NCBI RefSeq assembly: GCF_001701045.1
Contig: NZ_CP016757.1
Location: 1,357,501 to 1,421,500 of the forward strand
Direction of reading: 5' to 3'
DNA from: Cloacibacillus porcorum
GTDB taxonomy: Bacteria; Synergistota; Synergistia; Synergistales; Synergistaceae
Length of the DNA: 64,000 nucleotides
Part shown: positions 1 through 64,000 of the stretch, in pieces
How positions within the stretch are numbered: the first letter of the stretch is position 1
Layout: each line of letters starts with the position of its first letter
Made by a program: the position numbers and the translations under genes
The notes under the pieces: model-generated
The model's database searches: none
Told to the model about the DNA's origin: nothing
The model's input: only the letters and a program-made list of their open reading frames with translations

Positions 1-765
1 CAGCAGGGCGCGCAGCAGCCTCCAGAATGTGTTATGGCCGACGCAGGCGCGGCCATCTTTCAGCGCGTCTGCGAGAATATCCTTCGCCGGCGGCGGTATG
101 TGTGAAAGCGCCGCCTCTTGTTCACCGGCTCTCAGCGCCGCGCGTATTGCCGTGGCGCTGGCAAACTCTTCGAGCTCCGTGCTGTTGTAGGCCGCGCCAA
201 GGCGTTTGAGCGGCACGGCGCGCATGCCGTAGCTTTTTTCCTTTATCCTCTTTATATATGAAAGCGCCAGCGTGTTGTTGCTGCCAGCCAGCAGCGCGGC
301 GCTTCCGGGCAGCATCTCTTCCGTCGCGCGCGCGCGCGCCTCAACATAGGAGAGGCCGCACGCCAGATGTTTTTTTAGTAATGGCTTGAAAGGTTCGGGT
401 TCTTTTAGTAGAATATCAACAATACTGTCCACAAGGCAGTCTGGATTCTCCGCGCCGAACGAAAGGTGCGTCACTACGCCGGTTGCGGCGAGTATGTCCA
501 CGGCGGCGTTTGCGAAGACGCCAGCGTTATGCGAGGAGAATATCACGGGCAGCTCGATAACGAGATCGACGCCGCAGCGGAGGGCGGCCTCCGCTCTTGT
601 CCATTTATCCAGCAGGGCCGGTTCGCCGCGCTGGACGAAATCGGAGGAGAGAACGATGGCCACGGCCTCGGCGGAGCAGAGCTCGCGGGCCTTTTTTATG
701 TGATAGAGGTGCCCCTTGTGGAGCGGGTTATATTCGGCAACAATCCCGGCGACGGGGTAGAGCAT
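1..765 (-). CDS. tmcAL: TmcAL, tRNA(Met) cytidine acetate ligase (partial, 3' end outside window)
   Basis: This family (formerly YlbM/DUF795) uses acetate and ATP to make N4-acetylcytidine at the elongator tRNA-Met wobble base. The minus strand reads open from the ATG at 765 to the window edge, 255 codons, so the C-terminus is missing. The nucleotidyltransferase core is clear: GIVAEYNPLHKGH at residues 7-19 carries the HxGH motif, and the family-typical AGSNNTLALSYIKRI occurs past the middle, followed by SATAIRAALRAG. It is divergent from ackA, with about 80 bp between them. The use of acetate by this enzyme beside acetate kinase may be coincidental. Family assignment is from recognised motifs. 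Confidence 0.9.
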   Translation of the reverse strand, partial: MLYPVAGIVAEYNPLHKGHLYHIKKARELCSAEAVAIVLSSDFVQRGEPALLDKWTRAEAALRCGVDLVIELPVIFSSHNAGVFANAAVDILAATGVVTHLSFGAENPDCLVDSIVDILLKEPEPFKPLLKKHLACGLSYVEARARATEEMLPGSAALLAGSNNTLALSYIKRIKEKSYGMRAVPLKRLGAAYNSTELEEFASATAIRAALRAGEQEAALSHIPPPAKDILADALKDGRACVGHNTFWRLLRALL

Positions 766-846
766 AGAGATTCACCGTCCTTTACTGTGCATTAGGATAC
801 CATAAAGGGGCGGTACAATCAGATTAAGGGAGGCAATTCGGTTCTA

Positions 847-2046
847 ATGAAAATTCTTGTTCTCAATTGCGGCAGCTCGTCTTTGAAGTATCAGCTCATC
901 GAAATGGACGGCGAAAAGGTCCTTGCGAAGGGGCTCGTCGAGCGTATCGGTATCGAAGGCTCGCGCATCAAGCACACCAAGACCGGTATGGACGCGGTAA
1001 CGCGCGAAGTTCCGTTCCCCAACCATTCGGCGGCCATCAAATACGTTCTCGACATCCTCGTCGATCCTGAGCTCGGCGTGCTCAAGAACCTCGACGAGCT
1101 TTACGCGACGGGCCACCGTATAGTCCACGGCGGCGAAAAATTCACCAAGTCGGTGCTCGTCACGCCGGAAGTCGTCAAGGGCATCGAAGAGGTCATTCCC
1201 CTCGCGCCGCTTCACAATCCTGCCAACCTTCAGGGACTCAAGGCCGTCATGGACGTCCTTCCCGGAAAGCCGAACGTCGTCGTCTTCGACACCGCCTTCC
1301 ATCAGACGATGCCGCCGAAGGCCTTCATCTACGGTACTCCCTATGACTGCTATGAGAAAGACCGCGTCCGCCGCTACGGTTTCCATGGCACCAGCCACGG
1401 TTATGTGGCGCACCGCGCCGCGGAGATCCTCGGCAAGGACATCAAAGACCTTAAGATAATCACCTGCCATCTCGGCAATGGCAGCTCGATCACCGCGGTA
1501 GACGGCGGCAAATCGGTCGACACATCGATGGGCTACGGTACGGCGGAGGGCGTCCTGATGGGCACCAGAAGCGGCAATATCGACCCCTCGGTCATGATAT
1601 ACCTCATGGAGCGTTACGGCGACGCGCAGAAGGTCAGCGACATCGTCCACAAGCAGGCGGGGCTCCTCGGCGTCTCCGGCATCTCCAGCGACCTGCGCGA
1701 CGTTGAAGAGGCGGCGGCCAACGGCAACGAGCGTGCGAAGATCGCGCAGGATATCCTCATCACCGGCGTGAAAAAGTATATCGGTTCCTTCGCGGCCGAG
1801 ATGGGCGGCGTGGATGTAGTTGTCTTCACCGCCGGCATCGGCGAGAACGGCATCGGTTTCCGTAAAGAGGTCTGCGAGCAGATGGAATTCATGGGCATCA
1901 AGATTGATCCTGAGAAGAACAACTGCCGCGGCAAAGAGGTAATCTTCAGCACGCCAGATTCGAAGGTTACTGTGATGGTCGTCCCGACGGACGAGGAGAT
2001 GGCGATCGCGCGCGACACCAAGAGATGCGCGGAGGAAGCGAAGTAA
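847..2046 (+). CDS. ackA: Acetate kinase
   Basis: Acetate kinase interconverts acetyl phosphate + ADP and acetate + ATP, the last step of substrate-level ATP formation in fermentation. The 399-residue product has the usual family length. It starts with the phosphate-binding stretch LNCGSSSLKYQ, has HRIVHGG, FHGTSHGYV and HLGNGSS in the ASKHA fold, GTRSGNIDPS in the middle and PTDEEMAIARDT at the C-terminus. A GGGAGG ribosome site lies upstream of the ATG at 847. The yceD gene follows after 7 bp and is probably cotranscribed. No phosphotransacetylase gene is in the window. A TACAAT at 814-819 could be the -10 box, but no convincing -35 box is visible. Confidence 0.97.
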   Translation: MKILVLNCGSSSLKYQLIEMDGEKVLAKGLVERIGIEGSRIKHTKTGMDAVTREVPFPNHSAAIKYVLDILVDPELGVLKNLDELYATGHRIVHGGEKFTKSVLVTPEVVKGIEEVIPLAPLHNPANLQGLKAVMDVLPGKPNVVVFDTAFHQTMPPKAFIYGTPYDCYEKDRVRRYGFHGTSHGYVAHRAAEILGKDIKDLKIITCHLGNGSSITAVDGGKSVDTSMGYGTAEGVLMGTRSGNIDPSVMIYLMERYGDAQKVSDIVHKQAGLLGVSGISSDLRDVEEAAANGNERAKIAQDILITGVKKYIGSFAAEMGGVDVVVFTAGIGENGIGFRKEVCEQMEFMGIKIDPEKNNCRGKEVIFSTPDSKVTVMVVPTDEEMAIARDTKRCAEEAK

Positions 2047-2053
2047 GAAAATA

Positions 2054-2638
2054 ATGGAAAAATATCTGGAAGAGGCTCCCAAAAGCTGGAAGTACCGGCT
2101 CGTACTCGCCGCCGTTCCCAAAGACGGCGCTCCGTACGAGGACAGCTTTTCTGTGCATATTGACAGGCCGGTGAGCTACTGGGACCAGATATACACATTC
2201 CTCTCCGACCCGCAGGTGCGGGTGGATGCTTACCGTTCGGAGGGGCGCGTGCTTGTCACCGTCTCCCTTCGGACGGAGGTCAGCGTGCCCTGCGCGCGCT
2301 GCCTTGAGCCTGCCCGTACCGAGGTTGGCGGAGAGCTGCGGTACATTTTCTCCCTGCGCCGCGACGAGCAGCAGCGGGAAAAGGCGGAGGAAAGCAAAGA
2401 CGGAGAAGAGGAGATCATCATCCTTGATTCATGGGAGGACGAGATCGATCTGGGACAGCTCATCTGGGAGGTCCTCATCACCGCGCTGCCCGGCGCGGTC
2501 CTCTGCTCGCCGGACTGCCTGGGGTTATGTCCCCAGTGCGGCGCGAACCTCAACCTGGGGCCCTGCGGATGCAAAAAGGAGAGCCGCGACCCGCGCTTCG
2601 ATGTTTTGAGAAATTTTGTGGAAGATAGCGGTAAATAG
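2054..2638 (+). CDS. yceD: YceD/DUF177 family protein, 23S rRNA accumulation protein homologue
   Basis: A 194-residue DUF177 protein. The family is linked to 23S rRNA or large-subunit biogenesis and is usually encoded next to rpmF, as here. The C-terminal cysteine cluster CSPDCLGLCPQCG, followed by ANLN, is the family signature and probably binds zinc. An acidic low-complexity stretch (EEIIILDSWEDEIDLGQL) precedes it. It starts 7 bp after ackA, so it is likely read from the ackA promoter, with rpmF about 300 bp further on. Identification rests on the cysteine motif and the rpmF neighbourhood. The biochemical role is not settled in the family. Confidence 0.88.
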   Translation: MEKYLEEAPKSWKYRLVLAAVPKDGAPYEDSFSVHIDRPVSYWDQIYTFLSDPQVRVDAYRSEGRVLVTVSLRTEVSVPCARCLEPARTEVGGELRYIFSLRRDEQQREKAEESKDGEEEIIILDSWEDEIDLGQLIWEVLITALPGAVLCSPDCLGLCPQCGANLNLGPCGCKKESRDPRFDVLRNFVEDSGK

Positions 2639-2946
2639 TACTGCAAAAAAACGAAATTAGTGATAGAATTGTCCAGTTGGAAAAGTGTTCCGACTGAGTT
2701 TTTAGTGATTACTGGTTAAACCGCTTTCGTCTCGTCTGATGTTCGGCGCTTATTTTGCTGAGTTAGACGTTATTGCCGTCAAGGTTTCGGCTGGGGCGAA
2801 GCGTATAATCAATACGTTGTAGCCACCGGCGGAACTGCCTGTGACGCGGTAAGTGAGATAGAAAATCTTTGATTTTCATAATTGAACTTAGTTTGTTCAT
2901 CAAGGGCGCATATAATCAGTGGCTTATTTTAAGGGGGGAATAGAAG
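2639..2946 (+). other. 308-bp intergenic leader before rpmF
   Basis: No open frame with coding character is visible. A perfect TATAAT at 2911-2916 about 30 bp before the rpmF start could be a -10 box, but no good -35 box is correctly spaced. The ribosome site for rpmF is AAGGGGGG just upstream of 2947. I see no recognisable riboswitch or small RNA. Confidence 0.4.
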
Positions 2947-3147
2947 ATGGCAACACCTAAGAGGCGAGTATCCCATGCCCGCACACACAACCGTAAGGCA
3001 CATTGGCTCGGTGAGCTCGAGGCCCCCAGCCTTACGGCCTGTAAGCATTGCGGCGAAATGATCCAGACCTACCGCGCCTGCCCGGCGTGCGGCTACTATA
3101 AAGGCCGCCAGGTCGTCAAGATCGCTGAAGAAAAGACGACAGATTAA
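2947..3147 (+). CDS. rpmF: 50S ribosomal protein L32
   Basis: A 66-residue large-subunit protein near the peptide exit region. The N-terminus MATPKRRVSHARTHNRKAHW is typical of L32. It is the zinc-ribbon (C+) form: CKHCG at about 37-41 and CPACG at about 50-54 supply four cysteines. A few extra residues (VVKIAEEKTTD) extend past the ribbon. It follows yceD, the conserved partner, and ends just before the strong hairpin at 3210-3237. Confidence 0.97.
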   Translation: MATPKRRVSHARTHNRKAHWLGELEAPSLTACKHCGEMIQTYRACPACGYYKGRQVVKIAEEKTTD

Positions 3148-3209
3148 ATTCGCCTGCCGCCGTGTTTTAGCGCGGCGGAGCGGCGGCTTTCTGTTTGACA
3201 GCCAAAGAC

Positions 3210-3237
3210 GGGACGGCGGCCAGCCGTCCCGATTTTT
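3210..3237 (+). terminator. Intrinsic terminator after rpmF
   Basis: The arms GGGACGGC (3210-3217) and GCCGTCCC (3223-3230) form an eight-pair GC-rich stem with a five-base loop. It is followed by GATTTTTG, a short U-rich tail. It closes the ackA-yceD-rpmF group before the fapR promoter. Confidence 0.8.
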
Positions 3238-3477
3238 GTCTGGTTTTCCTTCGGTCTTAATTGCCGCTGTGAAACGGTTGGACCCGAGTGGAAAATGTAT
3301 GGCTTTATCGCCATGTTCGCCGCGCGGATGAAAACTGTGGCCGAAGGGACAGGCGTTTTTTATTTGCCGCGCCCTCATGTTTTTATCAGGAAGTACAACG
3401 GTTTTCGGCGTTAACGAAAATATAGAAAACTTTCATAAAAGAAATGCCACATACTCCGTAAATTATAAAATTTCCTA

Positions 3478-3524
3478 TTGACAACAATCCTAAGATATAA
3501 TATCTTGTCTGGTGTTATGACCAG
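3478..3524 (+). promoter_or_regulatory. Probable promoter and operator of the fapR-fab operon
   Basis: TTGACA at 3478-3483 and TATCTT at 3501-3506 are separated by 17 bp; an overlapping TATAAT sits at 3496-3501. Immediately downstream, CTGGT (3509-3513) and ACCAG (3520-3524) form an inverted repeat with a six-base spacer. Its placement suits a repressor operator, and FapR is known to autoregulate in Bacillus. It does not match the Bacillus FapR consensus closely, so operator identity is inference. Confidence 0.5.
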
Positions 3525-3588
3525 CTCTTAATTGAGCGGTAGATTTTATAAGTTTATTGATTAAAGCTGTTTCTTTAAGGAGAAGCAA

Positions 3589-4179
3589 ATGCGTTCGGAA
3601 GGCAGAAAACAGAGGCACAGGCAGCTTATAAAACTAATAGAGTCAAATCCTCTGATGACGGACGAGGAGATATCCTCGGCGCTTGGCGTCAGTTTAAGCA
3701 CCGTGCGCCTCGATCGGGTGTTGCTTGCGATTCCCGAGCTGCGCGAGCGGATGCGATCAATGGCGGAGCATGCCACAAGCCGCCTGAAATCGCTCTGCGC
3801 GGATGAGGTAGTGGGGGAGCTTGTAGGGCTTGAGCCAAATAAATGGGCCCTTTCAATGCTCTCGACGAATCCGGAGATGGCCTTTCGGCAGACGGAGATG
3901 GTCAGCGACTACTATATCTACGCGCAGGCCGCGCTGCTGGCGATCGCGACGATAGACGCGGAAATGGTTGTCATTGCGACGGCGCGCCTCAAATATTGCC
4001 AGCCCGCCTACTTGGGAGACAAGATCATCGCCCGCTCGAAGGTCGGCACGCATAAGGGAAACAAATATGTCGTCAGCGTCCATTCGCGCAGCGGCGATAG
4101 GGAGATATTTGTCGGACGCTTTGTGGTCGCCGCGATAGACGCTCACAATAACGAAAAATTGGGGGACGAAATATGCTGA
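3589..4179 (+). CDS. fapR: FapR, malonyl-CoA-responsive repressor of fatty-acid and phospholipid genes
   Basis: A 196-residue protein close to the Bacillus FapR length. An N-terminal DeoR-like helix-turn-helix (TDEEISSALGVSLSTVRLDR, about 24-43) is followed by a linker helix and a hot-dog fold (MVVIATARLKYCQPAYLGDKI, then the region ending VGRFVVAAID). In Bacillus, malonyl-CoA binding to the hot-dog domain releases FapR from DNA, coupling substrate supply to lipid gene expression. It heads the plsX-fab operon, and its stop overlaps the plsX start by 7 bp. The preceding 440-bp gap (3148-3588) holds the rpmF terminator and the fapR promoter, with nothing else seen. Confidence 0.93.
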   Translation: MRSEGRKQRHRQLIKLIESNPLMTDEEISSALGVSLSTVRLDRVLLAIPELRERMRSMAEHATSRLKSLCADEVVGELVGLEPNKWALSMLSTNPEMAFRQTEMVSDYYIYAQAALLAIATIDAEMVVIATARLKYCQPAYLGDKIIARSKVGTHKGNKYVVSVHSRSGDREIFVGRFVVAAIDAHNNEKLGDEIC

Positions 4180-5186
4180 TAGCACTGGATGCAATGGGCG
4201 GAGACCACGCGCCCGAGGAACCGTGCAAAGGCGCGATTCTTGCCTGCAGAGAAAAGCCTCACCTCTCGATCGCGCTTGTAGGCGACAGCGAAAAGATAAA
4301 GCCGCTCATTGAAAAGGCGGAGAGAAACGTACGTTCCAGGCTTAATATTGTTCATACCGACGAGGTGATAAGCGGCAGCGACTCTCCCTCCCTTTCGATC
4401 AGGAGGAAGAAAAACTCCAGCCTCGTAGTAGGGTTTGAAATGGTCCGCTCCAAGGAGGCCGACGGCATCGTCTCCTCCGGCAACACAGGAGCGATCGCGG
4501 CGGGCGCGGTGCTCCTTCTCGGGCGCATTCCGGGAATAGACCGCCCGGGGCTTGGCGCGGTGTTACCGGTGCTCAATCGTTCAACGCTGCTTATGGACGT
4601 CGGCGGAACGGTACGCTGCAAGCCGATCAACCTGCTGCAGTTTGCGCAGATGGGTTCCATATATATGAAGCTTTTTCAGAATGTTGAAAATCCCTCCATT
4701 CGCCTGCTCAGCAACGGCGAGGAGATGACGAAGGGAGACGACGTTATCTCCGCGGCGCGGGAGCTGATAGAGTCCAGCAGCCTTAACTTCCAGGGATACG
4801 CGGAGGGCAAGGATATCCCTAACGGCGTATCCGACGTCGTAATCTGCGATGGCTTCACAGGCAACGTGATAATAAAGTTCGGCGAGGGGCTCGGAGAGCT
4901 GTTGAAGAGCCAATTTAAAGAGGAATATATACATCACACACTGCCGAAAATAGGACTTTTCTTTATGTGGCCCGCGATGAAACGAGTGATGGGCCGTTTT
5001 GACTGGGAGAAATACGGCGGCTCCCCAGTGCTCGGCGTAAACGGAAGCGTTGTCAAGGTACACGGACGCTCCAAAGCAAACGCCATAGCGCATGCCCTTA
5101 CGGGAGCGGCCAATTTTATAGAACGCAACGGTGTTGACAGAATAAGAGAAGAGATAGCGCGAGGAGTACAAAATGGCAATAATTAA
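4173..5186 (+). CDS. plsX: Phosphate acyltransferase PlsX
   Basis: PlsX converts acyl-ACP and phosphate to acyl phosphate, the donor for PlsY in phosphatidic acid synthesis, at the inner face of the membrane. The 337-residue product begins with IALDAMGGDHAPEE, carries SSGNTGAIAAGA and GFTGNVIIKFGEGLGELLK, and has normal length. A GGGGGA ribosome site lies inside the end of fapR, and the two genes overlap by 7 bp. The downstream end overlaps fabH by 14 bp, so translation is probably coupled along the operon. Confidence 0.97.
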   Translation: MLIALDAMGGDHAPEEPCKGAILACREKPHLSIALVGDSEKIKPLIEKAERNVRSRLNIVHTDEVISGSDSPSLSIRRKKNSSLVVGFEMVRSKEADGIVSSGNTGAIAAGAVLLLGRIPGIDRPGLGAVLPVLNRSTLLMDVGGTVRCKPINLLQFAQMGSIYMKLFQNVENPSIRLLSNGEEMTKGDDVISAARELIESSSLNFQGYAEGKDIPNGVSDVVICDGFTGNVIIKFGEGLGELLKSQFKEEYIHHTLPKIGLFFMWPAMKRVMGRFDWEKYGGSPVLGVNGSVVKVHGRSKANAIAHALTGAANFIERNGVDRIREEIARGVQNGNN

Positions 5187-6141
5187 CGGATATCCCGTGA
5201 AGATCGCGGGAACCGGGAAATATATCCCGGAAAAGGTAATGACTAATTTTGATTTTGAGAAGTTCCTTGACACCAGCGACGAATGGATACAGAGCCGCAC
5301 CGGCATCAAGAAGCGTCACATCGCCGCGGATGATGAAAGATGCAGCGACCTTGCCTATAAGGCTGGGCTGGCGGCGCTGGCGGATGCAGGGCTGCAGCCG
5401 GACGATCTGGACCTTATAATTGTCGCTACGGATACGCCCGACACCTATTGTCCATGTACCTCGGCTAAGGTGCAGGGCAAGCTGGGCGCTAATAATGCTG
5501 GTGCCTACGATGTCCTGGCCGGTTGTACGGGCAGCCTCACAGCGATGCTGACGGCGATCGGCGGTGTCGCGAGCGGCGTCTGGAACAACGTGCTCGTCAT
5601 TGGCGCGGAAGATTTTGCAAGTGTCCTTGACTGGAATGACCGTTCGACCTGTATTCTCTTCGGCGACGGCGCGGGCGCGTGCATCCTTACGCGTTCGGAG
5701 GAGGGCGGTCCCCGCTTTGTCTCCGGCGAAATAGTGGCCGACGGCAACAAATACGACTTGATAACGATAGACAAAGAAGAAGGTACCCCCTCGCCGGTGC
5801 TGCGTATGAAAGGTTCCGAAGTGTTCCGTTTCGTCAATACACACCTGCCGCCTTTCCTCAAGAACTTCTGTGAAAAATCAGGGGTAACTCCGGCGGAGGT
5901 GGATTTCTGGGTGCTGCATCAGGCCAACACGCGGATCATCGACGGACTCTTCAAGCGTCTCGGCGTTTCCACCGACCGTACCCTCGTCAATTTGGAAAAT
6001 TATGGAAATACATCCGCCGCCTCTCTGGTAGTGACCCTTGATGAATCGATGAAAGAGGGCCGCATAAAGAGAGGGGAGAAGGTAATGTTTACTGCCTTCG
6101 GCGCGGGGATGACCCTGGGAGCGCTGCTCTACGAGGCGTAA
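5173..6141 (+). CDS. fabH: Beta-ketoacyl-ACP synthase III (KAS III)
   Basis: FabH starts fatty-acid synthesis by condensing acetyl-CoA or a branched acyl-CoA with malonyl-ACP. All three catalytic residues are visible: Cys in LAGCTGSLTAM, His in VLHQANTRI and Asn in ENYGNTSAAS. The 322-residue length is typical. It overlaps plsX by 14 bp, and its GAGGAG ribosome site lies inside plsX. fabK follows after 11 bp. Confidence 0.97.
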   Translation: MAIINGYPVKIAGTGKYIPEKVMTNFDFEKFLDTSDEWIQSRTGIKKRHIAADDERCSDLAYKAGLAALADAGLQPDDLDLIIVATDTPDTYCPCTSAKVQGKLGANNAGAYDVLAGCTGSLTAMLTAIGGVASGVWNNVLVIGAEDFASVLDWNDRSTCILFGDGAGACILTRSEEGGPRFVSGEIVADGNKYDLITIDKEEGTPSPVLRMKGSEVFRFVNTHLPPFLKNFCEKSGVTPAEVDFWVLHQANTRIIDGLFKRLGVSTDRTLVNLENYGNTSAASLVVTLDESMKEGRIKRGEKVMFTAFGAGMTLGALLYEA

Positions 6142-6152
6142 GGAGAGATACG

Positions 6153-7100
6153 ATGTTTGAACAAAACCCGGTAACGAACCTGCTGAAAATCAAATATCCC
6201 ATCATACAGGGCGGAATGGCCTGGGTCGCGGACGCGGACCTCGCCGCGGCGGTCAGCAACGGCGGCGGTCTTGGGATAATCGCCGCGGCTAACATGCCCG
6301 CCGACCTTCTTGAGCAGCAGCTGATAAAGATCAGGACTCTGACCGACAAGCCCTTCGGACTTAACATCATGCTGCTGTCGCCCACTGCCGACGACGCGCT
6401 GGAGCTTGCCGCCAAACACGGCGTTCCAGTAGTGACGACAGGCGCGGGAATGCCCGGCAAGGTGCTTGACAAGCTCAAGCCGCTCGGCACGACCGTCATT
6501 CCCGTCGTCGCCTCCGTCTCGCATGCCGAGCGCATCGCCAAGCAGGGCGCGGATGCGGTGATCGCCGAGGGCATGGAGGCGGGCGGACATATAGGCGAGA
6601 TCACGACGATGAACCTTGTGCCGCAGATCGCGGACGCCGTGAATCTCCCCGTGATCGCTGCGGGCGGCATCGCGGACGGACGCGGCGCGGCGGCGGCCTT
6701 TGTGCTCGGAGCCACGGGCGTTCAGATGGGGACGCGCTTTGTCTGCGCCGAAGAGTGCAACGTGCACATAAATTATAAACAAAAAATAGCCAAGGCCAAC
6801 GACCGTGCCACCGCGGTGACGGGACGCTCCCTTGGACATCCTGTGCGCGCGATAAAAAACAAATTCATTAAGCAGTACGAAGAGCTTGAAAAGAGGGGCG
6901 CCTCCGCGGAAGAGCTGGAGGCACTCGGTGCTGGAAAGCTGCGCCTTGCCGTCGTCGAGGGGGATACCGAGATGGGTTCCCTGATGGCGGGACAGTCCGC
7001 GGGACTTGTCCATGCCATCGAACCGGCGGCTGTCATTATAGAGAGCGTTATCTCTCAGATGAACAACATTCTTTCAGAAATGGCGAGGTATAACAGATGA
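6153..7100 (+). CDS. fabK: Enoyl-ACP reductase II (FMN-dependent)
   Basis: FabK catalyses the last reduction of each elongation cycle, using FMN and NAD(P)H in place of the SDR-type FabI. The 315-residue protein has the nitronate-monooxygenase-like barrel: IIQGGMAWVADADLAAAVSN near the N-terminus, EGMEAGGHIGE at about 145-155 and AAGGIADGRG binding the FMN phosphate. No fabI or fabV is visible here, so FabK is likely the operon's enoyl reductase. Its position between fabH and fabD supports this over a nitronate monooxygenase. The 3' end overlaps fabD by 4 bp. Confidence 0.94.
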   Translation: MFEQNPVTNLLKIKYPIIQGGMAWVADADLAAAVSNGGGLGIIAAANMPADLLEQQLIKIRTLTDKPFGLNIMLLSPTADDALELAAKHGVPVVTTGAGMPGKVLDKLKPLGTTVIPVVASVSHAERIAKQGADAVIAEGMEAGGHIGEITTMNLVPQIADAVNLPVIAAGGIADGRGAAAAFVLGATGVQMGTRFVCAEECNVHINYKQKIAKANDRATAVTGRSLGHPVRAIKNKFIKQYEELEKRGASAEELEALGAGKLRLAVVEGDTEMGSLMAGQSAGLVHAIEPAAVIIESVISQMNNILSEMARYNR

Positions 7101-8050
7101 AATATGCCATGATATTCCCCGGCCAGGGCGCCCAGCGTCCCGGAATGGGAAAGGATATTTACGAACGATACATCTCGGCGAAGAGAATCTTTGACGAAGC
7201 AGACGAAGCGCTTGGATTTTCGCTCAGCGACATCATATTCAACGGCACTCCTGAAGAGCTGGCCCACACCGAGATTACCCAGCCGGCGATCCTCACCGTC
7301 AGCGTAGCGATGTTCAGGGCGCTTGAGCAGGAGCTCGGTACCGCCGTAGAACCCTCCTGCATGGCTGGGCACAGCCTGGGCGAATACACGGCGCTCGTAG
7401 CCTCCGGCGCGCTCTCGCTGGCGGACGGCGTGCGCCTCGTGCACAAACGCGGCGGCCTTATGCAGGACGCCGTTCCGCTTGGAGTTGGCTCTATGGCGGC
7501 CATCATCGGGATGGAACTCTCCGACGTCAGCGCCATCTGCGCCGAAGCGGCGAAGGGTGAGGTCTGCCAGGCGGCGAACATCAACTCGCCGACACAGATC
7601 GTCATCTCCGGCCATGCCGGAGCGGTGGCCCGCGCGGTCTCCCTCATCGAGCAGAAATACACCGCCAAAGTGGTGCCGCTGCGGGTAAGCGCTCCCTTCC
7701 ACTGCGACCTGATGCGTCCGGTGGCGGATAAGCTCAAAGAGGCGTTCAAGAGCATTGAGTGGCACGAACCGAAGTTCCCCATCATCGCGAACGTGAACGC
7801 CCGCCCGGTGCAGAAGATCCCAGCCGTGCGCGAAGCCCTCTACAACCAGACCTTCTCGCCCGTAATGTGGTCGCAGTCTGTTCTTGAGATGGAGGGCGAG
7901 GGTGTCGAGGGATATATCGAACTTGGCCCTGGCAGCGTCCTCTCAGGACTTGTGAGAAAGATATGCAAAGGCAAGCGTCCCTATGCGGTGTCAACCTCAG
8001 AAGAGCTCATGATCGCCGCCGACTACCTTAGAGGCATGAACAATGGATAA
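7097..8050 (+). CDS. fabD: Malonyl-CoA:ACP transacylase
   Basis: FabD loads malonyl from CoA onto ACP. The 317-residue protein has FPGQGAQRPGMG at the N-terminus, the nucleophile elbow GHSLGEYTAL at about 92-101, and the catalytic His in APFHCDLM at about 202. Length and motif spacing are normal. It overlaps fabK by 4 bp upstream and fabG by 8 bp downstream, consistent with coupled translation. Confidence 0.96.
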   Translation: MKYAMIFPGQGAQRPGMGKDIYERYISAKRIFDEADEALGFSLSDIIFNGTPEELAHTEITQPAILTVSVAMFRALEQELGTAVEPSCMAGHSLGEYTALVASGALSLADGVRLVHKRGGLMQDAVPLGVGSMAAIIGMELSDVSAICAEAAKGEVCQAANINSPTQIVISGHAGAVARAVSLIEQKYTAKVVPLRVSAPFHCDLMRPVADKLKEAFKSIEWHEPKFPIIANVNARPVQKIPAVREALYNQTFSPVMWSQSVLEMEGEGVEGYIELGPGSVLSGLVRKICKGKRPYAVSTSEELMIAADYLRGMNNG

Positions 8051-8780
8051 GAGAGTAGCGCTGGTGACCGGAGCAGGGCGCGGCATAGGCCGTGCCATCG
8101 CCCTGGAGCTTGCGAAGAACGGCTGTTCCGTGGCCGTTAACTACAGCAGTTCCGAGGGCCCCGCGAACGAAGTCGCCGCCGAAATAAGGGCGATGGGATG
8201 CGAGGCGGTGGCCGTCAAGGCCAACGTAGGCGACGCCGCCGAGGTCAAAGAGATGTTCAAGACGGTGGCGGAACAGCTGGGTGCCGTGAACATCCTGGTC
8301 TGCAACGCGGGCATCACGAGGGACAACCTCCTCATGCGCATGAAGGAAGCTGAATGGAGCGACGTGATAGACACCGACCTCAACTCATTATTCTACTGCG
8401 CAAAAGAGGCGGTGCGTCCGATGCTTAAGGGGCGCTGGGGGCGCATCATCGCCATCACCTCCGTAAACGCGCTGCGCGGAAGCGCGGGGCAGTGCAACTA
8501 CGCGGCGGCGAAGGCTGGCATGATCGGCTTCATAAAGAGCCTTGCGCGTGAAGTTGCCGCCAAAGGCATCACCGCCAACGCGATAGCGCCGGGATTCATC
8601 GATACGGACATGACCTCCGTGCTCTCGGACGAACTAAAAGAAAAATTTGTCGAATCGATACCGGCGGGCCGTGTGGGAACGCCGCAGGATGTGGCGGGGG
8701 CCGTCGCCTTCCTGGCCTCTGAAAACGCCTCATACATACAGGGACAGGTCATAGCGGTTGACGGCGGCATTACAATGTAG
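8043..8780 (+). CDS. fabG: 3-oxoacyl-ACP reductase
   Basis: FabG reduces 3-ketoacyl-ACP with NADPH. The 245-residue SDR has the cofactor motif TGAGRGIGRAIA, NAGITRDNLLMRM typical of true FabG, the catalytic Ser in AITSVNALRGS, YxxxK in YAAAKAGMIGF, and the C-terminal YIQGQVIAVDGGITM. Its place between fabD and acpP distinguishes it from the SDR at 43539, which is a different enzyme. Confidence 0.96.
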   Translation: MDKRVALVTGAGRGIGRAIALELAKNGCSVAVNYSSSEGPANEVAAEIRAMGCEAVAVKANVGDAAEVKEMFKTVAEQLGAVNILVCNAGITRDNLLMRMKEAEWSDVIDTDLNSLFYCAKEAVRPMLKGRWGRIIAITSVNALRGSAGQCNYAAAKAGMIGFIKSLAREVAAKGITANAIAPGFIDTDMTSVLSDELKEKFVESIPAGRVGTPQDVAGAVAFLASENASYIQGQVIAVDGGITM

Positions 8781-8862
8781 TAAAACGGTTATAAAGCCAT
8801 AATAGGCTTTTGACATAAACAAAAAAATCAGAGAACGAATACTCGTAAAGGAGAGATATGCT

Positions 8863-9114
8863 ATGAAAATGGAAGAAGTACAGAGCAAACTTAAGGAAAT
8901 CGTAATGGACCGCCTTAACGCGGAAGAGGACCAGATCAAGCCGGAAGCCTCGTTTGTTGAAGACCTCGGCGCCGACTCGCTCGATATCGTCGAGCTCATC
9001 ATGGGAATCGAAGAAGAATTTGACATCGAGATCCCCGATGAGGACGCCGAAAAGCTGACGACCGTCGGCGAGGCGATGGAATACGTTAAGACGAAGCTTG
9101 CAGTCGAAGACTAA
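8863..9114 (+). CDS. acpP: Acyl carrier protein
   Basis: An 83-residue acidic carrier. The phosphopantetheine attachment site is the Ser in [14 protein letters not shown]. It is slightly longer than the E. coli protein at the C-terminus. An AAGGAGAG ribosome site lies upstream. The 82-bp gap after fabG contains no gene. The hairpin at 9125-9147 lies just downstream and may set a high acpP to fabF ratio. Confidence 0.97.
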
Positions 9115-9124
9115 GAAAAGCATT

Positions 9125-9152
9125 GGGGGACTGCTCTGTAGTCCCCCCTCTT
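9125..9152 (+). terminator. Intra-operon hairpin between acpP and fabF
   Basis: GGGGGACT (9125-9132) pairs with AGTCCCCC (9140-9147) across a seven-base loop and is followed by CTCTTA. The tail is weak, so this could be a partial terminator or an RNA-stabilising 3' end for the abundant acpP message. fabF begins 22 bp later, so some readthrough is expected. Confidence 0.55.
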
Positions 9153-9168
9153 ACTCAGGAGGGAGCCT

Positions 9169-10425
9169 ATGACACCAATGAACAACAGAAGAGTGGTAAT
9201 CACAGGTTGCGGTGCTGTCACCCCAATCGGAATCGGAAAAGAAGCATTCTGGAATGCCCTTGAGCGCGGGGAAAACGGCGCCGATTTCATCACATTATTC
9301 GATACAGCCCAGCATACCACGAAAATAGCCGCCGAAGTAAAAGATTTCAATCCGGAAAATTGGCTGGATAAAAAAGAGGTTCGCCGTACAGACCGTGTCA
9401 TTCATTTCGCGGCGGCGGCGGCAGACCTGGCGGTGGAAGATTCAGGACTTGACATAGAAAAACTTGATAAAAATCTGTTCGGCGTCTACGTTGGCAGCGG
9501 AGAGGGCGGCATCCATACGCTCGAAGAAAACTCCCGCGTACTCTACGAAAAAGGTCCCAACAGGGTCAGCCCCTTCATGGTGCCGATGATGATCACTAAC
9601 ATGCCAGCGGCCTACATCGCCATCCGCTTTGGCGCTAAAGGGCCGAACATGGCAGTCGTTACCGCCTGCGCGAGCTCGATAAACAGCATGGGCGAGGCCT
9701 ACAACTGCATCGCGCGCGGCGACGCCGACGTGATGCTCACAGGCGGCGCGGAGGCGGCCGTATCGCCGCTTGCCACAGCCGGATTTGCCTCGCTTAAAGC
9801 CCTTTCGAACAGAAACGATGATCCCAAGCATGCCTCGCGCCCCTTCGACGCGGAGCGCGACGGTTTTGTGATCGGCGAGGGTGCGGGAATACTTGTTTTT
9901 GAAGAATATGAGCACGCCAAGGCCCGCGGCGCGCATATATACGCCGAAGTGACCGGCTACGGCCTTTCATGCGACGCGCACCACATCACCGCCCCAGATC
10001 CCGACGGCGACGGAGCATACCGCGCAATGGCGATGGCCGTCAAAAAATCGGGCTGGCAGCCTGAGGAAATAGACCTCATAAATGCTCACGGCACCTCAAC
10101 GCCGCTCAACGACAAAATGGAAACGATGGCGATCAAACGCCTGCTGGGCGAAGATAACGCGAAAAAAGTTCTTGTCCACTCTACGAAATCGATGGTCGGC
10201 CATGCGCTTGGCGCCGCCGGGGCCATCGAGACGATCGCTACGCTCCTTGCGATAGACAAAGGCATAGTCCATCCGACGATAAACCAGATAACGCCCGATC
10301 CTGACTGTGACCTCAACACCGTTCCCAACAAAGCGGCAGAGGCCAAGGTCGACCGGGCGATAATAAATAATTTCGGCTTCGGCGGACACAACGGAGTACT
10401 TGCCATCCAGAGCTGTAAAGACTGA
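9169..10425 (+). CDS. fabF: Beta-ketoacyl-ACP synthase II
   Basis: FabF elongates acyl-ACP with malonyl-ACP. The 418-residue protein has the Cys nucleophile in VTACASSINSMGEA and the two His residues in INAHGTSTPLND and KSMVGHALGAAGA. Start choice is between ATG 9169 and ATG 9178. AGGAGGGAG lies only 3-4 bp before 9169 but about 12 bp before 9178, so the shorter form is possible. The rnc ATG follows after 2 bp. Confidence 0.96.
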   Translation: MTPMNNRRVVITGCGAVTPIGIGKEAFWNALERGENGADFITLFDTAQHTTKIAAEVKDFNPENWLDKKEVRRTDRVIHFAAAAADLAVEDSGLDIEKLDKNLFGVYVGSGEGGIHTLEENSRVLYEKGPNRVSPFMVPMMITNMPAAYIAIRFGAKGPNMAVVTACASSINSMGEAYNCIARGDADVMLTGGAEAAVSPLATAGFASLKALSNRNDDPKHASRPFDAERDGFVIGEGAGILVFEEYEHAKARGAHIYAEVTGYGLSCDAHHITAPDPDGDGAYRAMAMAVKKSGWQPEEIDLINAHGTSTPLNDKMETMAIKRLLGEDNAKKVLVHSTKSMVGHALGAAGAIETIATLLAIDKGIVHPTINQITPDPDCDLNTVPNKAAEAKVDRAIINNFGFGGHNGVLAIQSCKD

Positions 10426-10427
10426 TA

Positions 10428-11120
10428 ATGAAGACAGACAAAGGGCGCGAAGAACTTCTTCGCGCCTTTCAAAAAAAACTGCGCTACCAGTTCAACAATA
10501 TAGACCTCCTTCAAGAGGCGCTTACCCATTCCTCCTACGCGAATGAAAACGGCGTCAAATTCAACGAGCGTCTGGAATTTCTCGGCGACGCCGTTTTAGA
10601 GCTCGTTACCTCAAACAGACTATTCCTTTCCTATCCTGACTATGACGAAGGCCAGCTCACGCGTCTGCGCGCTCAGATAGTCTGTAAAAACAGCCTGAGC
10701 CTCTGGGCCGCCGAGATGGGCATCAAAGGCCTCATTAGGATAGGCAAAAGTCTCGTAAAATCTGGGCCGACGGATTCCATTGCCGCCGACTGCGTTGAGG
10801 CGCTCTTTGGGGCGATATTTATCGACGGCGGATTTCAGAAAGCTGCCGAAGCCGTCTCAAACTTCCTGCAAACCAAGCCGGAGATATCGGGAGCTTCCGT
10901 CGTCAAAGACCCCAAGACCGAACTCCAGGAATACTTTCAGCGGCAGGGGATAGACGTGCCGCGCTACGAAATGCTGGAGCGCGTCGGTCCTGACCATGCC
11001 TCAAACTTCAAAGTGCGGCTCATGACGGGAGATAAAATCCTCGCCGAAGCCTGGGGTGCGTCGACCAAAGAGGCCGAATTTAAAGCCGCGGAAATCGCGC
11101 TGAAAAAGATACGCGAGTAG
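10428..11120 (+). CDS. rnc: Ribonuclease III
   Basis: RNase III cleaves double-stranded RNA in rRNA maturation and mRNA turnover. The 230-residue protein has the signature ERLEFLGDAVLEL at about 45-57, the second metal-binding stretch DCVEALFGAIFIDGG, and a C-terminal dsRNA-binding domain from about 158 (DPKTELQEYFQRQG through the Ala-rich helix AEFKAAEIALKKIRE). Cotranscription with the fab operon resembles Bacillus and E. coli acpP-linked arrangements. Confidence 0.97.
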   Translation: MKTDKGREELLRAFQKKLRYQFNNIDLLQEALTHSSYANENGVKFNERLEFLGDAVLELVTSNRLFLSYPDYDEGQLTRLRAQIVCKNSLSLWAAEMGIKGLIRIGKSLVKSGPTDSIAADCVEALFGAIFIDGGFQKAAEAVSNFLQTKPEISGASVVKDPKTELQEYFQRQGIDVPRYEMLERVGPDHASNFKVRLMTGDKILAEAWGASTKEAEFKAAEIALKKIRE

Positions 11121-11146
11121 GGGATATCCCGTATGGTAGATATCCA

Positions 11147-11725
11147 GTGATGGAGGTTAAAAAGCCAACCGGCGGAAAACAGGGCTTCGTAATCGTCACA
11201 GTGCTTATCTTCGGCGGCGTTCTTATGATCTGCGCGTCGCTCGCCTTCCAGGCGGCAACGGCAATGTTTGAGGAAAATAATATCAGCACAGAGCGGCTAA
11301 GAATTGAAAACGCCACCGCACAAGCTTCGGCGCTGGCCGAAGAGTGGCTGCGGGTAAATATAAAAGATATCGCCAAAGGAGACTACTTCGCCATCTCCGC
11401 CGAGCCGGTAGAGAGTCCTATCTTGGACGTTCCTAAAGGTTTCTTCCAAATAATGACGGAGGAATATCCGAGTTATAACTTTTCCTGTCAGACCATAGAC
11501 CTTCACTATACCGATAAATTCACCGCCTCCGCCGACAAACTGCGCATTCCGCGCATCCCGCCCGTGGAGACGCCAGGCGGCGCCATAGAGAGAGCCTACA
11601 TACAAAAGGTCACCGTAACCCCAGCTAAAAACAAAAACGCCGCCTACACCTATACAAAGAGTCTGAGGGCGATAAAAGATACTTCGGGCGATATCCGCTG
11701 CATAGTTGTTGGGATAACTGACTAA
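11147..11725 (+). CDS. Prepilin-like membrane-anchored protein of unknown function
   Basis: The 192-residue product starts with a short basic leader (MMEVKKPTGGKQ), then G-FVIVTVLIFGGVLMICASLAFQAA. This resembles a prepilin peptidase site (cleavage after Gly) followed by one hydrophobic helix, but the usual Glu at mature position 5 is absent. A PilX/PilV-like minor pilin or pseudopilin is possible. The rest is soluble with no recognised domain. GTG at 11147 and ATG at 11150 are adjacent starts. It follows rnc by 26 bp. The 154 bp after it (11726-11879) become very AT-rich, marking the edge of the porin cassette region. Confidence 0.55.
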   Translation: MMEVKKPTGGKQGFVIVTVLIFGGVLMICASLAFQAATAMFEENNISTERLRIENATAQASALAEEWLRVNIKDIAKGDYFAISAEPVESPILDVPKGFFQIMTEEYPSYNFSCQTIDLHYTDKFTASADKLRIPRIPPVETPGGAIERAYIQKVTVTPAKNKNAAYTYTKSLRAIKDTSGDIRCIVVGITD

Positions 11726-11751
11726 ATCCGGCAGTGGCGGGGTATAGTTGC

Positions 11752-11764
11752 TGTGTAACAAGTG
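11752..11764 (+). repeat. TGTGTAAC motif copy near cassette 1
   Basis: TGTGTAACAAGTG. Near-copies are TGTGTAACAAATG at 19586-19598, TGTGTAACGAG at 20801-20811 and TGTGTAATAAATC at 25034-25046, all in or beside the recombinase/cassette region. They could be arm-type sites for the DUF4102-type recombinase. The motif is short and chance is not excluded. Confidence 0.3.
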
Positions 11765-11879
11765 ACAAAAAAAGCAGTCTATGCAAATATATAAACATAC
11801 ATAAATATACAAATAATAATTACATTAGACTACAATTAGATAGAATAAAAGGAAAATAATATCTTAAAATAAATATATA

Positions 11880-11897
11880 GCATTCAAAGGTGCACAG
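11880..11897 (+). repeat. Putative crossover site, cassette 1
   Basis: GCATTCAAAGGTGCACAG, identical in all six cassettes. The left flank is AT-rich and ends ATATATA; the right flank is porin code. GCA and TGC surround the asymmetric octamer TTCAAAGG, a plausible recombinase core. Confidence 0.65.
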
Positions 11898-13211
11898 CCG
11901 GCTACACGTTACGAAATGGCGTCGGTAGTAGCGCGCGCTCTTGTAGCGGTAGACGCTGAAAAGGCCAGCAAGCAGGACCTCGAACTCCTCAAGAAGCTCG
12001 TCATGGAATTCAAAGACGAACTCGACGCCCTCGGCGTGAAGGTCGACAAAATCGACAAGCGCGTTGCCGTTCTTGAAGATCGTCTCGGCGGATGGAAACT
12101 CTCCGGAAGCTTCAAGTTCGACGCTAACTTCAGCAGCGACGACAACGATTGGTATAACGGAAATGGCGCAAGCACCGAATTCCACAAGGAATGGTTCGAC
12201 CTCACCTTCAGGAAGCAGATAGAGGAGAACACGTCACTCTACGCACGTCTCCGTATGGGACAGTACGTAGCGGGTACGGGCCGCGGCGACATCAGCGGAG
12301 CCGACACTCGTTGGGATCGTATCTTTGTTGACACGAAGCTCCCCTACAACATCGACCTCCGCGTTGGACGTTTCCTGCTTGACTTCGAAGGCGACAACGG
12401 GCTCTATTGGGAATATGACGCTAACCCGATCTACGGCAGCTATCGCGCAGACGGATTCCAGCTTCGTAAGGCGTGGAACAACTTCACCGCTACGGCTGTT
12501 ATCGGACGTAACTTCAGCGGCGGCTATGACTACACGAACAATGTTGGCGACTACATGGGTTATATCCTCGACCTCAACTGGAAGCCCAACGAGAAGTTCA
12601 TGCTTGGCGCGACCGGTTACTGGAATGTCGGCGACGCTGGTATAGCAGATGTTGACGATCTTGACGTAAATAATTACGCTATCTACGCCGGATTTAAGTT
12701 CACCCCGGCGATCGAACTCAAGGGTATCTACTACTTCCAGAATCTTGGCGATCAGTGGGCAGTAATGGAAGACAGCCCGAAGGCATGGAAAGCGGTCCTC
12801 GACGTGAAGCAGGAAGCTCTCAAGTTCACCAGCCTCTGGCTCCAGTACGAGCAGGTCGACAACTCCTTCATGGGACTCAACCAGCAGAACAACATGGACT
12901 GGGGTGTAGTTCCCTCAATCTCCGACAACAGGCCGATCGGTGCTGACAGCACAACGAAGCTTTGGATGGTCGGCGCGACTCAGCAGTGGAACGATAAGTG
13001 GAGCACATTCCTCAAGTACGCTCAGGCTGACTATGATGAGGACGTTCTTGATGACGCGAAGAACTACACGATCGGCGTGAACTACCAGTACACACCGGCG
13101 GTGGCCTTCCAGCTCACCTATGACCATATCGACTACGGTGACAACAATCCTCTCGGATTCTACAGCGGAGACAACCACGTGGTTAAGTTCCGTACGACAG
13201 TCAATTTCTAA
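11880..13211 (+). CDS. Silent 5'-truncated SLH porin, cassette 1
   Basis: An outer-membrane beta-barrel body lacking start codon, signal peptide and the first half of the SLH domain. The frame is open from the 18-bp site (codons AFKGAQPATRYEMASVV) to the stop, 443 residues, and would give a 498-residue porin if joined to the head at 21200. The order is end of SLH, coiled coil (KASKQDLELLKKLVMEFKDE), then barrel strands ending in VKFRTTVNF with a terminal Phe. The internal ATG at 11916 would give an unexported protein, so I do not treat it as a start. The first 60 bp differ from the other copies at several synonymous sites, so this cassette is the most diverged at its 5' edge. Confidence 0.8.
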   Translation, partial: AFKGAQPATRYEMASVVARALVAVDAEKASKQDLELLKKLVMEFKDELDALGVKVDKIDKRVAVLEDRLGGWKLSGSFKFDANFSSDDNDWYNGNGASTEFHKEWFDLTFRKQIEENTSLYARLRMGQYVAGTGRGDISGADTRWDRIFVDTKLPYNIDLRVGRFLLDFEGDNGLYWEYDANPIYGSYRADGFQLRKAWNNFTATAVIGRNFSGGYDYTNNVGDYMGYILDLNWKPNEKFMLGATGYWNVGDAGIADVDDLDVNNYAIYAGFKFTPAIELKGIYYFQNLGDQWAVMEDSPKAWKAVLDVKQEALKFTSLWLQYEQVDNSFMGLNQQNNMDWGVVPSISDNRPIGADSTTKLWMVGATQQWNDKWSTFLKYAQADYDEDVLDDAKNYTIGVNYQYTPAVAFQLTYDHIDYGDNNPLGFYSGDNHVVKFRTTVNF

Positions 13212-13227
13212 TCTGACTCAACACTTG

Positions 13228-13258
13228 AAACAGAGACCCGTAAGGGTCTCTGTTTTTT
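13228..13258 (+). terminator. Terminator after cassette-1 porin
   Basis: CAGAGACCC and GGGTCTCTG pair across GTAA and are followed by TTTTTT. All six porins have a closely related hairpin here, separating porin from partner gene. Confidence 0.85.
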
Positions 13259-13321
13259 ACGTCTTTTTACTTAATTCTTATGTTTAATTGGCAGAAGGCG
13301 GTATTTTTAATGAAAAATAAA

Positions 13322-13650
13322 TACGTTCTTTTGCTTAGGTCTTAAGGTTCATTTTATTTTACAGAATTATCAAATATTAATTGTTGATATTTTCCTCTAA
13401 AAGGAGGCGGTAATTTTAAGGAAGACATATTGCGTCTTTTTACTTAGGTCTTATGGTTCATTTTATTTTGAAGAGTTATTAAATATTGATTGTTGATATT
13501 CCCTCTTCAAAAGGAGGGGGTATTTTTAAGGAAAATTTAACACGTCTTTTTGCTTAGGCCTTATAGTTCGTCTTATTTCGCGGATTTATCAAATATAAAT
13601 CACCGATACTTAAAAACAGGAGGCAACAATTTTGAGGAGAAATATAATTG
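13322..13650 (+). repeat. Three tandem ~110-bp degenerate repeats upstream of partner 1
   Basis: Units start at about 13322, 13433 and 13543. Each has a CTTTTxxCTTAGGyCTTA segment, TTATTAAATATtratTG-like AT-rich sequence, then an AGGAGG-type ribosome site. The third copy is the functional leader of the gene at 13632. The first two keep the ribosome-site-like purine tract (AAAAGGAGGCGG, AAAAGGAGGGGG) but have no open frame after it. A partial fourth copy may lie around 13260-13320. They account for the unusually long 420-bp porin-partner gap in this cassette. Confidence 0.7.
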
Positions 13651-14393
13651 GGCTTTTGATGTTCGTCTGTCTGATCACCGCTTTTGCGGCCACAGCAAAT
13701 GCCGCAGCCACAGACCAGGTCCTTTCAAGATGGGAGAAAAAGACAAGGCTGCTTGACAGGGAGGACCAGGTTTCAAATCTCGAGATAAAGGCTACCTATT
13801 ATTCGACAGAGTATATCGAAGCTCTGGTGCAGAGCGAAGCTAATAAAAACCTCTGGACACAACAGGAGGCCGACGAATATAAATACCGGCTGCTGAATAC
13901 CCTGCATTTGGAAGAGATGATCCCTATCCGTATAGAGTTCATGAACAACGGACCCAGCATGCACCTTGGCCCCTTTGACGTCATGGCCAAGCTGATGATC
14001 GGCAGTAAAGAATATAAGATGGCCGATTACGACAAGAGGTTCAACTTCAGATTCCAGGGAGAAAAAGAGGGGCTCGTCTTCTTCAACAGATATGACGAGA
14101 AGACAGGAAAGGATCTCCTTAAAGGCGTAAAACAGGTAAAACTCATATTCTCGCCGACGATAAGCCCAATAACCGACGGCAGGCGTACGGAGTTTATTTG
14201 GGATATCGCAAATGACGATCCGAACAAACTCTTCCAGGGCAGGGCCGCCGCGAAGTATGAGACTGACCGTCTGCTGAAGCGTCTTGAAAAGCTGCGCGCT
14301 GATAAGGCGGAAGAGGCGAAGAAGATGGCGGCGATAGACAGCGAGATATCAACTATACAGGCAAGATTGGACGAACTGGCGGCGATTCAGTGA
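13632..14393 (+). CDS. Secreted porin-cassette partner protein, copy 1 (unknown function)
   Basis: A 253-residue member of a family found once after every porin in this locus. It has a signal peptide (MRRNIIGLLMFVCLITAFAA, cut near ANAA), a conserved globular core (YYSTEYIEAL, NLWTQQEADEYKYR, FMNNGPSMHLGPFDVM, DKRFNFRFQGEKEG, FIWDIANDDPNKLFQG), and a C-terminal coiled coil (LLKRLEKLRADKAEEAKK). I do not recognise the family. Periplasmic location is inferred. The start is TTG at 13632 with AGGAGG upstream; TTG is kept in five of the six copies. It is separated from the porin by a terminator, so it probably has its own promoter or relies on readthrough. Confidence 0.75.
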   Translation: MRRNIIGLLMFVCLITAFAATANAAATDQVLSRWEKKTRLLDREDQVSNLEIKATYYSTEYIEALVQSEANKNLWTQQEADEYKYRLLNTLHLEEMIPIRIEFMNNGPSMHLGPFDVMAKLMIGSKEYKMADYDKRFNFRFQGEKEGLVFFNRYDEKTGKDLLKGVKQVKLIFSPTISPITDGRRTEFIWDIANDDPNKLFQGRAAAKYETDRLLKRLEKLRADKAEEAKKMAAIDSEISTIQARLDELAAIQ

Positions 14394-14410
14394 TAGAACC
14401 ATCCCGGTAG

Positions 14411-14443
14411 AAAAAAGCCCGAGCATAACGCTCGGGCTTTTTT
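14411..14443 (+). terminator. Terminator after partner 1
   Basis: AGCCCGAGC (14416-14424) pairs with GCTCGGGCT (14430-14438) and is followed by a T run. It ends cassette 1. Confidence 0.9.
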
Positions 14444-14445
14444 CT

Positions 14446-14803
14446 ACCCTATTATATATAGAAGGTTTTATATCAAATATTTATCATAACAGTATCATCA
14501 AGATAAATTATGACGCGTCCATATTGTTTCTTCGTAGTGACAATAAATAAAACCTACCTTTATATATAGGTTATATATAGGTGCGCGCGAAAAATTTAAA
14601 GTAACCCATCTGAAAGAAATACAACAATAAACGAGGTATATGCTCTGCGGAATTATGGCAAAAAATATATCGTCCGTATAACTAATAAGCGCTAACAACA
14701 TAATTATAGAACATAATAGTTATTGTTATATACTAAAAGTAATTAAAATTAATTACTTAATGTATTTTTATATAATTTTATAAATACAAAATAAATATAT
14801 TTA
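14446..14803. other. AT-rich spacer before cassette 2
   Basis: No supported gene in about 358 bp. Composition is strongly A+T, ending in AAATAAATATATTTA directly against the 18-bp site. The left flank of cassette 1 shares AAATAAATATAT. An in-frame TAA upstream and lack of a start codon confirm that cassette 2 has no translation start here. Confidence 0.6.
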
Positions 14804-14821
14804 GCATTCAAAGGTGCACAG
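14804..14821 (+). repeat. Putative crossover site, cassette 2
   Basis: GCATTCAAAGGTGCACAG in direct orientation to the sites of cassettes 1 and 5 and the expression site. The segment from the cassette-1 site to here (about 2.9 kb) would leave as a circle if direct sites recombine. Confidence 0.65.
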
Positions 14822-16246
14822 CCCGCGACCCGTTATGAGATGGCCTCGGTAGTAGCGCGCGCCCTCGTAGCGGTAGACGCTGAAAAGGCCAGCAAGCAGG
14901 ACCTCGAACTCCTCAAGAAGCTCGTCATGGAATTCAAAGACGAACTCGACGCCCTCGGCGTGAAGGTCGACAAACTTGACAAGAGAGTAGCAGTCCTTGA
15001 AGACGGTATCGGCGGATGGAAAATTCGTGGAACGTTCCGCTTCGACGCTAAATTTGCTGGAGGCGACCACGATACTAATTACTACACGGCTAATGGTGCG
15101 GATAACGAATTCACAAAGAGCCAGTTCCGTCTCTTCCTCACAAAGCAGATAAGTGAGAACACTTATTTCTATGCTCAGTATCGCACGGGCAGCGATTCAG
15201 CGGGTAATAGTGATGGCCGTGGAGATCTCCAGCACATGCGTTGGTCACATCTCTATGTGAATACCAAGCTCCCCTATGACATCGATTTCCGCGTTGGACG
15301 TTTCGGAGTTGACTTTGAAAGTGACTACGGACTCTATACCGACAACGATGCTATCTTTGGCGACTTCCGTACAGATGGCTTTAGGCTCACCAAGAAGTGG
15401 AACACTTTTAAGGCGACAGCAATCGTAGGACGCAACGATAATTTTGGCAATGACTACGGAATGGACATCAATCGTGGCGAGGGTACATATATGACTTATG
15501 CTCTCGACCTCAACTGGCAGCCCAACGAAAAGCTTTTCGCCGGTGCGACAGGTTACTGGTTTAAGGCCGACTCGACAACCAGAAATGTGACCGAGAACGT
15601 AGTAGAAAATAACAAAGTAGTAGGCAAGAGTGTTGTAAAGTCAATAGATGGGGATTACGACATAGATATATATGGTCTCTATGCTGGATACAGCTTCACA
15701 CCGTCAATTCAGTTAAAGGGTATCTATTATTTCCAGAGCCTCGGAAGTGATGTAATGACTTACGGAGCTGTAAAGGCTGGGGATACGGAAGATAGCCCGA
15801 AGGCTTGGAAAGCAATCCTCGACATCAAACAGGACCTTCTCAAGTTCACAGGACTCTGGATCGAATACTCGCAGCAGGACAACACATTCCTCGGTTACGA
15901 AAACCGTTACTCGATCGGTGGCGGCGGCGGTAACTACGATTATGTCGGACGTAACATGGACTATGCCAATCCTTACGGGACCTCGAAGTGGTGGTTTGTG
16001 AAGGCCGACCAGAAATGGAACGACAAGTGGAGTAGCTTTGTTCGTTTCGCGAATGTCGACTACGATACAGATTATCTTGACGACGCGACAGAATGGGGTG
16101 TAGGTATTGGATATCAGTACACACCGGCTCTTTACTTTGAACTCGCTTACGACCAGGTCGACCACGGCGACACGAACCTTCTTGGTTTCGATGGAGCTAC
16201 AGGCAAAGACCACGTCGTACGCTTCCGTACAACAGTCAATTTCTAA
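14804..16246 (+). CDS. Silent 5'-truncated SLH porin, cassette 2
   Basis: An open porin body of 480 residues starting at the 18-bp site, without start codon or signal peptide. It is the longest body, predicting a 535-residue fusion to the head. The 5' block to GGWKIRG is nearly identical to the other copies. The barrel is most like cassette 6 (shared FRFDAKFA, FRLFLTKQISENTYFYAQYRTG, DYVGRNMDYANPYGTSKWW-type segments), with differences in presumed surface loops such as RNVTENVVENNKVVGKS. It ends VRFRTTVNF, a terminal-Phe outer-membrane signal. Confidence 0.8.
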   Translation, partial: AFKGAQPATRYEMASVVARALVAVDAEKASKQDLELLKKLVMEFKDELDALGVKVDKLDKRVAVLEDGIGGWKIRGTFRFDAKFAGGDHDTNYYTANGADNEFTKSQFRLFLTKQISENTYFYAQYRTGSDSAGNSDGRGDLQHMRWSHLYVNTKLPYDIDFRVGRFGVDFESDYGLYTDNDAIFGDFRTDGFRLTKKWNTFKATAIVGRNDNFGNDYGMDINRGEGTYMTYALDLNWQPNEKLFAGATGYWFKADSTTRNVTENVVENNKVVGKSVVKSIDGDYDIDIYGLYAGYSFTPSIQLKGIYYFQSLGSDVMTYGAVKAGDTEDSPKAWKAILDIKQDLLKFTGLWIEYSQQDNTFLGYENRYSIGGGGGNYDYVGRNMDYANPYGTSKWWFVKADQKWNDKWSSFVRFANVDYDTDYLDDATEWGVGIGYQYTPALYFELAYDQVDHGDTNLLGFDGATGKDHVVRFRTTVNF

Positions 16247-16263
16247 TCTAAGTTAATTTACAC

Positions 16264-16296
16264 AAAAATAGAGACCCGTACGGGTCTCTATTTTTT
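16264..16296 (+). terminator. Terminator after cassette-2 porin
   Basis: A fully symmetric TAGAGACCCGT/ACGGGTCTCTA hairpin (16269-16290) followed by TTTTTT. Confidence 0.85.
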
Positions 16297-16387
16297 AAGC
16301 GAGCGAGTTTTATATCCTTTATTCATTCTTCTCTATTTTATTCTCGTCTTTATTACAAAGAATATCACTGAATTGGAGGCATTCAAT

Positions 16388-17146
16388 TTGAAAAAATTCA
16401 CATCACTATTGATTCTTCTCACAGCGCTCTTGATTTATCCCAGCGTTGTCCCTGCTTCTTGCGCAGCAACATTTGCCCAAGTACTTCAGCGCTGGACAAA
16501 ATCGACAAAGGTTATAGACGAAGATGGCGGCAATCTAGAAATTAGAGCCACTTACTATTCCTCCGAGTTTATAGAAGCTCTCGTACAGAAAGAGGCTAAA
16601 GACAATCTATGGACTCAGCAGGAAATGGAGGATTATAAATATAAATTTCTTGGTAGTCTAAGGCTTGACGAAATGATACCAATACAGGTGGAGTTTATCA
16701 ATAACGGCCCAACAATGCACATGGGGCCCTTTGATATAATGGTAAAGCTCAGAATAAAAAATAAAGCGTATAAACCTGTCGATTACGATAAACGTTTTAA
16801 CTTTCAATTTCAGGGTAAAAAAGAGGGATTAATATTTTTTCCCAGATATGACGAAAAAACTGGACAAGAGCTGTTAAAAGACGCTAAAAACGTAAGGCTA
16901 GAATTTGTATCCGCAATAAGCCCAATGTTGGAGGGTGCAGACATTACATTTATCTGGGATATCGCCCGCGACGATCCGCAGGCACTATATAAAGGTGCGA
17001 CGGCAAATAAACTCGAAACGGACCGCCTGCTCAAGCGTCTTGAAAAGTTACGCAAGGACAAAGCAGATGAAGAAACAAAATTATCTACTATTAACAGCGA
17101 AATTGCCACGATTCAAACACGTTTGGACGAACTAGCTAAGCAATAG
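16388..17146 (+). CDS. Secreted porin-cassette partner protein, copy 2
   Basis: About 252 residues, with TTG start at 16388 placed 8-9 bp after TTGGAGG. An in-frame TTG at 16373 overlaps the ribosome site and is unlikely. Signal peptide region KKFTSLLILLTALLIYPSVV ends near ASCAAT. The conserved core includes YYSSEFIEALVQKEAKDNLW, FINNGPTMHMGPFDIMVKL and FIWDIARDDPQALYKG. A Lys/Glu-rich coiled coil closes it. Its closest relative in the locus is copy 6, matching the porin pairing of cassettes 2 and 6. Confidence 0.75.
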   Translation: MKKFTSLLILLTALLIYPSVVPASCAATFAQVLQRWTKSTKVIDEDGGNLEIRATYYSSEFIEALVQKEAKDNLWTQQEMEDYKYKFLGSLRLDEMIPIQVEFINNGPTMHMGPFDIMVKLRIKNKAYKPVDYDKRFNFQFQGKKEGLIFFPRYDEKTGQELLKDAKNVRLEFVSAISPMLEGADITFIWDIARDDPQALYKGATANKLETDRLLKRLEKLRKDKADEETKLSTINSEIATIQTRLDELAKQ

Positions 17147-17157
17147 TAAACACACAA

Positions 17158-17202
17158 TAAAACAGGCCTGGCGGATAGATAACTCAGCCTGGCCTGTTTT
17201 AT
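17158..17202. terminator. Bidirectional terminator between convergent cassettes 2 and 3
   Basis: AACAGGCCTGGC and GCCTGGCCTGTT pair with one mismatch, with A- and T-runs on both sides. It serves partner 2 (+) and partner 3 (-). Confidence 0.8.
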
Positions 17203-17235
17203 TGTCCAATTTTAGTATAGTGTGTCTTGTTATAT

Positions 17236-17997
17236 CTATTGTTCAGCAAGCTCATCCAAACGGTTTTGGATAGTTGATATCTCGTCGTTGATGGCCTTTA
17301 ACTTGGCCTCTTCTTCGGCTTTGTCCTTGCGCAGTTTCTCTAAGCGCTTCAGCAGACGGTCAGTCTCGACACGGGCCGCGGTCTTTCCCTGGTAGAGCTT
17401 TTGCGGGTCGTCGTTGGAGACATCCCAGAGAAATTTCGTCGGCTGGCCCTTTGTGATCGTCGGTGCGATAGCGCTGCGAAGTTCCAGGGTAACGGTCTTT
17501 ACGCCTTCCAACAGATCTTTGCCGGTCTTTTCATCGTAGCGTGGAAAGTAGACGAGCCCCTCCTTCTTGCCCTGAAATTTGAAGTTGAGGCGTTTGTCAT
17601 AATCTACCGGCTTGTAGCTCTTGTTTTTTATTATTAATTTGACCATGATATCAAACGGCCCCATGTGCATCGTTTCAGCGTTGTTGTTGAACTCTAGCTG
17701 TATCGGTATCATCTCGTCCAGCTTCAAGGCGCTGAGGAACTTATATTTATAGTCGTCCGCCTCCTGCTGTGTCCAGAGGTTCGCCTCAGCCTCTTTCTGA
17801 ATATATGCCTCAATAAACTCCGCGGAGTAATAGGTTGCATTTATCTCCAGATTGCTGAGTTTGTCTTCGCCAGTATATTTACGTGACTTTGTCCACCGGT
17901 CGAGTACCTGTCCGAAGGTATCTGCGTTGGCAAAAGAGATTGCTATGAGACTCAAAAGCGCCGCCATAAGCAAAATCGGTACGAAATTTTTTCTCAA
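17236..17997 (-). CDS. Secreted porin-cassette partner protein, copy 3
   Basis: 253 residues with TTG start at 17997 and GGAGG 7-10 bp upstream. A signal peptide (MRKNFVPILLMAALLSLIAI, cut after FANA) is followed by the conserved core (NATYYSAEFIEAYIQKEAEA, FNNNAETMHMGPFDIM, FLWDVSNDDPQKLYQG) and a coiled coil with AINDEISTIQNRLDEL. It is nearly identical to copy 4 at 22898, including the leader region (GCTTTATAAAGC...), so cassettes 3 and 4 form a large inverted repeat. Confidence 0.75.
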   Translation of the reverse strand: MRKNFVPILLMAALLSLIAISFANADTFGQVLDRWTKSRKYTGEDKLSNLEINATYYSAEFIEAYIQKEAEANLWTQQEADDYKYKFLSALKLDEMIPIQLEFNNNAETMHMGPFDIMVKLIIKNKSYKPVDYDKRLNFKFQGKKEGLVYFPRYDEKTGKDLLEGVKTVTLELRSAIAPTITKGQPTKFLWDVSNDDPQKLYQGKTAARVETDRLLKRLEKLRKDKAEEEAKLKAINDEISTIQNRLDELAEQ

Positions 17998-18076
17998 AAG
18001 AGTTTTCCTCCAGTCTGATTTGTTTTGCTTTATAAAGCCGGATGGAATAGATTAGAAGCTAGAACATGAAGTTCTT

Positions 18077-18108
18077 AACAAAACAGAGGCCCGAAGGCCT
18101 CTGTTTTA
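18077..18108 (-). terminator. Terminator after cassette-3 porin
   Basis: AAACAGAGGCC and GGCCTCTGTTT pair across CGAA. This is the same hairpin as after the expressed porin. Confidence 0.85.
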
Positions 18109-18144
18109 GTTGTTGAATGTTTTGTTGTTCAGACAGTTTTACAA

Positions 18145-19539
18145 TTAGAAATTGATCGCTGTACGGAACTGGAATACGTGATCTTTGTCGTTCTTGAATC
18201 CAGCAAGGTTATCGCTTCCGTAGTCGACCTGATCATAGGCAAGGCGGAAAGCAATGGCCGGTGTGTACTGATACGTTACACCAGCGCCGTAACCCTTTGC
18301 ATCGTCAAGACCGTCGGTGTCAAAGTCAGCCTGCTGGTAACGGAGGTAGCTGCTCCACTTATCGTTCCACTTCTGGGTGGCATAGATAAAGAAGAGCTTT
18401 GAAGTGCCGTCGTTCCAGGGCATATTGTCAGAAATCGACGCTGCCTTAGCAGAATCAACGCCGAAGCTATAAGGATCGCGTACACCGGCGAAGGTGTTGT
18501 CCTGCTGCATGTACTCAAAGCGAATGCCGGTAAACTTCAGGAGATCCTGACCAAGGTCAAGTGTTGCTCTCCATGCCTGCGGGCTATCCTCCGTTACATT
18601 ACCTGTAGTTTGGCGATCAAGATATCCATAACGGACTACATCAGAACCAAGATCCTGGAAGTAATATGTTCCCTGGAGAGTGATTGCTGGTGTGAAGCTG
18701 TAAGAGGCATAAACACTGTAAGTGTTGATGTCAAGATCTGCATCCGACCATGCTTCATCGCCATCTTCCTGCATCCATACACCGTTAACTCCGGCAAAGA
18801 ACTTCTCGTTTGGCTGCCAGGTAAGGTCAAGAGCATAGTTCATGTAAGAATCAGTGATGTCAGCTAAAAACTCATCACCATTTTCCACAGGATTGCTGTA
18901 ATCGGTATTACGTCCTATAACTGCCTTCGCAGCAAAAGAGCCCCAATTCTTCGTGAACTGGAAACCGTCTACACGGTAGTCTCCGAAGATCGCATCGTTG
19001 TCAACATAGAGACCGTGGTCGCCTTCAAAGTCAAGGAAGAAACGTCCTACGCGGTAGCCCACACCATAGGGAAGTTCAGTGTCAACATATACCTGGCGAA
19101 GATTTAGCCAACCAGCGTCACCATGTCCAGGTCTTCCACCTGAGGATTCAGAACCAGCGCGGAACTGGGCGTAAAAGCTGGTAGTATCGCTGATCTGCTT
19201 CTGAAGGGTAAGACGAATTCGGTCTTTCTGGAAATCTGTGTCGTTATTACCTTCTGTGTAGGAGCTGTGAGCCTGATCCCCACCGGCGAAGTTGGCGTCA
19301 AACCAGAACTGTCCGGAGAGTTTCCATCCGCCGAGGTTCTCTTCAAGAACGGCAACGCGCTTGTCGATTTTGTCGACCTTCACGCCGAGGGCGTCGAGTT
19401 CGTCTTTGAATTCCATGACGAGCTTCTTGAGGAGTTCGAGGTCCTGCTTGCTGGCCTTTTCAGCGTCTACCGCTACGAGGGCGCGCGCTACTACCGAGGC
19501 CATCTCATAACGGGTCGCGGTCTGTGCACCTTTGAATGC
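18145..19539 (-). CDS. Silent 5'-truncated SLH porin, cassette 3 (inverted, next to recombinase)
   Basis: An open body of 464 residues reading leftward from the 18-bp site, without start or signal peptide; joining to the head would give 519 residues. The barrel closely matches the expressed cassette (shared GQFWFDANFAGGDQ, GVGYRVGRFFLDFEGDHGLY, NDAIFGDYRVDGFQFTK), with changes in loop-like segments. It ends FQFRTAINF. It faces away from the expression head, and the two 18-bp sites are in inverted orientation with the recombinase gene between. It is therefore the natural first partner for inversion. Confidence 0.8.
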   Translation of the reverse strand, partial: AFKGAQTATRYEMASVVARALVAVDAEKASKQDLELLKKLVMEFKDELDALGVKVDKIDKRVAVLEENLGGWKLSGQFWFDANFAGGDQAHSSYTEGNNDTDFQKDRIRLTLQKQISDTTSFYAQFRAGSESSGGRPGHGDAGWLNLRQVYVDTELPYGVGYRVGRFFLDFEGDHGLYVDNDAIFGDYRVDGFQFTKNWGSFAAKAVIGRNTDYSNPVENGDEFLADITDSYMNYALDLTWQPNEKFFAGVNGVWMQEDGDEAWSDADLDINTYSVYASYSFTPAITLQGTYYFQDLGSDVVRYGYLDRQTTGNVTEDSPQAWRATLDLGQDLLKFTGIRFEYMQQDNTFAGVRDPYSFGVDSAKAASISDNMPWNDGTSKLFFIYATQKWNDKWSSYLRYQQADFDTDGLDDAKGYGAGVTYQYTPAIAFRLAYDQVDYGSDNLAGFKNDKDHVFQFRTAINF

Positions 19540-19553
19540 ACAGCTCCGCGTGC
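19522..19553 (-). repeat. Putative crossover site, cassette 3, with extended palindrome
   Basis: The 18-bp site lies at 19522-19539. Only here does the left flank also match, giving CTGTGCA-CCTTTGAA-TGCACAG on the plus strand: seven-base perfect arms around an eight-base spacer. CGCGG and CCGCG lie further out, with one extra base on one side. Such arm-spacer-arm geometry is typical of tyrosine-recombinase core sites. Confidence 0.65.
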
Positions 19554-19610
19554 AATAATCAGTGTTGTTTCAAAGTTTTTTTAAATGTGTAACAAATGGG
19601 TAATTAGTGA

Positions 19611-20771
19611 TTAATGGCGGAGCATATTGACCGCTTCCTCCAGAGAGTTGTGAGAAAGGTGGGCGTACCTCTGCGTCATTGCGATCGAACCATGGCACAA
19701 TAGCTTTTGGATTATGTGAAGCGTAACGCCTTCGATCGCGAGCTGGCTCGCGAAATCATGTCTCAGGCAATGCCACGTAAAATTTTTTACCCCTGCCTTT
19801 TCCAACACCCTCATGAAGGGGCGCGTTATGTCATTTCGGCGTCCTCCGTCCGCCGCGGAAAAAATAAAGCCGGTATCCGCACCGGTGAACTTCTGCCAAT
19901 TCACCAGCGTCTTATAAGCGATCTTGTTGAGAGGGATGACCGCGTCCTTTCCACCCTTCATGATCTCCGCGCGGAGATTGAGGCTGCGCAGCTTAAAATC
20001 CACATCCTCCCACTTGAGCCCCAACAGCGTCCCCTTCCTGATGCCGGTGTTCAAACTTAAAATTACGGCCGGCTTCAGATAATCCGCTCCCTGCAGCTTC
20101 TCCCTTTCGTCAAGCGCCGACATCAGACGCGCGCGCTCCTCTTTCGTCAAAAAACGGGCGACCACCCTGGAATCCGTCTGCGGCAGCTTGGGAGCCTTAA
20201 AGGGGATCTCGTCGAGTAAACCATGCTTGACTCCCCAAGACGTCACAGCCTGCAGCGCCGCGATACGGCGGTTGATCGTGGCCCTTTTTATCTGGCCGAT
20301 GTTATCCATCTGCCATCGCTCGATAGCTTCCGTGGAGAGAGACGACACCGGCACGTCGAGAAACTCTTTAAAAAGCCTTAAGGCCCGCAGAGTCACCGTG
20401 CCGCTCTTCTGATGCGAATTGACCCAAGGTTCGTATTCGTCGATCAACTCGCGCAGCGTCACGCCTGTGCTGGTATGTTTCTCCGGATTCATAAGCGTAG
20501 CCGGATCTACCCCCTCCAGATACAATTTCGCCAGATACTCTTTGGCGATCTTACGCGCGGCGGCGAGATTTACAAGGGATGCGGAGATTATCTTTTTGTT
20601 CTTCAGTTTCTTCTCGGGCGGTGGCGTTCGGTAGCTTAAGTACCACGTCTTCCTGCCGGAAACCTCCACGCGAAGAAAAAGGCCGCGAACAAACGTGTCG
20701 CGCAGGTCATAGCGCTTGTCCGTGGGGAGTGCCTTGTCACAGATAGGTTGCGTGAGATAAATCAATGCCAT
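19611..20771 (-). CDS. Tyrosine recombinase (phage-type integrase with N-terminal DUF4102 arm-binding domain)
   Basis: A 386-residue site-specific recombinase. The start is ATG 20771 with GGGGG about 8 bp upstream; the longer frame to 20879 lacks a ribosome site. The N-terminal DUF4102-like arm-binding region (DLRDTFVRGLFLRVEVSGRKTW) is followed by a core-binding SAM-like domain (about 103-185) and the catalytic domain. Catalytic residues visible: Arg245 (NTGIRKGTLL), Lys272, His334 and Arg337 (HCLRHDF), His360 and Tyr369 (RYAHLS). No phage, integron attC or conjugation genes accompany it. It lies 72 bp from the cassette-3 site, transcribed in the same direction. I infer that it catalyses cassette switching; an unrelated integrase remnant is the alternative. 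Confidence 0.9.
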   Translation of the reverse strand: MALIYLTQPICDKALPTDKRYDLRDTFVRGLFLRVEVSGRKTWYLSYRTPPPEKKLKNKKIISASLVNLAAARKIAKEYLAKLYLEGVDPATLMNPEKHTSTGVTLRELIDEYEPWVNSHQKSGTVTLRALRLFKEFLDVPVSSLSTEAIERWQMDNIGQIKRATINRRIAALQAVTSWGVKHGLLDEIPFKAPKLPQTDSRVVARFLTKEERARLMSALDEREKLQGADYLKPAVILSLNTGIRKGTLLGLKWEDVDFKLRSLNLRAEIMKGGKDAVIPLNKIAYKTLVNWQKFTGADTGFIFSAADGGRRNDITRPFMRVLEKAGVKNFTWHCLRHDFASQLAIEGVTLHIIQKLLCHGSIAMTQRYAHLSHNSLEEAVNMLRH

Positions 20772-21199
20772 TTTTACAATCCCCCATTTTGTATAAAACT
20801 TGTGTAACGAGATAAGAAAATATAACAAAATTTGAATATTAAATAGCCCCATTACATCAACATGAGACCACAGACCCATACAGCTATAAAAAAATATATG
20901 TATAATGCTTACAAGCGATTAGGAAAAAATGTTCGCTGGCAATTTGCAACTTGACAATTTGGACCCCAAGTAGCTTGGAATTCTGCGACGACCCTGGACG
21001 GCAAGAAAGAGAGGTGAAAACCAACCCCCAGCCAATAAAGGAGAGCAGATTTTTAAGGCAGAGGTAAAACTTGAAAAGGTTGACGGCAAACGTAGAGCAA
21101 GGAAACATTGGAGACTTGAGTATGAATGCTGGCAACCCTTGAAGCAGAGCTTCTGCGTAATAAAAAAACTAAAAAACAACCAAGGGGGTTGTACAAGTA
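20772..21199 (+). promoter_or_regulatory. Promoter and long leader of the expressed porin (divergent from recombinase)
   Basis: No convincing gene. A perfect TATAAT at 20901-20906 lacks a good -35 box; if used, it gives a leader of nearly 290 nt. A second candidate is TTGACG at about 21080 with a poor -10 box. Small palindromes occur (CCAAGTAGCTTGG, GCAGAGCTTCTGC). The ribosome site AAGGGGG precedes the ATG at 21200. The first ~110 bp also serve as upstream region for the recombinase. Apart from 20772-20880, this is the only porin upstream region in the locus that is not the AT-rich cassette flank. Confidence 0.45.
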
Positions 21200-22750
21200 A
21201 TGAAAAAGTTTATGGCAGTACTCGCAATGGTTGCCGTAGTAGCGTTCGCCGCTCCGGCACTCGCAGCAACAAACCCGTTCATGGATGTACCCCAGGGCCA
21301 TTGGGCCTATGATGCAGTAGGTCTCCTCGCTTCCCGCGGAATCGTATCAGGATATCCTGATGGCGCATTCAAAGGTGCACAGCCCGCGACCCGTTATGAA
21401 ATGGCCTCGGTAGTAGCGCGTGCCCTCGTAGCGGTAGACGCTGAAAAGGCCAGCAAGCAGGACCTCGAACTCCTCAAGAAGCTCGTCATGGAATTCAAAG
21501 ACGAACTCGACGCCCTCGGCGTGAAGGTCGACAAAATCGACAAGCGCGTTGCCGTTCTTGAAGATCGTCTCGGCGGATGGAAACTCTCCGGACAGTTCTG
21601 GTTTGACGCCAACTTCGCCGGTGGAGATCAGGATTTCAGCTCCTACACATCAAACGGACTCGACACAGACTTTGAGAAAGACCGTTTCCGTCTGACGCTT
21701 ACAAAGCAGATCAGCGAAACGACGAGCTTCTACGCCCAGTTCCGCGCCGGTTCCGAAGCTTCGGGCGGCAAGAGCGGTTACGGTGACGTTGATGGATTCA
21801 ATATCCGTCAGGTCTATGTCGACACAGTGCTTCCCTATGGCGTTGGCTACCGTGTAGGACGTTTCTTCCTCGACTTTGAAGGCGACCATGGTCTCTATGT
21901 AGACAACGATGCGATCTTCGGCGACTATCGTGTAGACGGTTTCCAGTTCACAAAGAGCTGGGGTACGTTCTCAGCGAAGGCTGTTGTCGGTCGTAACACA
22001 TTCAGTGGCGCATACAAAGGCCCTGGTTATGTCATTGATAAGGATGGCGCTATCGATCTGAGCACTGGAAATCTCGGAGACACGAGCTATATGCACTATG
22101 CCCTCGACCTCACATGGCAGCCCAATGAGAAGTTCTTCATCGGCGCCAACGGAGTCTGGGTCAAAGAAGACGGTGATATAGCGGAGCTCGAAGATACTGA
22201 CTTCAACACCTACAGCATCTATGCCTCCTACAACTTCACACCGGCGATTGCCCTTCAGGGAACCTATTACTTCCAGGATCTTGACGAGGGTATAGCGGCT
22301 GGCTATGAAGACAGCCCGAAGGCGTGGAGAGCTACACTTGACGTCCGTCAGGAAGCCCTTAAGTTCACCGGACTTCGCTTTGAATACCAGCAGCAGGATA
22401 ATACCTTCAATGGTGTAAGAGATCCTTACAGCTTCGGCGTTGATTCAGCGAACGCGGCGTCAATCTCACAGAACATGCCTTGGAATGACGGTACTTCGAA
22501 ACTCTTCTTCATCTATGCCGACCAGAAATGGAACGACAAGTGGAGCAGCTACCTCCGTTATCAGCAGGCTGATTTCGACACCGAAGGTCTTGACGATGCG
22601 AAAGGCTATGGAGTTGGCGTAACTTATCAGTACACTCCGGCAGTTGCTTTCCGTCTCGCCTATGACCAGGTTGACTACGGCGATGGTATCGCTCAGGAAT
22701 ACAACGGCAAGGATCACGTGTTCCAGTTCCGTACAGCGATCAATTTCTAA
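21200..22750 (+). CDS. Expressed SLH-domain outer-membrane porin (cassette 4 joined to the head)
   Basis: The only complete porin here, 516 residues. Signal peptide MKKFMAVLAMVAVVAFAAPA, cut after ALA near residue 22; SLH domain about 25-75 (FMDVPQGHWAYDAVGLLAS, GYPDGAFKGAQPATRYEMAS); coiled coil about 76-122 (KASKQDLELLKKLVMEFKDE, VDKIDKRVAVLEDRLGG); then a beta-barrel ending FQFRTAINF. SLH porins of this type tether the outer membrane to peptidoglycan-linked polymer and form channels. The head is exactly 55 codons (21200-21364) before the 18-bp site, which lies in the codons for AFKGAQ of the SLH domain. Which cassette occupies this position is predicted to vary. Confidence 0.93.
   Translation: MKKFMAVLAMVAVVAFAAPALAATNPFMDVPQGHWAYDAVGLLASRGIVSGYPDGAFKGAQPATRYEMASVVARALVAVDAEKASKQDLELLKKLVMEFKDELDALGVKVDKIDKRVAVLEDRLGGWKLSGQFWFDANFAGGDQDFSSYTSNGLDTDFEKDRFRLTLTKQISETTSFYAQFRAGSEASGGKSGYGDVDGFNIRQVYVDTVLPYGVGYRVGRFFLDFEGDHGLYVDNDAIFGDYRVDGFQFTKSWGTFSAKAVVGRNTFSGAYKGPGYVIDKDGAIDLSTGNLGDTSYMHYALDLTWQPNEKFFIGANGVWVKEDGDIAELEDTDFNTYSIYASYNFTPAIALQGTYYFQDLDEGIAAGYEDSPKAWRATLDVRQEALKFTGLRFEYQQQDNTFNGVRDPYSFGVDSANAASISQNMPWNDGTSKLFFIYADQKWNDKWSSYLRYQQADFDTEGLDDAKGYGVGVTYQYTPAVAFRLAYDQVDYGDGIAQEYNGKDHVFQFRTAINF
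21365..21382 (+). repeat. Putative crossover site at the expression locus
   Basis: GCATTCAAAGGTGCACAG within the SLH coding sequence, preceded by CCTGATGGC of the head. Inverted relative to the cassette 3 and 6 sites, direct relative to those of cassettes 1, 2 and 5. Confidence 0.65.
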
Positions 22751-22787
22751 TTGTTAACTGTCTGAACAACAAAACATTCAACAACAC

Positions 22788-22816
22788 AAAACAGAGGCCT
22801 TCGGGCCTCTGTTTTG
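22788..22816 (+). terminator. Terminator after the expressed porin
   Basis: ACAGAGGCC and GGCCTCTGT pair across TTCG and are followed by TTTT. Confidence 0.88.
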
Positions 22817-22897
22817 TTAAGAACTTCATGTTCTAGTTTCTAATCTATTTCATCCGGCTTTATAAAGCAAAACAAATCAGACTGGAGGAAAACTCTT

Positions 22898-23659
22898 TTG
22901 AGAAAAAAATTAGTACCGATTTTGCTTATGGCGACGCTTTTGAGTCTAATAGCAATCTCTTTTGCCAACGCAGATACCTTTGGACAGGTACTCGACCGGT
23001 GGACAAAGTCACGTAAATATATTGGAGAAGATAAACTCAGCAATCTGGAGATAAAAGCAACCTATTACTCTGCGGAGTTTATCGAGGCATATATTCAGAA
23101 AGAGGCTGAGGCGAACCTGTGGACACAACAGGAGGCTGACGACTATAAATACAAGTTTCTCAGCGCTCTCAAGCTGGATGAAATGATCCCCATTCAGATA
23201 GAATTCAACAACAACGCAGAAACAATGTACATGGGACCATTCGATATAATGGCTAAATTAACGATAAAAAATAAAGCCTACAAACCGGTGGACTATGATA
23301 AACGGCTGAATTTTAAGTTTCAGGGCAAGAAAGAGGGGCTCGTATACTTCCCACGCTATGATGAAAAGACAGGTAAAGATCTCCTAGAAGGGGTAAAGAC
23401 CGTTACCCTGGAACTCCGCAGTGCCATCGCACCAACAATTACAAAGGGACAGCCTATAAAATTTCTCTGGGATGTATCCAACGACGACCCGCAAAAACTC
23501 TACCAGGGAAAGACCGCCGCACGTGTAGAGACTGACCGTCTGCTGAAACGTTTAGAGAAACTGCGCAAGGACAAGGCCGAAGAAGAGGCCAAGTTAAAGG
23601 CCATCAATGATGAGATATCAACTATCCAAAACCGTTTGGATGAACTTGCTAAGCAATAA
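22898..23659 (+). CDS. Secreted porin-cassette partner protein, copy 4 (downstream of expressed porin)
   Basis: 253 residues, TTG start at 22898 with GGAGG upstream. It has a signal peptide (MRKKLVPILLMATLLSLIAI, cut after FANA), the family core and a coiled coil. It differs from copy 3 at only a scatter of positions, for example LEIKATYY against LEINATYY and TMYMGPF against TMHMGPF. Position after the expressed porin and its terminator suggests weak coupled or independent expression. Function unknown; binding of the porin's periplasmic coiled coil is a guess based on the shared coiled-coil character. Confidence 0.75.
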   Translation: MRKKLVPILLMATLLSLIAISFANADTFGQVLDRWTKSRKYIGEDKLSNLEIKATYYSAEFIEAYIQKEAEANLWTQQEADDYKYKFLSALKLDEMIPIQIEFNNNAETMYMGPFDIMAKLTIKNKAYKPVDYDKRLNFKFQGKKEGLVYFPRYDEKTGKDLLEGVKTVTLELRSAIAPTITKGQPIKFLWDVSNDDPQKLYQGKTAARVETDRLLKRLEKLRKDKAEEEAKLKAINDEISTIQNRLDELAKQ

Positions 23660-23686
23660 GTCTAAGATTTTTCGTTACCGTTAAAA

Positions 23687-23736
23687 TAAAAAGGTGCAGT
23701 GAAAATAATTTGCTATTTTCGCTGCACCTTTTTATT
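23687..23736. terminator. Terminator between partner 4 and the Fic gene
   Basis: A long hairpin, AAAAGGTGCAGTGAAAATA with TATTTTCGCTGCACCTTTTT, with one mismatch. A- and T-runs on both sides suit the two convergent genes. Confidence 0.88.
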
Positions 23737-23763
23737 TATTCTGTTGCGGTTAACTCCATAACT

Positions 23764-24930
23764 TTACCTAACCCTGTATTTTACTTTATTAGCATATTTT
23801 TGCCCAAATAGCAGTCCTAGAGTCTCAAATTTTAAAACGAAGCTGCGAACAGTGGCATAGGCGGCATTCCTAAAATCTCTTTCCAACTGCTTTGTTGAGA
23901 ACTCATTGACTCCGTACACAGATAAAACAAAATTCCATAGGTCACGTTCTTTTTCTGTTATCCTGCCTTCGGATAATAGGTTTTTGTATATCTGAAGAGT
24001 ATCAGATTGCGACCTTTCCAAGCTCAGCTTATTGTAGATATTTTCAATGAAATAAGAGAGAAACGGCGTGATATCTATCATACCGCTAATATTTGCGTTC
24101 TGTTCTATGAGTGAATAAGCCTTGTAATAATCTTTACGGCTGTCATTGATATAGCTGGAAAATGGAACATACAACGCGGAGGAATATCCCTGCTGGACTA
24201 AATACCACAGATGCACCAATCTGGCTGTCCTTCCGTTACCGTCAAAGAAAGGATGCAAGTATGCTATATAAAAATGAATAACAGCAGCCTTAACAAGATC
24301 ATGTATATCATCCTTCTGATTGATAAATTCTATCAGCTCTCCCATATACTCCGGCAGCTTCGAATGATGAAGCCCCTGTTGCTCCACCTTATTTCCGACT
24401 ATGAAAACATCATCATGCCGATAGGTGTGCGTTGGCAGTAATTTGTCGTTTTCGTCGAGATATTCCCCCACCGAGGTCTGGTATAGTTTATGAAGATTTG
24501 CCTCTGTGATTTTATGGTCCAAGTCAGCGATGAATTCCAAGCCACGCTTAATACCATAGATACTGTTTTCATTTTCATTCAACGGGGCATAGCCGCCGAG
24601 GATTCTCCGGATGCTATCGCGTGATGAAGCAATATTTTCAATAGTAAGAGTTGAATGTATTTCATCTTCCATAGCCTTAACGCTAAAAGAATTTTCGTTG
24701 ATCTGGGGGGAAAGCAACAATTTGACGGAGCTCAAGTTGACTCTTGTAATGTTGTCGAGATAGACCAAAGCCTTCCCTGAAAAATCACGCAGAGGAAGAC
24801 ATTTGTACATAGTGCTCTTGAGCAAAGCAATAAACTCGGATACATCAGATACAGAATATTTATATTGCATGCGTTTAAGATCATTTATTTGTTTGTCGGA
24901 TAACATCTTCGTAAACAACAGAACATCCAT
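23764..24930 (-). CDS. Fic-domain protein (class II, self-inhibited AMPylase-like)
   Basis: 388 residues. The Fic active-site motif HPFFDGNGR is at 226-234 with the catalytic His at 226. An N-terminal inhibitory helix motif TLTIEN at 94-99 fits (S/T)xxxE(G/N), the class II arrangement in which Glu blocks productive ATP binding. A C-terminal winged-helix-like region follows (LSEGRITEKERDLWNFVLS). Fic proteins transfer AMP or related groups to Ser, Thr or Tyr hydroxyls. The gene is noticeably more A+T-rich than the housekeeping genes, suggesting transfer. It lies between the expressed cassette and cassette 5, and a deletion between those sites would remove it. A role in switching is not supported by anything seen. 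Confidence 0.9.
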   Translation of the reverse strand: MDVLLFTKMLSDKQINDLKRMQYKYSVSDVSEFIALLKSTMYKCLPLRDFSGKALVYLDNITRVNLSSVKLLLSPQINENSFSVKAMEDEIHSTLTIENIASSRDSIRRILGGYAPLNENENSIYGIKRGLEFIADLDHKITEANLHKLYQTSVGEYLDENDKLLPTHTYRHDDVFIVGNKVEQQGLHHSKLPEYMGELIEFINQKDDIHDLVKAAVIHFYIAYLHPFFDGNGRTARLVHLWYLVQQGYSSALYVPFSSYINDSRKDYYKAYSLIEQNANISGMIDITPFLSYFIENIYNKLSLERSQSDTLQIYKNLLSEGRITEKERDLWNFVLSVYGVNEFSTKQLERDFRNAAYATVRSFVLKFETLGLLFGQKYANKVKYRVR

Positions 24931-25162
24931 AAGAACACCTCTTTTATGATAGTAATTAGTATCAATATATATCAGTATAACGTAACCTGTTTATTTTACA
25001 ATGATGGAAAAGTGACGATTTGAATATTCGCTCTGTGTAATAAATCATAAAAAATATATTTTAGTAGAGATTAAAATGTATAAAATACATACAATAGATT
25101 AGCAAAAAAGAAATCTATAAGATAATTTTTTATACAATAAGAATAGTTTTAATAATCATTTA
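24931..25162. other. AT-rich spacer before cassette 5
   Basis: No gene seen. Contains the TGTGTAATAAATC motif (25034-25046) and runs of A/T up to TCATTTA at the 18-bp site. Confidence 0.5.
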
Positions 25163-25180
25163 GCATTCAAAGGTGCACAG
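25163..25180 (+). repeat. Putative crossover site, cassette 5
   Basis: GCATTCAAAGGTGCACAG, direct orientation relative to the expression site 3.8 kb upstream. Recombination would excise cassette 4 plus the Fic gene and join the head to cassette 5. Confidence 0.65.
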
Positions 25181-26434
25181 CCCGCGACCCGTTATGAAAT
25201 GGCCTCGGTAGTAGCGCGCGCCCTCGTAGCGGTAGACGCTGAAAAGGCCAGCAAGCAGGACCTCGAACTCCTCAAGAAGCTCGTCATGGAATTCAAAGAC
25301 GAACTCGACGCCCTCGGCGTGAAGGTCGACAAAATCGACAAGCGCGTTGCCGTGCTTGAGAAGAATCTTGGCGGTTGGAAGCTCAGCGGACAGATATACT
25401 TCGATGCGAACTTCACTGATTATGACAGCGCTCCCGATGATGACAGAAGCTTTAAGTTTGGCCGTCTGCGTTTCTTCCTTGGCAAACAGATCGATGAAAA
25501 TACGTCGCTGTTAGTTCGTATAAACGCAGCTGACGGGAGCTTCACATGGGATCGTGCTTATGTCGATACAAAACTTCCCTATGATGTCAATTTCCGTTTT
25601 GGACGTTTCAACTTTGACTGGGAAGGCGATCTTGGCCTGTATGATCCTTACACTGTCAACAACGACGCCACCTTTGGCGACTGGGATGTCGATGGCTTCC
25701 AGTTTGCTAAGACATGGGGTATGTTTAATGTGACAGGTATCGTCGGTCGTAATGCTGGTATCGAGTATAATGATGACATCGTTACAGAAGGCGATGACAA
25801 TACCCATATGACTTATGCTCTTAAGATTGGTGCAAACGGCGAGAAATGGATGCTTGGTGCTATGGGCTATTGGTGGAATGCTGACAATCTCAACGCACTT
25901 GTTGACGTCAATACCTATGGTATTTATGCTGGCTATAACTTTACACCGGCAGTCCAGCTGAAGGGTGTTTACTACTTCCAGGATCTCGATCCTGGTTTCA
26001 GCTTTGATGGCGATGATCCTAAGTCATGGAAAGCCATTCTCGATGTGAAACAGGATCTCCTCAAGTTCACCTCACTCTGGATTGAATACGCACAGCAGGA
26101 CAATACGTTCTTTGGAACAAATTCCTATCAGTATCTTGGTGCCAACGAAATGAACAACCAGCCGTTCAATACCGGTACCGCGAAGATATTCAACATCATC
26201 GCTGACCAGCAGTGGAACGACAAGTTCAGTACCTATCTGCGTTATTGGCAGGCTGACTGGGATACAAACGGCATCGACGACACGAAGAACTGGACCGTTG
26301 GCGTAAGATATCAGTACACACCCGCCATTCAGTTCAAGCTTGAATACGACAGCGTTGACTACGGCGATGGCGCCTTCCAGGAATACAACGGCAAAGACAA
26401 TATCTTCCGTTTCCGCACAACAGTCAACTTCTAA
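25163..26434 (+). CDS. Silent 5'-truncated SLH porin, cassette 5
   Basis: An open body of 423 residues from the 18-bp site, the shortest of the six, predicting a 478-residue fusion. The shared 5' block runs through VDKIDKRVAVLEKNLGGWKL, then a distinct barrel (SGQIYFDANFTDYDSAPDDD, LPYDVNFRFGRFNFDWEGDL). It ends FRFRTTVNF. No start codon or signal peptide; the internal ATG at 25199 would give a non-exported product. Confidence 0.8.
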   Translation, partial: AFKGAQPATRYEMASVVARALVAVDAEKASKQDLELLKKLVMEFKDELDALGVKVDKIDKRVAVLEKNLGGWKLSGQIYFDANFTDYDSAPDDDRSFKFGRLRFFLGKQIDENTSLLVRINAADGSFTWDRAYVDTKLPYDVNFRFGRFNFDWEGDLGLYDPYTVNNDATFGDWDVDGFQFAKTWGMFNVTGIVGRNAGIEYNDDIVTEGDDNTHMTYALKIGANGEKWMLGAMGYWWNADNLNALVDVNTYGIYAGYNFTPAVQLKGVYYFQDLDPGFSFDGDDPKSWKAILDVKQDLLKFTSLWIEYAQQDNTFFGTNSYQYLGANEMNNQPFNTGTAKIFNIIADQQWNDKFSTYLRYWQADWDTNGIDDTKNWTVGVRYQYTPAIQFKLEYDSVDYGDGAFQEYNGKDNIFRFRTTVNF

Positions 26435-26450
26435 TCAACTCGTTTAACAC

Positions 26451-26482
26451 AAAACGGAGCCCCGAAAGGGGCTCTGTTTTTT
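26451..26482 (+). terminator. Terminator after cassette-5 porin
   Basis: ACGGAGCCCC and GGGGCTCTGT pair (one mismatch) across GAAA, followed by TTTTTT. Confidence 0.85.
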
Positions 26483-26567
26483 ACGTCTTTATTAACTTTA
26501 TATCATTCAGATTCAATTTCCGTATGTCTTCATAAAAATAGTAAAATATGAAAGGAGCTTCTCATAC

Positions 26568-27317
26568 ATGAAGAAAATATCTTTACTTGTAGCCTCCCTC
26601 TTGCTGCTTATGGCTATGCCGCTTACAGCAAACGCCGATGCTTTTGACCAGGTGATGCAGAGATGGACGAAAAAGCAGCTATTCCAGAGTGATATGGACG
26701 GCAATCTGGCGGTCAAAGCTATTTACTATTCCGCCGAATATATGGAGGCCTATATTCAGTCAGAGGCGAAAAAGAATCTTTGGACGGAATCAGAGACAGA
26801 GGACTTTAAATACAAGTTCCTCACGGCACTGAATCTTAACGAGACTATCCCCATCTATATCGAGTTTGTAAATAACGGTCCGACTATGCATCTTGGCCCA
26901 TTTGATAATATGGTCAGTCTCAGGATAAAGAACAAAACATATAAACCGATCGAATATGACAAGCGCTTCAACTTTGGTTTTCAGGGACAGAAGGACGGTC
27001 TTGTCTTTTTTCCCAGGTATGATGTCAAGACAGGCAAGGATTTACTTGAAGGTGTAAAGTCCGTTCGCCTGGAATTCAAGCCGGCGATAAGCCCAATATT
27101 GGATGGCAAGGCCCCCTTTTATATCTGGGATATAGCAAAAGACGATCCAGACAAGTTGTATCAGGGCTCTACAGCAGCTCGCATGGAGACTGACCGCCTG
27201 ATCAAACGCCTTGAGCGCCTTCGTAAAGATAAAGCTGATGAAGAATCTAAGCTGGCATCTATCAACAGCGAAATTGCCACAATCCAAGCACGTTTGGATG
27301 AACTTGCTAAACAATAA
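26568..27317 (+). CDS. Secreted porin-cassette partner protein, copy 5
   Basis: 249 residues and the only copy with an ATG start, 26568, with AAAGGAG upstream. Signal peptide MKKISLLVASLLLLMAMPLT, cut after NADA or TANA. Core segments match the family (IYYSAEYMEAYIQSEAKKNL, FVNNGPTMHLGPFDNMVSL, YIWDIAKDDPDKLYQG), ending in a coiled coil. It is the most divergent copy, consistent with its unpaired porin. Confidence 0.75.
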   Translation: MKKISLLVASLLLLMAMPLTANADAFDQVMQRWTKKQLFQSDMDGNLAVKAIYYSAEYMEAYIQSEAKKNLWTESETEDFKYKFLTALNLNETIPIYIEFVNNGPTMHLGPFDNMVSLRIKNKTYKPIEYDKRFNFGFQGQKDGLVFFPRYDVKTGKDLLEGVKSVRLEFKPAISPILDGKAPFYIWDIAKDDPDKLYQGSTAARMETDRLIKRLERLRKDKADEESKLASINSEIATIQARLDELAKQ

Positions 27318-27331
27318 GATAAATACATAAT

Positions 27332-27371
27332 AAAACAGTCCCGGCGCATAAATTCGCCGGGACTGTTTTTA
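27332..27371. terminator. Bidirectional terminator between convergent cassettes 5 and 6
   Basis: AAACAGTCCCGGCG and CGCCGGGACTGTTT form a 14-pair stem with an 8-base loop and T/A-runs on either side. Confidence 0.92.
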
Positions 27372-27408
27372 TGGTCTAATTTCAGTATAACGTATACGTT
27401 ACTTGTCT

Positions 27409-28170
27409 TTATTGTCTTGCTAACTCATCCAAACGGTTTTGGATAGTTGAGATCTCATCATTGATGGCCTTTAACTTGGCCTCTTCTTCTGCCTTGTCCT
27501 TGCGCAGCTTCTCAAGGCGCTTCAGCAGACGGTCTGTCTCAAGCTTATTGGCGGCTGCGCCTTTGTACAAAGCCTGCGGATCGTCCCTAGCAATATCCCA
27601 GATGAAGCTGATATTCCGGCCTTCGAGTATGGGGCTTATAGCCGGTACAAATTCTATGCTCACATTTTTAACACCCTTTAATAAATCTTTTCCCGTTTTT
27701 TCATCAAACCTTGGGAAAAATACCAGCCCCTCTTTCTTCCCCTGGAACTTAAAGTTGAAGCGACGGTCATAATCTACCGGTTTATAGGTCTTGCCAGCAA
27801 TCCGCAGCTTTACCATTATGTCGAAGGGGCCAAGGAACATCGTTGGTCCGTTGTTTATAAACTCTATCTGTATAGGGATAAGTTCGTCCAGTTTAAGGCT
27901 AGAGAGAAACTTATACTTGTAATCATCCGCCTCCTGCTGAGTCCACAGGTTGTCTTTAGCCTCTTTCTGAACAAGAGCCTCTATGAACTCTGCAGAATAA
28001 TACGTAGCTCTGACCTCAAGATTAGCGCCATCCTCGTCTACTATCTTACGAGATTTTGTCCAGCGTTGAAGTACCTGGTCAAAAGTATCGGCAAAAGAGG
28101 GAGCTGTCAAGGTACTTAAGTTACCAAAAAGCAAACCAAGGATTATCAGCAGTGTCGTGAGTTTTTTCAA
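27409..28170 (-). CDS. Secreted porin-cassette partner protein, copy 6
   Basis: 253 residues with TTG start at 28170 and TGGAGG upstream. Signal peptide MKKLTTLLIILGLLFGNLST, cut near PSFA. The N-terminal two thirds resemble copy 2. The 3' end of the gene (AINDEISTIQNRLDEL) is almost base-identical to copies 3 and 4, so the coding sequence looks mosaic. Confidence 0.75.
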   Translation of the reverse strand: MKKLTTLLIILGLLFGNLSTLTAPSFADTFDQVLQRWTKSRKIVDEDGANLEVRATYYSAEFIEALVQKEAKDNLWTQQEADDYKYKFLSSLKLDELIPIQIEFINNGPTMFLGPFDIMVKLRIAGKTYKPVDYDRRFNFKFQGKKEGLVFFPRFDEKTGKDLLKGVKNVSIEFVPAISPILEGRNISFIWDIARDDPQALYKGAAANKLETDRLLKRLEKLRKDKAEEEAKLKAINDEISTIQNRLDELARQ

Positions 28171-28252
28171 TTAAATGCCTCCATTTGAGAGATTTTTTAT
28201 AAAGAAGTAATAAATAAAAGATGAAGAAGCCGATATGTAAAAGCATTCTTAG

Positions 28253-28284
28253 AAAAACAGAGACCCTTTCGGGTCTCTGTTTTG
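28253..28284 (-). terminator. Terminator after cassette-6 porin
   Basis: AAACAGAGACCC and GGGTCTCTGTTT pair across TTTC. Confidence 0.85.
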
Positions 28285-28299
28285 AGTTAAGCTGCTAGC

Positions 28300-29688
28300 T
28301 TAGAAGCTGACGTTGGTACGGAAGCGGATAACGTGATCTTTACCCTGTGCGGCTGTTGTTCCGCTAAGGAAGGAATTATCGCCGTGATCAACCTGATCGT
28401 AGGCAAGTTCAAAGTAGAGAGCCGGTGTGTACTGATAGCCAACACCAAGACCCCACTCCGTAGCGTCGTCGAGCCAGTCTGTGTCGTAGTCAACATTCGC
28501 AAAGCGGACAAAGCTGCTCCACTTGTCGTTCCATTTCTGGTCGGCCTTCACAAACCACCACTTGGAAGTTCCGAAAGGATTTGAGAAGTCCATGTTTCTT
28601 CCAACATAGTCATACGCACCGCCGCCGATTGAATAGCGATTTGTCAGACCGAGATACGTATTATCCTGCTGTGAGTATTCGATCCAGAGTCCTGTGAACT
28701 TGAGGAGATCCTGTTTGATGTCGAGGATGGCTTTCCATGCCTTCGGGCTATCCTCTGTCATACCGGCAGTTAAACCAGTATATGTGGGAACATCAGAGCC
28801 GAGCTTCTGGAAGTAGTAAATCCCCTTCAGTTCGACTGTGGGGGTGAACTTATAACCAGCGTAGATGCCGTAGTTCTGGATTCCGAGGTCACCAGCGGTA
28901 TCCGCTGTCGAGTCGTCGTCGAACCAATAACCGCTCGCGCCAAGCATAAACTTCTCGTTAGGCTGCCAGTTGAGATCGAGGATATAGCTCATGAAGCTTC
29001 CGTTTTTACCATCAGAAAGGACAATATAATCATCGCCGAAGTTGTCGTTACGTCCAATGGCAGCCGTAGCTTTAAAAGTATTCCACTTTTTGCTAGCCTG
29101 GAAGCCGTCCGTACGGAAGTCACCAAAGATGGCATCGTTGTCAATGTAGAGTCCATAATCGCCTTCAAAGTCAACTGCGAAACGTCCAACGCGGAAGTCG
29201 ATGTCATAGGGAAGCTTTGTGTTCACGAACATATGTGACCAGCGCATATGCTGCGTATCGCCACGCCCACCATTAGCAGAATTACCTGCCCCGTCAGCGC
29301 CTGTACGGTACTGAGCGTAGAAGTAGGTATTCTCACTGATCTGCTTTGTGAGGAACAGACGGAAACGCTCTTTTTCAAAGTCATTCTTTTTGTTGCTCTC
29401 GTTGAAGTAGTACATACCATTGTCGGTATCGTTGGCAAACTTAGCATCAAAGCGGAAATTACCACGAATTTTCCATCCGCCGATACCATCTTCAAGGACT
29501 GCTACTCTCTTGTCAAGTTTGTCGACCTTCACGCCGAGGGCATCGAGTTCGTCTTTGAATTCCATGACGAGCTTCTTGAGGAGTTCGAGATCCTGCTTGC
29601 TGGCCTTTTCAGCGTCTACCGCTACGAGGGCGCGCGCTACTACCGACGCCATCTCATAACGGGTCGCGGGCTGTGCACCTTTGAATGC
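28300..29688 (-). CDS. Silent 5'-truncated SLH porin, cassette 6 (inverted)
   Basis: An open body of 462 residues reading leftward from the 18-bp site; a head fusion would be 517 residues. The barrel is cassette-2-like (GGWKIRGNFRFDAKFAND, FRLFLTKQISENTYFYAQYRTG, HMRWSHMFVNTKLPYDIDFR) and ends IRFRTNVSF. There is no start or signal peptide. It is inverted relative to the expression site, so inversion of 21365-29688 would bring this body next to the head. Confidence 0.8.
   Translation of the reverse strand, partial: AFKGAQPATRYEMASVVARALVAVDAEKASKQDLELLKKLVMEFKDELDALGVKVDKLDKRVAVLEDGIGGWKIRGNFRFDAKFANDTDNGMYYFNESNKKNDFEKERFRLFLTKQISENTYFYAQYRTGADGAGNSANGGRGDTQHMRWSHMFVNTKLPYDIDFRVGRFAVDFEGDYGLYIDNDAIFGDFRTDGFQASKKWNTFKATAAIGRNDNFGDDYIVLSDGKNGSFMSYILDLNWQPNEKFMLGASGYWFDDDSTADTAGDLGIQNYGIYAGYKFTPTVELKGIYYFQKLGSDVPTYTGLTAGMTEDSPKAWKAILDIKQDLLKFTGLWIEYSQQDNTYLGLTNRYSIGGGAYDYVGRNMDFSNPFGTSKWWFVKADQKWNDKWSSFVRFANVDYDTDWLDDATEWGLGVGYQYTPALYFELAYDQVDHGDNSFLSGTTAAQGKDHVIRFRTNVSF
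29671..29688 (-). repeat. Putative crossover site, cassette 6
   Basis: GCATTCAAAGGTGCACAG on the minus strand, flanked on its left side by AT-rich CTTATTTA. It marks the right edge of the locus. The stretch from 29689 to the Rrf2 promoter is AT-rich with no supported gene. Confidence 0.65.
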
Positions 29689-29871
29689 TAAATAAGATAT
29701 TTTTGTTTTTATTTCATGTGAAGTAGAGCCTTTTGGTAATCAAAATAACTAACTAATAGTATTAAAAATGTTAATTACATATGTAAATGTATACTAATTA
29801 CTTCGTGCTGTTATACAGTGGTTACTCAAATACGCAGTTCTTAAAAGAGGCAATATATATGTTGGATAAAC

Positions 29872-29900
29872 TTGATAAATTTTATCCACTATGTTATGCT
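29872..29900 (+). promoter_or_regulatory. Promoter and operator of the Rrf2 regulator
   Basis: TTGATA (29872-29877) and TATGCT (29895-29900) are 17 bp apart. GATAAATTTTATC (29874-29886), a palindrome apart from its central base, lies across the -35 box and spacer. A related palindrome sits in the cooS promoter, both followed or preceded by CCACT/AGTGG, suggesting one regulator controls both. Confidence 0.65.
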
Positions 29901-29952
29901 ATGCACAATACATTATATATAGAAGACATAGAAGAAAGAGGGGGGAGTTTCG

Positions 29953-30351
29953 ATGATCATGACGCGGGAGACTGATTACGCGGTCCGTATTCTGCGGGCC
30001 TTATCGTGCGGTGAGCGTCTGACGGTGCGCCAGGTTTGCGATTCGGAGCTTGTTCCCGTGCAGTTTGCCTATAAGATTTTAAAGAAGCTTGCCTCCTGCG
30101 GTTATGTAGAAATATTTCGCGGACAGGAGGGCGGCTGCCGTCTGAAGGCAGATCTTAACGAGCTTTCATTATATGATCTTATGCGCTGTATCAACGAGGA
30201 TATTTTTGTCAATGCCTGCATGGATTCCGAGTATGAATGTCCTTGGCGGCGTTCACACTGCGGCATGTGCCGTTTTCACAGCAGCCTTGAAGGGGTCCAG
30301 GGAGAGATCGAGGAGCTGCTGAAGCGTAACTATATCGGAAATATGCTGTAA
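29953..30351 (+). CDS. Rrf2-family transcriptional regulator with Cys cluster
   Basis: 132 residues. Winged-helix Rrf2 N-terminus (MTRETDYAVRILRALSCGER, then VPVQFAYKILKKLASCGYVE). Four clustered cysteines in CMDSEYECPWRRSHCGMC at about 93-110 fit an Fe-S or other redox/metal site, as in IscR, NsrR or RsrR. GGGGGGAG precedes the ATG at 29953; an ATG at 29959 is an alternative. It is transcribed just ahead of the CO dehydrogenase operon and is its likely regulator. CO, redox or iron as signal is not determinable from sequence. Confidence 0.88.
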   Translation: MIMTRETDYAVRILRALSCGERLTVRQVCDSELVPVQFAYKILKKLASCGYVEIFRGQEGGCRLKADLNELSLYDLMRCINEDIFVNACMDSEYECPWRRSHCGMCRFHSSLEGVQGEIEELLKRNYIGNML

Positions 30352-30368
30352 AACAGAGTCTAATTTTT

Positions 30369-30397
30369 TTGTGTGTAAAGTGGATAAAAATTATCTA
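30369..30397 (+). promoter_or_regulatory. Promoter and operator of the cooS operon
   Basis: TTGTGT (30369-30374) and TATCTA (30392-30397), 17-bp spacing. GATAAAAATTATC (30383-30395) overlaps the -10 box, and AGTGG stands directly before it. It matches the palindrome in the Rrf2 promoter, so binding by the upstream Rrf2 protein is the simplest model. Confidence 0.6.
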
Positions 30398-30428
30398 AAT
30401 ACACCGGTAAGGTGAGGGAGGAATTCTT

Positions 30429-32312
30429 ATGAATCAGTGTTTTGGATGTAATACCTGTAAGAGCGCGGATAAGCCGCTTGAGTTATTTATTCGTTCTCTG
30501 CCGCTTGAGACGTCGCACCACCGTGTCGAGGGGCAGTCGGTGAAGTGCGGCTTTGGTTTGCAGGGGGTGTGCTGCCGCCTTTGCTCCAACGGTCCCTGCC
30601 GCGTGACGCCCAAGGCGCCGAAGGGCATCTGCGGCGCGACGGCGGACGTCATCGTTTCACGCAATTTTTTGCGCGCCGTCGCCTCCGGCTCGGGCTGTTA
30701 TATCCATATCGTCGAGAACACGGCGCTTAATCTTAAGAATACCGCGCTGGCCAAAGGGCTGATCAAGGGAGAGAAGACGCTTGAGCGGCTCTGCGGGTTA
30801 TTCGGCGTCACGGCGGCCGATAAGTACGGCAAGGCGCTTGCCGTTGCCGAGATGGTGCTCGCCGACCTTTATAAGCCGGAGTATGAAAAGATGGCGCTGG
30901 TGAAGAAGCTGGCTTACGAGCCGCGCTATGCCAACTGGGAGAAGCTGGGCATCCTTCCCGGCGGTGCGAACGCGGAGATCGTCAAGGGCGTTGTGAAGTG
31001 TTCGACTAATCTCAATTCCGATCCTGTCGATATGCTGCTTACATGTCTTAAGCTGGGGATTTCCACAGGGCTTTACGGTCTGACGCTCACGAATCTTTTG
31101 AACGACGTGATGCTCGGAGAGCCGGAGATACGCCTGGCGCCGGTCGGCCTTGGCGTGATTGACCCCGACTATATCAATATTATGATCACCGGCCACCAAC
31201 ATTCCTGTTTTTCCTATCTCCAGGACCGCCTCACCGATCCTGACGTCACGGCGAAGGCCGTCGCTGCGGGAGCTAAGGGGTTCCGTCTTGTAGGCTGTAC
31301 CTGCGTGGGGCAGGATCTGCAGCTGCGCGGCGCGCATTACGAGGAGGTATTTGTCGGGCACGCCGGCAATAACTATACCTCGGAGGCGGTGCTCGCTACC
31401 GGCGCGATCGACGCGGTGCTCTCGGAGTTCAACTGCACGCTGCCCGGTATCGAGCCGATCTGCGAGGCGCTCAATATAAAACAGATATGTCTCGACGATG
31501 TGGCGAAGAAGTCAAACGCCGAGTATATGCCTTTTATCTTTGAAAGCCGCGAGTGCGACAGCGGCCGCATAATCGACGCCGTCATCGCCTCGTACCGGGC
31601 GCGCCGCGGAGAGGTCGCTCTGAACCTTCTGCCGGAGCACGGCAACCAAGATACGCTGACGGGCGTTTCGGAGGTCTCTCTCAAGGATTTTCTCGGCGGT
31701 AACTGGAAGCCGCTCATAGACCTTATCGTCTCCGGCGAGATCAAAGGTGTCGCCGGCGTCGTTGGCTGCTCAAATCTCACCTTCGGCGGTCATGACGTGC
31801 TGACGGTCGAATTGACGAAGGAGCTTATCAAGCGAGACATAATCGTGCTCTCCGCGGGCTGTTCGTCGGGCGGTCTTGAGAACTGCGGGCTGATGTCGCC
31901 GGCCGCCGCCGAGCTTGCGGGGCCGAAGCTTAAGGCGATATGTAAAAAGCTTGGCATTCCGCCGGTGTTAAACTTTGGTCCCTGCCTCGCGATCGGGCGG
32001 CTTGAGATCGTGGCGACGGAGCTTGCGGCGGCGATAGGCATCGACCTGCCGCAGATGCCGCTCGTCCTCTCCGCGCCGCAGTGGCTGGAGGAGCAGGCTC
32101 TTGCCGACGGAGCCTTCGGGCTTGCGCTCGGACTGCCGCTCCATCTTGGCGAGGCGCCCTTCATCACCGGCAGCAAGGTGGTGGTGGATGTGCTTACAGA
32201 GCAGATGAAATCTCTTACGGGAGGGCAGGTTATCATCGATCCCGACGCAGTGTCGGCGGCGGACAAGCTTGAGGGAATCATACTCGAGAAGCGGGCCGCG
32301 CTGGGGATCTGA
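30429..32312 (+). CDS. cooS: Anaerobic carbon monoxide dehydrogenase, catalytic subunit
   Basis: The 627-residue Ni-Fe-S enzyme oxidises CO to CO2 (or the reverse) in the cytoplasm. Cys40 and Cys48 fit the intersubunit D cluster. Cys49, 52, 57 and 68 (CCRLCSNGPC, then ICGAT) fit the B cluster. C-cluster ligands are present: His in MITGHQHS and Cys in VGCTCVG, SEFNCTLPG, VGCSNLT, SAGCSSGG and FGPCLAIGR. Unusual extra cysteines (CFGCNTC, 4-10) occupy the N-terminus, and GSGCYIHIVENT replaces the usual His-rich segment after the B cluster, suggesting a divergent clade. No acetyl-CoA synthase or Ni chaperone (CooC) gene is nearby. cooF follows. Confidence 0.94.
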   Translation: MNQCFGCNTCKSADKPLELFIRSLPLETSHHRVEGQSVKCGFGLQGVCCRLCSNGPCRVTPKAPKGICGATADVIVSRNFLRAVASGSGCYIHIVENTALNLKNTALAKGLIKGEKTLERLCGLFGVTAADKYGKALAVAEMVLADLYKPEYEKMALVKKLAYEPRYANWEKLGILPGGANAEIVKGVVKCSTNLNSDPVDMLLTCLKLGISTGLYGLTLTNLLNDVMLGEPEIRLAPVGLGVIDPDYINIMITGHQHSCFSYLQDRLTDPDVTAKAVAAGAKGFRLVGCTCVGQDLQLRGAHYEEVFVGHAGNNYTSEAVLATGAIDAVLSEFNCTLPGIEPICEALNIKQICLDDVAKKSNAEYMPFIFESRECDSGRIIDAVIASYRARRGEVALNLLPEHGNQDTLTGVSEVSLKDFLGGNWKPLIDLIVSGEIKGVAGVVGCSNLTFGGHDVLTVELTKELIKRDIIVLSAGCSSGGLENCGLMSPAAAELAGPKLKAICKKLGIPPVLNFGPCLAIGRLEIVATELAAAIGIDLPQMPLVLSAPQWLEEQALADGAFGLALGLPLHLGEAPFITGSKVVVDVLTEQMKSLTGGQVIIDPDAVSAADKLEGIILEKRAALGI

Positions 32313-32333
32313 GATGGAAAGGAGCGTGCGGCT

Positions 32334-32786
32334 ATGAAACGTATCTTTATTGACGCCGATAAGTGCGACGGGTGCATGAACTGTTCTCTTGCGTGTATGA
32401 ATGCCCACCGCAGGGACGGGATAGATAACATCTATTCCCTTGATTTGAACGACCCTGAGAATGAGAGCCGCAATTTTATTCTGCAGGACGGTGGGAAACA
32501 TTACCGCCCGCTCTTCTGCCGCCACTGCGATGAGCCGATGTGTGTCGTGAGCTGCATGAGCGGCGCGATGCGTAAGAATCCTGAGACGGGGCTTGTCGAG
32601 TACGACGAGACAAAGTGCGGAGCCTGCTATATGTGCGTCATGAACTGCCCTTATGGCGTGCCGAAGCCCGATACCGCGACGCGCAGCGTTGTAATAAAGT
32701 GCGATTTCTGCGCCGGTAAGGAAGAGGGGCCGAGCTGCGTGCGTGCCTGTCCTAAAGAGGCCATCTATCTTAAGGAGGTGGAGTAG
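32334..32786 (+). CDS. cooF: CooF-like 4Fe-4S ferredoxin
   Basis: 150 residues with cysteine motifs for four [4Fe-4S] clusters: CDGCMNCSLAC near the N-terminus, CRHCDEPMCVVSC, CGACYMCVMNC and CDFCAGKEEGPSCVRAC. CooF relays electrons from CooS to a partner. Here the partner is most likely the FAD enzyme encoded immediately downstream (1 bp from the stop). AAAGGAG-type ribosome site. Confidence 0.92.
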   Translation: MKRIFIDADKCDGCMNCSLACMNAHRRDGIDNIYSLDLNDPENESRNFILQDGGKHYRPLFCRHCDEPMCVVSCMSGAMRKNPETGLVEYDETKCGACYMCVMNCPYGVPKPDTATRSVVIKCDFCAGKEEGPSCVRACPKEAIYLKEVE

Positions 32787-34010
32787 ATGAGACATCTTAT
32801 CATCGGAGCTTCAGCTGCCGGTATCTCCGCGGCGAGAAAGATCCGCGAACTGCGCCCGGACGACGAAATCACGGTAGTGGCGAAGGACGCCGCCGTTCAC
32901 TCGCGCTGTATGCTGCACCATTTTCTTGGCGGACGAAAGAGCGCGGAGGAGATAAATTTTGCGGGCGCGGATTTTTTTGAGAAGAACAATATCCGCTTCA
33001 TTGCGGAGGAGGAGATAACGTCCGTCCTTCCGGCGGAGAACTGCGCCGTCGGCAGGAAATCGGGTAAACTGCCCTATGACGCTCTGCTGATAACCACGGG
33101 GGCGCGTTTCTTCATCCCGCCGATCCCCGGCTTTCGGGAGGCGAAGAACGTCTACGGTCTGCGCGACCTCTCGGACGCGCAGAAGATAAAGGCCGCCGCG
33201 CGCGGCGCGAAGGAATGCGTCATCGTCGGATCCGGCCTCGTCGGGCTTGACGCCGCCTACGCCCTCTGCGAACTTGGTATCAAGTGCCGGGTCGTCGAGA
33301 TGGAGGACCGCATCTGCCCGCTTCAGCTAGACGCCGTGGCCGCCGCTCCCTATCAGCGGCTCTTTGAGGAGGTCGGCTGTGAGTTCTTCCTCGCGAAAAA
33401 GGCCGCCGGCTCCGAGGTGGATGATGGGGGCCGGATGCGCGCGGTGCTGCTTGAGAGCGGCGAACGGCTGCCCGCCGACTTTGTGATTGTTACCGCGGGG
33501 GTGCGTCCAAACATCGAATTTCTTGAGGGCAGCGGCGTCGTAACAGACCGCTGCGTGAAGGTCGACGACTATATGCGCACGAACGTCGCCAACATCTGGG
33601 CCGCGGGAGACGTCGCCGGGCTCTCGGGCATCTGGCCCAACGCCGCTCTGCAGGGGGAGACGGCGGCACGCAATATCTGCGGCGAGGCGGTGAAATATGC
33701 CGACCGCTACGCGATGAAGAACACGATGAATTTCTTTGGCCTAACGACGCTCTCGCTGGGGCCCAACGCGTCGGAGGCCGGCGACGAGGTGCTGGTCAGC
33801 GAATGGCGCCGCGGGTATACAAAGGCGGTCATACGCGGCGGCAGGCTTGTCCACCTTACGATGCAGGGCGATATTTCAAACACGGGGTTCTGGCAGGAGC
33901 TCGTCAAACGCGGCGTTAAGGTGAAGGATTCAGACAAGCCTCTGCACCGCCTGAGCTACGCGGACTTCTGGCACTACGACGAGTCGGACGGAGAGTACTG
34001 CTGGGTTTAA
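32787..34010 (+). CDS. FAD-dependent NAD(P)-disulfide-type oxidoreductase linked to CO dehydrogenase
   Basis: 407 residues. Two Rossmann motifs: IIGASAAGISAARKI near the N-terminus for FAD and VIVGSGLVGLDAAYAL near 150 for NAD(P); NIWAAGDVAGL is the second FAD segment. It resembles the FNOR-type gene often found with cooS-cooF, whose products pass CO electrons to NAD(P)+. The Cys in HSRCMLHHFLGG near 47-50 resembles the redox Cys of NADH oxidase/CoA-disulfide reductase. It abuts cooF. The neighbourhood argues for reduced-nicotinamide production or redox balancing in place of hydrogen evolution. Confidence 0.88.
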   Translation: MRHLIIGASAAGISAARKIRELRPDDEITVVAKDAAVHSRCMLHHFLGGRKSAEEINFAGADFFEKNNIRFIAEEEITSVLPAENCAVGRKSGKLPYDALLITTGARFFIPPIPGFREAKNVYGLRDLSDAQKIKAAARGAKECVIVGSGLVGLDAAYALCELGIKCRVVEMEDRICPLQLDAVAAAPYQRLFEEVGCEFFLAKKAAGSEVDDGGRMRAVLLESGERLPADFVIVTAGVRPNIEFLEGSGVVTDRCVKVDDYMRTNVANIWAAGDVAGLSGIWPNAALQGETAARNICGEAVKYADRYAMKNTMNFFGLTTLSLGPNASEAGDEVLVSEWRRGYTKAVIRGGRLVHLTMQGDISNTGFWQELVKRGVKVKDSDKPLHRLSYADFWHYDESDGEYCWV

Positions 34011-34094
34011 CGTGCCGCAGTTACGAACGTCCTCCGGCGGGGCGGGCGCAGGGGCTGTTCTCATGCGCCTGCACCGGTTAAATGCTATTGATGT

Positions 34095-34122
34095 TTGCTT
34101 TTTTTTGAAAAAGTGCTACAAT
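34095..34122 (+). promoter_or_regulatory. Promoter of the rimP-nusA-infB operon
   Basis: TTGCTT (34095-34100), 16-bp spacer, TACAAT (34117-34122). It lies after the oxidoreductase gene and about 80 bp before rimP, leaving room for the leader hairpin. Confidence 0.6.
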
Positions 34123-34150
34123 TTAAGAGCTAATTCAGGAGAAATGACTG

Positions 34151-34180
34151 GAAGAGTGGGGTGTGCCCACTCTTCTTTTG
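34151..34180 (+). promoter_or_regulatory. Leader hairpin/attenuator before rimP
   Basis: GAAGAGTGGG (34151-34160) and CCCACTCTTC (34166-34175) form a perfect ten-pair stem with a GTGTG loop, followed by TTTTG. It looks like an intrinsic terminator placed between the promoter and rimP. NusA-dependent attenuation of its own operon is a reasonable inference. Confidence 0.6.
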
Positions 34181-34198
34181 TTACGGGAGGTGTTCTTT

Positions 34199-34702
34199 TT
34201 GAACCGGGAAAAATACAGCGAAATACACGGCGCCCTCTACCAGCGCGCCGAATCGCTTGGATATGAGTGCGCCGGCTTCGAGATCGTCTCGGAGGCAGGC
34301 ATGGATATCCTCAGGCTGTACCTGGAAATGCCTGGCGGCATAGATATAGAGGACTGCGAGCGGGTCTCGCGGGAGGTCAGCGAATACCTCGACACGATAG
34401 AGGACGACCTGCCGGAGAGGTATTTTCTGGAGATCAGCTCTCCCGGCCTGGAACGCCCGCTTTTCGTTATTGAGGATTACCGGCGCTTTGAAGGTAAAGA
34501 GGCTCAAATATACCTGAAGAAGGGCGGCCGCACGCTGAAAGGAACACTTTCAGGAACGACGCCGGATGACGAGGCGGTCATCATGACCTCCGAGGGAGAG
34601 CGGCGCGTCTCTCTCGACGATATAAAACGGGCTCATCTCATATATATACCGCAGACGGGCCAGAAAAAAACCTTTAAAAAGATACCGAAAAAGAAAAAAT
34701 AA
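34199..34702 (+). CDS. rimP: Ribosome maturation factor RimP
   Basis: About 167 residues. RimP assists 30S subunit assembly. The start is TTG 34199, 8 bp after GGGAGG; longer forms to 34163 run through the leader hairpin and are rejected. The core DILRLYLEMPGGIDIEDCERVSREVSEYLD and YFLEISSPGLERPLF are family-typical. The basic tail KKTFKKIPKKKK is notable. It precedes nusA by 32 bp, the conserved gene order. Confidence 0.94.
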   Translation: MNREKYSEIHGALYQRAESLGYECAGFEIVSEAGMDILRLYLEMPGGIDIEDCERVSREVSEYLDTIEDDLPERYFLEISSPGLERPLFVIEDYRRFEGKEAQIYLKKGGRTLKGTLSGTTPDDEAVIMTSEGERRVSLDDIKRAHLIYIPQTGQKKTFKKIPKKKK

Positions 34703-34734
34703 ACCGTTACCACGAAGGGAGTCGAATTGGAAAA

Positions 34735-35844
34735 ATGCAGCTTGGAAAAGATTTTAAAAAGGTTCTCCGGCAGATAGAGGAGGAGAAGGGGCTCTCGGAG
34801 GAGACGATCGTCTCCAGCCTCGAGGCGGCGATGGTCTCGGCCTATAAGAAGTTCAAGGGCGGAAATCAGCACACCGAAGTCTACATAGATGTCGAAAACG
34901 GTGAGTTCTCTCTTTATGAGGTTTACGAGATCGTGGAAGAGGTGGTCAATCCCGACGCGGAGATGACCCTTGAAGAGGCGGAACGCCGCGGATACAAGGA
35001 GCTCGAGGTCGGCGACATCATCCGTACAGAGGTGCTGCCGGAGGATTTCGGGCGCATTGCGGCGCAGACGGCGCGGCAGGTCATCATCCAGAAGCTCAAG
35101 GACGCCGAGCGTCAGGTGGTGTACGAACAGTTCTCCGACAAGATCGGAAACATCGTCACCGGTTCGATATTCAAGGCTGAGGGCGACCAGATACTCGTCC
35201 GCCTCAACGACAAGACGGAGGCGATCATGCCGAAAGAGGAGCGTATCCTCGGTGAGAAGTATATTCCCGGCAGCCGCATGAAGTTTTATCTTCTCGACGT
35301 GCGCCAGACGACGCGCGGCCCGCGTATCATCGTCTCGCGTACCCATCCCGGACTCCTGCGCCGTCTGCTGGAGCTCGAGGTGCCCGAGATACAGGACGGC
35401 GTCGTCGAGATCCGCAACATAGTCCGCGAGGCCGGCACCCGCGCGAAGATCGCCGTGGCGAGCCTCGACGTCAATGTTGAGCCGCTCGGCGCCTGCGTCG
35501 GCAAGCAGGGTGGCCGCATTAAGTCGATAAGCAGCGAGCTTAACGGCGAGAGGATCGACATCATTGTATTTAACAACGATCCGCTGAAATATATCGTGAA
35601 CGCGCTCTCTCCAGCGAAGGTCGTGCGGATCGAGCCGCTTCTTGATCAGGACCGTTCGGTCATCGCCTATGTCCGCTCCGATCAGCTCTCGCTCGCCATT
35701 GGCAAGGCAGGGCAGAATGTGCGTCTCGCGGCGCGCCTGACCGGTTGGAAGATCGACATCAAGGTCAAGGAAGAGGAAAAACTGCCGACGATGAAGGACC
35801 TCTTCATGGATCTCTCCGAGATAATCGACGAGGATAATAAATAG
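34735..35844 (+). CDS. nusA: Transcription termination/antitermination protein NusA
   Basis: 369 residues: N-terminal RNA-polymerase-binding domain (about 1-130), S1 domain from about 138 (GNIVTGSIFKAEGDQILVRL), and two KH domains (ASLDVNVEPLGACVGKQGGR; SLAIGKAGQNVRLAARLTGW). The C-terminal acidic repeats of E. coli NusA are absent, as in many other bacteria. It follows rimP and precedes ylxR. ATG 34735. Confidence 0.97.
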   Translation: MQLGKDFKKVLRQIEEEKGLSEETIVSSLEAAMVSAYKKFKGGNQHTEVYIDVENGEFSLYEVYEIVEEVVNPDAEMTLEEAERRGYKELEVGDIIRTEVLPEDFGRIAAQTARQVIIQKLKDAERQVVYEQFSDKIGNIVTGSIFKAEGDQILVRLNDKTEAIMPKEERILGEKYIPGSRMKFYLLDVRQTTRGPRIIVSRTHPGLLRRLLELEVPEIQDGVVEIRNIVREAGTRAKIAVASLDVNVEPLGACVGKQGGRIKSISSELNGERIDIIVFNNDPLKYIVNALSPAKVVRIEPLLDQDRSVIAYVRSDQLSLAIGKAGQNVRLAARLTGWKIDIKVKEEEKLPTMKDLFMDLSEIIDEDNK

Positions 35845-35853
35845 GAGCGTCCT

Positions 35854-36150
35854 ATGGATAAGCAGAGTTCTCAGCCGGTGCTGAAAAAACAGAGGCCGCG
35901 GACCTGCGTCGGCTGCGGGGAGGAGTCCCCGAAGCGTATCCTGCTGCGCGTTATCAGGACGCCTGATGGCGAGGTGCGCTATGATCCAACGGGAAAGGCC
36001 AACGGCCGCGGTGCGTATGTCTGCGCCCGGCGTTCCTGCGTAGAGTCCGCGAAGAAGAAAAAATCCTTTTCGCGGGCGCTGAAGGCCGAGGTTCCCGAGC
36101 CCCTTTACGCCGAGCTGCTGGAAAAATGCGGCGATGAAGAGGCTGGTTAG
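35854..36150 (+). CDS. ylxR: YlxR (DUF448) family RNA-binding protein
   Basis: 98 residues. RTCVGCGEESPKRILLRVIR and GRGAYVCARRSCVESAKKKK are the family hallmark segments. YlxR homologues bind RNA or RNase P RNA in some species. It overlaps ylxQ by 17 bp. Confidence 0.92.
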   Translation: MDKQSSQPVLKKQRPRTCVGCGEESPKRILLRVIRTPDGEVRYDPTGKANGRGAYVCARRSCVESAKKKKSFSRALKAEVPEPLYAELLEKCGDEEAG

Positions 36151-36493
36151 GATGGGCGCTCCGACAGAGAGGGCGCTCAGCATGCTCAGCCTCGCGCGGC
36201 GGGCTCAGGAGCTGCTGATCGGCCAGGATAAGATATTTGAGGCGCTGCGCGGCGGGAAGCGGCTTGTGGTATTCGTGACGGAGGACTGCTCCGAAAACGT
36301 GCTTCGCAAGCTGCATTCGGCGGAAGAGCGCGGCGAATTGAATATATTCATATTAAAAGATACCGGCAGGGAGCTTCTTGGAAGACATCTCGGGATAAAC
36401 GCCGCGCAGGCCGCGGCGCTTCCGGAGGGAAGCGGTTTTGCCGAAAAAATAGTTTCATTATTGAATGAAGACAGGAGTGATGCGGATGAGTAA
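36134..36493 (+). CDS. ylxQ: YlxQ, ribosomal L7Ae-family RNA-binding protein
   Basis: 119 residues. The L7Ae/L30e fold is recognisable from SLARRAQELLIGQDKIFEAL and RLVVFVTEDCSENVLRKL, which resemble kink-turn-binding proteins. Start ATG 36134 inside ylxR; ATG 36152 (MGAP) is an alternative. It overlaps the infB start by 8 bp. Conserved position between ylxR and infB. Confidence 0.88.
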   Translation: MKRLVRMGAPTERALSMLSLARRAQELLIGQDKIFEALRGGKRLVVFVTEDCSENVLRKLHSAEERGELNIFILKDTGRELLGRHLGINAAQAAALPEGSGFAEKIVSLLNEDRSDADE

Positions 36494-38537
36494 AATCAGA
36501 GTATATGATCTTGCGAAGATGCTGGAAAAAAGCAATACGGAGATGGTGGAGATACTGACAAAACTCGGAGTCAGTATTAAATCGCATATGAGTTCGATAG
36601 ACGAAGGACTTATCCCGATGGTGGAGGAGTCCCTTAAAGAGGCGAAAGAGGCCGCCGCGCAGCAGGCAATAGAGGAGATATCGACCTACCCGACGGTAAA
36701 TGTTCCCGAGGGAGCCTCCGTCTCCGATATTGCGGCGCTGATCGGCGAAAAGGCCGGCAGCGCGGTCAAAGCCCTGATGGCCGAGGGGCTTATGGTACCC
36801 GCGACGACACGGGCCGACGAAAAGGTGCTCCAGATACTGGGCAAGAGCTATAAGAAGAATTTTGTCTTTGGCAAAGAACCCGAAAAGACGGCGGAACCCG
36901 AGGCGGCGCCCGCCGCGCCTGCGGTAAAAGAGCAGCAGGCGCAGCCGCAGCGTCCCCAGCCCGCCGCTAAAAAGGCGAAGGGCAAAGAAAAATCAAAGAA
37001 GAAACACAGCGGCGCCGGAGAGGCGGAGACGCGCCCGCCAATCATCACCGTCATGGGACACGTCGACCACGGGAAGACGACGCTGCTTGACAACATCAGA
37101 AAGACCCATGTTACCGAAAAAGAGGCCGGCGGCATCACGCAGCACATCGGAGCCTCCCGCGTCGAATATAACGGCAACACGCTTGTCTTCCTCGATACTC
37201 CTGGCCACGAGGCGTTCACCTCGATGCGCGCGCGCGGCGCACAGGTCACGGATATCGCGATCCTTGTAGTCGCCGCCGACGACGGTATCAAGCCGCAGAC
37301 GATCGAGGCGCTCAACCACGCGAAGGCGGCTGGCGTTCCCATCGTCGTCGCCGTAAACAAGATGGACAAACCGGAGGCGAAACCCGAGAGGGTCCGCCAG
37401 CAGCTATCGGACTACGGACTGGTCCCCGAAGAGTGGGGCGGCGATACCATCATGGTGGATGTGGCCGCCAAGCAGGGGCTCCACGTTGACGACCTTCTTG
37501 AGATGCTGCTCATCGTCGCTGAAATGCAGGAGCTCAAGGCCGACCCGAAGGCCGCTCCGACCGGCACCGTCATCGAGGCGAACCTTGATAAGGGCAAGGG
37601 GCCGGTCGCTACCGTCATCGTCCAGGAGGGTACGCTGCACCGCGGCGACATCATCCACACCGGCACGGCGTGGGGCAAGATCCGCGCGATGATCGACGAT
37701 AAGGGCAACAACGTGAACTCAGCCGGTCCCAGTATGCCGGTCGAGATCCTTGGACTGGAAAACGTACCGCAGCCGGGAGAGAAGTTCACCACGCTCTCCA
37801 CGGAGCGAGAGGCGCGCGACCTCATCTCGCAGAGCGAATTTGAGCGCCGCGAGACGGACCAGAGCAAGGCGAAGCGCCTGACGCTCGAAGAGCTCTATGA
37901 GAAGATGCAGACGGAAGAGATCCCGCAGCTGCGTATCGTCCTCAAGACGGATGTGCAGGGCTCGCTGGAGGCCTTCCATTCTTCGCTGATGAAGATGAGT
38001 ACGAACGCGGTCTCCGTGAACATCGTGCACGAGGGCGTCGGCCGCATCTCCGAATCGGACGTCATGCTCGCCTCCGCCTCCAACGCCATCATCATCGGCT
38101 TTAACGTCCGCCCGGACAGCAACGCGAAGAAGATCGCCGAGAACGAGGGCGTCCAGATACGCCTTTACCAGGTCATCTACGACATGCTGGACGACGTAAA
38201 GGCCGCTATGGAGGGTATGCTGGCTCCCGAACTGCGCGAGCACACTCTCGGCCTGGCGGAGATACGCGAAATATTCCGCGTGCCGAAGGTCGGCAACATC
38301 GCGGGATGCCGTATAACCGAGGGACTTATGCGCAGAAGCGCGAAGGTGCGCCTCATCCGTGACGGCGTCGTCTTCTGGAACGGCGAGCTGTCGAGCCTCA
38401 AGCACTTCAAGGACGACGTGCGCGAGATCAAGGCGGGCAACGAATGCGGCCTCAGCTTTGAAAAGTTCCAGGACTTTAAGGTCGGCGACGTAATCGAGGC
38501 CTACGAGATACTTAAAGAGAAAAAGACTCTGGAGTAG
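36486..38537 (+). CDS. infB: Translation initiation factor IF-2
   Basis: IF-2 is the GTPase that places initiator tRNA on the ribosome. About 683 residues from ATG 36486 ([13 protein letters not shown]), chosen because AGGAG lies 9 bp upstream; ATG 36465 and 36480 are upstream alternatives. Domains: N-terminal IF2-N helix bundle, a second IF2-N ([20 protein letters not shown]), a short Ala/Pro/Lys linker, G domain with [20 protein letters not shown] and NKMD, then domains II-IV. The linker is short compared with enterobacteria. Confidence 0.97.
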
Positions 38538-38577
38538 ATTAGATTAAGCCTGCCGCCCCGTCCATGCGAAGCGCCGC

Positions 38578-38600
38578 GGCGGCGGATTTATTCCGCCGCC
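38578..38600 (+). terminator. GC-rich hairpin after infB
   Basis: GGCGGCGGA and TCCGCCGCC pair across TTTAT. There is no T-tract after it, so it may stabilise or process the RNA instead of terminating it. Confidence 0.35.
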
Positions 38601-38691
38601 TTCGCGGTTCGGCATTATGCGGCGGGCGGCGGCAGGCAGAATATACCTTTTAAGACTGCCAAAGGCATGCTGTAATTGGAGTGAAGATAAG

Positions 38692-39009
38692 ATGTCCTTT
38701 TGGATAGCTGCGGCGCAGCTTTCACTGAGGCTTCCCTTTGCGGGCAGCCTCAAAGACCGCAGACATGTGGTGCGCTCTCTCACGGACGGCGTACGCGGAC
38801 GTTTCGCCATCTCCGCCTCCGACCTTGGGCCGGACGGATGTCATAACGCCGCCGAACTGGGCTTCGCGGCGGCGGGTTCTTCCTCCGCGGAGCTTGACGA
38901 AAGAATGGGCAACCTTGAAAAATATCTGTATCAGAGGGAAGAAGAGGGAGAATTCGAGATAACCGGATTCTCGCTGGAGGTGTTCAATTATGGCGACCTA
39001 TCGAATTGA
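38692..39009 (+). CDS. ylxP: YlxP (DUF503) family protein
   Basis: 105 residues from ATG 38692 (MSFWIAAAQLSLRLP) with TTGGAG upstream; the in-frame extension to 38617 has no ribosome site and lies in the GC-rich hairpin region. GSLKDRRHVVRSLTDGVRGRF matches the DUF503 core (SLKEKRRVVKSL-type). A role in translation or ribosome assembly is suggested only by the conserved infB-ylxP-rbfA order. It overlaps rbfA by 20 bp. Confidence 0.88.
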   Translation: MSFWIAAAQLSLRLPFAGSLKDRRHVVRSLTDGVRGRFAISASDLGPDGCHNAAELGFAAAGSSSAELDERMGNLEKYLYQREEEGEFEITGFSLEVFNYGDLSN

Positions 39010-39367
39010 CAGGATAAACAAAGAATTTCTGCGTCTCATCTCCGAGATGCTCCAGACGCGGATAAAGAGGGCGGAGGCGGCGGAGGCCGTGCTCACGAAG
39101 GTCTCCGTATCGCGTGACCTGAGCTACGCAAAGGTCTTTTATACCCTTATAAAGGAAGAAAACCGCGAAAAGGTCCAGGCCGTGCTCGACTCGGCGGCGG
39201 GTCCCCTCCGTTCGATGCTGGGCAAGGAGATGCACCTGCGTACGATCCCCGAGCTTCACTTCTGCTATGACGACTCGGAAAACAAAGCGCGTGCGATGGA
39301 CGAGCTGCTTGATAAAGTGGCGGAGCTTGACGCGCAGAAGAGGGCCGAAAGGGACGCTCAGCAGTGA
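38990..39367 (+). CDS. rbfA: Ribosome-binding factor A
   Basis: 125 residues with the KH-like RbfA fold: YRIDRINKEFLRLISEMLQ at the N-terminus, VSRDLSYAKVFYTL in the middle and LRTIPELHFCYDDS near the C-terminus. It is needed for 16S rRNA maturation and cold adaptation. It overlaps ylxP by 20 bp and nrnA by 4 bp. Confidence 0.94.
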   Translation: MATYRIDRINKEFLRLISEMLQTRIKRAEAAEAVLTKVSVSRDLSYAKVFYTLIKEENREKVQAVLDSAAGPLRSMLGKEMHLRTIPELHFCYDDSENKARAMDELLDKVAELDAQKRAERDAQQ

Positions 39368-40371
39368 CGGCGGAGAAGAACGGCCTCTTTGACGAGGTGC
39401 TGAAAAAGCTGAAAAGACATGATTCGTGGGTGATACTCTGCCATGAAAATCCTGACGGAGACACCCTCGGCAGCGCCTTCGCGCTCTATTCCCTGGGAAA
39501 GCGGGAGGGTAAATCAGTTATGATTGTCTGTCCAGACAGTCTGCCGGATACCTTCTCCTTCTTTCCGCATGCGGCGGAGCTGCGCGTAACCAAAAGCCTT
39601 CCTGCCGGAGAGGTGCGGAACGCTCTGCTGGCCGCCGTCGACATCAGCACGGAAAAGCGTACGCTCGCCAACATGCCGGAGCTGCTGTCGGCCTGCGCCG
39701 ACTCCGTCAACATCGACCACCACGGCGACAACACGATGTTCGCCGCGACGAATCTCGTCGTGCCAAGTGCCTCCGCCACCGCGGAGATAATTACCGCGTT
39801 GCTTTCGGCCTACGGCAAAGGCATCACCGAGGGGGAGGCCTCTGCGCTCTACACGGCGCTGGTGACCGATAACGGCAACTTTCGTTACAACTCGACCTCG
39901 GTGGAGAGCCACGGCTGCGCGCAGCTCCTGCTCGAAGCGGGGGCGAAGCCGACGGAGATCGACGACCGCATCAACGAAAATATGACTGATAAAATTTTGC
40001 GCCTCTGGGGGCTTGCCCTATCGCGCACTGAGCTCTTTGCCGGCGGTAAATGCGCTCTATTCTGGCTCCGCGGTTTCGAGATCGACGGCGCGGATGCGGA
40101 TTCCAACGCCCTTGACGGCCTCATCAACATGCTGATGCGTATCAAAGGCGTAAAGGTGGCGCTCTTTCTCGCGGAGAAAAACGGCAATAATAAGCTCAGC
40201 GTGAGAAGCCGCGCGCCCTACAGCGCGCGCGATCTTGCCTCCCGCTTCGGCGGCGGCGGCCATCAGAACGCCGCCGGCGCTAAAATTTCAGGTGGTTTTG
40301 AGGATACCCTCGCGTCGGTAAAAAAAGAGGCTGAAAAGTATGTCGCTTTCGGGAATACTTCCGCTCAATAA
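39364..40371 (+). CDS. nrnA: DHH/DHHA1 phosphoesterase, nanoRNase NrnA-like
   Basis: 335 residues, GTG start overlapping rbfA. Metal-binding motifs HENPDGDTLGSA and NIDHHGDN mark the DHH domain; VSGGGGHQNAAG-like FGGGGHQNAAGA is the DHHA1 substrate-binding motif. NrnA degrades 2-5 nt RNAs and in some species dephosphorylates pAp. Conserved location between rbfA and truB. It overlaps truB by 32 bp in another frame. Confidence 0.92.
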   Translation: MTAEKNGLFDEVLKKLKRHDSWVILCHENPDGDTLGSAFALYSLGKREGKSVMIVCPDSLPDTFSFFPHAAELRVTKSLPAGEVRNALLAAVDISTEKRTLANMPELLSACADSVNIDHHGDNTMFAATNLVVPSASATAEIITALLSAYGKGITEGEASALYTALVTDNGNFRYNSTSVESHGCAQLLLEAGAKPTEIDDRINENMTDKILRLWGLALSRTELFAGGKCALFWLRGFEIDGADADSNALDGLINMLMRIKGVKVALFLAEKNGNNKLSVRSRAPYSARDLASRFGGGGHQNAAGAKISGGFEDTLASVKKEAEKYVAFGNTSAQ

Positions 40372-41278
40372 ACCGGCAGGGCTCAGAAGCACTTACTGTG
40401 TACAGAGAGTGCGCGGCATCCTTGGCAAAAAGATAAAGACGGGACACGGCGGAACTCTCGATTCTACCGCCTCCGGCCTTCTGCTCGTGCTGGTGGGGCA
40501 GGCGACGCGCCTCTCGAACTTCGTCATGGAGATGCCAAAACGCTATGAGGCGGAGATCGCCTTCGGCGCCGCCACTTCGACCGACGATATGAGCGGCGAG
40601 GTAACGGCGCGCGCGCCATGGGAGCATATCACCGACGAGATGATCGACTCTGCGCTCTGCGGCTTTATGGGCTGGCGCATGCAGTCTCCGCCAGCGGTCT
40701 CCGCCGTCCACATCGAGGGCGAACGGGCCCACGCTCTGGCGCGCGGCGGGCGGGCGGTCATACCGGAGGCCAAACCGGTCTGCTTTGTAAAAATATCCCG
40801 CCTCTCTTCGCTGGACGGTAGCGGCAGGGTGAGAATGTGCGTCGATTGCCGCAAGGGCACCTACATACGCAGCTTTGCCCGCGACCTTGGCGAACGCCTT
40901 GGCTCGCTGGCCCATATTGCCAGCCTTGCGAGAATATCAAGCGGTCCCTTCTCTATTACTAAGGCTAAAGGCGCGGAGGCCCTTTTTGAAATGTCGCGCG
41001 AGGAACTTGCTGCGGAGCTGATCCCAGTTACAGGTCTCTGCGAACTCTTTCCAGGCTACGAGGCGGACGGCGATTCTTTCGAGCGGCTGTCTCATGGACA
41101 GCGGATAACGCTCGCCGGGCTGAAACGCCGTCCGCTCGTACAGACCGCGCCGCTTGCCGGCAGGCTGGTCGTCGCTTCGGAAAGGATATTCTCCATCTGT
41201 TCGCCCTTTCCCTGTGGGGGGACCTTTGAGCTGGCTCCCGAGGTCAACATAATAATCCAGGGGGGCGGGGCCGAATGA
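40340..41278 (+). CDS. truB: tRNA pseudouridine-55 synthase TruB
   Basis: 312 residues. GILPLNKPAGLRS opens the protein, and the catalytic Asp is in GHGGTLDSTASGLL, with STAS replacing the more common PLAT. A PUA-like C-terminal region follows. TruB makes pseudouridine 55 in the T loop of nearly all tRNAs. Overlaps with nrnA upstream and ribF downstream (4 bp) suggest coupled translation. Confidence 0.95.
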   Translation: MSLSGILPLNKPAGLRSTYCVQRVRGILGKKIKTGHGGTLDSTASGLLLVLVGQATRLSNFVMEMPKRYEAEIAFGAATSTDDMSGEVTARAPWEHITDEMIDSALCGFMGWRMQSPPAVSAVHIEGERAHALARGGRAVIPEAKPVCFVKISRLSSLDGSGRVRMCVDCRKGTYIRSFARDLGERLGSLAHIASLARISSGPFSITKAKGAEALFEMSREELAAELIPVTGLCELFPGYEADGDSFERLSHGQRITLAGLKRRPLVQTAPLAGRLVVASERIFSICSPFPCGGTFELAPEVNIIIQGGGAE

Positions 41279-42231
41279 TATACGCGCTTGGGGCCTTTGA
41301 CGGCTTTCACCTAGGTCACCGGCGGCTTCTTGAAATGGCTAAGCGGGAATCCGCACAAAGAGACACCGGCTGGGGAGTCATCACCTTCGAGGGCCATCCA
41401 CGGATGCTCCTTAACCGTGACAACTTCAAACTGCTTTTCACGCCGCCCGAAAGGGACCTGATCGCCCGTTACCTTGGCATACCGCGCATGGAGAAGATAC
41501 ACTTCACGCATGAATTCGCGGCGCTTGAACCACGCGGGTTTGCGGACTACATCGCGGAAAAATACCGCGTCGACGGCCTTGTCATCGGTGAAAACTTCCG
41601 CTTTGGCAGGGGACGCTCCGGCAATCCCGTCGTGCTTGCCGAACTTGCGCGGGAACGCGGCTGGTCGCTCGATGTCATCCCCTCCTACAAGGCCGAGGGG
41701 CGGGTGGTAAGCAGCACCGCGACGAGAGAGGCCGTCCTGGCCGGCAAAATGGCGCTGGCCTGCGAACTTCTGGGCTATCCGTTCATTATCAGCGGCAGAG
41801 TGGTGCAGGGGGAGGCGCGGGGACGGCTGCTCGGATACCGCACCGCGAATATATCCGTCAAAGAGGGCAAGATATATCCTCCGCACGGCGTCTACGCGGC
41901 CCTTTCATATATAGAGGGGGAGTGGCGCAGCGTCGCGCTCAACATCGGCAGCAACCCGACCTTTGACGACGGACGCCGCGCGCCGCGCTGCGAGGCGCAC
42001 GTGATAGACTTTGACGACGGCCTATACGGCAGCCTAATGCGGCTCTTCATCATCGGACGTATCCGCGGCGAGAGAAAATTTGACGGAGCGGAAGAGCTTA
42101 TCGGACAGATCGGCGCTGATGTGGAGGCCTGCACTAAGCTCTGCGCGAAATACGCCGCGGAAAAAGAGGCCGAACTCGGTAATTTTGCCTCGGTCTTTGA
42201 CAGTATCGGGGCGCTAGCGTATCATAACTAA
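41275..42231 (+). CDS. ribF: Bifunctional riboflavin kinase/FMN adenylyltransferase
   Basis: 318 residues. The N-terminal FMN adenylyltransferase has ALGAFDGFHLGH (the HxGH nucleotidyltransferase motif) within the first 15 residues, so the usual N-terminal extension is absent. VVSSTATREAVLAG precedes the C-terminal kinase with GRLLGYRTANI and NIGSNPTFD. It makes FMN and FAD from riboflavin. Last gene of the translation operon. Confidence 0.95.
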   Translation: MIYALGAFDGFHLGHRRLLEMAKRESAQRDTGWGVITFEGHPRMLLNRDNFKLLFTPPERDLIARYLGIPRMEKIHFTHEFAALEPRGFADYIAEKYRVDGLVIGENFRFGRGRSGNPVVLAELARERGWSLDVIPSYKAEGRVVSSTATREAVLAGKMALACELLGYPFIISGRVVQGEARGRLLGYRTANISVKEGKIYPPHGVYAALSYIEGEWRSVALNIGSNPTFDDGRRAPRCEAHVIDFDDGLYGSLMRLFIIGRIRGERKFDGAEELIGQIGADVEACTKLCAKYAAEKEAELGNFASVFDSIGALAYHN

Positions 42232-42271
42232 GTTATAAACAAAGTGATTATTTTGAGGAGGAAGATTTCCC

Positions 42272-43330
42272 TTGCTGAGAACTATGCGGAACTATACCAA
42301 AGTAATAATGATAATCGTGATACTATTCTTCGTGGCTTCATGCTTCGCGGGATACGGGCTCTACTCCCGTGGCAACAGGGGCGGCGGAGACGGAATGCGC
42401 GATTACCCCGTGGCGGAGGTCAACGGCAGGAAAGTTCTGCGTTCCGAGCTTGAAAAGGGCGCGGCGCAGATCTCCGAGCAGTACGGCAGCAACGTCAGCT
42501 CGGCGGACATCCCTCAGATCAGAAGGGCCGCTCTTGACGGCATTATCATTCAGGGCGAGCTGCAGAAGGAGATCTCCAACAGAAAGATAGACGTTCCCAG
42601 CGACGAGATAGACGCGGCCTACACCAGGGCGATGGACAGCTATCCCACGCGCGAGGAATTTATGGAATTTATCAAGCGCAGCGGGCTCACCGAAAAACAG
42701 ATAAAAGAAGACATCAAAAAGCAGCTCCAGATGCAGAAGCTCATGGAGTCGCTTGAAAAAGATGTCGCGGTGGACGACAAAGAGGTCCGCGCCTTCTACG
42801 ACACGGCGAAGAATTTCCTCTATAAGCAACCCGCGGGCGTGATGGTCAACATCGCCACCTTCAAGGACAAGGCGGCGGCCGAAGCGGCGCAGAAGGCGAT
42901 CGCCGGCGGCGCGAAGTGGGATGCAGAGATAGAGAAATACAAAAACGACATCGAGATGGCAACCTCCTATGACAAACCGACGATCATAACCGACCAGATG
43001 CTGCAGCAGAAAGAGCTCTCCGTCCTCAAGGATTACCCGATGAATAAGGTCACTCCTGTTGAGAGCGCCGGAGAGAACCACAGCTACATCGCCATCAAAC
43101 GCAGTAAATCAGCCGAGCGTGTGCTTCCCTTCGACGAAGTGAGCGGCGACGTTACGGCGGTGATCAAAAACCAGAAGATGCAGCAGGCTCAGCAGAAATT
43201 CTACGGAGAGCTGCTCTCCCGCGCGAATGTGAAGGTGCTGGACGCCTCCATCTTCCCCGAGGAAAAGCAGCCCGAGGCGGCCTCCTCCGACCAGACGGCG
43301 CCCGCGGCCTCCGAGGATAAGAAAGATTGA
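42272..43330 (+). CDS. SurA/PpiD-like membrane-anchored periplasmic chaperone
   Basis: 352 residues. TTG start at 42272, 8 bp after GAGGAGGAAG. An N-terminal signal anchor (VIMIIVILFFVASCFAGYGL) is followed by a SurA_N-like domain (VAEVNGRKVLRSELEKGAAQ, DEIDAAYTRAMDSYPTREEF) and a parvulin-like region whose isomerase residues are not obvious. The C-terminus is Ala/Ser/Asp-rich. Such proteins escort outer-membrane proteins across the periplasm, so it may serve the porins of this organism. A hairpin terminator follows. Confidence 0.75.
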   Translation: MLRTMRNYTKVIMIIVILFFVASCFAGYGLYSRGNRGGGDGMRDYPVAEVNGRKVLRSELEKGAAQISEQYGSNVSSADIPQIRRAALDGIIIQGELQKEISNRKIDVPSDEIDAAYTRAMDSYPTREEFMEFIKRSGLTEKQIKEDIKKQLQMQKLMESLEKDVAVDDKEVRAFYDTAKNFLYKQPAGVMVNIATFKDKAAAEAAQKAIAGGAKWDAEIEKYKNDIEMATSYDKPTIITDQMLQQKELSVLKDYPMNKVTPVESAGENHSYIAIKRSKSAERVLPFDEVSGDVTAVIKNQKMQQAQQKFYGELLSRANVKVLDASIFPEEKQPEAASSDQTAPAASEDKKD

Positions 43331-43369
43331 CGCGAAAGCGGCAAACGGACAAAAGAGAAACATACTGAA

Positions 43370-43397
43370 ATGGCCGGAGATGACTCCGGCCATTTTT
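43370..43397 (+). terminator. Terminator after the SurA-like gene
   Basis: ATGGCCGGAG and CTCCGGCCAT pair with ATGA between and TTTTTG after. Confidence 0.93.
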
Positions 43398-43538
43398 GTA
43401 TGCTTCGCTGGGTGATTTGGCCTTTTCGGCGCGTGCGCGCCGTTATATATTTTCAAGTATGAATTGTTAAGCGGCGGGAGGAGCCTTATTCGTGCCCGCC
43501 TTAAAACAGATAAAATATAAAATAGAGGTGTATTTGCC

Positions 43539-44312
43539 ATGGTAACGGGAAAACTTATTGATTTACGGGGAAAGGCAGCTGTGGTCACGGGAGCGGCCGC
43601 GGGGATAGGAAAGGCCTCCGCGATGATGCTGGCGCGTTCCGGGGCCTCCGTCGCGCTGTTGGACAGAAATTATGACGCGGCGGCTCTCTCAGCCTCCGAG
43701 ATCGCCTCGGAGTGCGGTGTACAGACAAAGGCCTACCGCTGTGACGTCCTCGCCGAGCTGGATAGTGAGGCCGTAATTGAAGAGGCGGCGAGGGATTTCG
43801 GCGCGATAAACATCCTCGTCAACAACGCTGGCGGCGGTGGAGGCGGCAGGGAAATATTTGACGGACTTACGGACGATTATCTCAATAAAATATTCGGCCT
43901 CAACGTCTACAGCATATTCAGGTTTTCACGCCTCTGCCTTCCCCATATGAAGCGCGCGGGATACGGTTCCATCATAAACATCAGCTCGATGGCGAGCGTC
44001 ATGAGCAGCATGAACATGTCTGTCTACAGCGCCTCAAAGGCGGCTGTCAACGCGCTGACGCGCCAGATGGCGATCGACGTCGCCCCGGTCCGCGTGAATG
44101 CCGTCGCCCCCGGCGCGGTAAAGACCGAGGCGCTGGCTTCGGTGCTCACTGAGGAAATGGAACGCAAGATGCTGGCCTTGACGCCGCTGAACAGGCTTGG
44201 CACGCCAGAGGATATTGCTTCGGCTGTACTTTTCTTTGCCTCACCGATGTCATCCTGGGTGTCGGGGCAGACCCTGATTGTATCCGGCGGCGGCGCGCAG
44301 GTGCTGGAATGA
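43539..44312 (+). CDS. hdhA: SDR oxidoreductase, 7-alpha-hydroxysteroid dehydrogenase-like
   Basis: 257 residues. SDR motifs: TGAAAGIGKASAMML for NAD(P), NNAGGGGGGREIF, Ser in INISSMASV, YSASKAAVNAL (YxxxK), and C-terminal SWVSGQTLIVSGGGAQVLE. The NNAGGGG motif and the whole C-terminal third (VNAVAPGAVKTEAL, MERKMLALTPLNRLGTPEDI) closely follow E. coli HdhA as I remember it, more than FabG. HdhA oxidises the 7-alpha-hydroxyl of cholate and chenodeoxycholate. It is monocistronic, between two hairpins, with TAAAAT-type promoter sequence upstream. Another SDR alcohol substrate remains possible. Confidence 0.7.
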   Translation: MVTGKLIDLRGKAAVVTGAAAGIGKASAMMLARSGASVALLDRNYDAAALSASEIASECGVQTKAYRCDVLAELDSEAVIEEAARDFGAINILVNNAGGGGGGREIFDGLTDDYLNKIFGLNVYSIFRFSRLCLPHMKRAGYGSIINISSMASVMSSMNMSVYSASKAAVNALTRQMAIDVAPVRVNAVAPGAVKTEALASVLTEEMERKMLALTPLNRLGTPEDIASAVLFFASPMSSWVSGQTLIVSGGGAQVLE

Positions 44313-44416
44313 GTATCACGGCAAAACAATAATTGTTTTATTATCGTACCCTTGTCAGATTTCACGCTCTTATATACACTGGGCTTAAATGATCTTGGCA
44401 AAGGGCTGATTTTATA

Positions 44417-45259
44417 ATGGACATCGAAAAAGTACTGAGCCGCTTTGAGGAGCTGCTCTCGCAGGGCCGCGTTGACGAAGCCGGGCAGTATCTGGAAGAG
44501 ACGGCAGCCGTTAGCGAAAGAGGCGGCGACGGCCTCGCGGAGGCCTCCTGCCGCAACGAACTGACGGGTTTTTGGCGTGTCTGCGGCCAAAGAGAAAAAA
44601 GTTACGCCTCCGCGGAAAGAGCCTTAGCCCTGCTTTCAGAGAATGGTCTTGCCGGAAGCATCGACTACGCGACGGTTCTGCTGAACTACGCCACCGCTAA
44701 ATCCGCCTTCGGCGAGAGCGCGGAGGCGCTGCCGCTCTACAGGCGGGTGGAGGAGTGTTACCGGGAGCTGCTGCCGGCCTCCGACTACCGCCGCGCGAGC
44801 CTATACAACAATATGGCGCAGGCTCTGCTGCGGGACGGGAATACGAATGAGGCGGCGGAATATTTTGAAAAATCCCTGCGTCTGCTGGCGGAGATGACAG
44901 ATGTCGATTCCGAGAGGGCGACCTGCAATACCAACATCGCCTTCTGTCTGCTCGCGGAGGGACGGCTCGACGAGGCGCAGAAGTCGCTTGAAGTGGCGGA
45001 AGAGGGCTTTCGCCTCCTGCCGGGCGATCCCCATTATGACGGCGCGCTCTCCTGCCGCGGGCGGCTGGAATATCTGCGCGGCAGGTACGAAGAGGCCGCC
45101 GAGGCCTACCGCCGGCTGGCAGACAATATTGAGGGGCGTTTTGGGCGCAATATAAACTACGCGGCGGCCTGCCGCAGCTGCGCCAAGGCCTTCGCCGCCG
45201 CGGGCCTCGCCGACGAGGCGGAGCGTTTCAGCCTGCTGGCTGAATTAGCCGGCAGATAG
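44417..45259 (+). CDS. Tetratricopeptide-repeat protein
   Basis: 280 residues, about six helical TPR-like repeats. Examples are the segments around ATVLLNYATAKSAFGESAEA, ASLYNNMAQALLRDGNTNEA and CNTNIAFCLLAEGRLDEAQK. No signal peptide, so cytoplasmic. It is followed after 22 bp by a DUF4037 and then a DUF4125 gene, a trio I recall as a conserved neighbourhood in anaerobes. Role unknown; protein interaction is the only general inference. Confidence 0.8.
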   Translation: MDIEKVLSRFEELLSQGRVDEAGQYLEETAAVSERGGDGLAEASCRNELTGFWRVCGQREKSYASAERALALLSENGLAGSIDYATVLLNYATAKSAFGESAEALPLYRRVEECYRELLPASDYRRASLYNNMAQALLRDGNTNEAAEYFEKSLRLLAEMTDVDSERATCNTNIAFCLLAEGRLDEAQKSLEVAEEGFRLLPGDPHYDGALSCRGRLEYLRGRYEEAAEAYRRLADNIEGRFGRNINYAAACRSCAKAFAAAGLADEAERFSLLAELAGR

Positions 45260-45281
45260 AGGAATATTGGAGGGGATCGGA

Positions 45282-46196
45282 ATGCAGGGACTTGAACTAT
45301 GCCGCCTGTTTTATCTACAGCATGGCGCGCCGCTGATCGAGAGCCGTCTCGGCGAAAGGTCGCGCCGCGTCGCCGTCGGGCTGGCGGGGCAGGGTTCGGA
45401 CTGTCTCGGATTTGACGACGAACTCTCGCGTGACCACGACTTTGGCCCCGGCTTTTGCCTGTGGCTGACTGACGAGGACGACGAAGACTTCGGCGACGAG
45501 CTGCGGCGGTTATACGCGGAGCTGCCTAAGTTGTTCCTCGGATATGCCCGCAACGCCACGCCGCAGGGCGCGGATAGAGTCGGCGTGATGCGGATAAGCC
45601 GCTTTTACGCGCAATATACGGGCTGCCGGGGCATTCCATCCGGCGACGCCGCCTGGCTGCGTATCCCGGAACATCTGCTCGCCGCCGCCACCAGCGGCGA
45701 AATATTCCGCGACGAACTTGGGGAATTCAGCCGCGTCAGGAACGGCCTGCTGCCCTGTTACCCAGACGACGTGCGTCTGAAGAAGCTGGCGGCGCGAATC
45801 TTCGTTATGGCGCAGGCGGGACAATATAACTACGGCAGGATAATGAAACGCCGTGACGAGGTGGCGGCGGCGCTCGCTCTGAGCGAGTTCGTCAAAGCCG
45901 CCCTCTCCGCCGTGCACCTGCTGAACCGCAGCTATATGCCTTACTATAAATGGGCCTTCCGCAGCGCGCGCCGTCTGCCGCTGCTTCAGGAGGCGGTCTC
46001 CGGGCTTGAGGCCCTCTATTCGCCGGGAGCCGACCGCGAAGCGCTGATAGAATCTATCTGTGCCATGGTCAGCGGTCATCTGGAAAGAGAGGAGCTCTCC
46101 TCCGCGAAAGATACCTTCCTGGTCGCGCACGCGGAGGAGATAATGCGGCGTATAAAGAGCGATTATCTGAGAAATTTAGGCGTTATGGTGGGGTAG
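45282..46196 (+). CDS. DUF4037 protein with nucleotidyltransferase-like features
   Basis: About 304 residues from ATG 45282, 6-7 bp after GGAGGGG; the TTG at 45267 overlaps that site and is rejected. VGLAGQGSDCLGFDDELSRD followed by HDFGPGFCLW resembles a polymerase-beta-type nucleotidyltransferase active site (G-S then DxD-like D-H-D). The rest is helical. Substrate unknown. Confidence 0.8.
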   Translation: MQGLELCRLFYLQHGAPLIESRLGERSRRVAVGLAGQGSDCLGFDDELSRDHDFGPGFCLWLTDEDDEDFGDELRRLYAELPKLFLGYARNATPQGADRVGVMRISRFYAQYTGCRGIPSGDAAWLRIPEHLLAAATSGEIFRDELGEFSRVRNGLLPCYPDDVRLKKLAARIFVMAQAGQYNYGRIMKRRDEVAAALALSEFVKAALSAVHLLNRSYMPYYKWAFRSARRLPLLQEAVSGLEALYSPGADREALIESICAMVSGHLEREELSSAKDTFLVAHAEEIMRRIKSDYLRNLGVMVG

Positions 46197-46201
46197 AAAA
46201 A

Positions 46202-46828
46202 ATGGAAAAGCTGATCGACGAAATAATCGGACTTGAATGGTGTTTCTTTGACCGCGTGCGTAACGAGGGCGGTCGGGCCCCCTGCCAGGATGACTGGAAG
46301 ACCTTCCGCATCATGCGCGGCAGCCAGTTCATGGCCTGGAACAGGCCGCTGCTGGAAAGCTGGCACGGGGACCTCTTACAGGCGCGGGAGCGGGGAGACA
46401 ACCCGATGACGGAAAAATACGGCTACATGATGTGTATCGCCGACCCCGAGGCCAACCTCGAACTGGCGGCCAGTCTGCCGCCGGTCTCCGAAGAAAAAAA
46501 GGCGCTGAGCCGGAAGATCATCGGGCGGCTGGTGCCGCAGAACGCCGCCTTCCGCAGACGCTACCCGCTCCTCGCCGCCCACGCGCGTCCGCTGCGCACC
46601 GCGGACGAGAGCGGTGGCGATATGACCTCGATGGAGACCTACCAGCTGGGGGAGTTGTGGACCTATTCGCGGCGAACCCTGACGCTGCTTGATGAGCACC
46701 TGCGCGATTTAGAGGCGGCGGGGGTAAATTATCCCGAGCTGGTGATTCGCAACAGCCTTCTCCAGAGAGGGTTTTCCGGCCTTGAAGAGGCGGAGGCCTT
46801 CCTGGCAAAAAGACAGCGGGACGCTTAG
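46202..46828 (+). CDS. DUF4125 family protein
   Basis: 208 residues starting 5 bp after the DUF4037 gene. Typical family segments: LIDEIIGLEWCFFDRVRNEG, CQDDWKTFRIMRGSQFMAWN and TSMETYQLGELWTYSRRTL. Cytoplasmic, function unknown, cotranscribed with the two genes before it. Confidence 0.82.
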   Translation: MEKLIDEIIGLEWCFFDRVRNEGGRAPCQDDWKTFRIMRGSQFMAWNRPLLESWHGDLLQARERGDNPMTEKYGYMMCIADPEANLELAASLPPVSEEKKALSRKIIGRLVPQNAAFRRRYPLLAAHARPLRTADESGGDMTSMETYQLGELWTYSRRTLTLLDEHLRDLEAAGVNYPELVIRNSLLQRGFSGLEEAEAFLAKRQRDA

Positions 46829-46885
46829 GGATACCTTTTTTTGGCAGGAGCCATATAAGAGGCTGAGGAACAACGATAAAAAGTA

Positions 46886-46922
46886 AGAGAGAGAAGGGGA
46901 CAGATATCCCCCTCCCTCTCTT
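46886..46922. terminator. Bidirectional hairpin between DUF4125 gene and nhaC
   Basis: AGAGAGAGAAGGGGA and TCCCCCTCCCTCTCTT pair with small mismatches around CAGATA. It lies between convergent genes. Confidence 0.6.
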
Positions 46923-46958
46923 CGTAGGGTCAAAGATTATCCGCCGCGGCCTCTGCGC

Positions 46959-48395
46959 TCAGCTGCGGATCTTTTTTATGCTGATGCCGGTTACCGCGTA
47001 GAAAATGGCGAACATAAAGCCCGTATAGTTCATGATCGCCCACGGCAGGTAATCGATAGTGGCTACGCCAAGAGTGGCGGCCATGTACGCGGCCCCTCCC
47101 GTCCAGGGGATGAGCGCCGTCACAACGGTCCCCGAGTCCTCCAGCGTGCGTGACAAGTTACAGGAAGCCAACCCTCTTGCCTTATATACGTCGCCGAAGA
47201 GCTCCGCCGTGACGATTATGGATAAGTACGAGACGCCGCCGATGACGCTCATCAGCAGGGAGGCCGCGACGGTGCTGCTGATGATGCCGGCGTCGGTCTT
47301 TACCTTTGTCTGCAGCTTTTCCAGCATTACCTCCAGGCAGCCTGTGCAGGATACGATGCCGCCAAAGACGAAGGCACAGTATGTTATAAGAAGTATCCCC
47401 ATCATGCTGCTCATTCCGCCGCGGTTCAGCAGCCTGACCACCGCGGAGCTGGCGGCTGCCGCGTCGAAGCCGGCCTTATGCACCATATTGACGTTGAAGC
47501 CGTTGGCACAGGCGGTGCAGACGTCGTTGAAAGAAAAGCCCTGAATAAAGATCGCTAAAAGACAGGCCACTACGCTTGAGACGAACATAAGCGGCGCGGT
47601 CGGATACTTCATGGCGCTGCCGACCATGACGATCACCAGCGGCAGCAGCAGCAAAATATTCCAGTGATAAATTTGGTTGAACTGCGTCATCATTGTGGAT
47701 ACGAGCTCCGAGCTGACGGCCTCCTGGGAACTGTTGAAACCGGCGATCAAATATACCGCCATTCCCAGCAGGCTTGCCGGCACCGTCGTCCAGAGCATAT
47801 GTCTGATATGCTCGTAGATATCGGTATTTGTGATTGCCGCCGCCAGCACGGTCGTATCCGACAGCGGGCTCAGCTTGTCGCCAAAATAAGCGCCGGCGAC
47901 GACCGCTCCCGCGGTAATCGGCAGCGACATCTGCAGTGTGGCGGCGATACTCATAACCACGACTCCGATAGTCCCCACCGCGCCGTAAGAGGTTCCCGAC
48001 AAAACCGATACGATCGCCGTGGCCAGAAAGGCGGACAAATATAGCACCCGCGTGTCGATGATCTGTATTCCGTAATAGATCATCATCGGCAGCGTGCCGG
48101 AGATCATCCACGAGCCGATTAGCATCCCCACCGATACCAGAACTAAAAGCGCGCCTGTGGACTGGCCGATCTTATCCGATATCGCTTTTTGCAGATCGGA
48201 CCAGGTGTAGCCGAGGTAATAGGCGACGATCGCCGCCACCACGCTCGGCAGCAACAGGATGATGGGGATCGGTAATTTCAGTATCGGAAATCCTACCCCG
48301 ACGAAAAACAGCATTGCGATCATTGGTAAAAGGGCGACAAACATAGTGGGACGGCGTATCTCTTTTGACGGATGACTCTTATTGGCCTCAGTCAT
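46959..48395 (-). CDS. nhaC: NhaC-family Na+/H+ antiporter
   Basis: About 478 residues with around eleven hydrophobic segments and the family segment LSRTLEDSGTVVTALIPWTGGAAYM near the C-terminus. It exchanges Na+ for protons, or malate/lactate as in some NhaC relatives, across the inner membrane. Start chosen as ATG 48395; an in-frame TTG at 48410 also exists. Neither has a good ribosome site, and the left end of the IS256-family element is only about 50 bp upstream, so its native leader may have been displaced. Confidence 0.9.
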   Translation of the reverse strand: MTEANKSHPSKEIRRPTMFVALLPMIAMLFFVGVGFPILKLPIPIILLLPSVVAAIVAYYLGYTWSDLQKAISDKIGQSTGALLVLVSVGMLIGSWMISGTLPMMIYYGIQIIDTRVLYLSAFLATAIVSVLSGTSYGAVGTIGVVVMSIAATLQMSLPITAGAVVAGAYFGDKLSPLSDTTVLAAAITNTDIYEHIRHMLWTTVPASLLGMAVYLIAGFNSSQEAVSSELVSTMMTQFNQIYHWNILLLLPLVIVMVGSAMKYPTAPLMFVSSVVACLLAIFIQGFSFNDVCTACANGFNVNMVHKAGFDAAAASSAVVRLLNRGGMSSMMGILLITYCAFVFGGIVSCTGCLEVMLEKLQTKVKTDAGIISSTVAASLLMSVIGGVSYLSIIVTAELFGDVYKARGLASCNLSRTLEDSGTVVTALIPWTGGAAYMAATLGVATIDYLPWAIMNYTGFMFAIFYAVTGISIKKIRS

Positions 48396-48436
48396 GAGCC
48401 TATGAAACAAACTCTGTAAATAAAGAAATCGCCCAA

Positions 48437-48480
48437 AAAGGCCTTCTGTGATAAATTAAAATTACTTACAGGAGGCCTTT
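48437..48480 (+). promoter_or_regulatory. Hairpin that sequesters the transposase ribosome-binding site
   Basis: AAAGGCCTTCTGT (48437-48449) and ACAGGAGGCCTTT (48468-48480) pair at 12 of 13 positions with an 18-base loop. The GGAGG ribosome site (48471-48475) is inside the stem. Transcripts entering from outside the element would fold this hairpin, whereas a transcript starting inside the left arm would not. Confidence 0.6.
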
Positions 48481-48483
48481 AAA

Positions 48484-49725
48484 ATGGCAAAAGATAAGAA
48501 GATTACTCACAAAGTTCAGATGACAGACGGGAAAAGAGATATCATCAGATACCTACTTCAGGAATACGATATCAAATCTGCAAAGGATATCCAGGATGCG
48601 CTGAAAGATCTTCTGGGGGGTACGATTAAAGAGATGATGGAGACTGAGATGGACGAACATCTCGGTTATAAGAAATCTCAGCGTTCAGAAGGCAGCGACT
48701 ACCGCAACGGATACAAACAAAAGCATGTAAACTCAAGTTTTGGAGAGTTTTGCATAGACGTTCCTCAGGACAGGGAATCCAGCTTCGATCCTAAGATAGT
48801 AAGAAAGCGACAAAAAGATATTTCCGAGATAGACCAGAAAATAATATCTATGTACGCTAAAGGAATGACTACCCGTCAGATATCGGCAACGATACAGGAT
48901 ATTTACGGGTTCGACGTTTCAGAAGGCTTCATATCGGATGTGACTGACAAGATAATGCCGCAGATCGAAGAATGGCAGAACAGGGCACTCTCCGAAGTCT
49001 ATCCCATTGTTTTTATAGATGCGATTCATTATTCTGTCAGGGAAGATAACGCTGTAAAGAAGCTCGCAGCCTATGTAATACTTGGAATCAACAGCAACGG
49101 TATAAAAGAAGTGCTTTGTCTGCAGGTGGGAGAAAATGAAAGCGCCAAATACTGGCTGACAGTCCTGAATTCCCTGAAGAACCGTGGTGTAAAGGATATC
49201 TTCATTCTCTGTGCAGACGGCCTTAGCGGAATGCGCGAAGCAGTAGAAAGTGCGTTCCCGCAGACTGAATACCAGCGCTGCCTTATACATCAGGTCAGGA
49301 GCACTATGAAATATGTGGTTGAAAAAGACCGCAAAGAATTTGCCGCAGACCTAAAAACAATATATCAAGCTCCCGACGAGTCCCATGCGCTGGAAGCGAG
49401 GGAGCATGTTGCTGAGAAGTGGGGATTAAAATATGCAAATGCAGTGAAGGGGTGGGAGCGCAACTGGGATACGATCTCTCCGATATTTAAATTTTCTTGC
49501 CAGGTAAGAAAGGTCATTTACACGACAAACGCGATAGAAAGCCTTAATTCCACCTATCGCAGGCTCAACAGCCAAAGAAGCGTATTCCCCAGCGCAGGCG
49601 CCCTTCTGAAAGCCTTATATCTTGCTACTTTTGAAGCAACCAAGAAATGGAGTATGCCAGTTAGGAACTGGCGCAGTATCCTTGGTGAACTAGCTGTAAT
49701 GTATGAAGGACGGATGCCTGAATAG
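48484..49725 (+). CDS. IS256-family transposase (mutator type), intact
   Basis: 413 residues, full length. The DDE residues fit: Asp in VFIDAIHYSVRED, Asp in LCADGLSGMREAVESAFP and Glu in NAIESLNSTYRR. CLIHQVR follows the second Asp, the C-x2-H segment of IS256 enzymes. A helix-turn-helix N-terminus (MTTRQISATIQDIYGFDVSE region) binds the ends. No frameshift is present, so it may be active. Confidence 0.95.
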   Translation: MAKDKKITHKVQMTDGKRDIIRYLLQEYDIKSAKDIQDALKDLLGGTIKEMMETEMDEHLGYKKSQRSEGSDYRNGYKQKHVNSSFGEFCIDVPQDRESSFDPKIVRKRQKDISEIDQKIISMYAKGMTTRQISATIQDIYGFDVSEGFISDVTDKIMPQIEEWQNRALSEVYPIVFIDAIHYSVREDNAVKKLAAYVILGINSNGIKEVLCLQVGENESAKYWLTVLNSLKNRGVKDIFILCADGLSGMREAVESAFPQTEYQRCLIHQVRSTMKYVVEKDRKEFAADLKTIYQAPDESHALEAREHVAEKWGLKYANAVKGWERNWDTISPIFKFSCQVRKVIYTTNAIESLNSTYRRLNSQRSVFPSAGALLKALYLATFEATKKWSMPVRNWRSILGELAVMYEGRMPE

Positions 49726-49744
49726 GCTAAGAATAATAAAAAGC

Positions 49745-49776
49745 GGCCAGTGTTTGTATTGACACTGGCCACTTAA
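49745..49776 (+). terminator. Hairpin after the transposase
   Basis: GGCCAGTGT and ACACTGGCC pair across an eight-base loop. The T-tract is weak. It is within the right end of the IS. Confidence 0.5.
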
Positions 49777-49983
49777 TAGGTTGATAATTTTGTTATACAG
49801 GGATCGTTATTAGCCCTAGTTGTATTGGATTTCTCACAGAAGGTCCATATTTACAGAGTTTTTTTCACACGCCCTCAGTCATTTTATTCCCTCCTCAGGA
49901 TTTATCAGGCTTGATGCGGATAACTAAAAAGACGCCCATATCTCTGGTACGGTGAGCTGAAAAAGGGCGCTCTTGCCGGCCGC

Positions 49984-50250
49984 TCAAAGCCATTTTTGCC
50001 AGTTGAACTCTTCCGGTTGGTTTACGGATGGAGCCATTGTCGTAATATCGTCATAACAGGCCAGCGGTATCGTATGACGGATGGCTCCGTGGCGGCATTC
50101 CAACGCGCAGACGCCGCAGTGGCTGCATTCGTCCTGGTAGGCGACGACCGGCCTTTTTTTATCGCCGTCCCAGCCTATCACGTCGTTCGGACAGTGCTTA
50201 TAGCAGGCTCCGCAGTTCAGACACTTATCATAGATGATCTCCACGCTCAT
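49984..50250 (-). CDS. AprB-like 4Fe-4S ferredoxin subunit
   Basis: 88 residues with two [4Fe-4S] motifs, CLNCGACYKHC at about 12-22 and CSHCGVCALEC at about 43-53. The C-terminal tail DDITTMAPSVNQPEEFNWQK recalls the extension of APS reductase beta subunits. Its ATG lies 6 bp after the flavoprotein stop, so the two are probably a complex. True APS reductase beta subunits are longer. Confidence 0.8.
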   Translation of the reverse strand: MSVEIIYDKCLNCGACYKHCPNDVIGWDGDKKRPVVAYQDECSHCGVCALECRHGAIRHTIPLACYDDITTMAPSVNQPEEFNWQKWL

Positions 50251-50256
50251 AAATAA

Positions 50257-51891
50257 TTACGCCTCCTTTAACTCCGGCACCTCGCAGGTACCGATCGTCA
50301 TCTCGCCGTCGTCGTCCCTCTCGATGACCACCCACTTCTCCCACGCGGGGTCGGTGTCGGGGTAATCCGTGCGATAGTGCACATAATTTGCCAGGTGGCG
50401 GAAGCGGGTCTCCTTTCGGTACATAGAAGCCCTGATATGCATCTCCGCGTAATCGATGATGCTTTTGGCCTCACAGCAGCGCATCAGTTCGTGAGGGCTG
50501 GCCGCAGTCAGCTTATCCGTAAAGTCCCTTCTGTAATCCAAAAGCTTTCCCAGCGCATATTCCATCATGTTCTCGCTCTTGAAATAACCGACGTCGTTTG
50601 TGACGAGCTCACGCACGGCCAGTTCCAGCTCTTTGGGATTGATGCCCTCTCTTCTGGCCAGGGGCGCGCATATCTCTTCCTCAAGTTGACGCAGATACGC
50701 CTCAGGCGCCTCGGGCTGCCCGATAGCGGAGGCATAGGCCGACGCCTCCTCCGCCGCGATATCCCCGGTGACGCTCGCTCCGACAATCGCCCGCGCGAAA
50801 GCGGTCGTAGCTCCAGCGGCGTAGAGTCCGGGAACGGAGGTCCTCAGCCTTTCGTCAACGAGCGGCCCTCCCATGACGCAGCAGGGGTCCAGCTTCATCG
50901 GTATAAGGTTCTTTCTTATATCAAGATTCCGCTGCTTAAACCATTGCTTTGTGATGGGATATTCGTTCGACATCTCCCTCTCATACATCTTCAAGGCATC
51001 TTCGGGTACGTCCCTTAAATCCCAGTAAAGCGGGCTGCAGCCTTCGATGATCTCCTTCTGCATAATGAAGCAGCGCATGATGCTCTCCTCCGGGGTGTTC
51101 AGCAGGACCTCCCCGTTGCGGTTGATGAGCTTGCCCATTTTATCGAACGGCTTGACCCCGACGATGCCGCCGCCGGCCCTGACGGTGACATAATCCCAGT
51201 AAAGGAACTCCATGTTGACCATCTTCGCCCCGGCACGATAGGCCATCGTCTCCGCGTCGCCGGTATTAGTCGGTGAAAAATAGGTATTGAAGGGGCCGTC
51301 CGGCGCGATATACTGCCTGGTCGTCTCTCCGGTGCAGAGTATCGTCGCCTTGGCGATAAAGGCCGTGAGCTCGCCGCTTCTCGTGTTAAGCCCCACCGCG
51401 CCGATCACGCGGCCGCCCTCCTTGATCAGCTCGACGCCCATAGTCCTTTCAAAAATCTTTGTCGTTGTTTTTTCAACGGCCTTTCCCAGCTTGACCTTGG
51501 TGTCCACCCCTCTGTATGAAATACAGCAGAAATGGCGTTCCGGGATACGCCAGATAAAATAACTTCCGTCGTCCTCCCTGAGGGGGACGCCGAACTCCTC
51601 CAGATCCTTCACGCGCTCATAGGCGTGTACGTCGACCGCCAAAGTCACATTGGGGTCCACCAGATCCTTCTTCGCGGACGCCGCGTATTCTCTGGCCTCC
51701 TCATAACTTATCGATTCGGGATGGACTCCGATAGACACATGGTCCATTCCGGGACCGACGCTCCCGCCGCGCCGCAGCGTCGCCTTATCAAGAAGGGCCA
51801 CGCTCTTTCCCATCTTACTGGCCCTTATTGCGGCGAAACATCCGGCGATGCCGCCGCCAATGACCAGTATCTCAGTCTGTACTATTTTCAT
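50257..51891 (-). CDS. AprA/fumarate-reductase-like FAD flavoprotein
   Basis: 544 residues. FAD motif ILVIGGGIAGCFAAIRASKMG at the N-terminus and VPGLYAAGATTAFARAIVGA near 365. GGSVGPGMDHVS, YWDYVTVRAGGG and the Cys pair MKLDPCCVMGG resemble adenylylsulfate reductase alpha more than succinate dehydrogenase. Paired with the downstream ferredoxin. No sat or dsr genes are in the window, so sulfate respiration is not implied. The YeiH-type exporter and LysR genes upstream hint at sulfite, sulfonate or another oxidised sulfur compound. That is inference; a fumarate- or acrylate-type reductase is the alternative. Confidence 0.75.
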   Translation of the reverse strand: MKIVQTEILVIGGGIAGCFAAIRASKMGKSVALLDKATLRRGGSVGPGMDHVSIGVHPESISYEEAREYAASAKKDLVDPNVTLAVDVHAYERVKDLEEFGVPLREDDGSYFIWRIPERHFCCISYRGVDTKVKLGKAVEKTTTKIFERTMGVELIKEGGRVIGAVGLNTRSGELTAFIAKATILCTGETTRQYIAPDGPFNTYFSPTNTGDAETMAYRAGAKMVNMEFLYWDYVTVRAGGGIVGVKPFDKMGKLINRNGEVLLNTPEESIMRCFIMQKEIIEGCSPLYWDLRDVPEDALKMYEREMSNEYPITKQWFKQRNLDIRKNLIPMKLDPCCVMGGPLVDERLRTSVPGLYAAGATTAFARAIVGASVTGDIAAEEASAYASAIGQPEAPEAYLRQLEEEICAPLARREGINPKELELAVRELVTNDVGYFKSENMMEYALGKLLDYRRDFTDKLTAASPHELMRCCEAKSIIDYAEMHIRASMYRKETRFRHLANYVHYRTDYPDTDPAWEKWVVIERDDDGEMTIGTCEVPELKEA

Positions 51892-52022
51892 GACCGCACC
51901 CCTGTTATCGTAAAATTTTTAACAGCATTGGTTACTAAATCGTGATCTAAAGATGTCCTTTGCCTGATGCCACGATTATCCAATAGTTTTTTTTATAATT
52001 CCAACAACAATAAATGGTGATA

Positions 52023-52041
52023 CCACAAAATAAATTTGTGG
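52023..52041. promoter_or_regulatory. Palindrome between LysR gene and flavoprotein gene
   Basis: CCACAAA and TTTGTGG around ATAAA, in the 231-bp gap 51892-52122. It could be a LysR binding site upstream of the flavoprotein gene or the 3' end of the LysR message. No T-tract follows. Confidence 0.4.
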
Positions 52042-52122
52042 CGTAATGGAAAGGTTTTTACTCTTTGCCGGGGCGGCTTTTGCCGTATGCGCGGCGCGCT
52101 GCCGTCGGATATTCGGGCGGCG

Positions 52123-53010
52123 TCAGTTTCGTGAGGTATGATGTACGATAAAATCGATAAATCTGTCAGTGGCGCGACTTAAAGGCCTGCCCCTCCGGCG
52201 GACCAGTCCATATTTCCACACCATATCTTCGTCCGCGAGCGGTATCTTGAGGCAGTGCTCCATATCCATATCCCGCGTGATATATTCCATACAGACGAAG
52301 ACACACATGTTCATCTTTACCATGCTCAGCAATATCCCGCTTTCACCGCTTTCGACGATAAATTCAGGCGTTAACCCGTGACGGCGGCAGCACTCCACGA
52401 GCTTATGATATACCTCATAATACTTGTTAAGAGAGACGAGCTTTTCGTTTCTTAAATCAGCAACGCTAACCGACCCTCTGCCTGCCAGCGGACTTTCCCT
52501 GTTGACCACGGCATAAATTTTTTCCTCACCGACGGGAATATATTCCATATCAGTAATATCATGGGGGCGGGGGCAGAGCGCAATGTCGGCCGTGCCGTTC
52601 AAGACGTTCTCAACGCAGGCGGTATCGGAGCTTTCTATGCCTTTTAACTCGATATCCCGGTTTGCCTCGCGGAACCGGAAGAGCATGTCGGGCGAACAGG
52701 CCTGTAGAACGCCAGGCGCCAGCCCCAGAAAAAGCGGTTCCCTGATCCTATCGAACCGGGCGCCTAGTTCCAGCGTCATTTCGTCAAAATTCCTCACCAG
52801 AGGGATAGACAGGTCGCGCAGAATATCTCCCGCCGCCGTAGGCACGATGCCGTTGGGCGTGCGCTCAAAGAGAGCGCGCCCCAACTCCCTTTCCAGCGTG
52901 ATGATGGAGCTGCTCAAGGCCTGCTGGGAGAGGAAAAGATTTTCCGCCGTTTTTGTAAAACTTCCCGTTTCATACAAATCCAAAAAACGTTTCAGTTGTT
53001 TTATATCCAT
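52123..53010 (-). CDS. LysR-family transcriptional regulator
   Basis: 295 residues. N-terminal winged helix (MDIKQLKRFLDLYETGSFTK, then AENLFLSQQALSSSIITLER) and a substrate-binding domain from about 90 (EPLFLGLAPGVLQACSPDML). It lies upstream of and codirectional with the flavoprotein/ferredoxin pair, and downstream of the YeiH gene. Effector unknown. Confidence 0.9.
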   Translation of the reverse strand: MDIKQLKRFLDLYETGSFTKTAENLFLSQQALSSSIITLERELGRALFERTPNGIVPTAAGDILRDLSIPLVRNFDEMTLELGARFDRIREPLFLGLAPGVLQACSPDMLFRFREANRDIELKGIESSDTACVENVLNGTADIALCPRPHDITDMEYIPVGEEKIYAVVNRESPLAGRGSVSVADLRNEKLVSLNKYYEVYHKLVECCRRHGLTPEFIVESGESGILLSMVKMNMCVFVCMEYITRDMDMEHCLKIPLADEDMVWKYGLVRRRGRPLSRATDRFIDFIVHHTSRN

Positions 53011-53162
53011 TCCGCATCACCGCCGGCGTCCTTGAACTTAAGAGATAGTCAGACTGCTCCTATTATAAGGCATCATAGTGAAAGGCAGGGCGGCGGGATA
53101 AATTATTTAACCACAGCTGTGGGCGAAAGCGGCGGCGCGAAACCATTTGCCGTTGCAGGGAT

Positions 53163-53193
53163 AAAAAAAGACTGCCCCGCGCGGGGGCAGTCT
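53163..53193 (-). terminator. Terminator after the YeiH-like gene
   Basis: GACTGCCCC and GGGGCAGTC pair across GCGCG; on the minus strand a run of T follows. Confidence 0.85.
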
Positions 53194-53252
53194 CAATATA
53201 TCGCGGCCTCTGCGCCGCCTGTAACAGAGGGTCGTCCGTCGGGATCGCGGGA

Positions 53253-54290
53253 TTACATAAGCTCCAGCGCCGACTGCAGGACCAGACAGACCCCGGTGAT
53301 TCCCGCCCAGCAGGAGGCTCCCAGAAGGATAGGCTTGCCGCCGTTCTTTATAAGTTTGACGATATTCGTATTCAGGCCGATGGCCGCCATCGCAAGGATG
53401 ATAAAGAACTTACTCAGCTCCTTTACGGGGCCGAACGTGGAGGCCGAAACGCCATAGCTTACGGCCACGGTCGTTATGACGGAGGCGGCGATGAAGAAGA
53501 GGATAAAAAACGGGAATATCTGTTTCATGTCAACTTTGCCGCCGTAGCCCTCCTTTTCCTTGCGCGCATACGTAGTGGCTAAAATCAAAGTGATGGGGAT
53601 GATGGCTAAGGTTCTCGTCAGCTTTACCGTCACGGCTTTATCCAGCGTAGCCGAGCCGAGATTCCACATACTGTCCCATGTCGCGGCCGTGGCCGTCACC
53701 GAAGATGTATCGTTGACCGCGGTACCCGCGAAGATGCCGAAAGGCTCTCCCGAAGCGATGTTAAAGCCGATCATCTGACCAAGTGCCGGGAATACGAGCG
53801 CGGCCACCACGTTAAAGAAGAAAATTACTGAGATCGCCTGCGCGACCTCCTCCTCGTCGGCGTCGATCACAGGCGCCGTGGCGGCGATCGCGGAGCCGCC
53901 GCAGATGGAGGAACCGACGCCGATCAGCATCGATATCTTCGAGGGAATGCGCATCGTCTTATGCAGCGCGTAAGCGACCAGCAGGGAGACCGATATCGTG
54001 CAGATAATGATCGGGAGCGACTGCCTGCCAGTCTGTAACACGACGTTGAGGTCCATTCCGAACCCCAGCAGGATTACGGCCCACTGCAGCACCTTCTTGG
54101 AGGTAAATTTGATGCCGGAATCGACCTTTGACTTATCCTTCAAAAATATCGTCAGCAGCATCCCCGCCAAAATAGCGATGACCGCGCCTCCGACGATGGG
54201 AAACATCTTTCCCAGAAACCAGGCCGGAGCGGCGATCGCAAAGCAAAGCATAATTCCGTATCCATTCTTTCTCACAAAGTCCATATTCAT
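53253..54290 (-). CDS. YeiH/UPF0324-family putative sulfur-anion exporter
   Basis: About 345 residues from ATG 54290 with AGAGGG upstream; the longer frame to 54338 has no ribosome site. Around ten membrane helices. The family signature [20 protein letters not shown] and [20 protein letters not shown] are present. The family is predicted to export sulfate or sulfite-like anions; in enterobacteria yeiH neighbours the LysR gene yeiE. Here LysR genes flank it on both sides, one divergent (54848) and one downstream (53010). Confidence 0.85.
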
Positions 54291-54493
54291 TAAACCCTCT
54301 TTCTTAATAATCAGCGGTAACGGGTGTATTATAAGCATGTTTTATTAAAACTCAAAATTATAAATATTGATGAAACAATAAATTTAAGTTATGATAAAAA
54401 GTGGAGAAATAGAAAGTTTCCGCCGATGGTGGGGATATTGGACAAAGACGATAAATCGTACCTCAAAGGCCGATTTCATCTAAGCGGGAACAG

Positions 54494-54796
54494 AGATAAA
54501 CAGCGATTTAGCTTCTAAAGGCTGAACTGTGAATTACGGTTTAGCAAAGATTTTGGCTCCATCATTGAGGGAGCTGGCTCGGCGGTGTTTTTCCGCCGAG
54601 ACTGAGGGAGAGTTGACCTTAGGTTCTCCCACGGCTTTTGCCGCAGACTCTGTATGGCGCGGTTCCCGCGCCATACAGAGCAACACTCCTTCCGTCTCGC
54701 CGCAAAAGCGGCGGCGATCCACCTTCCTCAGGGAGGAAGGCTTTAAAAAAACGCCGTTTATCATCGATAGGGTAAAAGCTAAACAGCAATTTATCT
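54494..54796. repeat. MITE-like palindromic element (~300 bp)
   Basis: Ends AGATAAACAGCGATTTAGC (54494-54512) and GCTAAACAGCAATTTATCT (54778-54796) are inverted and match at 13 of 19 positions. Inside is a chain of hairpins: GCTCC...GGAGC at 54556-54574, CTCGGCGG/CCGCCGAG at 54578-54600, a 15-pair perfect stem CTCTGTATGGCGCGG/CCGCGCCATACAGAG at 54648-54680, and CCTTCCTC/GAGGAAGG at 54722-54740. GATAAATCGTA occurs directly at 54450-54460 and 54811-54821, outside both ends. No gene lies in 54339-54847. Confidence 0.6.
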
Positions 54797-54847
54797 TTTT
54801 CCCTACCAGAGATAAATCGTAGTTTGACAAAATTAGGAGTTGTTTTG

Positions 54848-55732
54848 ATGCTGGATTTTAGGATAAAGACATTTTTAAGCGTATGCAAATACATGAACCT
54901 CACCTACGCCGCGGAAGAGCTGCACATCACGCAGCCGGCTGTATCGCAGCAGATACGTTACCTGGAAAAACTATACGGCGTCAGGCTGCTGGTCCGAGAG
55001 GGGAAAAAAATAAAGCTGACCCCCGCGGGAGAGGTCCTTCTCTCGACGATGACGCTGCTGCGAAACGACGAGAACGCGATGATCAAGCGCATGCGGCAAT
55101 ACAACGAAAAGAAAAAGGCCCTGATATTCGGTGTGACCCTTACGATCGGCGAATATGTTATCGTTTCGCCTCTGGCGCAGTATCTTAAAAAACATCCCGA
55201 GACGGACATCCATATCAAATATGGCAACACCTCCCTGCTTTTGGAGCACCTTCGCGGCGGCGAGATTGACTTTGCGCTTGTGGAGGGCTATTTCAAATCG
55301 CACGACTACGACACGCTGCACTACCGGACGGAAAAATATATCCCTGTCTGCGCGGCGGGGCACCGCTTCATAAAAGATGTAAAAACGCTGAGCGACCTGC
55401 TGCCGGAAAGACTCCTAGTCAGGGAACAGGGCTCGGGAACGAGAGACATCCTGGAAAAAAACCTGGAGACCCGTAACCTATCCATCCCGGACTTCTCTCA
55501 CCTCGTCGAAGTGGAAAACATGCACACTATCGTCAGTCTTCTGGTCCAGGACTGCGGCGTCGCCTTCTTATATCAGGCCGCGGTCCGCCAGGAAATAGAA
55601 AGCGGCCTGCTGCGGCAAATTCCCCTTGCGGACTTTGAAATGGAACATGACTTTACCTTCCTCTGGAACAAGGACAGCGTCTTCTCCGAATACTACGCGG
55701 ACGTCTGCGGCGAATTGAAGACGTGCGAGTGA
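54848..55732 (+). CDS. LysR-family transcriptional regulator (YeiE/CysL-like)
   Basis: About 294 residues from ATG 54848 with TTAGGAG 9 bp upstream; the TTG at 54824 is a weaker alternative. Winged helix LDFRIKTFLSVCKYMNLTYA and LHITQPAVSQQIRYLEKLYG, then an effector domain (LIFGVTLTIGEYVIVSPLAQ; LVREQGSGTRDILEKNL). The LLVREQGSGTR motif is typical of the CysL/YeiE branch. Divergent from the YeiH gene, which it probably controls. Confidence 0.88.
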   Translation: MLDFRIKTFLSVCKYMNLTYAAEELHITQPAVSQQIRYLEKLYGVRLLVREGKKIKLTPAGEVLLSTMTLLRNDENAMIKRMRQYNEKKKALIFGVTLTIGEYVIVSPLAQYLKKHPETDIHIKYGNTSLLLEHLRGGEIDFALVEGYFKSHDYDTLHYRTEKYIPVCAAGHRFIKDVKTLSDLLPERLLVREQGSGTRDILEKNLETRNLSIPDFSHLVEVENMHTIVSLLVQDCGVAFLYQAAVRQEIESGLLRQIPLADFEMEHDFTFLWNKDSVFSEYYADVCGELKTCE

Positions 55733-55809
55733 TCGGCCGGTTTTGATAAAGATATGGCCGAAGCTGCTTGTATAATATAGATTATTAACGAGGAAGCGAG
55801 GAAGTCCCT

Positions 55810-56046
55810 ATGACCAAACCTAGCGTAATATTGGGTAAACTTGATACTGCCTCTTTTGATATTATCAATAAAATGGCAGTTGTCCTCGTATTTATAACTT
55901 TGACAGCTGCTACTATTTATACGGGAAGCCTCGCAATGGGTATAATATTAACTCTTGTTGCCATGGCCGCTTTGGCGATAGCTGCGCCGATATTGGGAAT
56001 CATTCTCTACGGAGCTTATACGATATTTAAGCTGATAAAACTCTAA
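55810..56046 (+). CDS. Small two-helix membrane protein
   Basis: 78 residues: a short polar N-terminus then two hydrophobic segments (MAVVLVFITLTAATIYTGSL and MGIILTLVAMAALAIAAPIL, continuing to the C-terminus). GAGGAAGCGAGGAAG upstream serves as ribosome site. It resembles the protein at 56202 in size and helix layout. Function unknown. Confidence 0.6.
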   Translation: MTKPSVILGKLDTASFDIINKMAVVLVFITLTAATIYTGSLAMGIILTLVAMAALAIAAPILGIILYGAYTIFKLIKL

Positions 56047-56201
56047 ATTTTTATCCATGCATCGCTTTTATTATTTTTACTGTCTCATCATATTATCACA
56101 TCTGTACGCATGCATGGGAAGCTAAAAAGAATGTCCATGAGATCTTTATAACATTGTGAAGGAAGCAGAACCTATAGCAGATCCAAAACGGGGAGAGGGC
56201 G

Positions 56202-56492
56202 GTGCCGATGATAAGACCGATGGATAAAGCTGTGTTTAGCAATAATATCACCTCTTTTATTGACCGTCATACTGATGCACTTGTCATCATCACTTGCTGG
56301 ACGTTGTGGGGGCTAGGCTGGTGGATGACCGGTAATGCCGCGGTCGGTTTATTCATGGTGCCCGTGCTCATTCTGTTTTTTGTAGTGGCGGCGACATTGT
56401 TAATATGCATAGCCGCCCCTCTGCTGATTGTGCTTTTCTATATTGCTGCAATAATCGCGGCACTGTTCCTATGTCTGTTCAAGAAAATCTAG
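56202..56492 (+). CDS. Small hydrophobic membrane protein, probable paralogue of the preceding gene
   Basis: 96 residues with two long hydrophobic stretches (ALVIITCWTLWGLGWWMTGN; VGLFMVPVLILFFVVAATLL onwards) and a C-terminal FKKI. Start 56202 or the ATGs at 56208 and 56220; AGAGGGCGG is upstream. The shared order of polar N-terminus, helix, short Gly/Asn turn and helix suggests duplication with the 55810 gene. The 155-bp gap between them shows no other feature. Confidence 0.55.
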   Translation: MPMIRPMDKAVFSNNITSFIDRHTDALVIITCWTLWGLGWWMTGNAAVGLFMVPVLILFFVVAATLLICIAAPLLIVLFYIAAIIAALFLCLFKKI

Positions 56493-56588
56493 CTGGCCTC
56501 TGCTTTACAGTCTCAACCGCTTCGCGATACGAACCCAGCAGCTCTTTTATTTCCATTACCTTGGAACAGGAAAAGTAAAGTAAGTGCG

Positions 56589-58013
56589 CTACTTCTGCGC
56601 AGATTCGTCGCGGTTTTCCCTGGCTGCGTTTCTTAACACGCGCGACAGCAGTATCTCTCTCTTAAGCTTTCTGAAAGAGAGATAAAACATTGTGACTGTG
56701 GTACAGACTGCGATCGTATCGGCGATAGGCTCCGCGAGAAGAACGGCGAAGACCTTATCTTCAAAGATGTTGGGCAGGATGTAGATCAGCGGTATCAGCA
56801 GAAAAACTTTCCGCAGCAGGGCGAGGAATAAAGACGTCCGACTGTTGCCCAGGGCGATAAATGTCTGCTGACAGGCTATCTGCGCTCCGAAGATAAGCGA
56901 GGCTGCCATGTAGACCCTTATGGAACGAACACAGTATTCCGTGAGGGCGGCGTCTTTGGTAAAGATGGTGATGAAGAGCATTGGCGTGAACATACAGAAC
57001 GCCCAGATCAGGGCGGAGTAAACGAGACAGGCGCGGAGGAGCGTCCGGAAGGCGGCGCTGACCCGCTCAATGTTGCCTGCGCCGTAGTTAAAGCTGACTA
57101 TGGGCTGCGCGCCCTGCGTCATGCCCTGCAGCGGGAACATCGAAAACTGCATCACGCTGCCCTGGATGGTCATAGCGCCTACGGCCAGATCTCCCCCGTA
57201 TTTCAGTAAAGAGGTGTTGAAGCATATATTGAGGATGCTCTCGGTGGACTGCATGACGAAGGGGGCCGCGCCAAGCGCGAGCGCAGGTGCTAATATATCC
57301 CATCTGGGTTTCATATAGCGTCTTTTTATATTAAGGTAACTTCTGTCCGAGGTGAGGAAGAGCACCACCCAGGCAGCCGATATGCCCTGCGAGATGATCG
57401 TGGCCAGCGCCGCGCCCTGCACTCCCATATGGAGGCCGAACATAAGCAGCGGGTCGAGTATGATATTACATACCGCTCCGATCAGTACGGAAAGCATGCC
57501 GGTCCTCGCGTAGCCCTGCGTGTTGATGAAGGCGTTCAGTCCCAGAGAGAGCTGCACGAAGACTGTCCCCAGCGAATATATGCGCATGTAGCTCCAGCCA
57601 TATTCTATCGTGGCTCTGCTTGCGCCGAACATAAGGAGTATCCGTTTACCGTAAAGCAGAAATATGACTGTCAGCAGGAAGGCCGCGATGAGCAGTGCCG
57701 TCGTACAGTTGCCGAGGATACGCTCAGCCGTGTCCTTGTCGCCTCGACCAAGCATGATTGAGGCCCGCGGCGCGCCGCCCATGCTGACCAGCGCGGCAAA
57801 GGCGGAGATCGCGGTGATAGCGGGGAAGGTGACCCCTACGCCGGTGAGCGCGTTCGCGCCAATGTCTGGCAGATGGCCGATGTACATGCGGTCCACCATG
57901 TTGTAAAGCACATTGATGATCTGGGCGGTGATCGCAGGCAGCGCGAGACGGAAGAGCAGATATCCGACGCTGCCTGTTCCCAGGTCAACTTTTTTTGCCG
58001 CCTCTTTCTCCAT
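56589..58013 (-). CDS. MATE-family multidrug efflux transporter
   Basis: 474 residues, twelve hydrophobic segments in two MatE halves. The N-terminal half has ALPAITAQIINVLYNMVDRM and GVGVTFPAITAISAFAALVS with MGGAPRASIMLGRGD; the second half has MFPLQGMTQGAQPIVSFNYGAG. These are typical of NorM/DinF-like Na+- or H+-coupled drug exporters. Substrate unknown. Monocistronic, just downstream of two tRNA genes on the same strand. Confidence 0.92.
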   Translation of the reverse strand: MEKEAAKKVDLGTGSVGYLLFRLALPAITAQIINVLYNMVDRMYIGHLPDIGANALTGVGVTFPAITAISAFAALVSMGGAPRASIMLGRGDKDTAERILGNCTTALLIAAFLLTVIFLLYGKRILLMFGASRATIEYGWSYMRIYSLGTVFVQLSLGLNAFINTQGYARTGMLSVLIGAVCNIILDPLLMFGLHMGVQGAALATIISQGISAAWVVLFLTSDRSYLNIKRRYMKPRWDILAPALALGAAPFVMQSTESILNICFNTSLLKYGGDLAVGAMTIQGSVMQFSMFPLQGMTQGAQPIVSFNYGAGNIERVSAAFRTLLRACLVYSALIWAFCMFTPMLFITIFTKDAALTEYCVRSIRVYMAASLIFGAQIACQQTFIALGNSRTSLFLALLRKVFLLIPLIYILPNIFEDKVFAVLLAEPIADTIAVCTTVTMFYLSFRKLKREILLSRVLRNAARENRDESAQK

Positions 58014-58105
58014 CTCGAATGACGCCGTTCCCTTCCACTGAGCCCTGCGAAAAACAAAAAAGGGCTTTCGAGAATAACCCGAAACCCCTTGTTACTGCTT
58101 AAAAA

Positions 58106-58182
58106 TGGCGCGCCGGACAAGATTTGAACTCGTAACCTTCGGATCCGTAGTCCGATGCTCTATCCAGTTGAGCTACCGGCGC
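58106..58182 (-). tRNA. tRNA-Arg (anticodon ACG)
   Basis: 77 nt including an encoded CCA. Acceptor GCGCCGG pairs with CCGGCGC, and the discriminator base is G. The anticodon loop CTACGGA gives ACG, read as ICG after deamination, for CGU/CGC/CGA. The T loop GTTCAAATC is standard. It lies 14 bp after tRNA-Ser on the same strand, so both are probably one transcript. Confidence 0.96.
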
Positions 58183-58196
58183 GTTTGGCGTTTTTA

Positions 58197-58292
58197 TGGC
58201 GGTGAGGCAGGGATTTGAACCCTGGAGGGAGATTTATGTCCCCCTACCCGCTTAGCAGGCGAGCGCCTTCAGCCTAGCTCGGCCACCTCACC
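58197..58292 (-). tRNA. tRNA-Ser (anticodon GCT)
   Basis: 96 nt with encoded CCA and the long variable arm typical of Ser tRNAs. Acceptor GGTGAGG pairs with CCTCACC. The anticodon loop CTGCTAA gives GCT for AGU/AGC. It lies just upstream of tRNA-Arg on the minus strand. Confidence 0.96.
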
Positions 58293-58412
58293 AACGAGAG
58301 ATATTCTATTACGCATCCCCCCTTTTGTCAACGCCTTCGGTCTCTCTTTTATGTTAAAAAGTTATTTACAGTCTATTTTAATAATTGAACAATAGCCGTG
58401 CTGCGAAAGGAG

Positions 58413-59642
58413 CTATAGCTTTTCGCCCTCCGTCTTCGCGATGACGGTCGAGACGCACATGTCGCCGGTGACGTTGACGCAGGTCCTCGCCATGTCGAGC
58501 ACCGCGTCGATGCCGGCGACGAGGGCCATACCCTCGATCGGCAGCCCGGCGGAGACAAGGACCATCGACAGCATTATCAGTCCGGCTCCCGGCACGCCCG
58601 CGGTACCGATGGAGGCGAGCGTCGCGGTCATGAGTATTCCAAGCTGCGCGCCGAAGCTGAGGTCGATGCCGAAGGCCTGGGCGACAAAGAGCGCGCAGAT
58701 GCCCTCGTAGATGGCGGTGCCGTCCATGTTGATCGTCGCGCCGAGCGGCAGGACGAAGGCGGATACGTCTTCGCTGACTCCTAGGTTGTTCTGCACGTTG
58801 TTCATCGAGATAGGAAGCACGCCGGCGCTCGTTCTGGTGACGAATGCCGCGAGCATCGCCTCACGTACGCCTCTGAGGAACCAGAGTGGGCTCTTGTGGA
58901 CGATGCCGGTAATTAGTCCGGAGTAGACGATGACCACCTGCAGGAAGCAGCCGAGGTATACGGCGAAGATTACCTTCGCGAATGGGGCGAGAACAGCGGG
59001 GCCATATTTAGCCGCGGTAACGGCGATGAGCGCGAAGATACCGTAAGGGGCGGTCTTCATGACGATCGCCGTGACTTTGAACATCACCTCGGCGAGAGAC
59101 GAGTTGAACTCCAGGAAGGCCCGTCCCTTTTCACCGATGAGTGTTGCCGCGACGCCGAGGAAGAGCGCGAATACGATGACCTGGAGCATTACTCCCTCAA
59201 CCAGCGCCTTCAGCGGGTTGGCGGGGAAGATGTTGAGGATGACGTTGAAAACAGTCTCCGGCTCTTTGGCCGCCGCCTTGGCCCCCTCGATCGCCATGCC
59301 GACACCGGGCTGAATAATGTTGCCAAGGACGAGTCCGATAGCTATCGCTACGACTGTTGTGCCTAGATAAAAGGCCACGGTCTTGACGCCGATGCGTCCG
59401 AGCACTTTGGGGTCTCCTATAGACGAGGCTCCCATTATCAGGCTGGAGAACACCAGCGGCACGATCAGCATCTTAAGCAGCGCGAGGAAGATATTTCCGA
59501 CCAGCTGCAGCAGGGGGATCACGATGTCCGCGATGAACGGTGAGTTCGGAGCCATAGGTCCGATGATAAATCCTAGGATAAGGCCGATGATGAAGCCCAC
59601 CCCAATTTTTGCGATAAGAGATAATTTCTTTTTCTCCTGCAT
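58413..59642 (-). CDS. Dicarboxylate/amino acid:cation symporter (DAACS family)
   Basis: About 409 residues from ATG 59642 with AAGGAG 8 bp upstream; a GTG at 59651 is also in frame. Family segments: LLKMLIVPLVFSSLIMGASS near the N-terminus, the hairpin-loop Ser region TRTSAGVLPISMNNV, GATINMDGTAIYEGICALFV, and the C-terminal MARTCVNVTGDMCVSTVIAK containing the Asn/Asp substrate-binding residues. It takes up glutamate, aspartate or C4-dicarboxylates with Na+ or H+. Amino-acid uptake would suit a peptide-fermenting Synergistota. Confidence 0.93.
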   Translation of the reverse strand: MQEKKKLSLIAKIGVGFIIGLILGFIIGPMAPNSPFIADIVIPLLQLVGNIFLALLKMLIVPLVFSSLIMGASSIGDPKVLGRIGVKTVAFYLGTTVVAIAIGLVLGNIIQPGVGMAIEGAKAAAKEPETVFNVILNIFPANPLKALVEGVMLQVIVFALFLGVAATLIGEKGRAFLEFNSSLAEVMFKVTAIVMKTAPYGIFALIAVTAAKYGPAVLAPFAKVIFAVYLGCFLQVVIVYSGLITGIVHKSPLWFLRGVREAMLAAFVTRTSAGVLPISMNNVQNNLGVSEDVSAFVLPLGATINMDGTAIYEGICALFVAQAFGIDLSFGAQLGILMTATLASIGTAGVPGAGLIMLSMVLVSAGLPIEGMALVAGIDAVLDMARTCVNVTGDMCVSTVIAKTEGEKL

Positions 59643-59884
59643 AACATTCACTCCTTATGAGAATTAAGTTTGGTTTATAAGACAAATAAAGAACAGAGCG
59701 CTGCATGACTATTCTAGCATAATTATTGCCTCGTTGTTTATTTATAGAGGGCCAACTTGTCACGCTGATATATTTTTTATCGGAAAAAAGCCATGACTCT
59801 TTGATATAATTGCTGTTGTGGTTTCCGAATTCGCGTCTGCGCCGCAGCGCGCGAAACACAAGCTATAAGAAATTTGGTGAGCCG

Positions 59885-61483
59885 ATGAATTTTTTGCTGC
59901 TTTTTAAATCAATGCCGCTGCCGTTACTCACGCTGATCCTGCCGTTTGCCGGCGCCGGCTGTTACGGGCTGCTGCTTTTATATAACAGGTTTTTCTCCCG
60001 GTGGACGGGGCGCGCACTGGTCCTGCCGAAGATATTGTACAAGCTGCCATTCCTCGTCCTGCTTGTTGCGGGGACTGTGCTTTCCAGCCTCGTATGGATG
60101 AACGTGAGCGGCTCTTACAGCCCGCTCTACGTATTTACGAATACCGGCTGGTCCAGCGTCCTCACCGGCGAGTCGGTTAAAAACGCACAGGCGGTGCTGC
60201 GGATTGACGCCTTCGGGGCGATCTCGGCGGCGCTTATGAGCTTTGTAGCGCTGACGGCGGGCATCAGGGCTCTCGCCGACCGCCAGAATGTGATAACGCC
60301 GCGCAAGGTGGTATTCTTCCTGCTGACCTGTACCGGCATCCAGGGGATATTCTATCTGAATAGTTTAATGCTGCTCTTTGTATTTTTGCTGCTTACACAG
60401 CTTGGCGTGACGGGGCTTTACAGCAACTTTGCCACTAAGAGGCGGGAGGACGGGGAGTCAGTCTTCTATTATGTCTCGCGCGTGCTGCTTTTGGCAATGT
60501 TTCTCGCCGGAGTCGTGATCCTGCGGGTGAAGTACGGCACTGGCAACATCAATATGATCGCCACGAGGATTGCCCCCGCGAACGATACGCTGTGGGCCTT
60601 TATATTTCTCGTCGTGCCGCTTCTTTATATCTTCGTAAAGCCGTCGCCCTATCTTCCAGACGCCTCGCGCAACTGTTTCTTTGGGATAAGGACGCAGGCT
60701 TCGCTCTTTGTCGCCTTCCGCGTCATCTTTTCCCTTTACGGACCTATGCAGGGGCTGCAGAAGGTTCCAATGCTCTTTATCCTGCTCGGCTTCGCCTCAG
60801 TCATGCTCGCGCTGGTCCTCTCCTGCGGCGCTAAGGACCCTGAGCGCTTTATGAACTCGATGGTCTTCTATATGAAGGGCATGATCCTGATATCCATCGG
60901 TATCGCAATGGACGGCACCTTCAGCGCGGAGCGCGCCGCGCTCTACGGCGTGAGCGCTATTGAAGCTATGATCTCGCTTTGGCTGGTCTTCCTGCCTATC
61001 TCCGCCGCGCTGGCGATAATAACGGTATTTCTAAAACAGAGATATGAGGAGCGTGAGCTCTGGCAGGAGGGGGCGCTGCTGAAACGTATTCCCTTCACCG
61101 CATTTTCCCTATTCATCGTCATCGCGATACTTGGCGGGCTGCCGCCCTTCATCGGCTACAGCGGCAAGCAGCTGCTGTTCCGTTCGGCGAACTTCATGAG
61201 TCCCCTCGTGCTTACGGCGCTCTTCCTCTTTACGGTGGCGATGCTGCTCACGGGGCTGCGTTTCCTTATCGCGCTGACGATCGGCAAGGTCTCTCAAAAA
61301 CAGGATTTCAACTTCAGCGGCGAGGTGACGATCGCCTTTCCGCTCTTTTTGCTGCTGATGCTCTTTATCACGACGACGGTGCTGCCCGGTGAGCTCTTTG
61401 AGGAATCTGTGGCTCCCTCAGTCGAGTCGCTGATCAACCGCACGACTCCGGCCAACCTGTTCTCCGTGGAGGTAGACGAATAA
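59885..61483 (+). CDS. Complex I/Mrp-type antiporter-like membrane subunit (NuoL/M/N family)
   Basis: About 532 residues from ATG 59885 (MNFLLLFKSMPLPLLTL) with GGTGAG upstream; the frame extends to 59810 without a ribosome site. Around fourteen hydrophobic segments. PSPYLPDASRNCFFGIRTQASLF corresponds to the WLPDA-type segment of proton-pumping antiporter subunits. It ends by overlapping the next gene. No peripheral NADH dehydrogenase or hydrogenase subunit is encoded in the window. Confidence 0.75.
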   Translation: MNFLLLFKSMPLPLLTLILPFAGAGCYGLLLLYNRFFSRWTGRALVLPKILYKLPFLVLLVAGTVLSSLVWMNVSGSYSPLYVFTNTGWSSVLTGESVKNAQAVLRIDAFGAISAALMSFVALTAGIRALADRQNVITPRKVVFFLLTCTGIQGIFYLNSLMLLFVFLLLTQLGVTGLYSNFATKRREDGESVFYYVSRVLLLAMFLAGVVILRVKYGTGNINMIATRIAPANDTLWAFIFLVVPLLYIFVKPSPYLPDASRNCFFGIRTQASLFVAFRVIFSLYGPMQGLQKVPMLFILLGFASVMLALVLSCGAKDPERFMNSMVFYMKGMILISIGIAMDGTFSAERAALYGVSAIEAMISLWLVFLPISAALAIITVFLKQRYEERELWQEGALLKRIPFTAFSLFIVIAILGGLPPFIGYSGKQLLFRSANFMSPLVLTALFLFTVAMLLTGLRFLIALTIGKVSQKQDFNFSGEVTIAFPLFLLLMLFITTTVLPGELFEESVAPSVESLINRTTPANLFSVEVDE

Positions 61484-61788
61484 TGATGGCTTTCAGGATT
61501 TCAACGGGATTCTTTATCTGGGACGTATACAAATGGCTGCTGGTCTTTCTTCTCTCCGCGCTGGTCGCCTGGCTCGTCGTCAGTATTGCCGTAAAGCGCC
61601 GCGGCGGGAGGCTCTTCCCTGAACCGCGCCGTCGTGTGCAGGAGCAGGCCGCCGTCCTGCCCGTGGAGCGTTTCATCGCCGGTTTCAGCCGGGTATTCAT
61701 CGAGCCGTGGGGTGAGCTTCCGTCATGCGGCCTCTTCGGGATCGCCGCGCTGACGATATTATTTGTGATTACGATATTTCTAGGGTGA
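61483..61788 (+). CDS. Small membrane subunit of the complex-I-like module
   Basis: 101 residues with two hydrophobic helices (WLLVFLLSALVAWLVVSIAV; LFGIAALTILFVITIFL) separated by an amphipathic loop (AVLPVERFIAGFSRVFIEPW). I do not recognise the family. It begins at the last base of the preceding gene's stop and is followed 6 bp later by the NuoH-like gene, so it is likely part of the same membrane complex. Confidence 0.65.
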   Translation: MMAFRISTGFFIWDVYKWLLVFLLSALVAWLVVSIAVKRRGGRLFPEPRRRVQEQAAVLPVERFIAGFSRVFIEPWGELPSCGLFGIAALTILFVITIFLG

Positions 61789-61794
61789 TTTTTA

Positions 61795-62811
61795 ATGATA
61801 GATCTCTTTTCGATGGTTTTTAAGTATTTCAACGCCTGGCTGCTGATGGGGTTTGCGCTCGTCGCGGCGATCGTGACGGAGAAGCTCTATCTGCTGCTGG
61901 TCTCGGCCGTACAGAGAAAGCGCATGGGTGGGGTCCGCGTACCAAGGAGAGGGCTGCGCGCCATCTTCCGCCTGGAGATAGGGCTGCCGGAGACCGCCGC
62001 CGTCAATATCGCCCTTTACGGCCCATCGCTGGCGATAGCCTCGCTGATGACGGTCTGCGCTAGTCTGCCCTTCTGCACCTTTATCCCCATCATCGACAAT
62101 GGCTCTGATCTCATCCAGCTCGTGCAGTTCCTGCTGCTCTCGGAGGTATTCGCGCTTATTTCGCTTTACGCGCTGGGAACGGGGACCGGTAACGAGGTCG
62201 CCCGCAGTGAGATGCGCAACATGCTGCGGCTGCTGGTGCCGCTCGTCGCCTGTTATGCCTCGCTGGCCTCCTTCTTTACGAAAAACGGCCTCGACAGCGA
62301 CCCTTTCAGCCTCAACTCTTTTTCCATGACGGGACACTTTGCCTCTATGTCCGCCTGGGGGATCTGCGGCGTTCTGCTTCTGGTCTTCGTGATATTGAGC
62401 CAGATCCCACATCGCAGCGTCACTGCCGGCAGCGCGCTTTTTATTCATGGAGAGTCTCCGGAGTTTGAGGGCGCGCCGAGGGGGATGCTGCAGATATGGT
62501 CGGTCTTCCGGGCCTTCATCGTGATATCGATCGTCACCTATATACTCTTTCCCGCCGACATGATCGCCACGCTGAGCGAAGGACTCGGCATCTCGTGGCG
62601 GGGGCAGGCGCTGAACTTCGTCATCTTCTGGCTCGCGGTCGTCGCCTCGCGTCTTGTACTGGTTCCAGCCTGCTGGCTCATCGTGCAGGCGGCGGAGAGC
62701 AGGATACCGAAACCGTTCAGGGGAAGCCTGATCCCGATCCTGACGGTGGCGGCGATGATGCTGCTCTGGTACGAAGGCATACTTCTCTCACAGGAGGCCG
62801 CGTCGTTCTGA
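61795..62811 (+). CDS. NuoH/HyfC-like membrane subunit
   Basis: 338 residues, about eight membrane helices. LEIGLPETAAVNIALYGPSL near the N-terminus and the loop GESPEFEGAPRGMLQIWSVF resemble the conserved acidic loop (EYSG-type) of complex I subunit NuoH and group 4 hydrogenase homologues. The resemblance is moderate. Its stop overlaps the asparaginase start. With the antiporter-like gene upstream it would form a minimal ion-pumping membrane arm. Confidence 0.6.
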   Translation: MIDLFSMVFKYFNAWLLMGFALVAAIVTEKLYLLLVSAVQRKRMGGVRVPRRGLRAIFRLEIGLPETAAVNIALYGPSLAIASLMTVCASLPFCTFIPIIDNGSDLIQLVQFLLLSEVFALISLYALGTGTGNEVARSEMRNMLRLLVPLVACYASLASFFTKNGLDSDPFSLNSFSMTGHFASMSAWGICGVLLLVFVILSQIPHRSVTAGSALFIHGESPEFEGAPRGMLQIWSVFRAFIVISIVTYILFPADMIATLSEGLGISWRGQALNFVIFWLAVVASRLVLVPACWLIVQAAESRIPKPFRGSLIPILTVAAMMLLWYEGILLSQEAASF

Positions 62812-63773
62812 TGAAAGAGGTGCTGATAATCTCCACCGGCGGCACCATCGTCTCAGTCGACCATGGAAATGGCGCGGTGCCGGATTCAGATGCCGCTCTC
62901 GGCATTCTTCAAAGGGGGGGGGAGTTCCTCCGCGAAAAAGGATATTCTTACAGTGTGGAGGTTGTTTTTGGCGAGGCAGGATGCGACAGCTCCGACATCT
63001 CTCCCGCTGAATGGCTGACGCTTACGCAGAGGGTAAACGAAGCGGTCCTGCGCGGGGTAAAAAAGATTCTCATAATCCATGGGACCGATACGATGGCCTA
63101 TACCGCCGCCTGGCTTTCGCTCACAGCCGACCCGGACGCCGCGGTGGTGCTCACCGGCAGCCAGCGGACGCCTGGGGCTCCCGATTTTGACGGAGAATCC
63201 AACCTCCACGGAGCGGCAAGGCTTCTCTGCGGCGTGAAGCGCGGCGTATTCATCCACTTTGACGGCCGGGATTACGAGGGGGCCTTTGTACATAAGGAGG
63301 ACGCCGAGGCGCTCTCCGCCTATGTATCTACCGGATACGGCGCACTGCCGCGAAACGGGATATACCGCGCCCTCGATGGTAAAGAGACTGAATGGCGCGC
63401 CGCCGCAGCAGGGCTGTCGCTTGTCACGCTGCATCCCGCGGTCCTGCCGCGCTTTGATCTTTGTAAGATACTTATCCTCGCTGGATACGGCGCGGGGAAT
63501 ATGCCGCAGAGGCTGCGCCTGCAGCTGGCGGAAAGTTTTCCGGAGGAAAGCCGCAGACCGCTCATCATCGCGGCCAGTTCGTGCGCCCGCGGCCGAAAAA
63601 ACCCCGCCTTTTACGGCGGCGTCGGCATCGCGGAGCTGACAAAGGAAAGTTTTTCCGTTTTTAGTCAGGGAAGCTATTCCCTTGAGTTCCTGATTGCATT
63701 ATCATATCTTTCATTATTAGTTTCACCGGAAGAGCCGGAAAAAATATTGCAGTTATATTTGGAAAAATTTTAA
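62811..63773 (+). CDS. ansA: L-asparaginase (type I-like)
   Basis: 320 residues from ATG 62811, which overlaps the previous stop; the frame is open further upstream but lies inside the NuoH-like gene. Thr nucleophile motif ISTGGTIVS at about 6-14 and the second catalytic triad IIHGTDTMAYTAAWL at about 84-98, with VLTGSQRTPGAP after it. No signal peptide, so cytoplasmic. It hydrolyses asparagine to aspartate and ammonia. glnS follows 21 bp later. Confidence 0.92.
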   Translation: MKEVLIISTGGTIVSVDHGNGAVPDSDAALGILQRGGEFLREKGYSYSVEVVFGEAGCDSSDISPAEWLTLTQRVNEAVLRGVKKILIIHGTDTMAYTAAWLSLTADPDAAVVLTGSQRTPGAPDFDGESNLHGAARLLCGVKRGVFIHFDGRDYEGAFVHKEDAEALSAYVSTGYGALPRNGIYRALDGKETEWRAAAAGLSLVTLHPAVLPRFDLCKILILAGYGAGNMPQRLRLQLAESFPEESRRPLIIAASSCARGRKNPAFYGGVGIAELTKESFSVFSQGSYSLEFLIALSYLSLLVSPEEPEKILQLYLEKF

Positions 63774-63794
63774 TAGATAATTGGAGGCGGCCTA

Positions 63795-64000
63795 ATGGCT
63801 TCAGAAAATAAGAATCAGAATTTTATCGAGGAGATAATAACTAAAGACCTTGAAAACGGTACGGTCAACGAGGTGGTCACGAGATTCCCACCGGAGCCTA
63901 ACGGCTATCTCCACATCGGGCACGCGAAATCCATCTGCCTCAACTTTGGCATGGCCGCGCAGTTTGGCGGCAGGTGCAACCTTCGCTTTGACGACACAAA
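63795..64000 (+). CDS. glnS: Glutaminyl-tRNA synthetase (partial, 5' end only)
   Basis: 68 codons to the window edge. [20 protein letters not shown] contains the class I HIGH motif, and [11 protein letters not shown] is the GlnRS/non-discriminating GluRS signature. LNFGMA and the short N-terminus favour GlnRS. GGAGG lies 7 bp before ATG 63795. Confidence 0.93.

Follow-up and report, generated by a model that had tools for sequence, protein, structure and literature searches.

We propose that the gut-type bacterium Cloacibacillus porcorum (phylum Synergistota) switches an outer-membrane porin of the SLH-anchored OmpM type by DNA inversion at a multi-cassette locus. We hold this to be very probable from sequence evidence alone; no inversion has been observed in a clone, and no reads were available. 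The core of the proposal, already made in an earlier sequence-only reading of this DNA, is that one expression head and a set of silent cassettes are exchanged at a common site. It is supported by differing head–body joins at two syntenic loci of one genus, a conserved integrase tied to the locus, selection, homogenised site alleles, and arm-type repeats.

The window (the whole 64,000-nucleotide stretch analysed) contains six exact copies of an 18-bp site, GCATTCAAAGGTGCACAG, against 0.05 expected from shuffling, and no further copy with up to two mismatches was found in the complete 3.59-Mb genome. Each copy is the start of an SLH-porin body, and their orientations in locus order are +,+,-,+,+,-, with every copy where the sequence-only reading had placed it (Table 1). 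An ATG, a signal peptide, and the first SLH half precede only the copy at 21365, which bears out the claim of a sole complete head. The other five bodies have intact reading frames, but an in-frame stop lies 12–54 nt before the site and no start codon intervenes; that these headless cassettes are silent is our inference. Heads for them elsewhere, which would have refuted the earlier reading, were not found in the complete genome, nor was a seventh copy of the porin body. Behind every body, as had been claimed, stands a strong intrinsic terminator, and beyond it an intact gene for a signal-peptide protein of ~250 aa with its own ribosome-binding site. The 5′ leader of the head retains ~80% nucleotide identity even to a species lacking the integrase, and it had no above-threshold Rfam match to a known RNA element.

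Table 1. Features of the porin locus, in window coordinates. Ranks are those of arm-type sites scored with a matrix from other genomes.
Feature	Position	Strand	Remark
Cassette 1 arm-type repeat pair, upstream of core	11739..11760	+	rank 3; second repeat at -128
Silent cassette 1 (site 11880-11897 + headless porin body)	11880..13211	+	orthologue head-joined in G001
Partner gene 1	13632..14393	+	
Cassette 2 arm-type repeat pair, upstream of core	14662..14683	+	rank 11; degenerate
Silent cassette 2 (site 14804-14821 + headless porin body)	14804..16246	+	
Partner gene 2	16373..17146	+	
Partner gene 3	17236..17997	-	
Silent cassette 3 (site 19522-19539 + headless porin body)	18145..19539	-	adjoins integrase 3′ end
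Integrase-side core site	19522..19543	-	dyad symmetry CTGTGCA-TTCAAAGG-TGCACAG
Minimal invertible segment (integrase gene + head)	19540..21364	.	1,825 bp; bounded by inverted 18-bp sites
Cassette 3 arm-type repeat pair, between core and integrase stop	19584..19605	+	rank 6; orientation opposite relative to body
Tyrosine integrase	19611..20771	-	Arm-DNA-bind_3 + Phage_integrase domains
Arm-type repeat pair directly upstream of integrase start	20788..20809	+	rank 2
Head 5′ leader	20946..21199	+	conserved; promoter presumed within or just upstream
Expression head (start codon, signal peptide, first SLH half)	21200..21364	+	55 codons; 165 nt
18-bp recombination site, head copy (cassette 4)	21365..21382	+	
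Porin body 4	21365..22750	+	head-joined in this assembly
Cassette 4 intrinsic terminator, separating porin body from partner gene	22790..22818	+	
Partner gene 4	22898..23659	+	secreted, ~253 aa; beta-rich domain + C-terminal helix
Single arm-type repeat TGTGTAAT	25034..25041	+	-129 from cassette 5 core
Silent cassette 5 (site 25163-25180 + headless porin body)	25163..26434	+	
Partner gene 5	26568..27317	+	
Partner gene 6	27409..28170	-	
Silent cassette 6 (site 29671-29688 + headless porin body)	28300..29688	-	
Cassette 6 arm-type repeat pair, upstream of core	29809..29830	-	rank 1; -140/-129
Equivalent terminators, other cassettes	13229-13258, 16267-16296, 18077-18105, 26453-26482, 28252-28281	+, +, -, +, -	

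Because the integrase gene and the head lie between inverted sites (19539 on the minus strand and 21365 on the plus strand), the segment between them is the minimal invertible unit. The same integrase–head module between paired inverted sites occurs in G001 (1,836 bp), G020 (1,835 bp), G014, G010, and G007, and most relatives keep the dyad centre of the core at their integrase-side sites. Enumerating the arrangements accessible by inversion only gave 320, with any cassette reached in at most two steps; for cassettes 1, 2, and 5, two inversions suffice without loss of DNA. Cassettes 1 and 2 had been predicted to be reached after a prior inversion; the excision predicted for cassette 5 is merely one route, because two lossless inversions also lead there. 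Pairing of directly repeated sites could excise a cassette, a cost that the model must tolerate. Reversibility within a clone remains inferred.

The R-H-R-Y region of the integrase is intact (GIRKGTL, HCLRHDF, MTQRYAH). Its reading frame is open back to 20879, and the start at 20771 is inferred from conservation. A dN/dS of 0.05 indicates strong purifying selection. Orthologues are present in seven genomes, including six relatives, and all seven sit at this porin locus and site; they score 636–732 bits, and the next best match scores 354. At twenty-five loci of other related integrases, no porin lies close by. By this linkage the enzyme qualifies as a dedicated site-specific recombinase, and by its arm-binding domain, R-H-R-Y catalytic domain, and arm-type direct repeats near the core it qualifies as arm-binding (P4/lambda-like), though there are no binding data.

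The arm-type repeats, TGTGTAAC in pairs spaced by 11 bp, are found at about -140 and -129 bp, upstream of silent cores, in three genera, and more of them lie beside and upstream of the integrase gene. Eight of eleven silent flanks carry a repeat at -131 to -127 (0.019 expected), and these flanks are AT-rich and otherwise dissimilar. A matrix derived exclusively from other genomes, applied to ~128,000 positions of the window, put three arm sites of the locus at ranks 1–3. The repeats are degenerate in cassettes 2 and 5 and on the integrase side of G001; none were found at G010 or at the cassette flanks of G007, and there is none near the head-side site. The pair just upstream of the integrase start may be an arm site, an autoregulatory operator, or both.

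Switching would then proceed as follows. The integrase would bind the core at the 18-bp site within the SLH codons, its N-terminal domain contacting the arm repeats in the left flanks, and would recombine the site of the head with that of another cassette. The head (promoter, start codon, signal peptide, and first SLH half) would move in frame onto a different body, and the old body would gain the incoming silent or integrase-side flank and fall silent. Sites in opposite orientation would give inversions, two of which in succession would reach every cassette. The SLH/coiled-coil tether would stay constant while the barrel, chiefly its extracellular loops, changed, and the downstream partner gene would travel along with the body. 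With moderate confidence, we further suggest that a domesticated lambda/P4-like, arm-site-dependent integrase acts here as a multi-target shuffler. We propose such intasome-like switching of a Synergistota tether porin because each silent cassette appears to carry its own attachment-site flank, with arm repeats ~130–140 bp from the core and an AT-rich spacer.

In the best-placed alternative, switching is the work of RecA-dependent homologous recombination across the conserved 5′ ends (~170 bp) of the bodies, and the integrase is incidental. The ~150 bp after the site are 92–99% identical among the six bodies and are homogenised within each genome, so homologous recombination or gene conversion very probably also acts at this locus. 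As the agent of switching, however, RecA alone seems improbable: it leaves aside an integrase kept at the locus under strong purifying selection in seven genomes, with its clade nowhere else, an 18-bp stretch that is invariant while the following 42 bp are less conserved, and arm repeats held at a fixed core distance in unlike flanks. Catalysis by the integrase, itself an inference, is favoured over RecA recombination because of the arm-type repeats at both the silent cores and the integrase gene.

We compared the locus with related genomes, using one genome per species. At the syntenic locus of the same-genus genome G001, the head leads into the cassette 1 orthologue (83% nucleotide identity over 1,397) with its partner, and the orthologue of cassette 4, the expressed cassette of the window, is headless on the integrase side. 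Permuted order in relatives had been suggested as a check, and the head–body join does differ between these two syntenic loci of one genus; alternative joins are thus found between species, not within a clone. On the tree of bodies, head state changed nine times for nine headed rows, the maximum possible (shuffled mean 6.8), and in three cross-species pairs of orthologues, each with strong support, one member is headed and the other headless. One row (G014_c17end) lies at a contig end, where the silent state is unproven, and the nine changes remain without its label. Site alleles are homogenised within genomes and differ between them. G001 is not a clean one-head system, since its head-joined body is frameshifted by +1 C and heads are also present on two further full-length copies.

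One complete gene beside partial silent copies, with a 5′ part homogenised within the genome, is also what a gene-conversion reservoir would leave, the five headless bodies overwriting the expressed one without inversion (pilS/msp2 style). We think this very unlikely. Because G001 joins the head to a whole cassette, body and partner together, while the cassette 4 orthologue persists headless, the change is better read as reciprocal rearrangement than as overwriting, and the bodies form clear cross-species orthologue pairs on the tree. Even less credible is a dead switch, a relic of old duplications and rearrangement with decaying silent bodies. Functional data are lacking and one G001 head-joined copy is frameshifted, but all five silent bodies are intact, the bodies (silent copies included) show dN/dS of 0.06–0.11 against their orthologues, the integrase is constrained as described above, and the six sites of the window are perfectly identical. 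An integrated mobile element with its attachment site in a porin gene by chance deserves equally little credence, and we rejected the idea that the integrase belongs to an integrated phage or plasmid: its arm-binding domain and arm/core architecture do resemble those of integrative elements, from which it plausibly descends, but its segment is flanked by inverted rather than direct sites, no element genes lie alongside, and close relatives were absent from viral contigs (best 36% over a segment), phages (31%), and plasmids (none).

The product of the proposed switch has the defining parts of an OmpM-type SLH porin: a signal peptide, an SLH domain, a coiled coil, and a C-terminal beta-barrel of at least sixteen strands (eighteen predicted, with moderate confidence). 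Its sequence matches 8bys, 8bym, and 7zgx, and its structural match is OmpM1. Variation among the bodies is 0.66 in long loops, 0.21 in turns, and 0.01 in the tether, so that, on the predicted topology, the differences are concentrated in extracellular loops. The sequence-only reading held that porin and partner vary together. They are indeed inherited largely as a unit; that a partner is silenced along with its porin has not been shown, given the terminator before it and its own ribosome-binding site, and co-expression is inferred. The partner matched no Pfam family, and a fold search returned only one weak match, to a protein of unknown function.

Full-text searches of the open-licence literature found no published description of an SLH-porin switch in Synergistota, in line with the earlier supposition, and none of an arm-site, intasome-like mechanism in antigenic-variation systems. 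The nearest report is an SRA survey with inversion signatures in one of two Synergistetes species (PMC5903667). OmpM-type SLH porins have been proposed as an ancestral outer-membrane tether and, in several Gram-negative groups, as the main nutrient channels (PMC10628300). If our reading is true, a Synergistota lineage swaps the whole barrel on a constant tether, and even a structural, tether-type porin is under programmed variation. Such variation would presumably counter phages or host immunity; its purpose, whether phage, immune, or substrate adaptation, is inferred. Site-specific antigenic variation would gain one more phylum, and an arm-binding integrase, normally an enzyme of mobile elements, would be acting as a reversible, many-target DNA shuffler.

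The locus had been called shufflon-like, which holds as an analogy only. The R64 shufflon likewise has a tyrosine recombinase, Rci, and several sites of mixed orientation; these are sfx sites, at which the 3′ ends of a single gene are shuffled. In the present locus, by contrast, a 5′ head is switched between complete bodies: complete silent bodies join one fixed N-terminal head, and the recombinase combines Phage_integrase with Arm-DNA-bind_3, so the defining features of an Rci shufflon are not met. Campylobacter fetus sap also concerns a surface-layer-related protein, with a promoter-bearing invertible segment flanked by homologous cassettes, and exchanges complete cassettes by RecA-dependent homologous recombination. 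At the present locus a ~170-bp 5′ homology exists, but so do an 18-bp core and a dedicated integrase with arm-type repeats, which differ from sap. Dichelobacter nodosus omp1 likewise combines an outer-membrane protein, several structural genes, and head inversion; it belongs to another protein family, and we know of no arm-binding integrase there. The SLH porins Veillonella OmpM1 and Deinococcus SlpA share the SLH domain, coiled-coil stalk, and C-terminal barrel; the OmpM1 paper, which reports several paralogues, makes no mention of phase variation. In having one expression locus and silent cassettes that share a short common junction site, the locus resembles vsa, vpma, and omp1. Mycoplasma agalactiae vpma (Xer1) also has a single expression site and silent genes, and needs a tyrosine recombinase to switch (PMC2268961), but its site lies upstream of the start codons and whole genes are switched, whereas the site at the present locus falls within the coding sequence. 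Closer than the Rci shufflon is Mycoplasma pulmonis vsa (HvsR tyrosine recombinase), in which the 3′ body of a silent gene acquires, by inversion, a promoter, a ribosome-binding site, and a 5′ coding head, with the recombinase gene in the vicinity (PMC2268961). That system varies a lipoprotein of a wall-less bacterium through a 714-nt head; here the head is 165 nt, the protein is an SLH-tethered Gram-negative porin, an arm-binding integrase lies inside the invertible segment, and each cassette has a partner gene. Site-specific antigenic-variation switches are themselves known; what would be new is an arm-site integrase shuffling an OmpM-type porin.

The 18-bp site GCATTCAAAGGTGCACAG is present in six exact copies in the window with orientations +,+,-,+,+,-, as the sequence-only reading had proposed, and no other copy with up to two mismatches was found in the whole 3,585,187-bp single-contig genome. 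A porin body of 423-480 codons starts at every copy (6/6), and a whole-genome protein search recovered no seventh body. The earlier claim of a single head also held. Only the body at 21365 is preceded by one (55 codons encoding a signal peptide and the first half of the SLH domain), while in each of the five headless bodies the frame is closed by a stop 12-54 nt before the site and no start codon intervenes. Behind all six bodies we found the strong intrinsic terminator and secreted-protein gene already described, the latter an intact ~250-aa partner gene with a signal peptide and its own ribosome-binding site. At the nucleotide level, the ~250-nt head leader is about 80 per cent conserved even in a species without the integrase. 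This unusual conservation suggests a regulatory 5' leader, though only from sequence, and no Rfam match above threshold was found in it.

The sites of cassettes 3 and 4 are inverted relative to each other and bracket both the head and a gene for a tyrosine integrase (Phage_integrase, Arm-DNA-bind_3). The bracketed 1,825-bp segment is therefore an invertible unit, whose two states would put the head on body 4 or body 3. Enumerating inversions, the head reaches all six bodies in at most two steps with no DNA lost, and 320 arrangements are possible. Orthologues of the integrase in six other Synergistota genomes are 52-86% identical to it and occupy the same position at a porin site (6/6); in most of these genomes the head is on the integrase's other side, between paired inverted sites. 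The seven orthologues scored 636-732 bits, compared with 354 or less for the next best integrases across 188 genomes of the phylum, and no porin was near the latter at the 25 loci examined. The DNA separating cassettes 4 and 5 holds a Fic-domain gene, and a 40% identical one is among the cassettes of the relative G014. In the relative G007, the head-integrase segment is enlarged by what appear by eye to be two toxin-antitoxin gene pairs and a ~200-aa protein resembling NYN-domain proteins; these genes would ride on the invertible unit.

The flanks upstream of headless sites contain TGTGTAACnnnTGTGTAAC, repeated directly every 11 bp. These arm-type repeats fall at roughly -140 and -129 relative to the core in silent cassettes, and they are present in window cassettes 1, 5, and 6, weakly in 2, and in every G014 and G029 cassette whose flank is long enough. 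Those on the integrase side have the opposite orientation and lie at about -66/-55 in the window, G020, G014, and G029, and at -81/-70 in G007. A further pair sits just before the integrase start in the window, G001 (same genus), G020, and G014; the window pair is about 17 bp ahead of the inferred start codon and might double as an operator for integrase autoregulation. Eight of eleven silent flanks had a match at -131 to -127, versus 0.019 expected from dinucleotide shuffles (maximum 1 in 1,000). These flanks are not all independent, as some from G014 are related to one another over their whole length; those of the window and G029 are otherwise dissimilar. An arm-site matrix trained on other genomes only ranked the cassette 6 flank, integrase-start, and cassette 1 flank pairs first to third of ~128,000 window positions, with the integrase-side pair sixth and the cassette 2 pair eleventh. 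Rank four is an arm-like pair between convergent partner genes 5 and 6, away from any core. Genome-wide, the two-repeat pattern is not unique (eleven matches versus five for a reversed control), and four of the eleven are in this locus. Dyad symmetry of the core has the same centre in five of seven integrase-side sites and is tied in a sixth. The arm-binding domain, fixed arm repeats, and core argue for the integrase as the recombinase, its catalysis being inferred; the AT-rich arm-core spacer would suit DNA bending.

Head-body joins differ between species, the only level at which they could be compared without reads or another isolate of the species; the assemblies of several relatives are fragmented, with contigs ending at the sites. 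G001 has the locus at the same place, between flanks collinear with the window (~85% nt). Its head, 100% identical in protein, continues into the counterpart of window cassette 1, an orthologue with 83% nt identity across 1,397 bases, and the cassette 1 partner is also there (79%). Cassette 4, head-joined in the window, has a headless orthologue on the G001 integrase side (86% aa). Two further headed copies in G001, away from the integrase, have other site alleles. Three supported orthologue pairs between the two species have opposite head states (C1/G001-head, C4/G001-int, C2/G001-far). On a maximum-likelihood body tree built without the conserved first 60 residues, the nine headed rows require nine changes of head state, as many as are possible (shuffled mean 6.8). 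In every case the homology of a headless to a headed copy starts at the left edge of the site, whose alleles are nearly uniform inside each recombining set and differ between genomes. The ~150 bp downstream is homogenised within genomes, so homologous exchange very probably acts as well. A +1 C frameshift relative to other copies truncates the G001 head-joined protein at 120 aa, which could reflect either an off state or an error in sequencing. Transposase-like ORFs, seen by eye, separate the G001 left flank from its first porin copy, where the window has cassette 1.

Coordinates of locus features and alleles of the 18-bp site
Feature	Genome or locus	Position (strand)	Sequence
Invertible unit	window	19540-21364	
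Repeat pair before integrase start	window	20788-20809	
Leader of head	window	20946-21199	
Fic-domain gene	window	23764-24930 (-)	
Arm-like pair, rank 4	window	27371-27392 (+)	
Left flank collinear with G001	window	3418-11726	
Right flank collinear with G001	window	from 29869	
Transposase-like ORFs (by eye)	G001 L060	9892-12564	
Frameshift	G001 L060	about 19136	
Fic gene	G014 L067	3228-4391	
Enlarged head-integrase segment	G007 L071	775-3425	
Site allele	window		AAAGGTGCACAG
Site allele	G001 integrase pair		AAGGGTGCACAG
Site allele	G014		AAGGGTGCCCAG
Site allele	G007		AAAGGTGCCCAG

Cassettes 1 and 2, silent in the window, have dN/dS of 0.11 and 0.06 against their headed G001 orthologues; in the comparison with G001, cassette 4 gave 0.10 and the integrase 0.05. 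The ratios are approximate because synonymous divergence is high. Judged from these alignments, selection clearly keeps the integrase and bodies intact.

The encoded protein is an OmpM-type SLH porin: its sequence matches those of OmpM1 from Veillonella and SlpA from Deinococcus, and a moderate-confidence model (pLDDT 73.5) matches OmpM1 in structure. The six bodies hardly differ in the SLH remainder and coiled coil (mean pairwise difference 0.01); they differ more in short (periplasmic) turns (0.21) and strands (0.41), and most in long (extracellular) loops (0.66), where nearly all length differences sit. Switching would thus alter surface and pore while retaining the peptidoglycan tether. 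The partner has a confidently predicted beta-rich fold with a C-terminal helix and no recognised relatives. Distances among the bodies parallel those among their partners (Mantel r 0.85, 0 of 5,000), imperfectly: the G001-far body is nearest C2 and its partner nearest C6. Co-expression by terminator read-through remains plausible and is not shown.

We found no published description of such a porin switch in the open-licence papers searched. The sequence-only reading had named the shufflon and C. fetus sap as nearest analogies; strictly speaking, the locus is no shufflon. Its mode is that of M. pulmonis vsa, and D. nodosus omp1 and C. fetus sap work in like manner. In vsa, a promoter-bearing head with the 5' coding part is relocated to silent 3' bodies (PMC2268961). 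Unlike these systems, the present locus belongs to the Synergistota, switches an OmpM-type porin, has a partner gene in each cassette, and carries an arm-binding integrase inside the invertible unit, with silent flanks that contain arm-type repeats (weak at two window cassettes).
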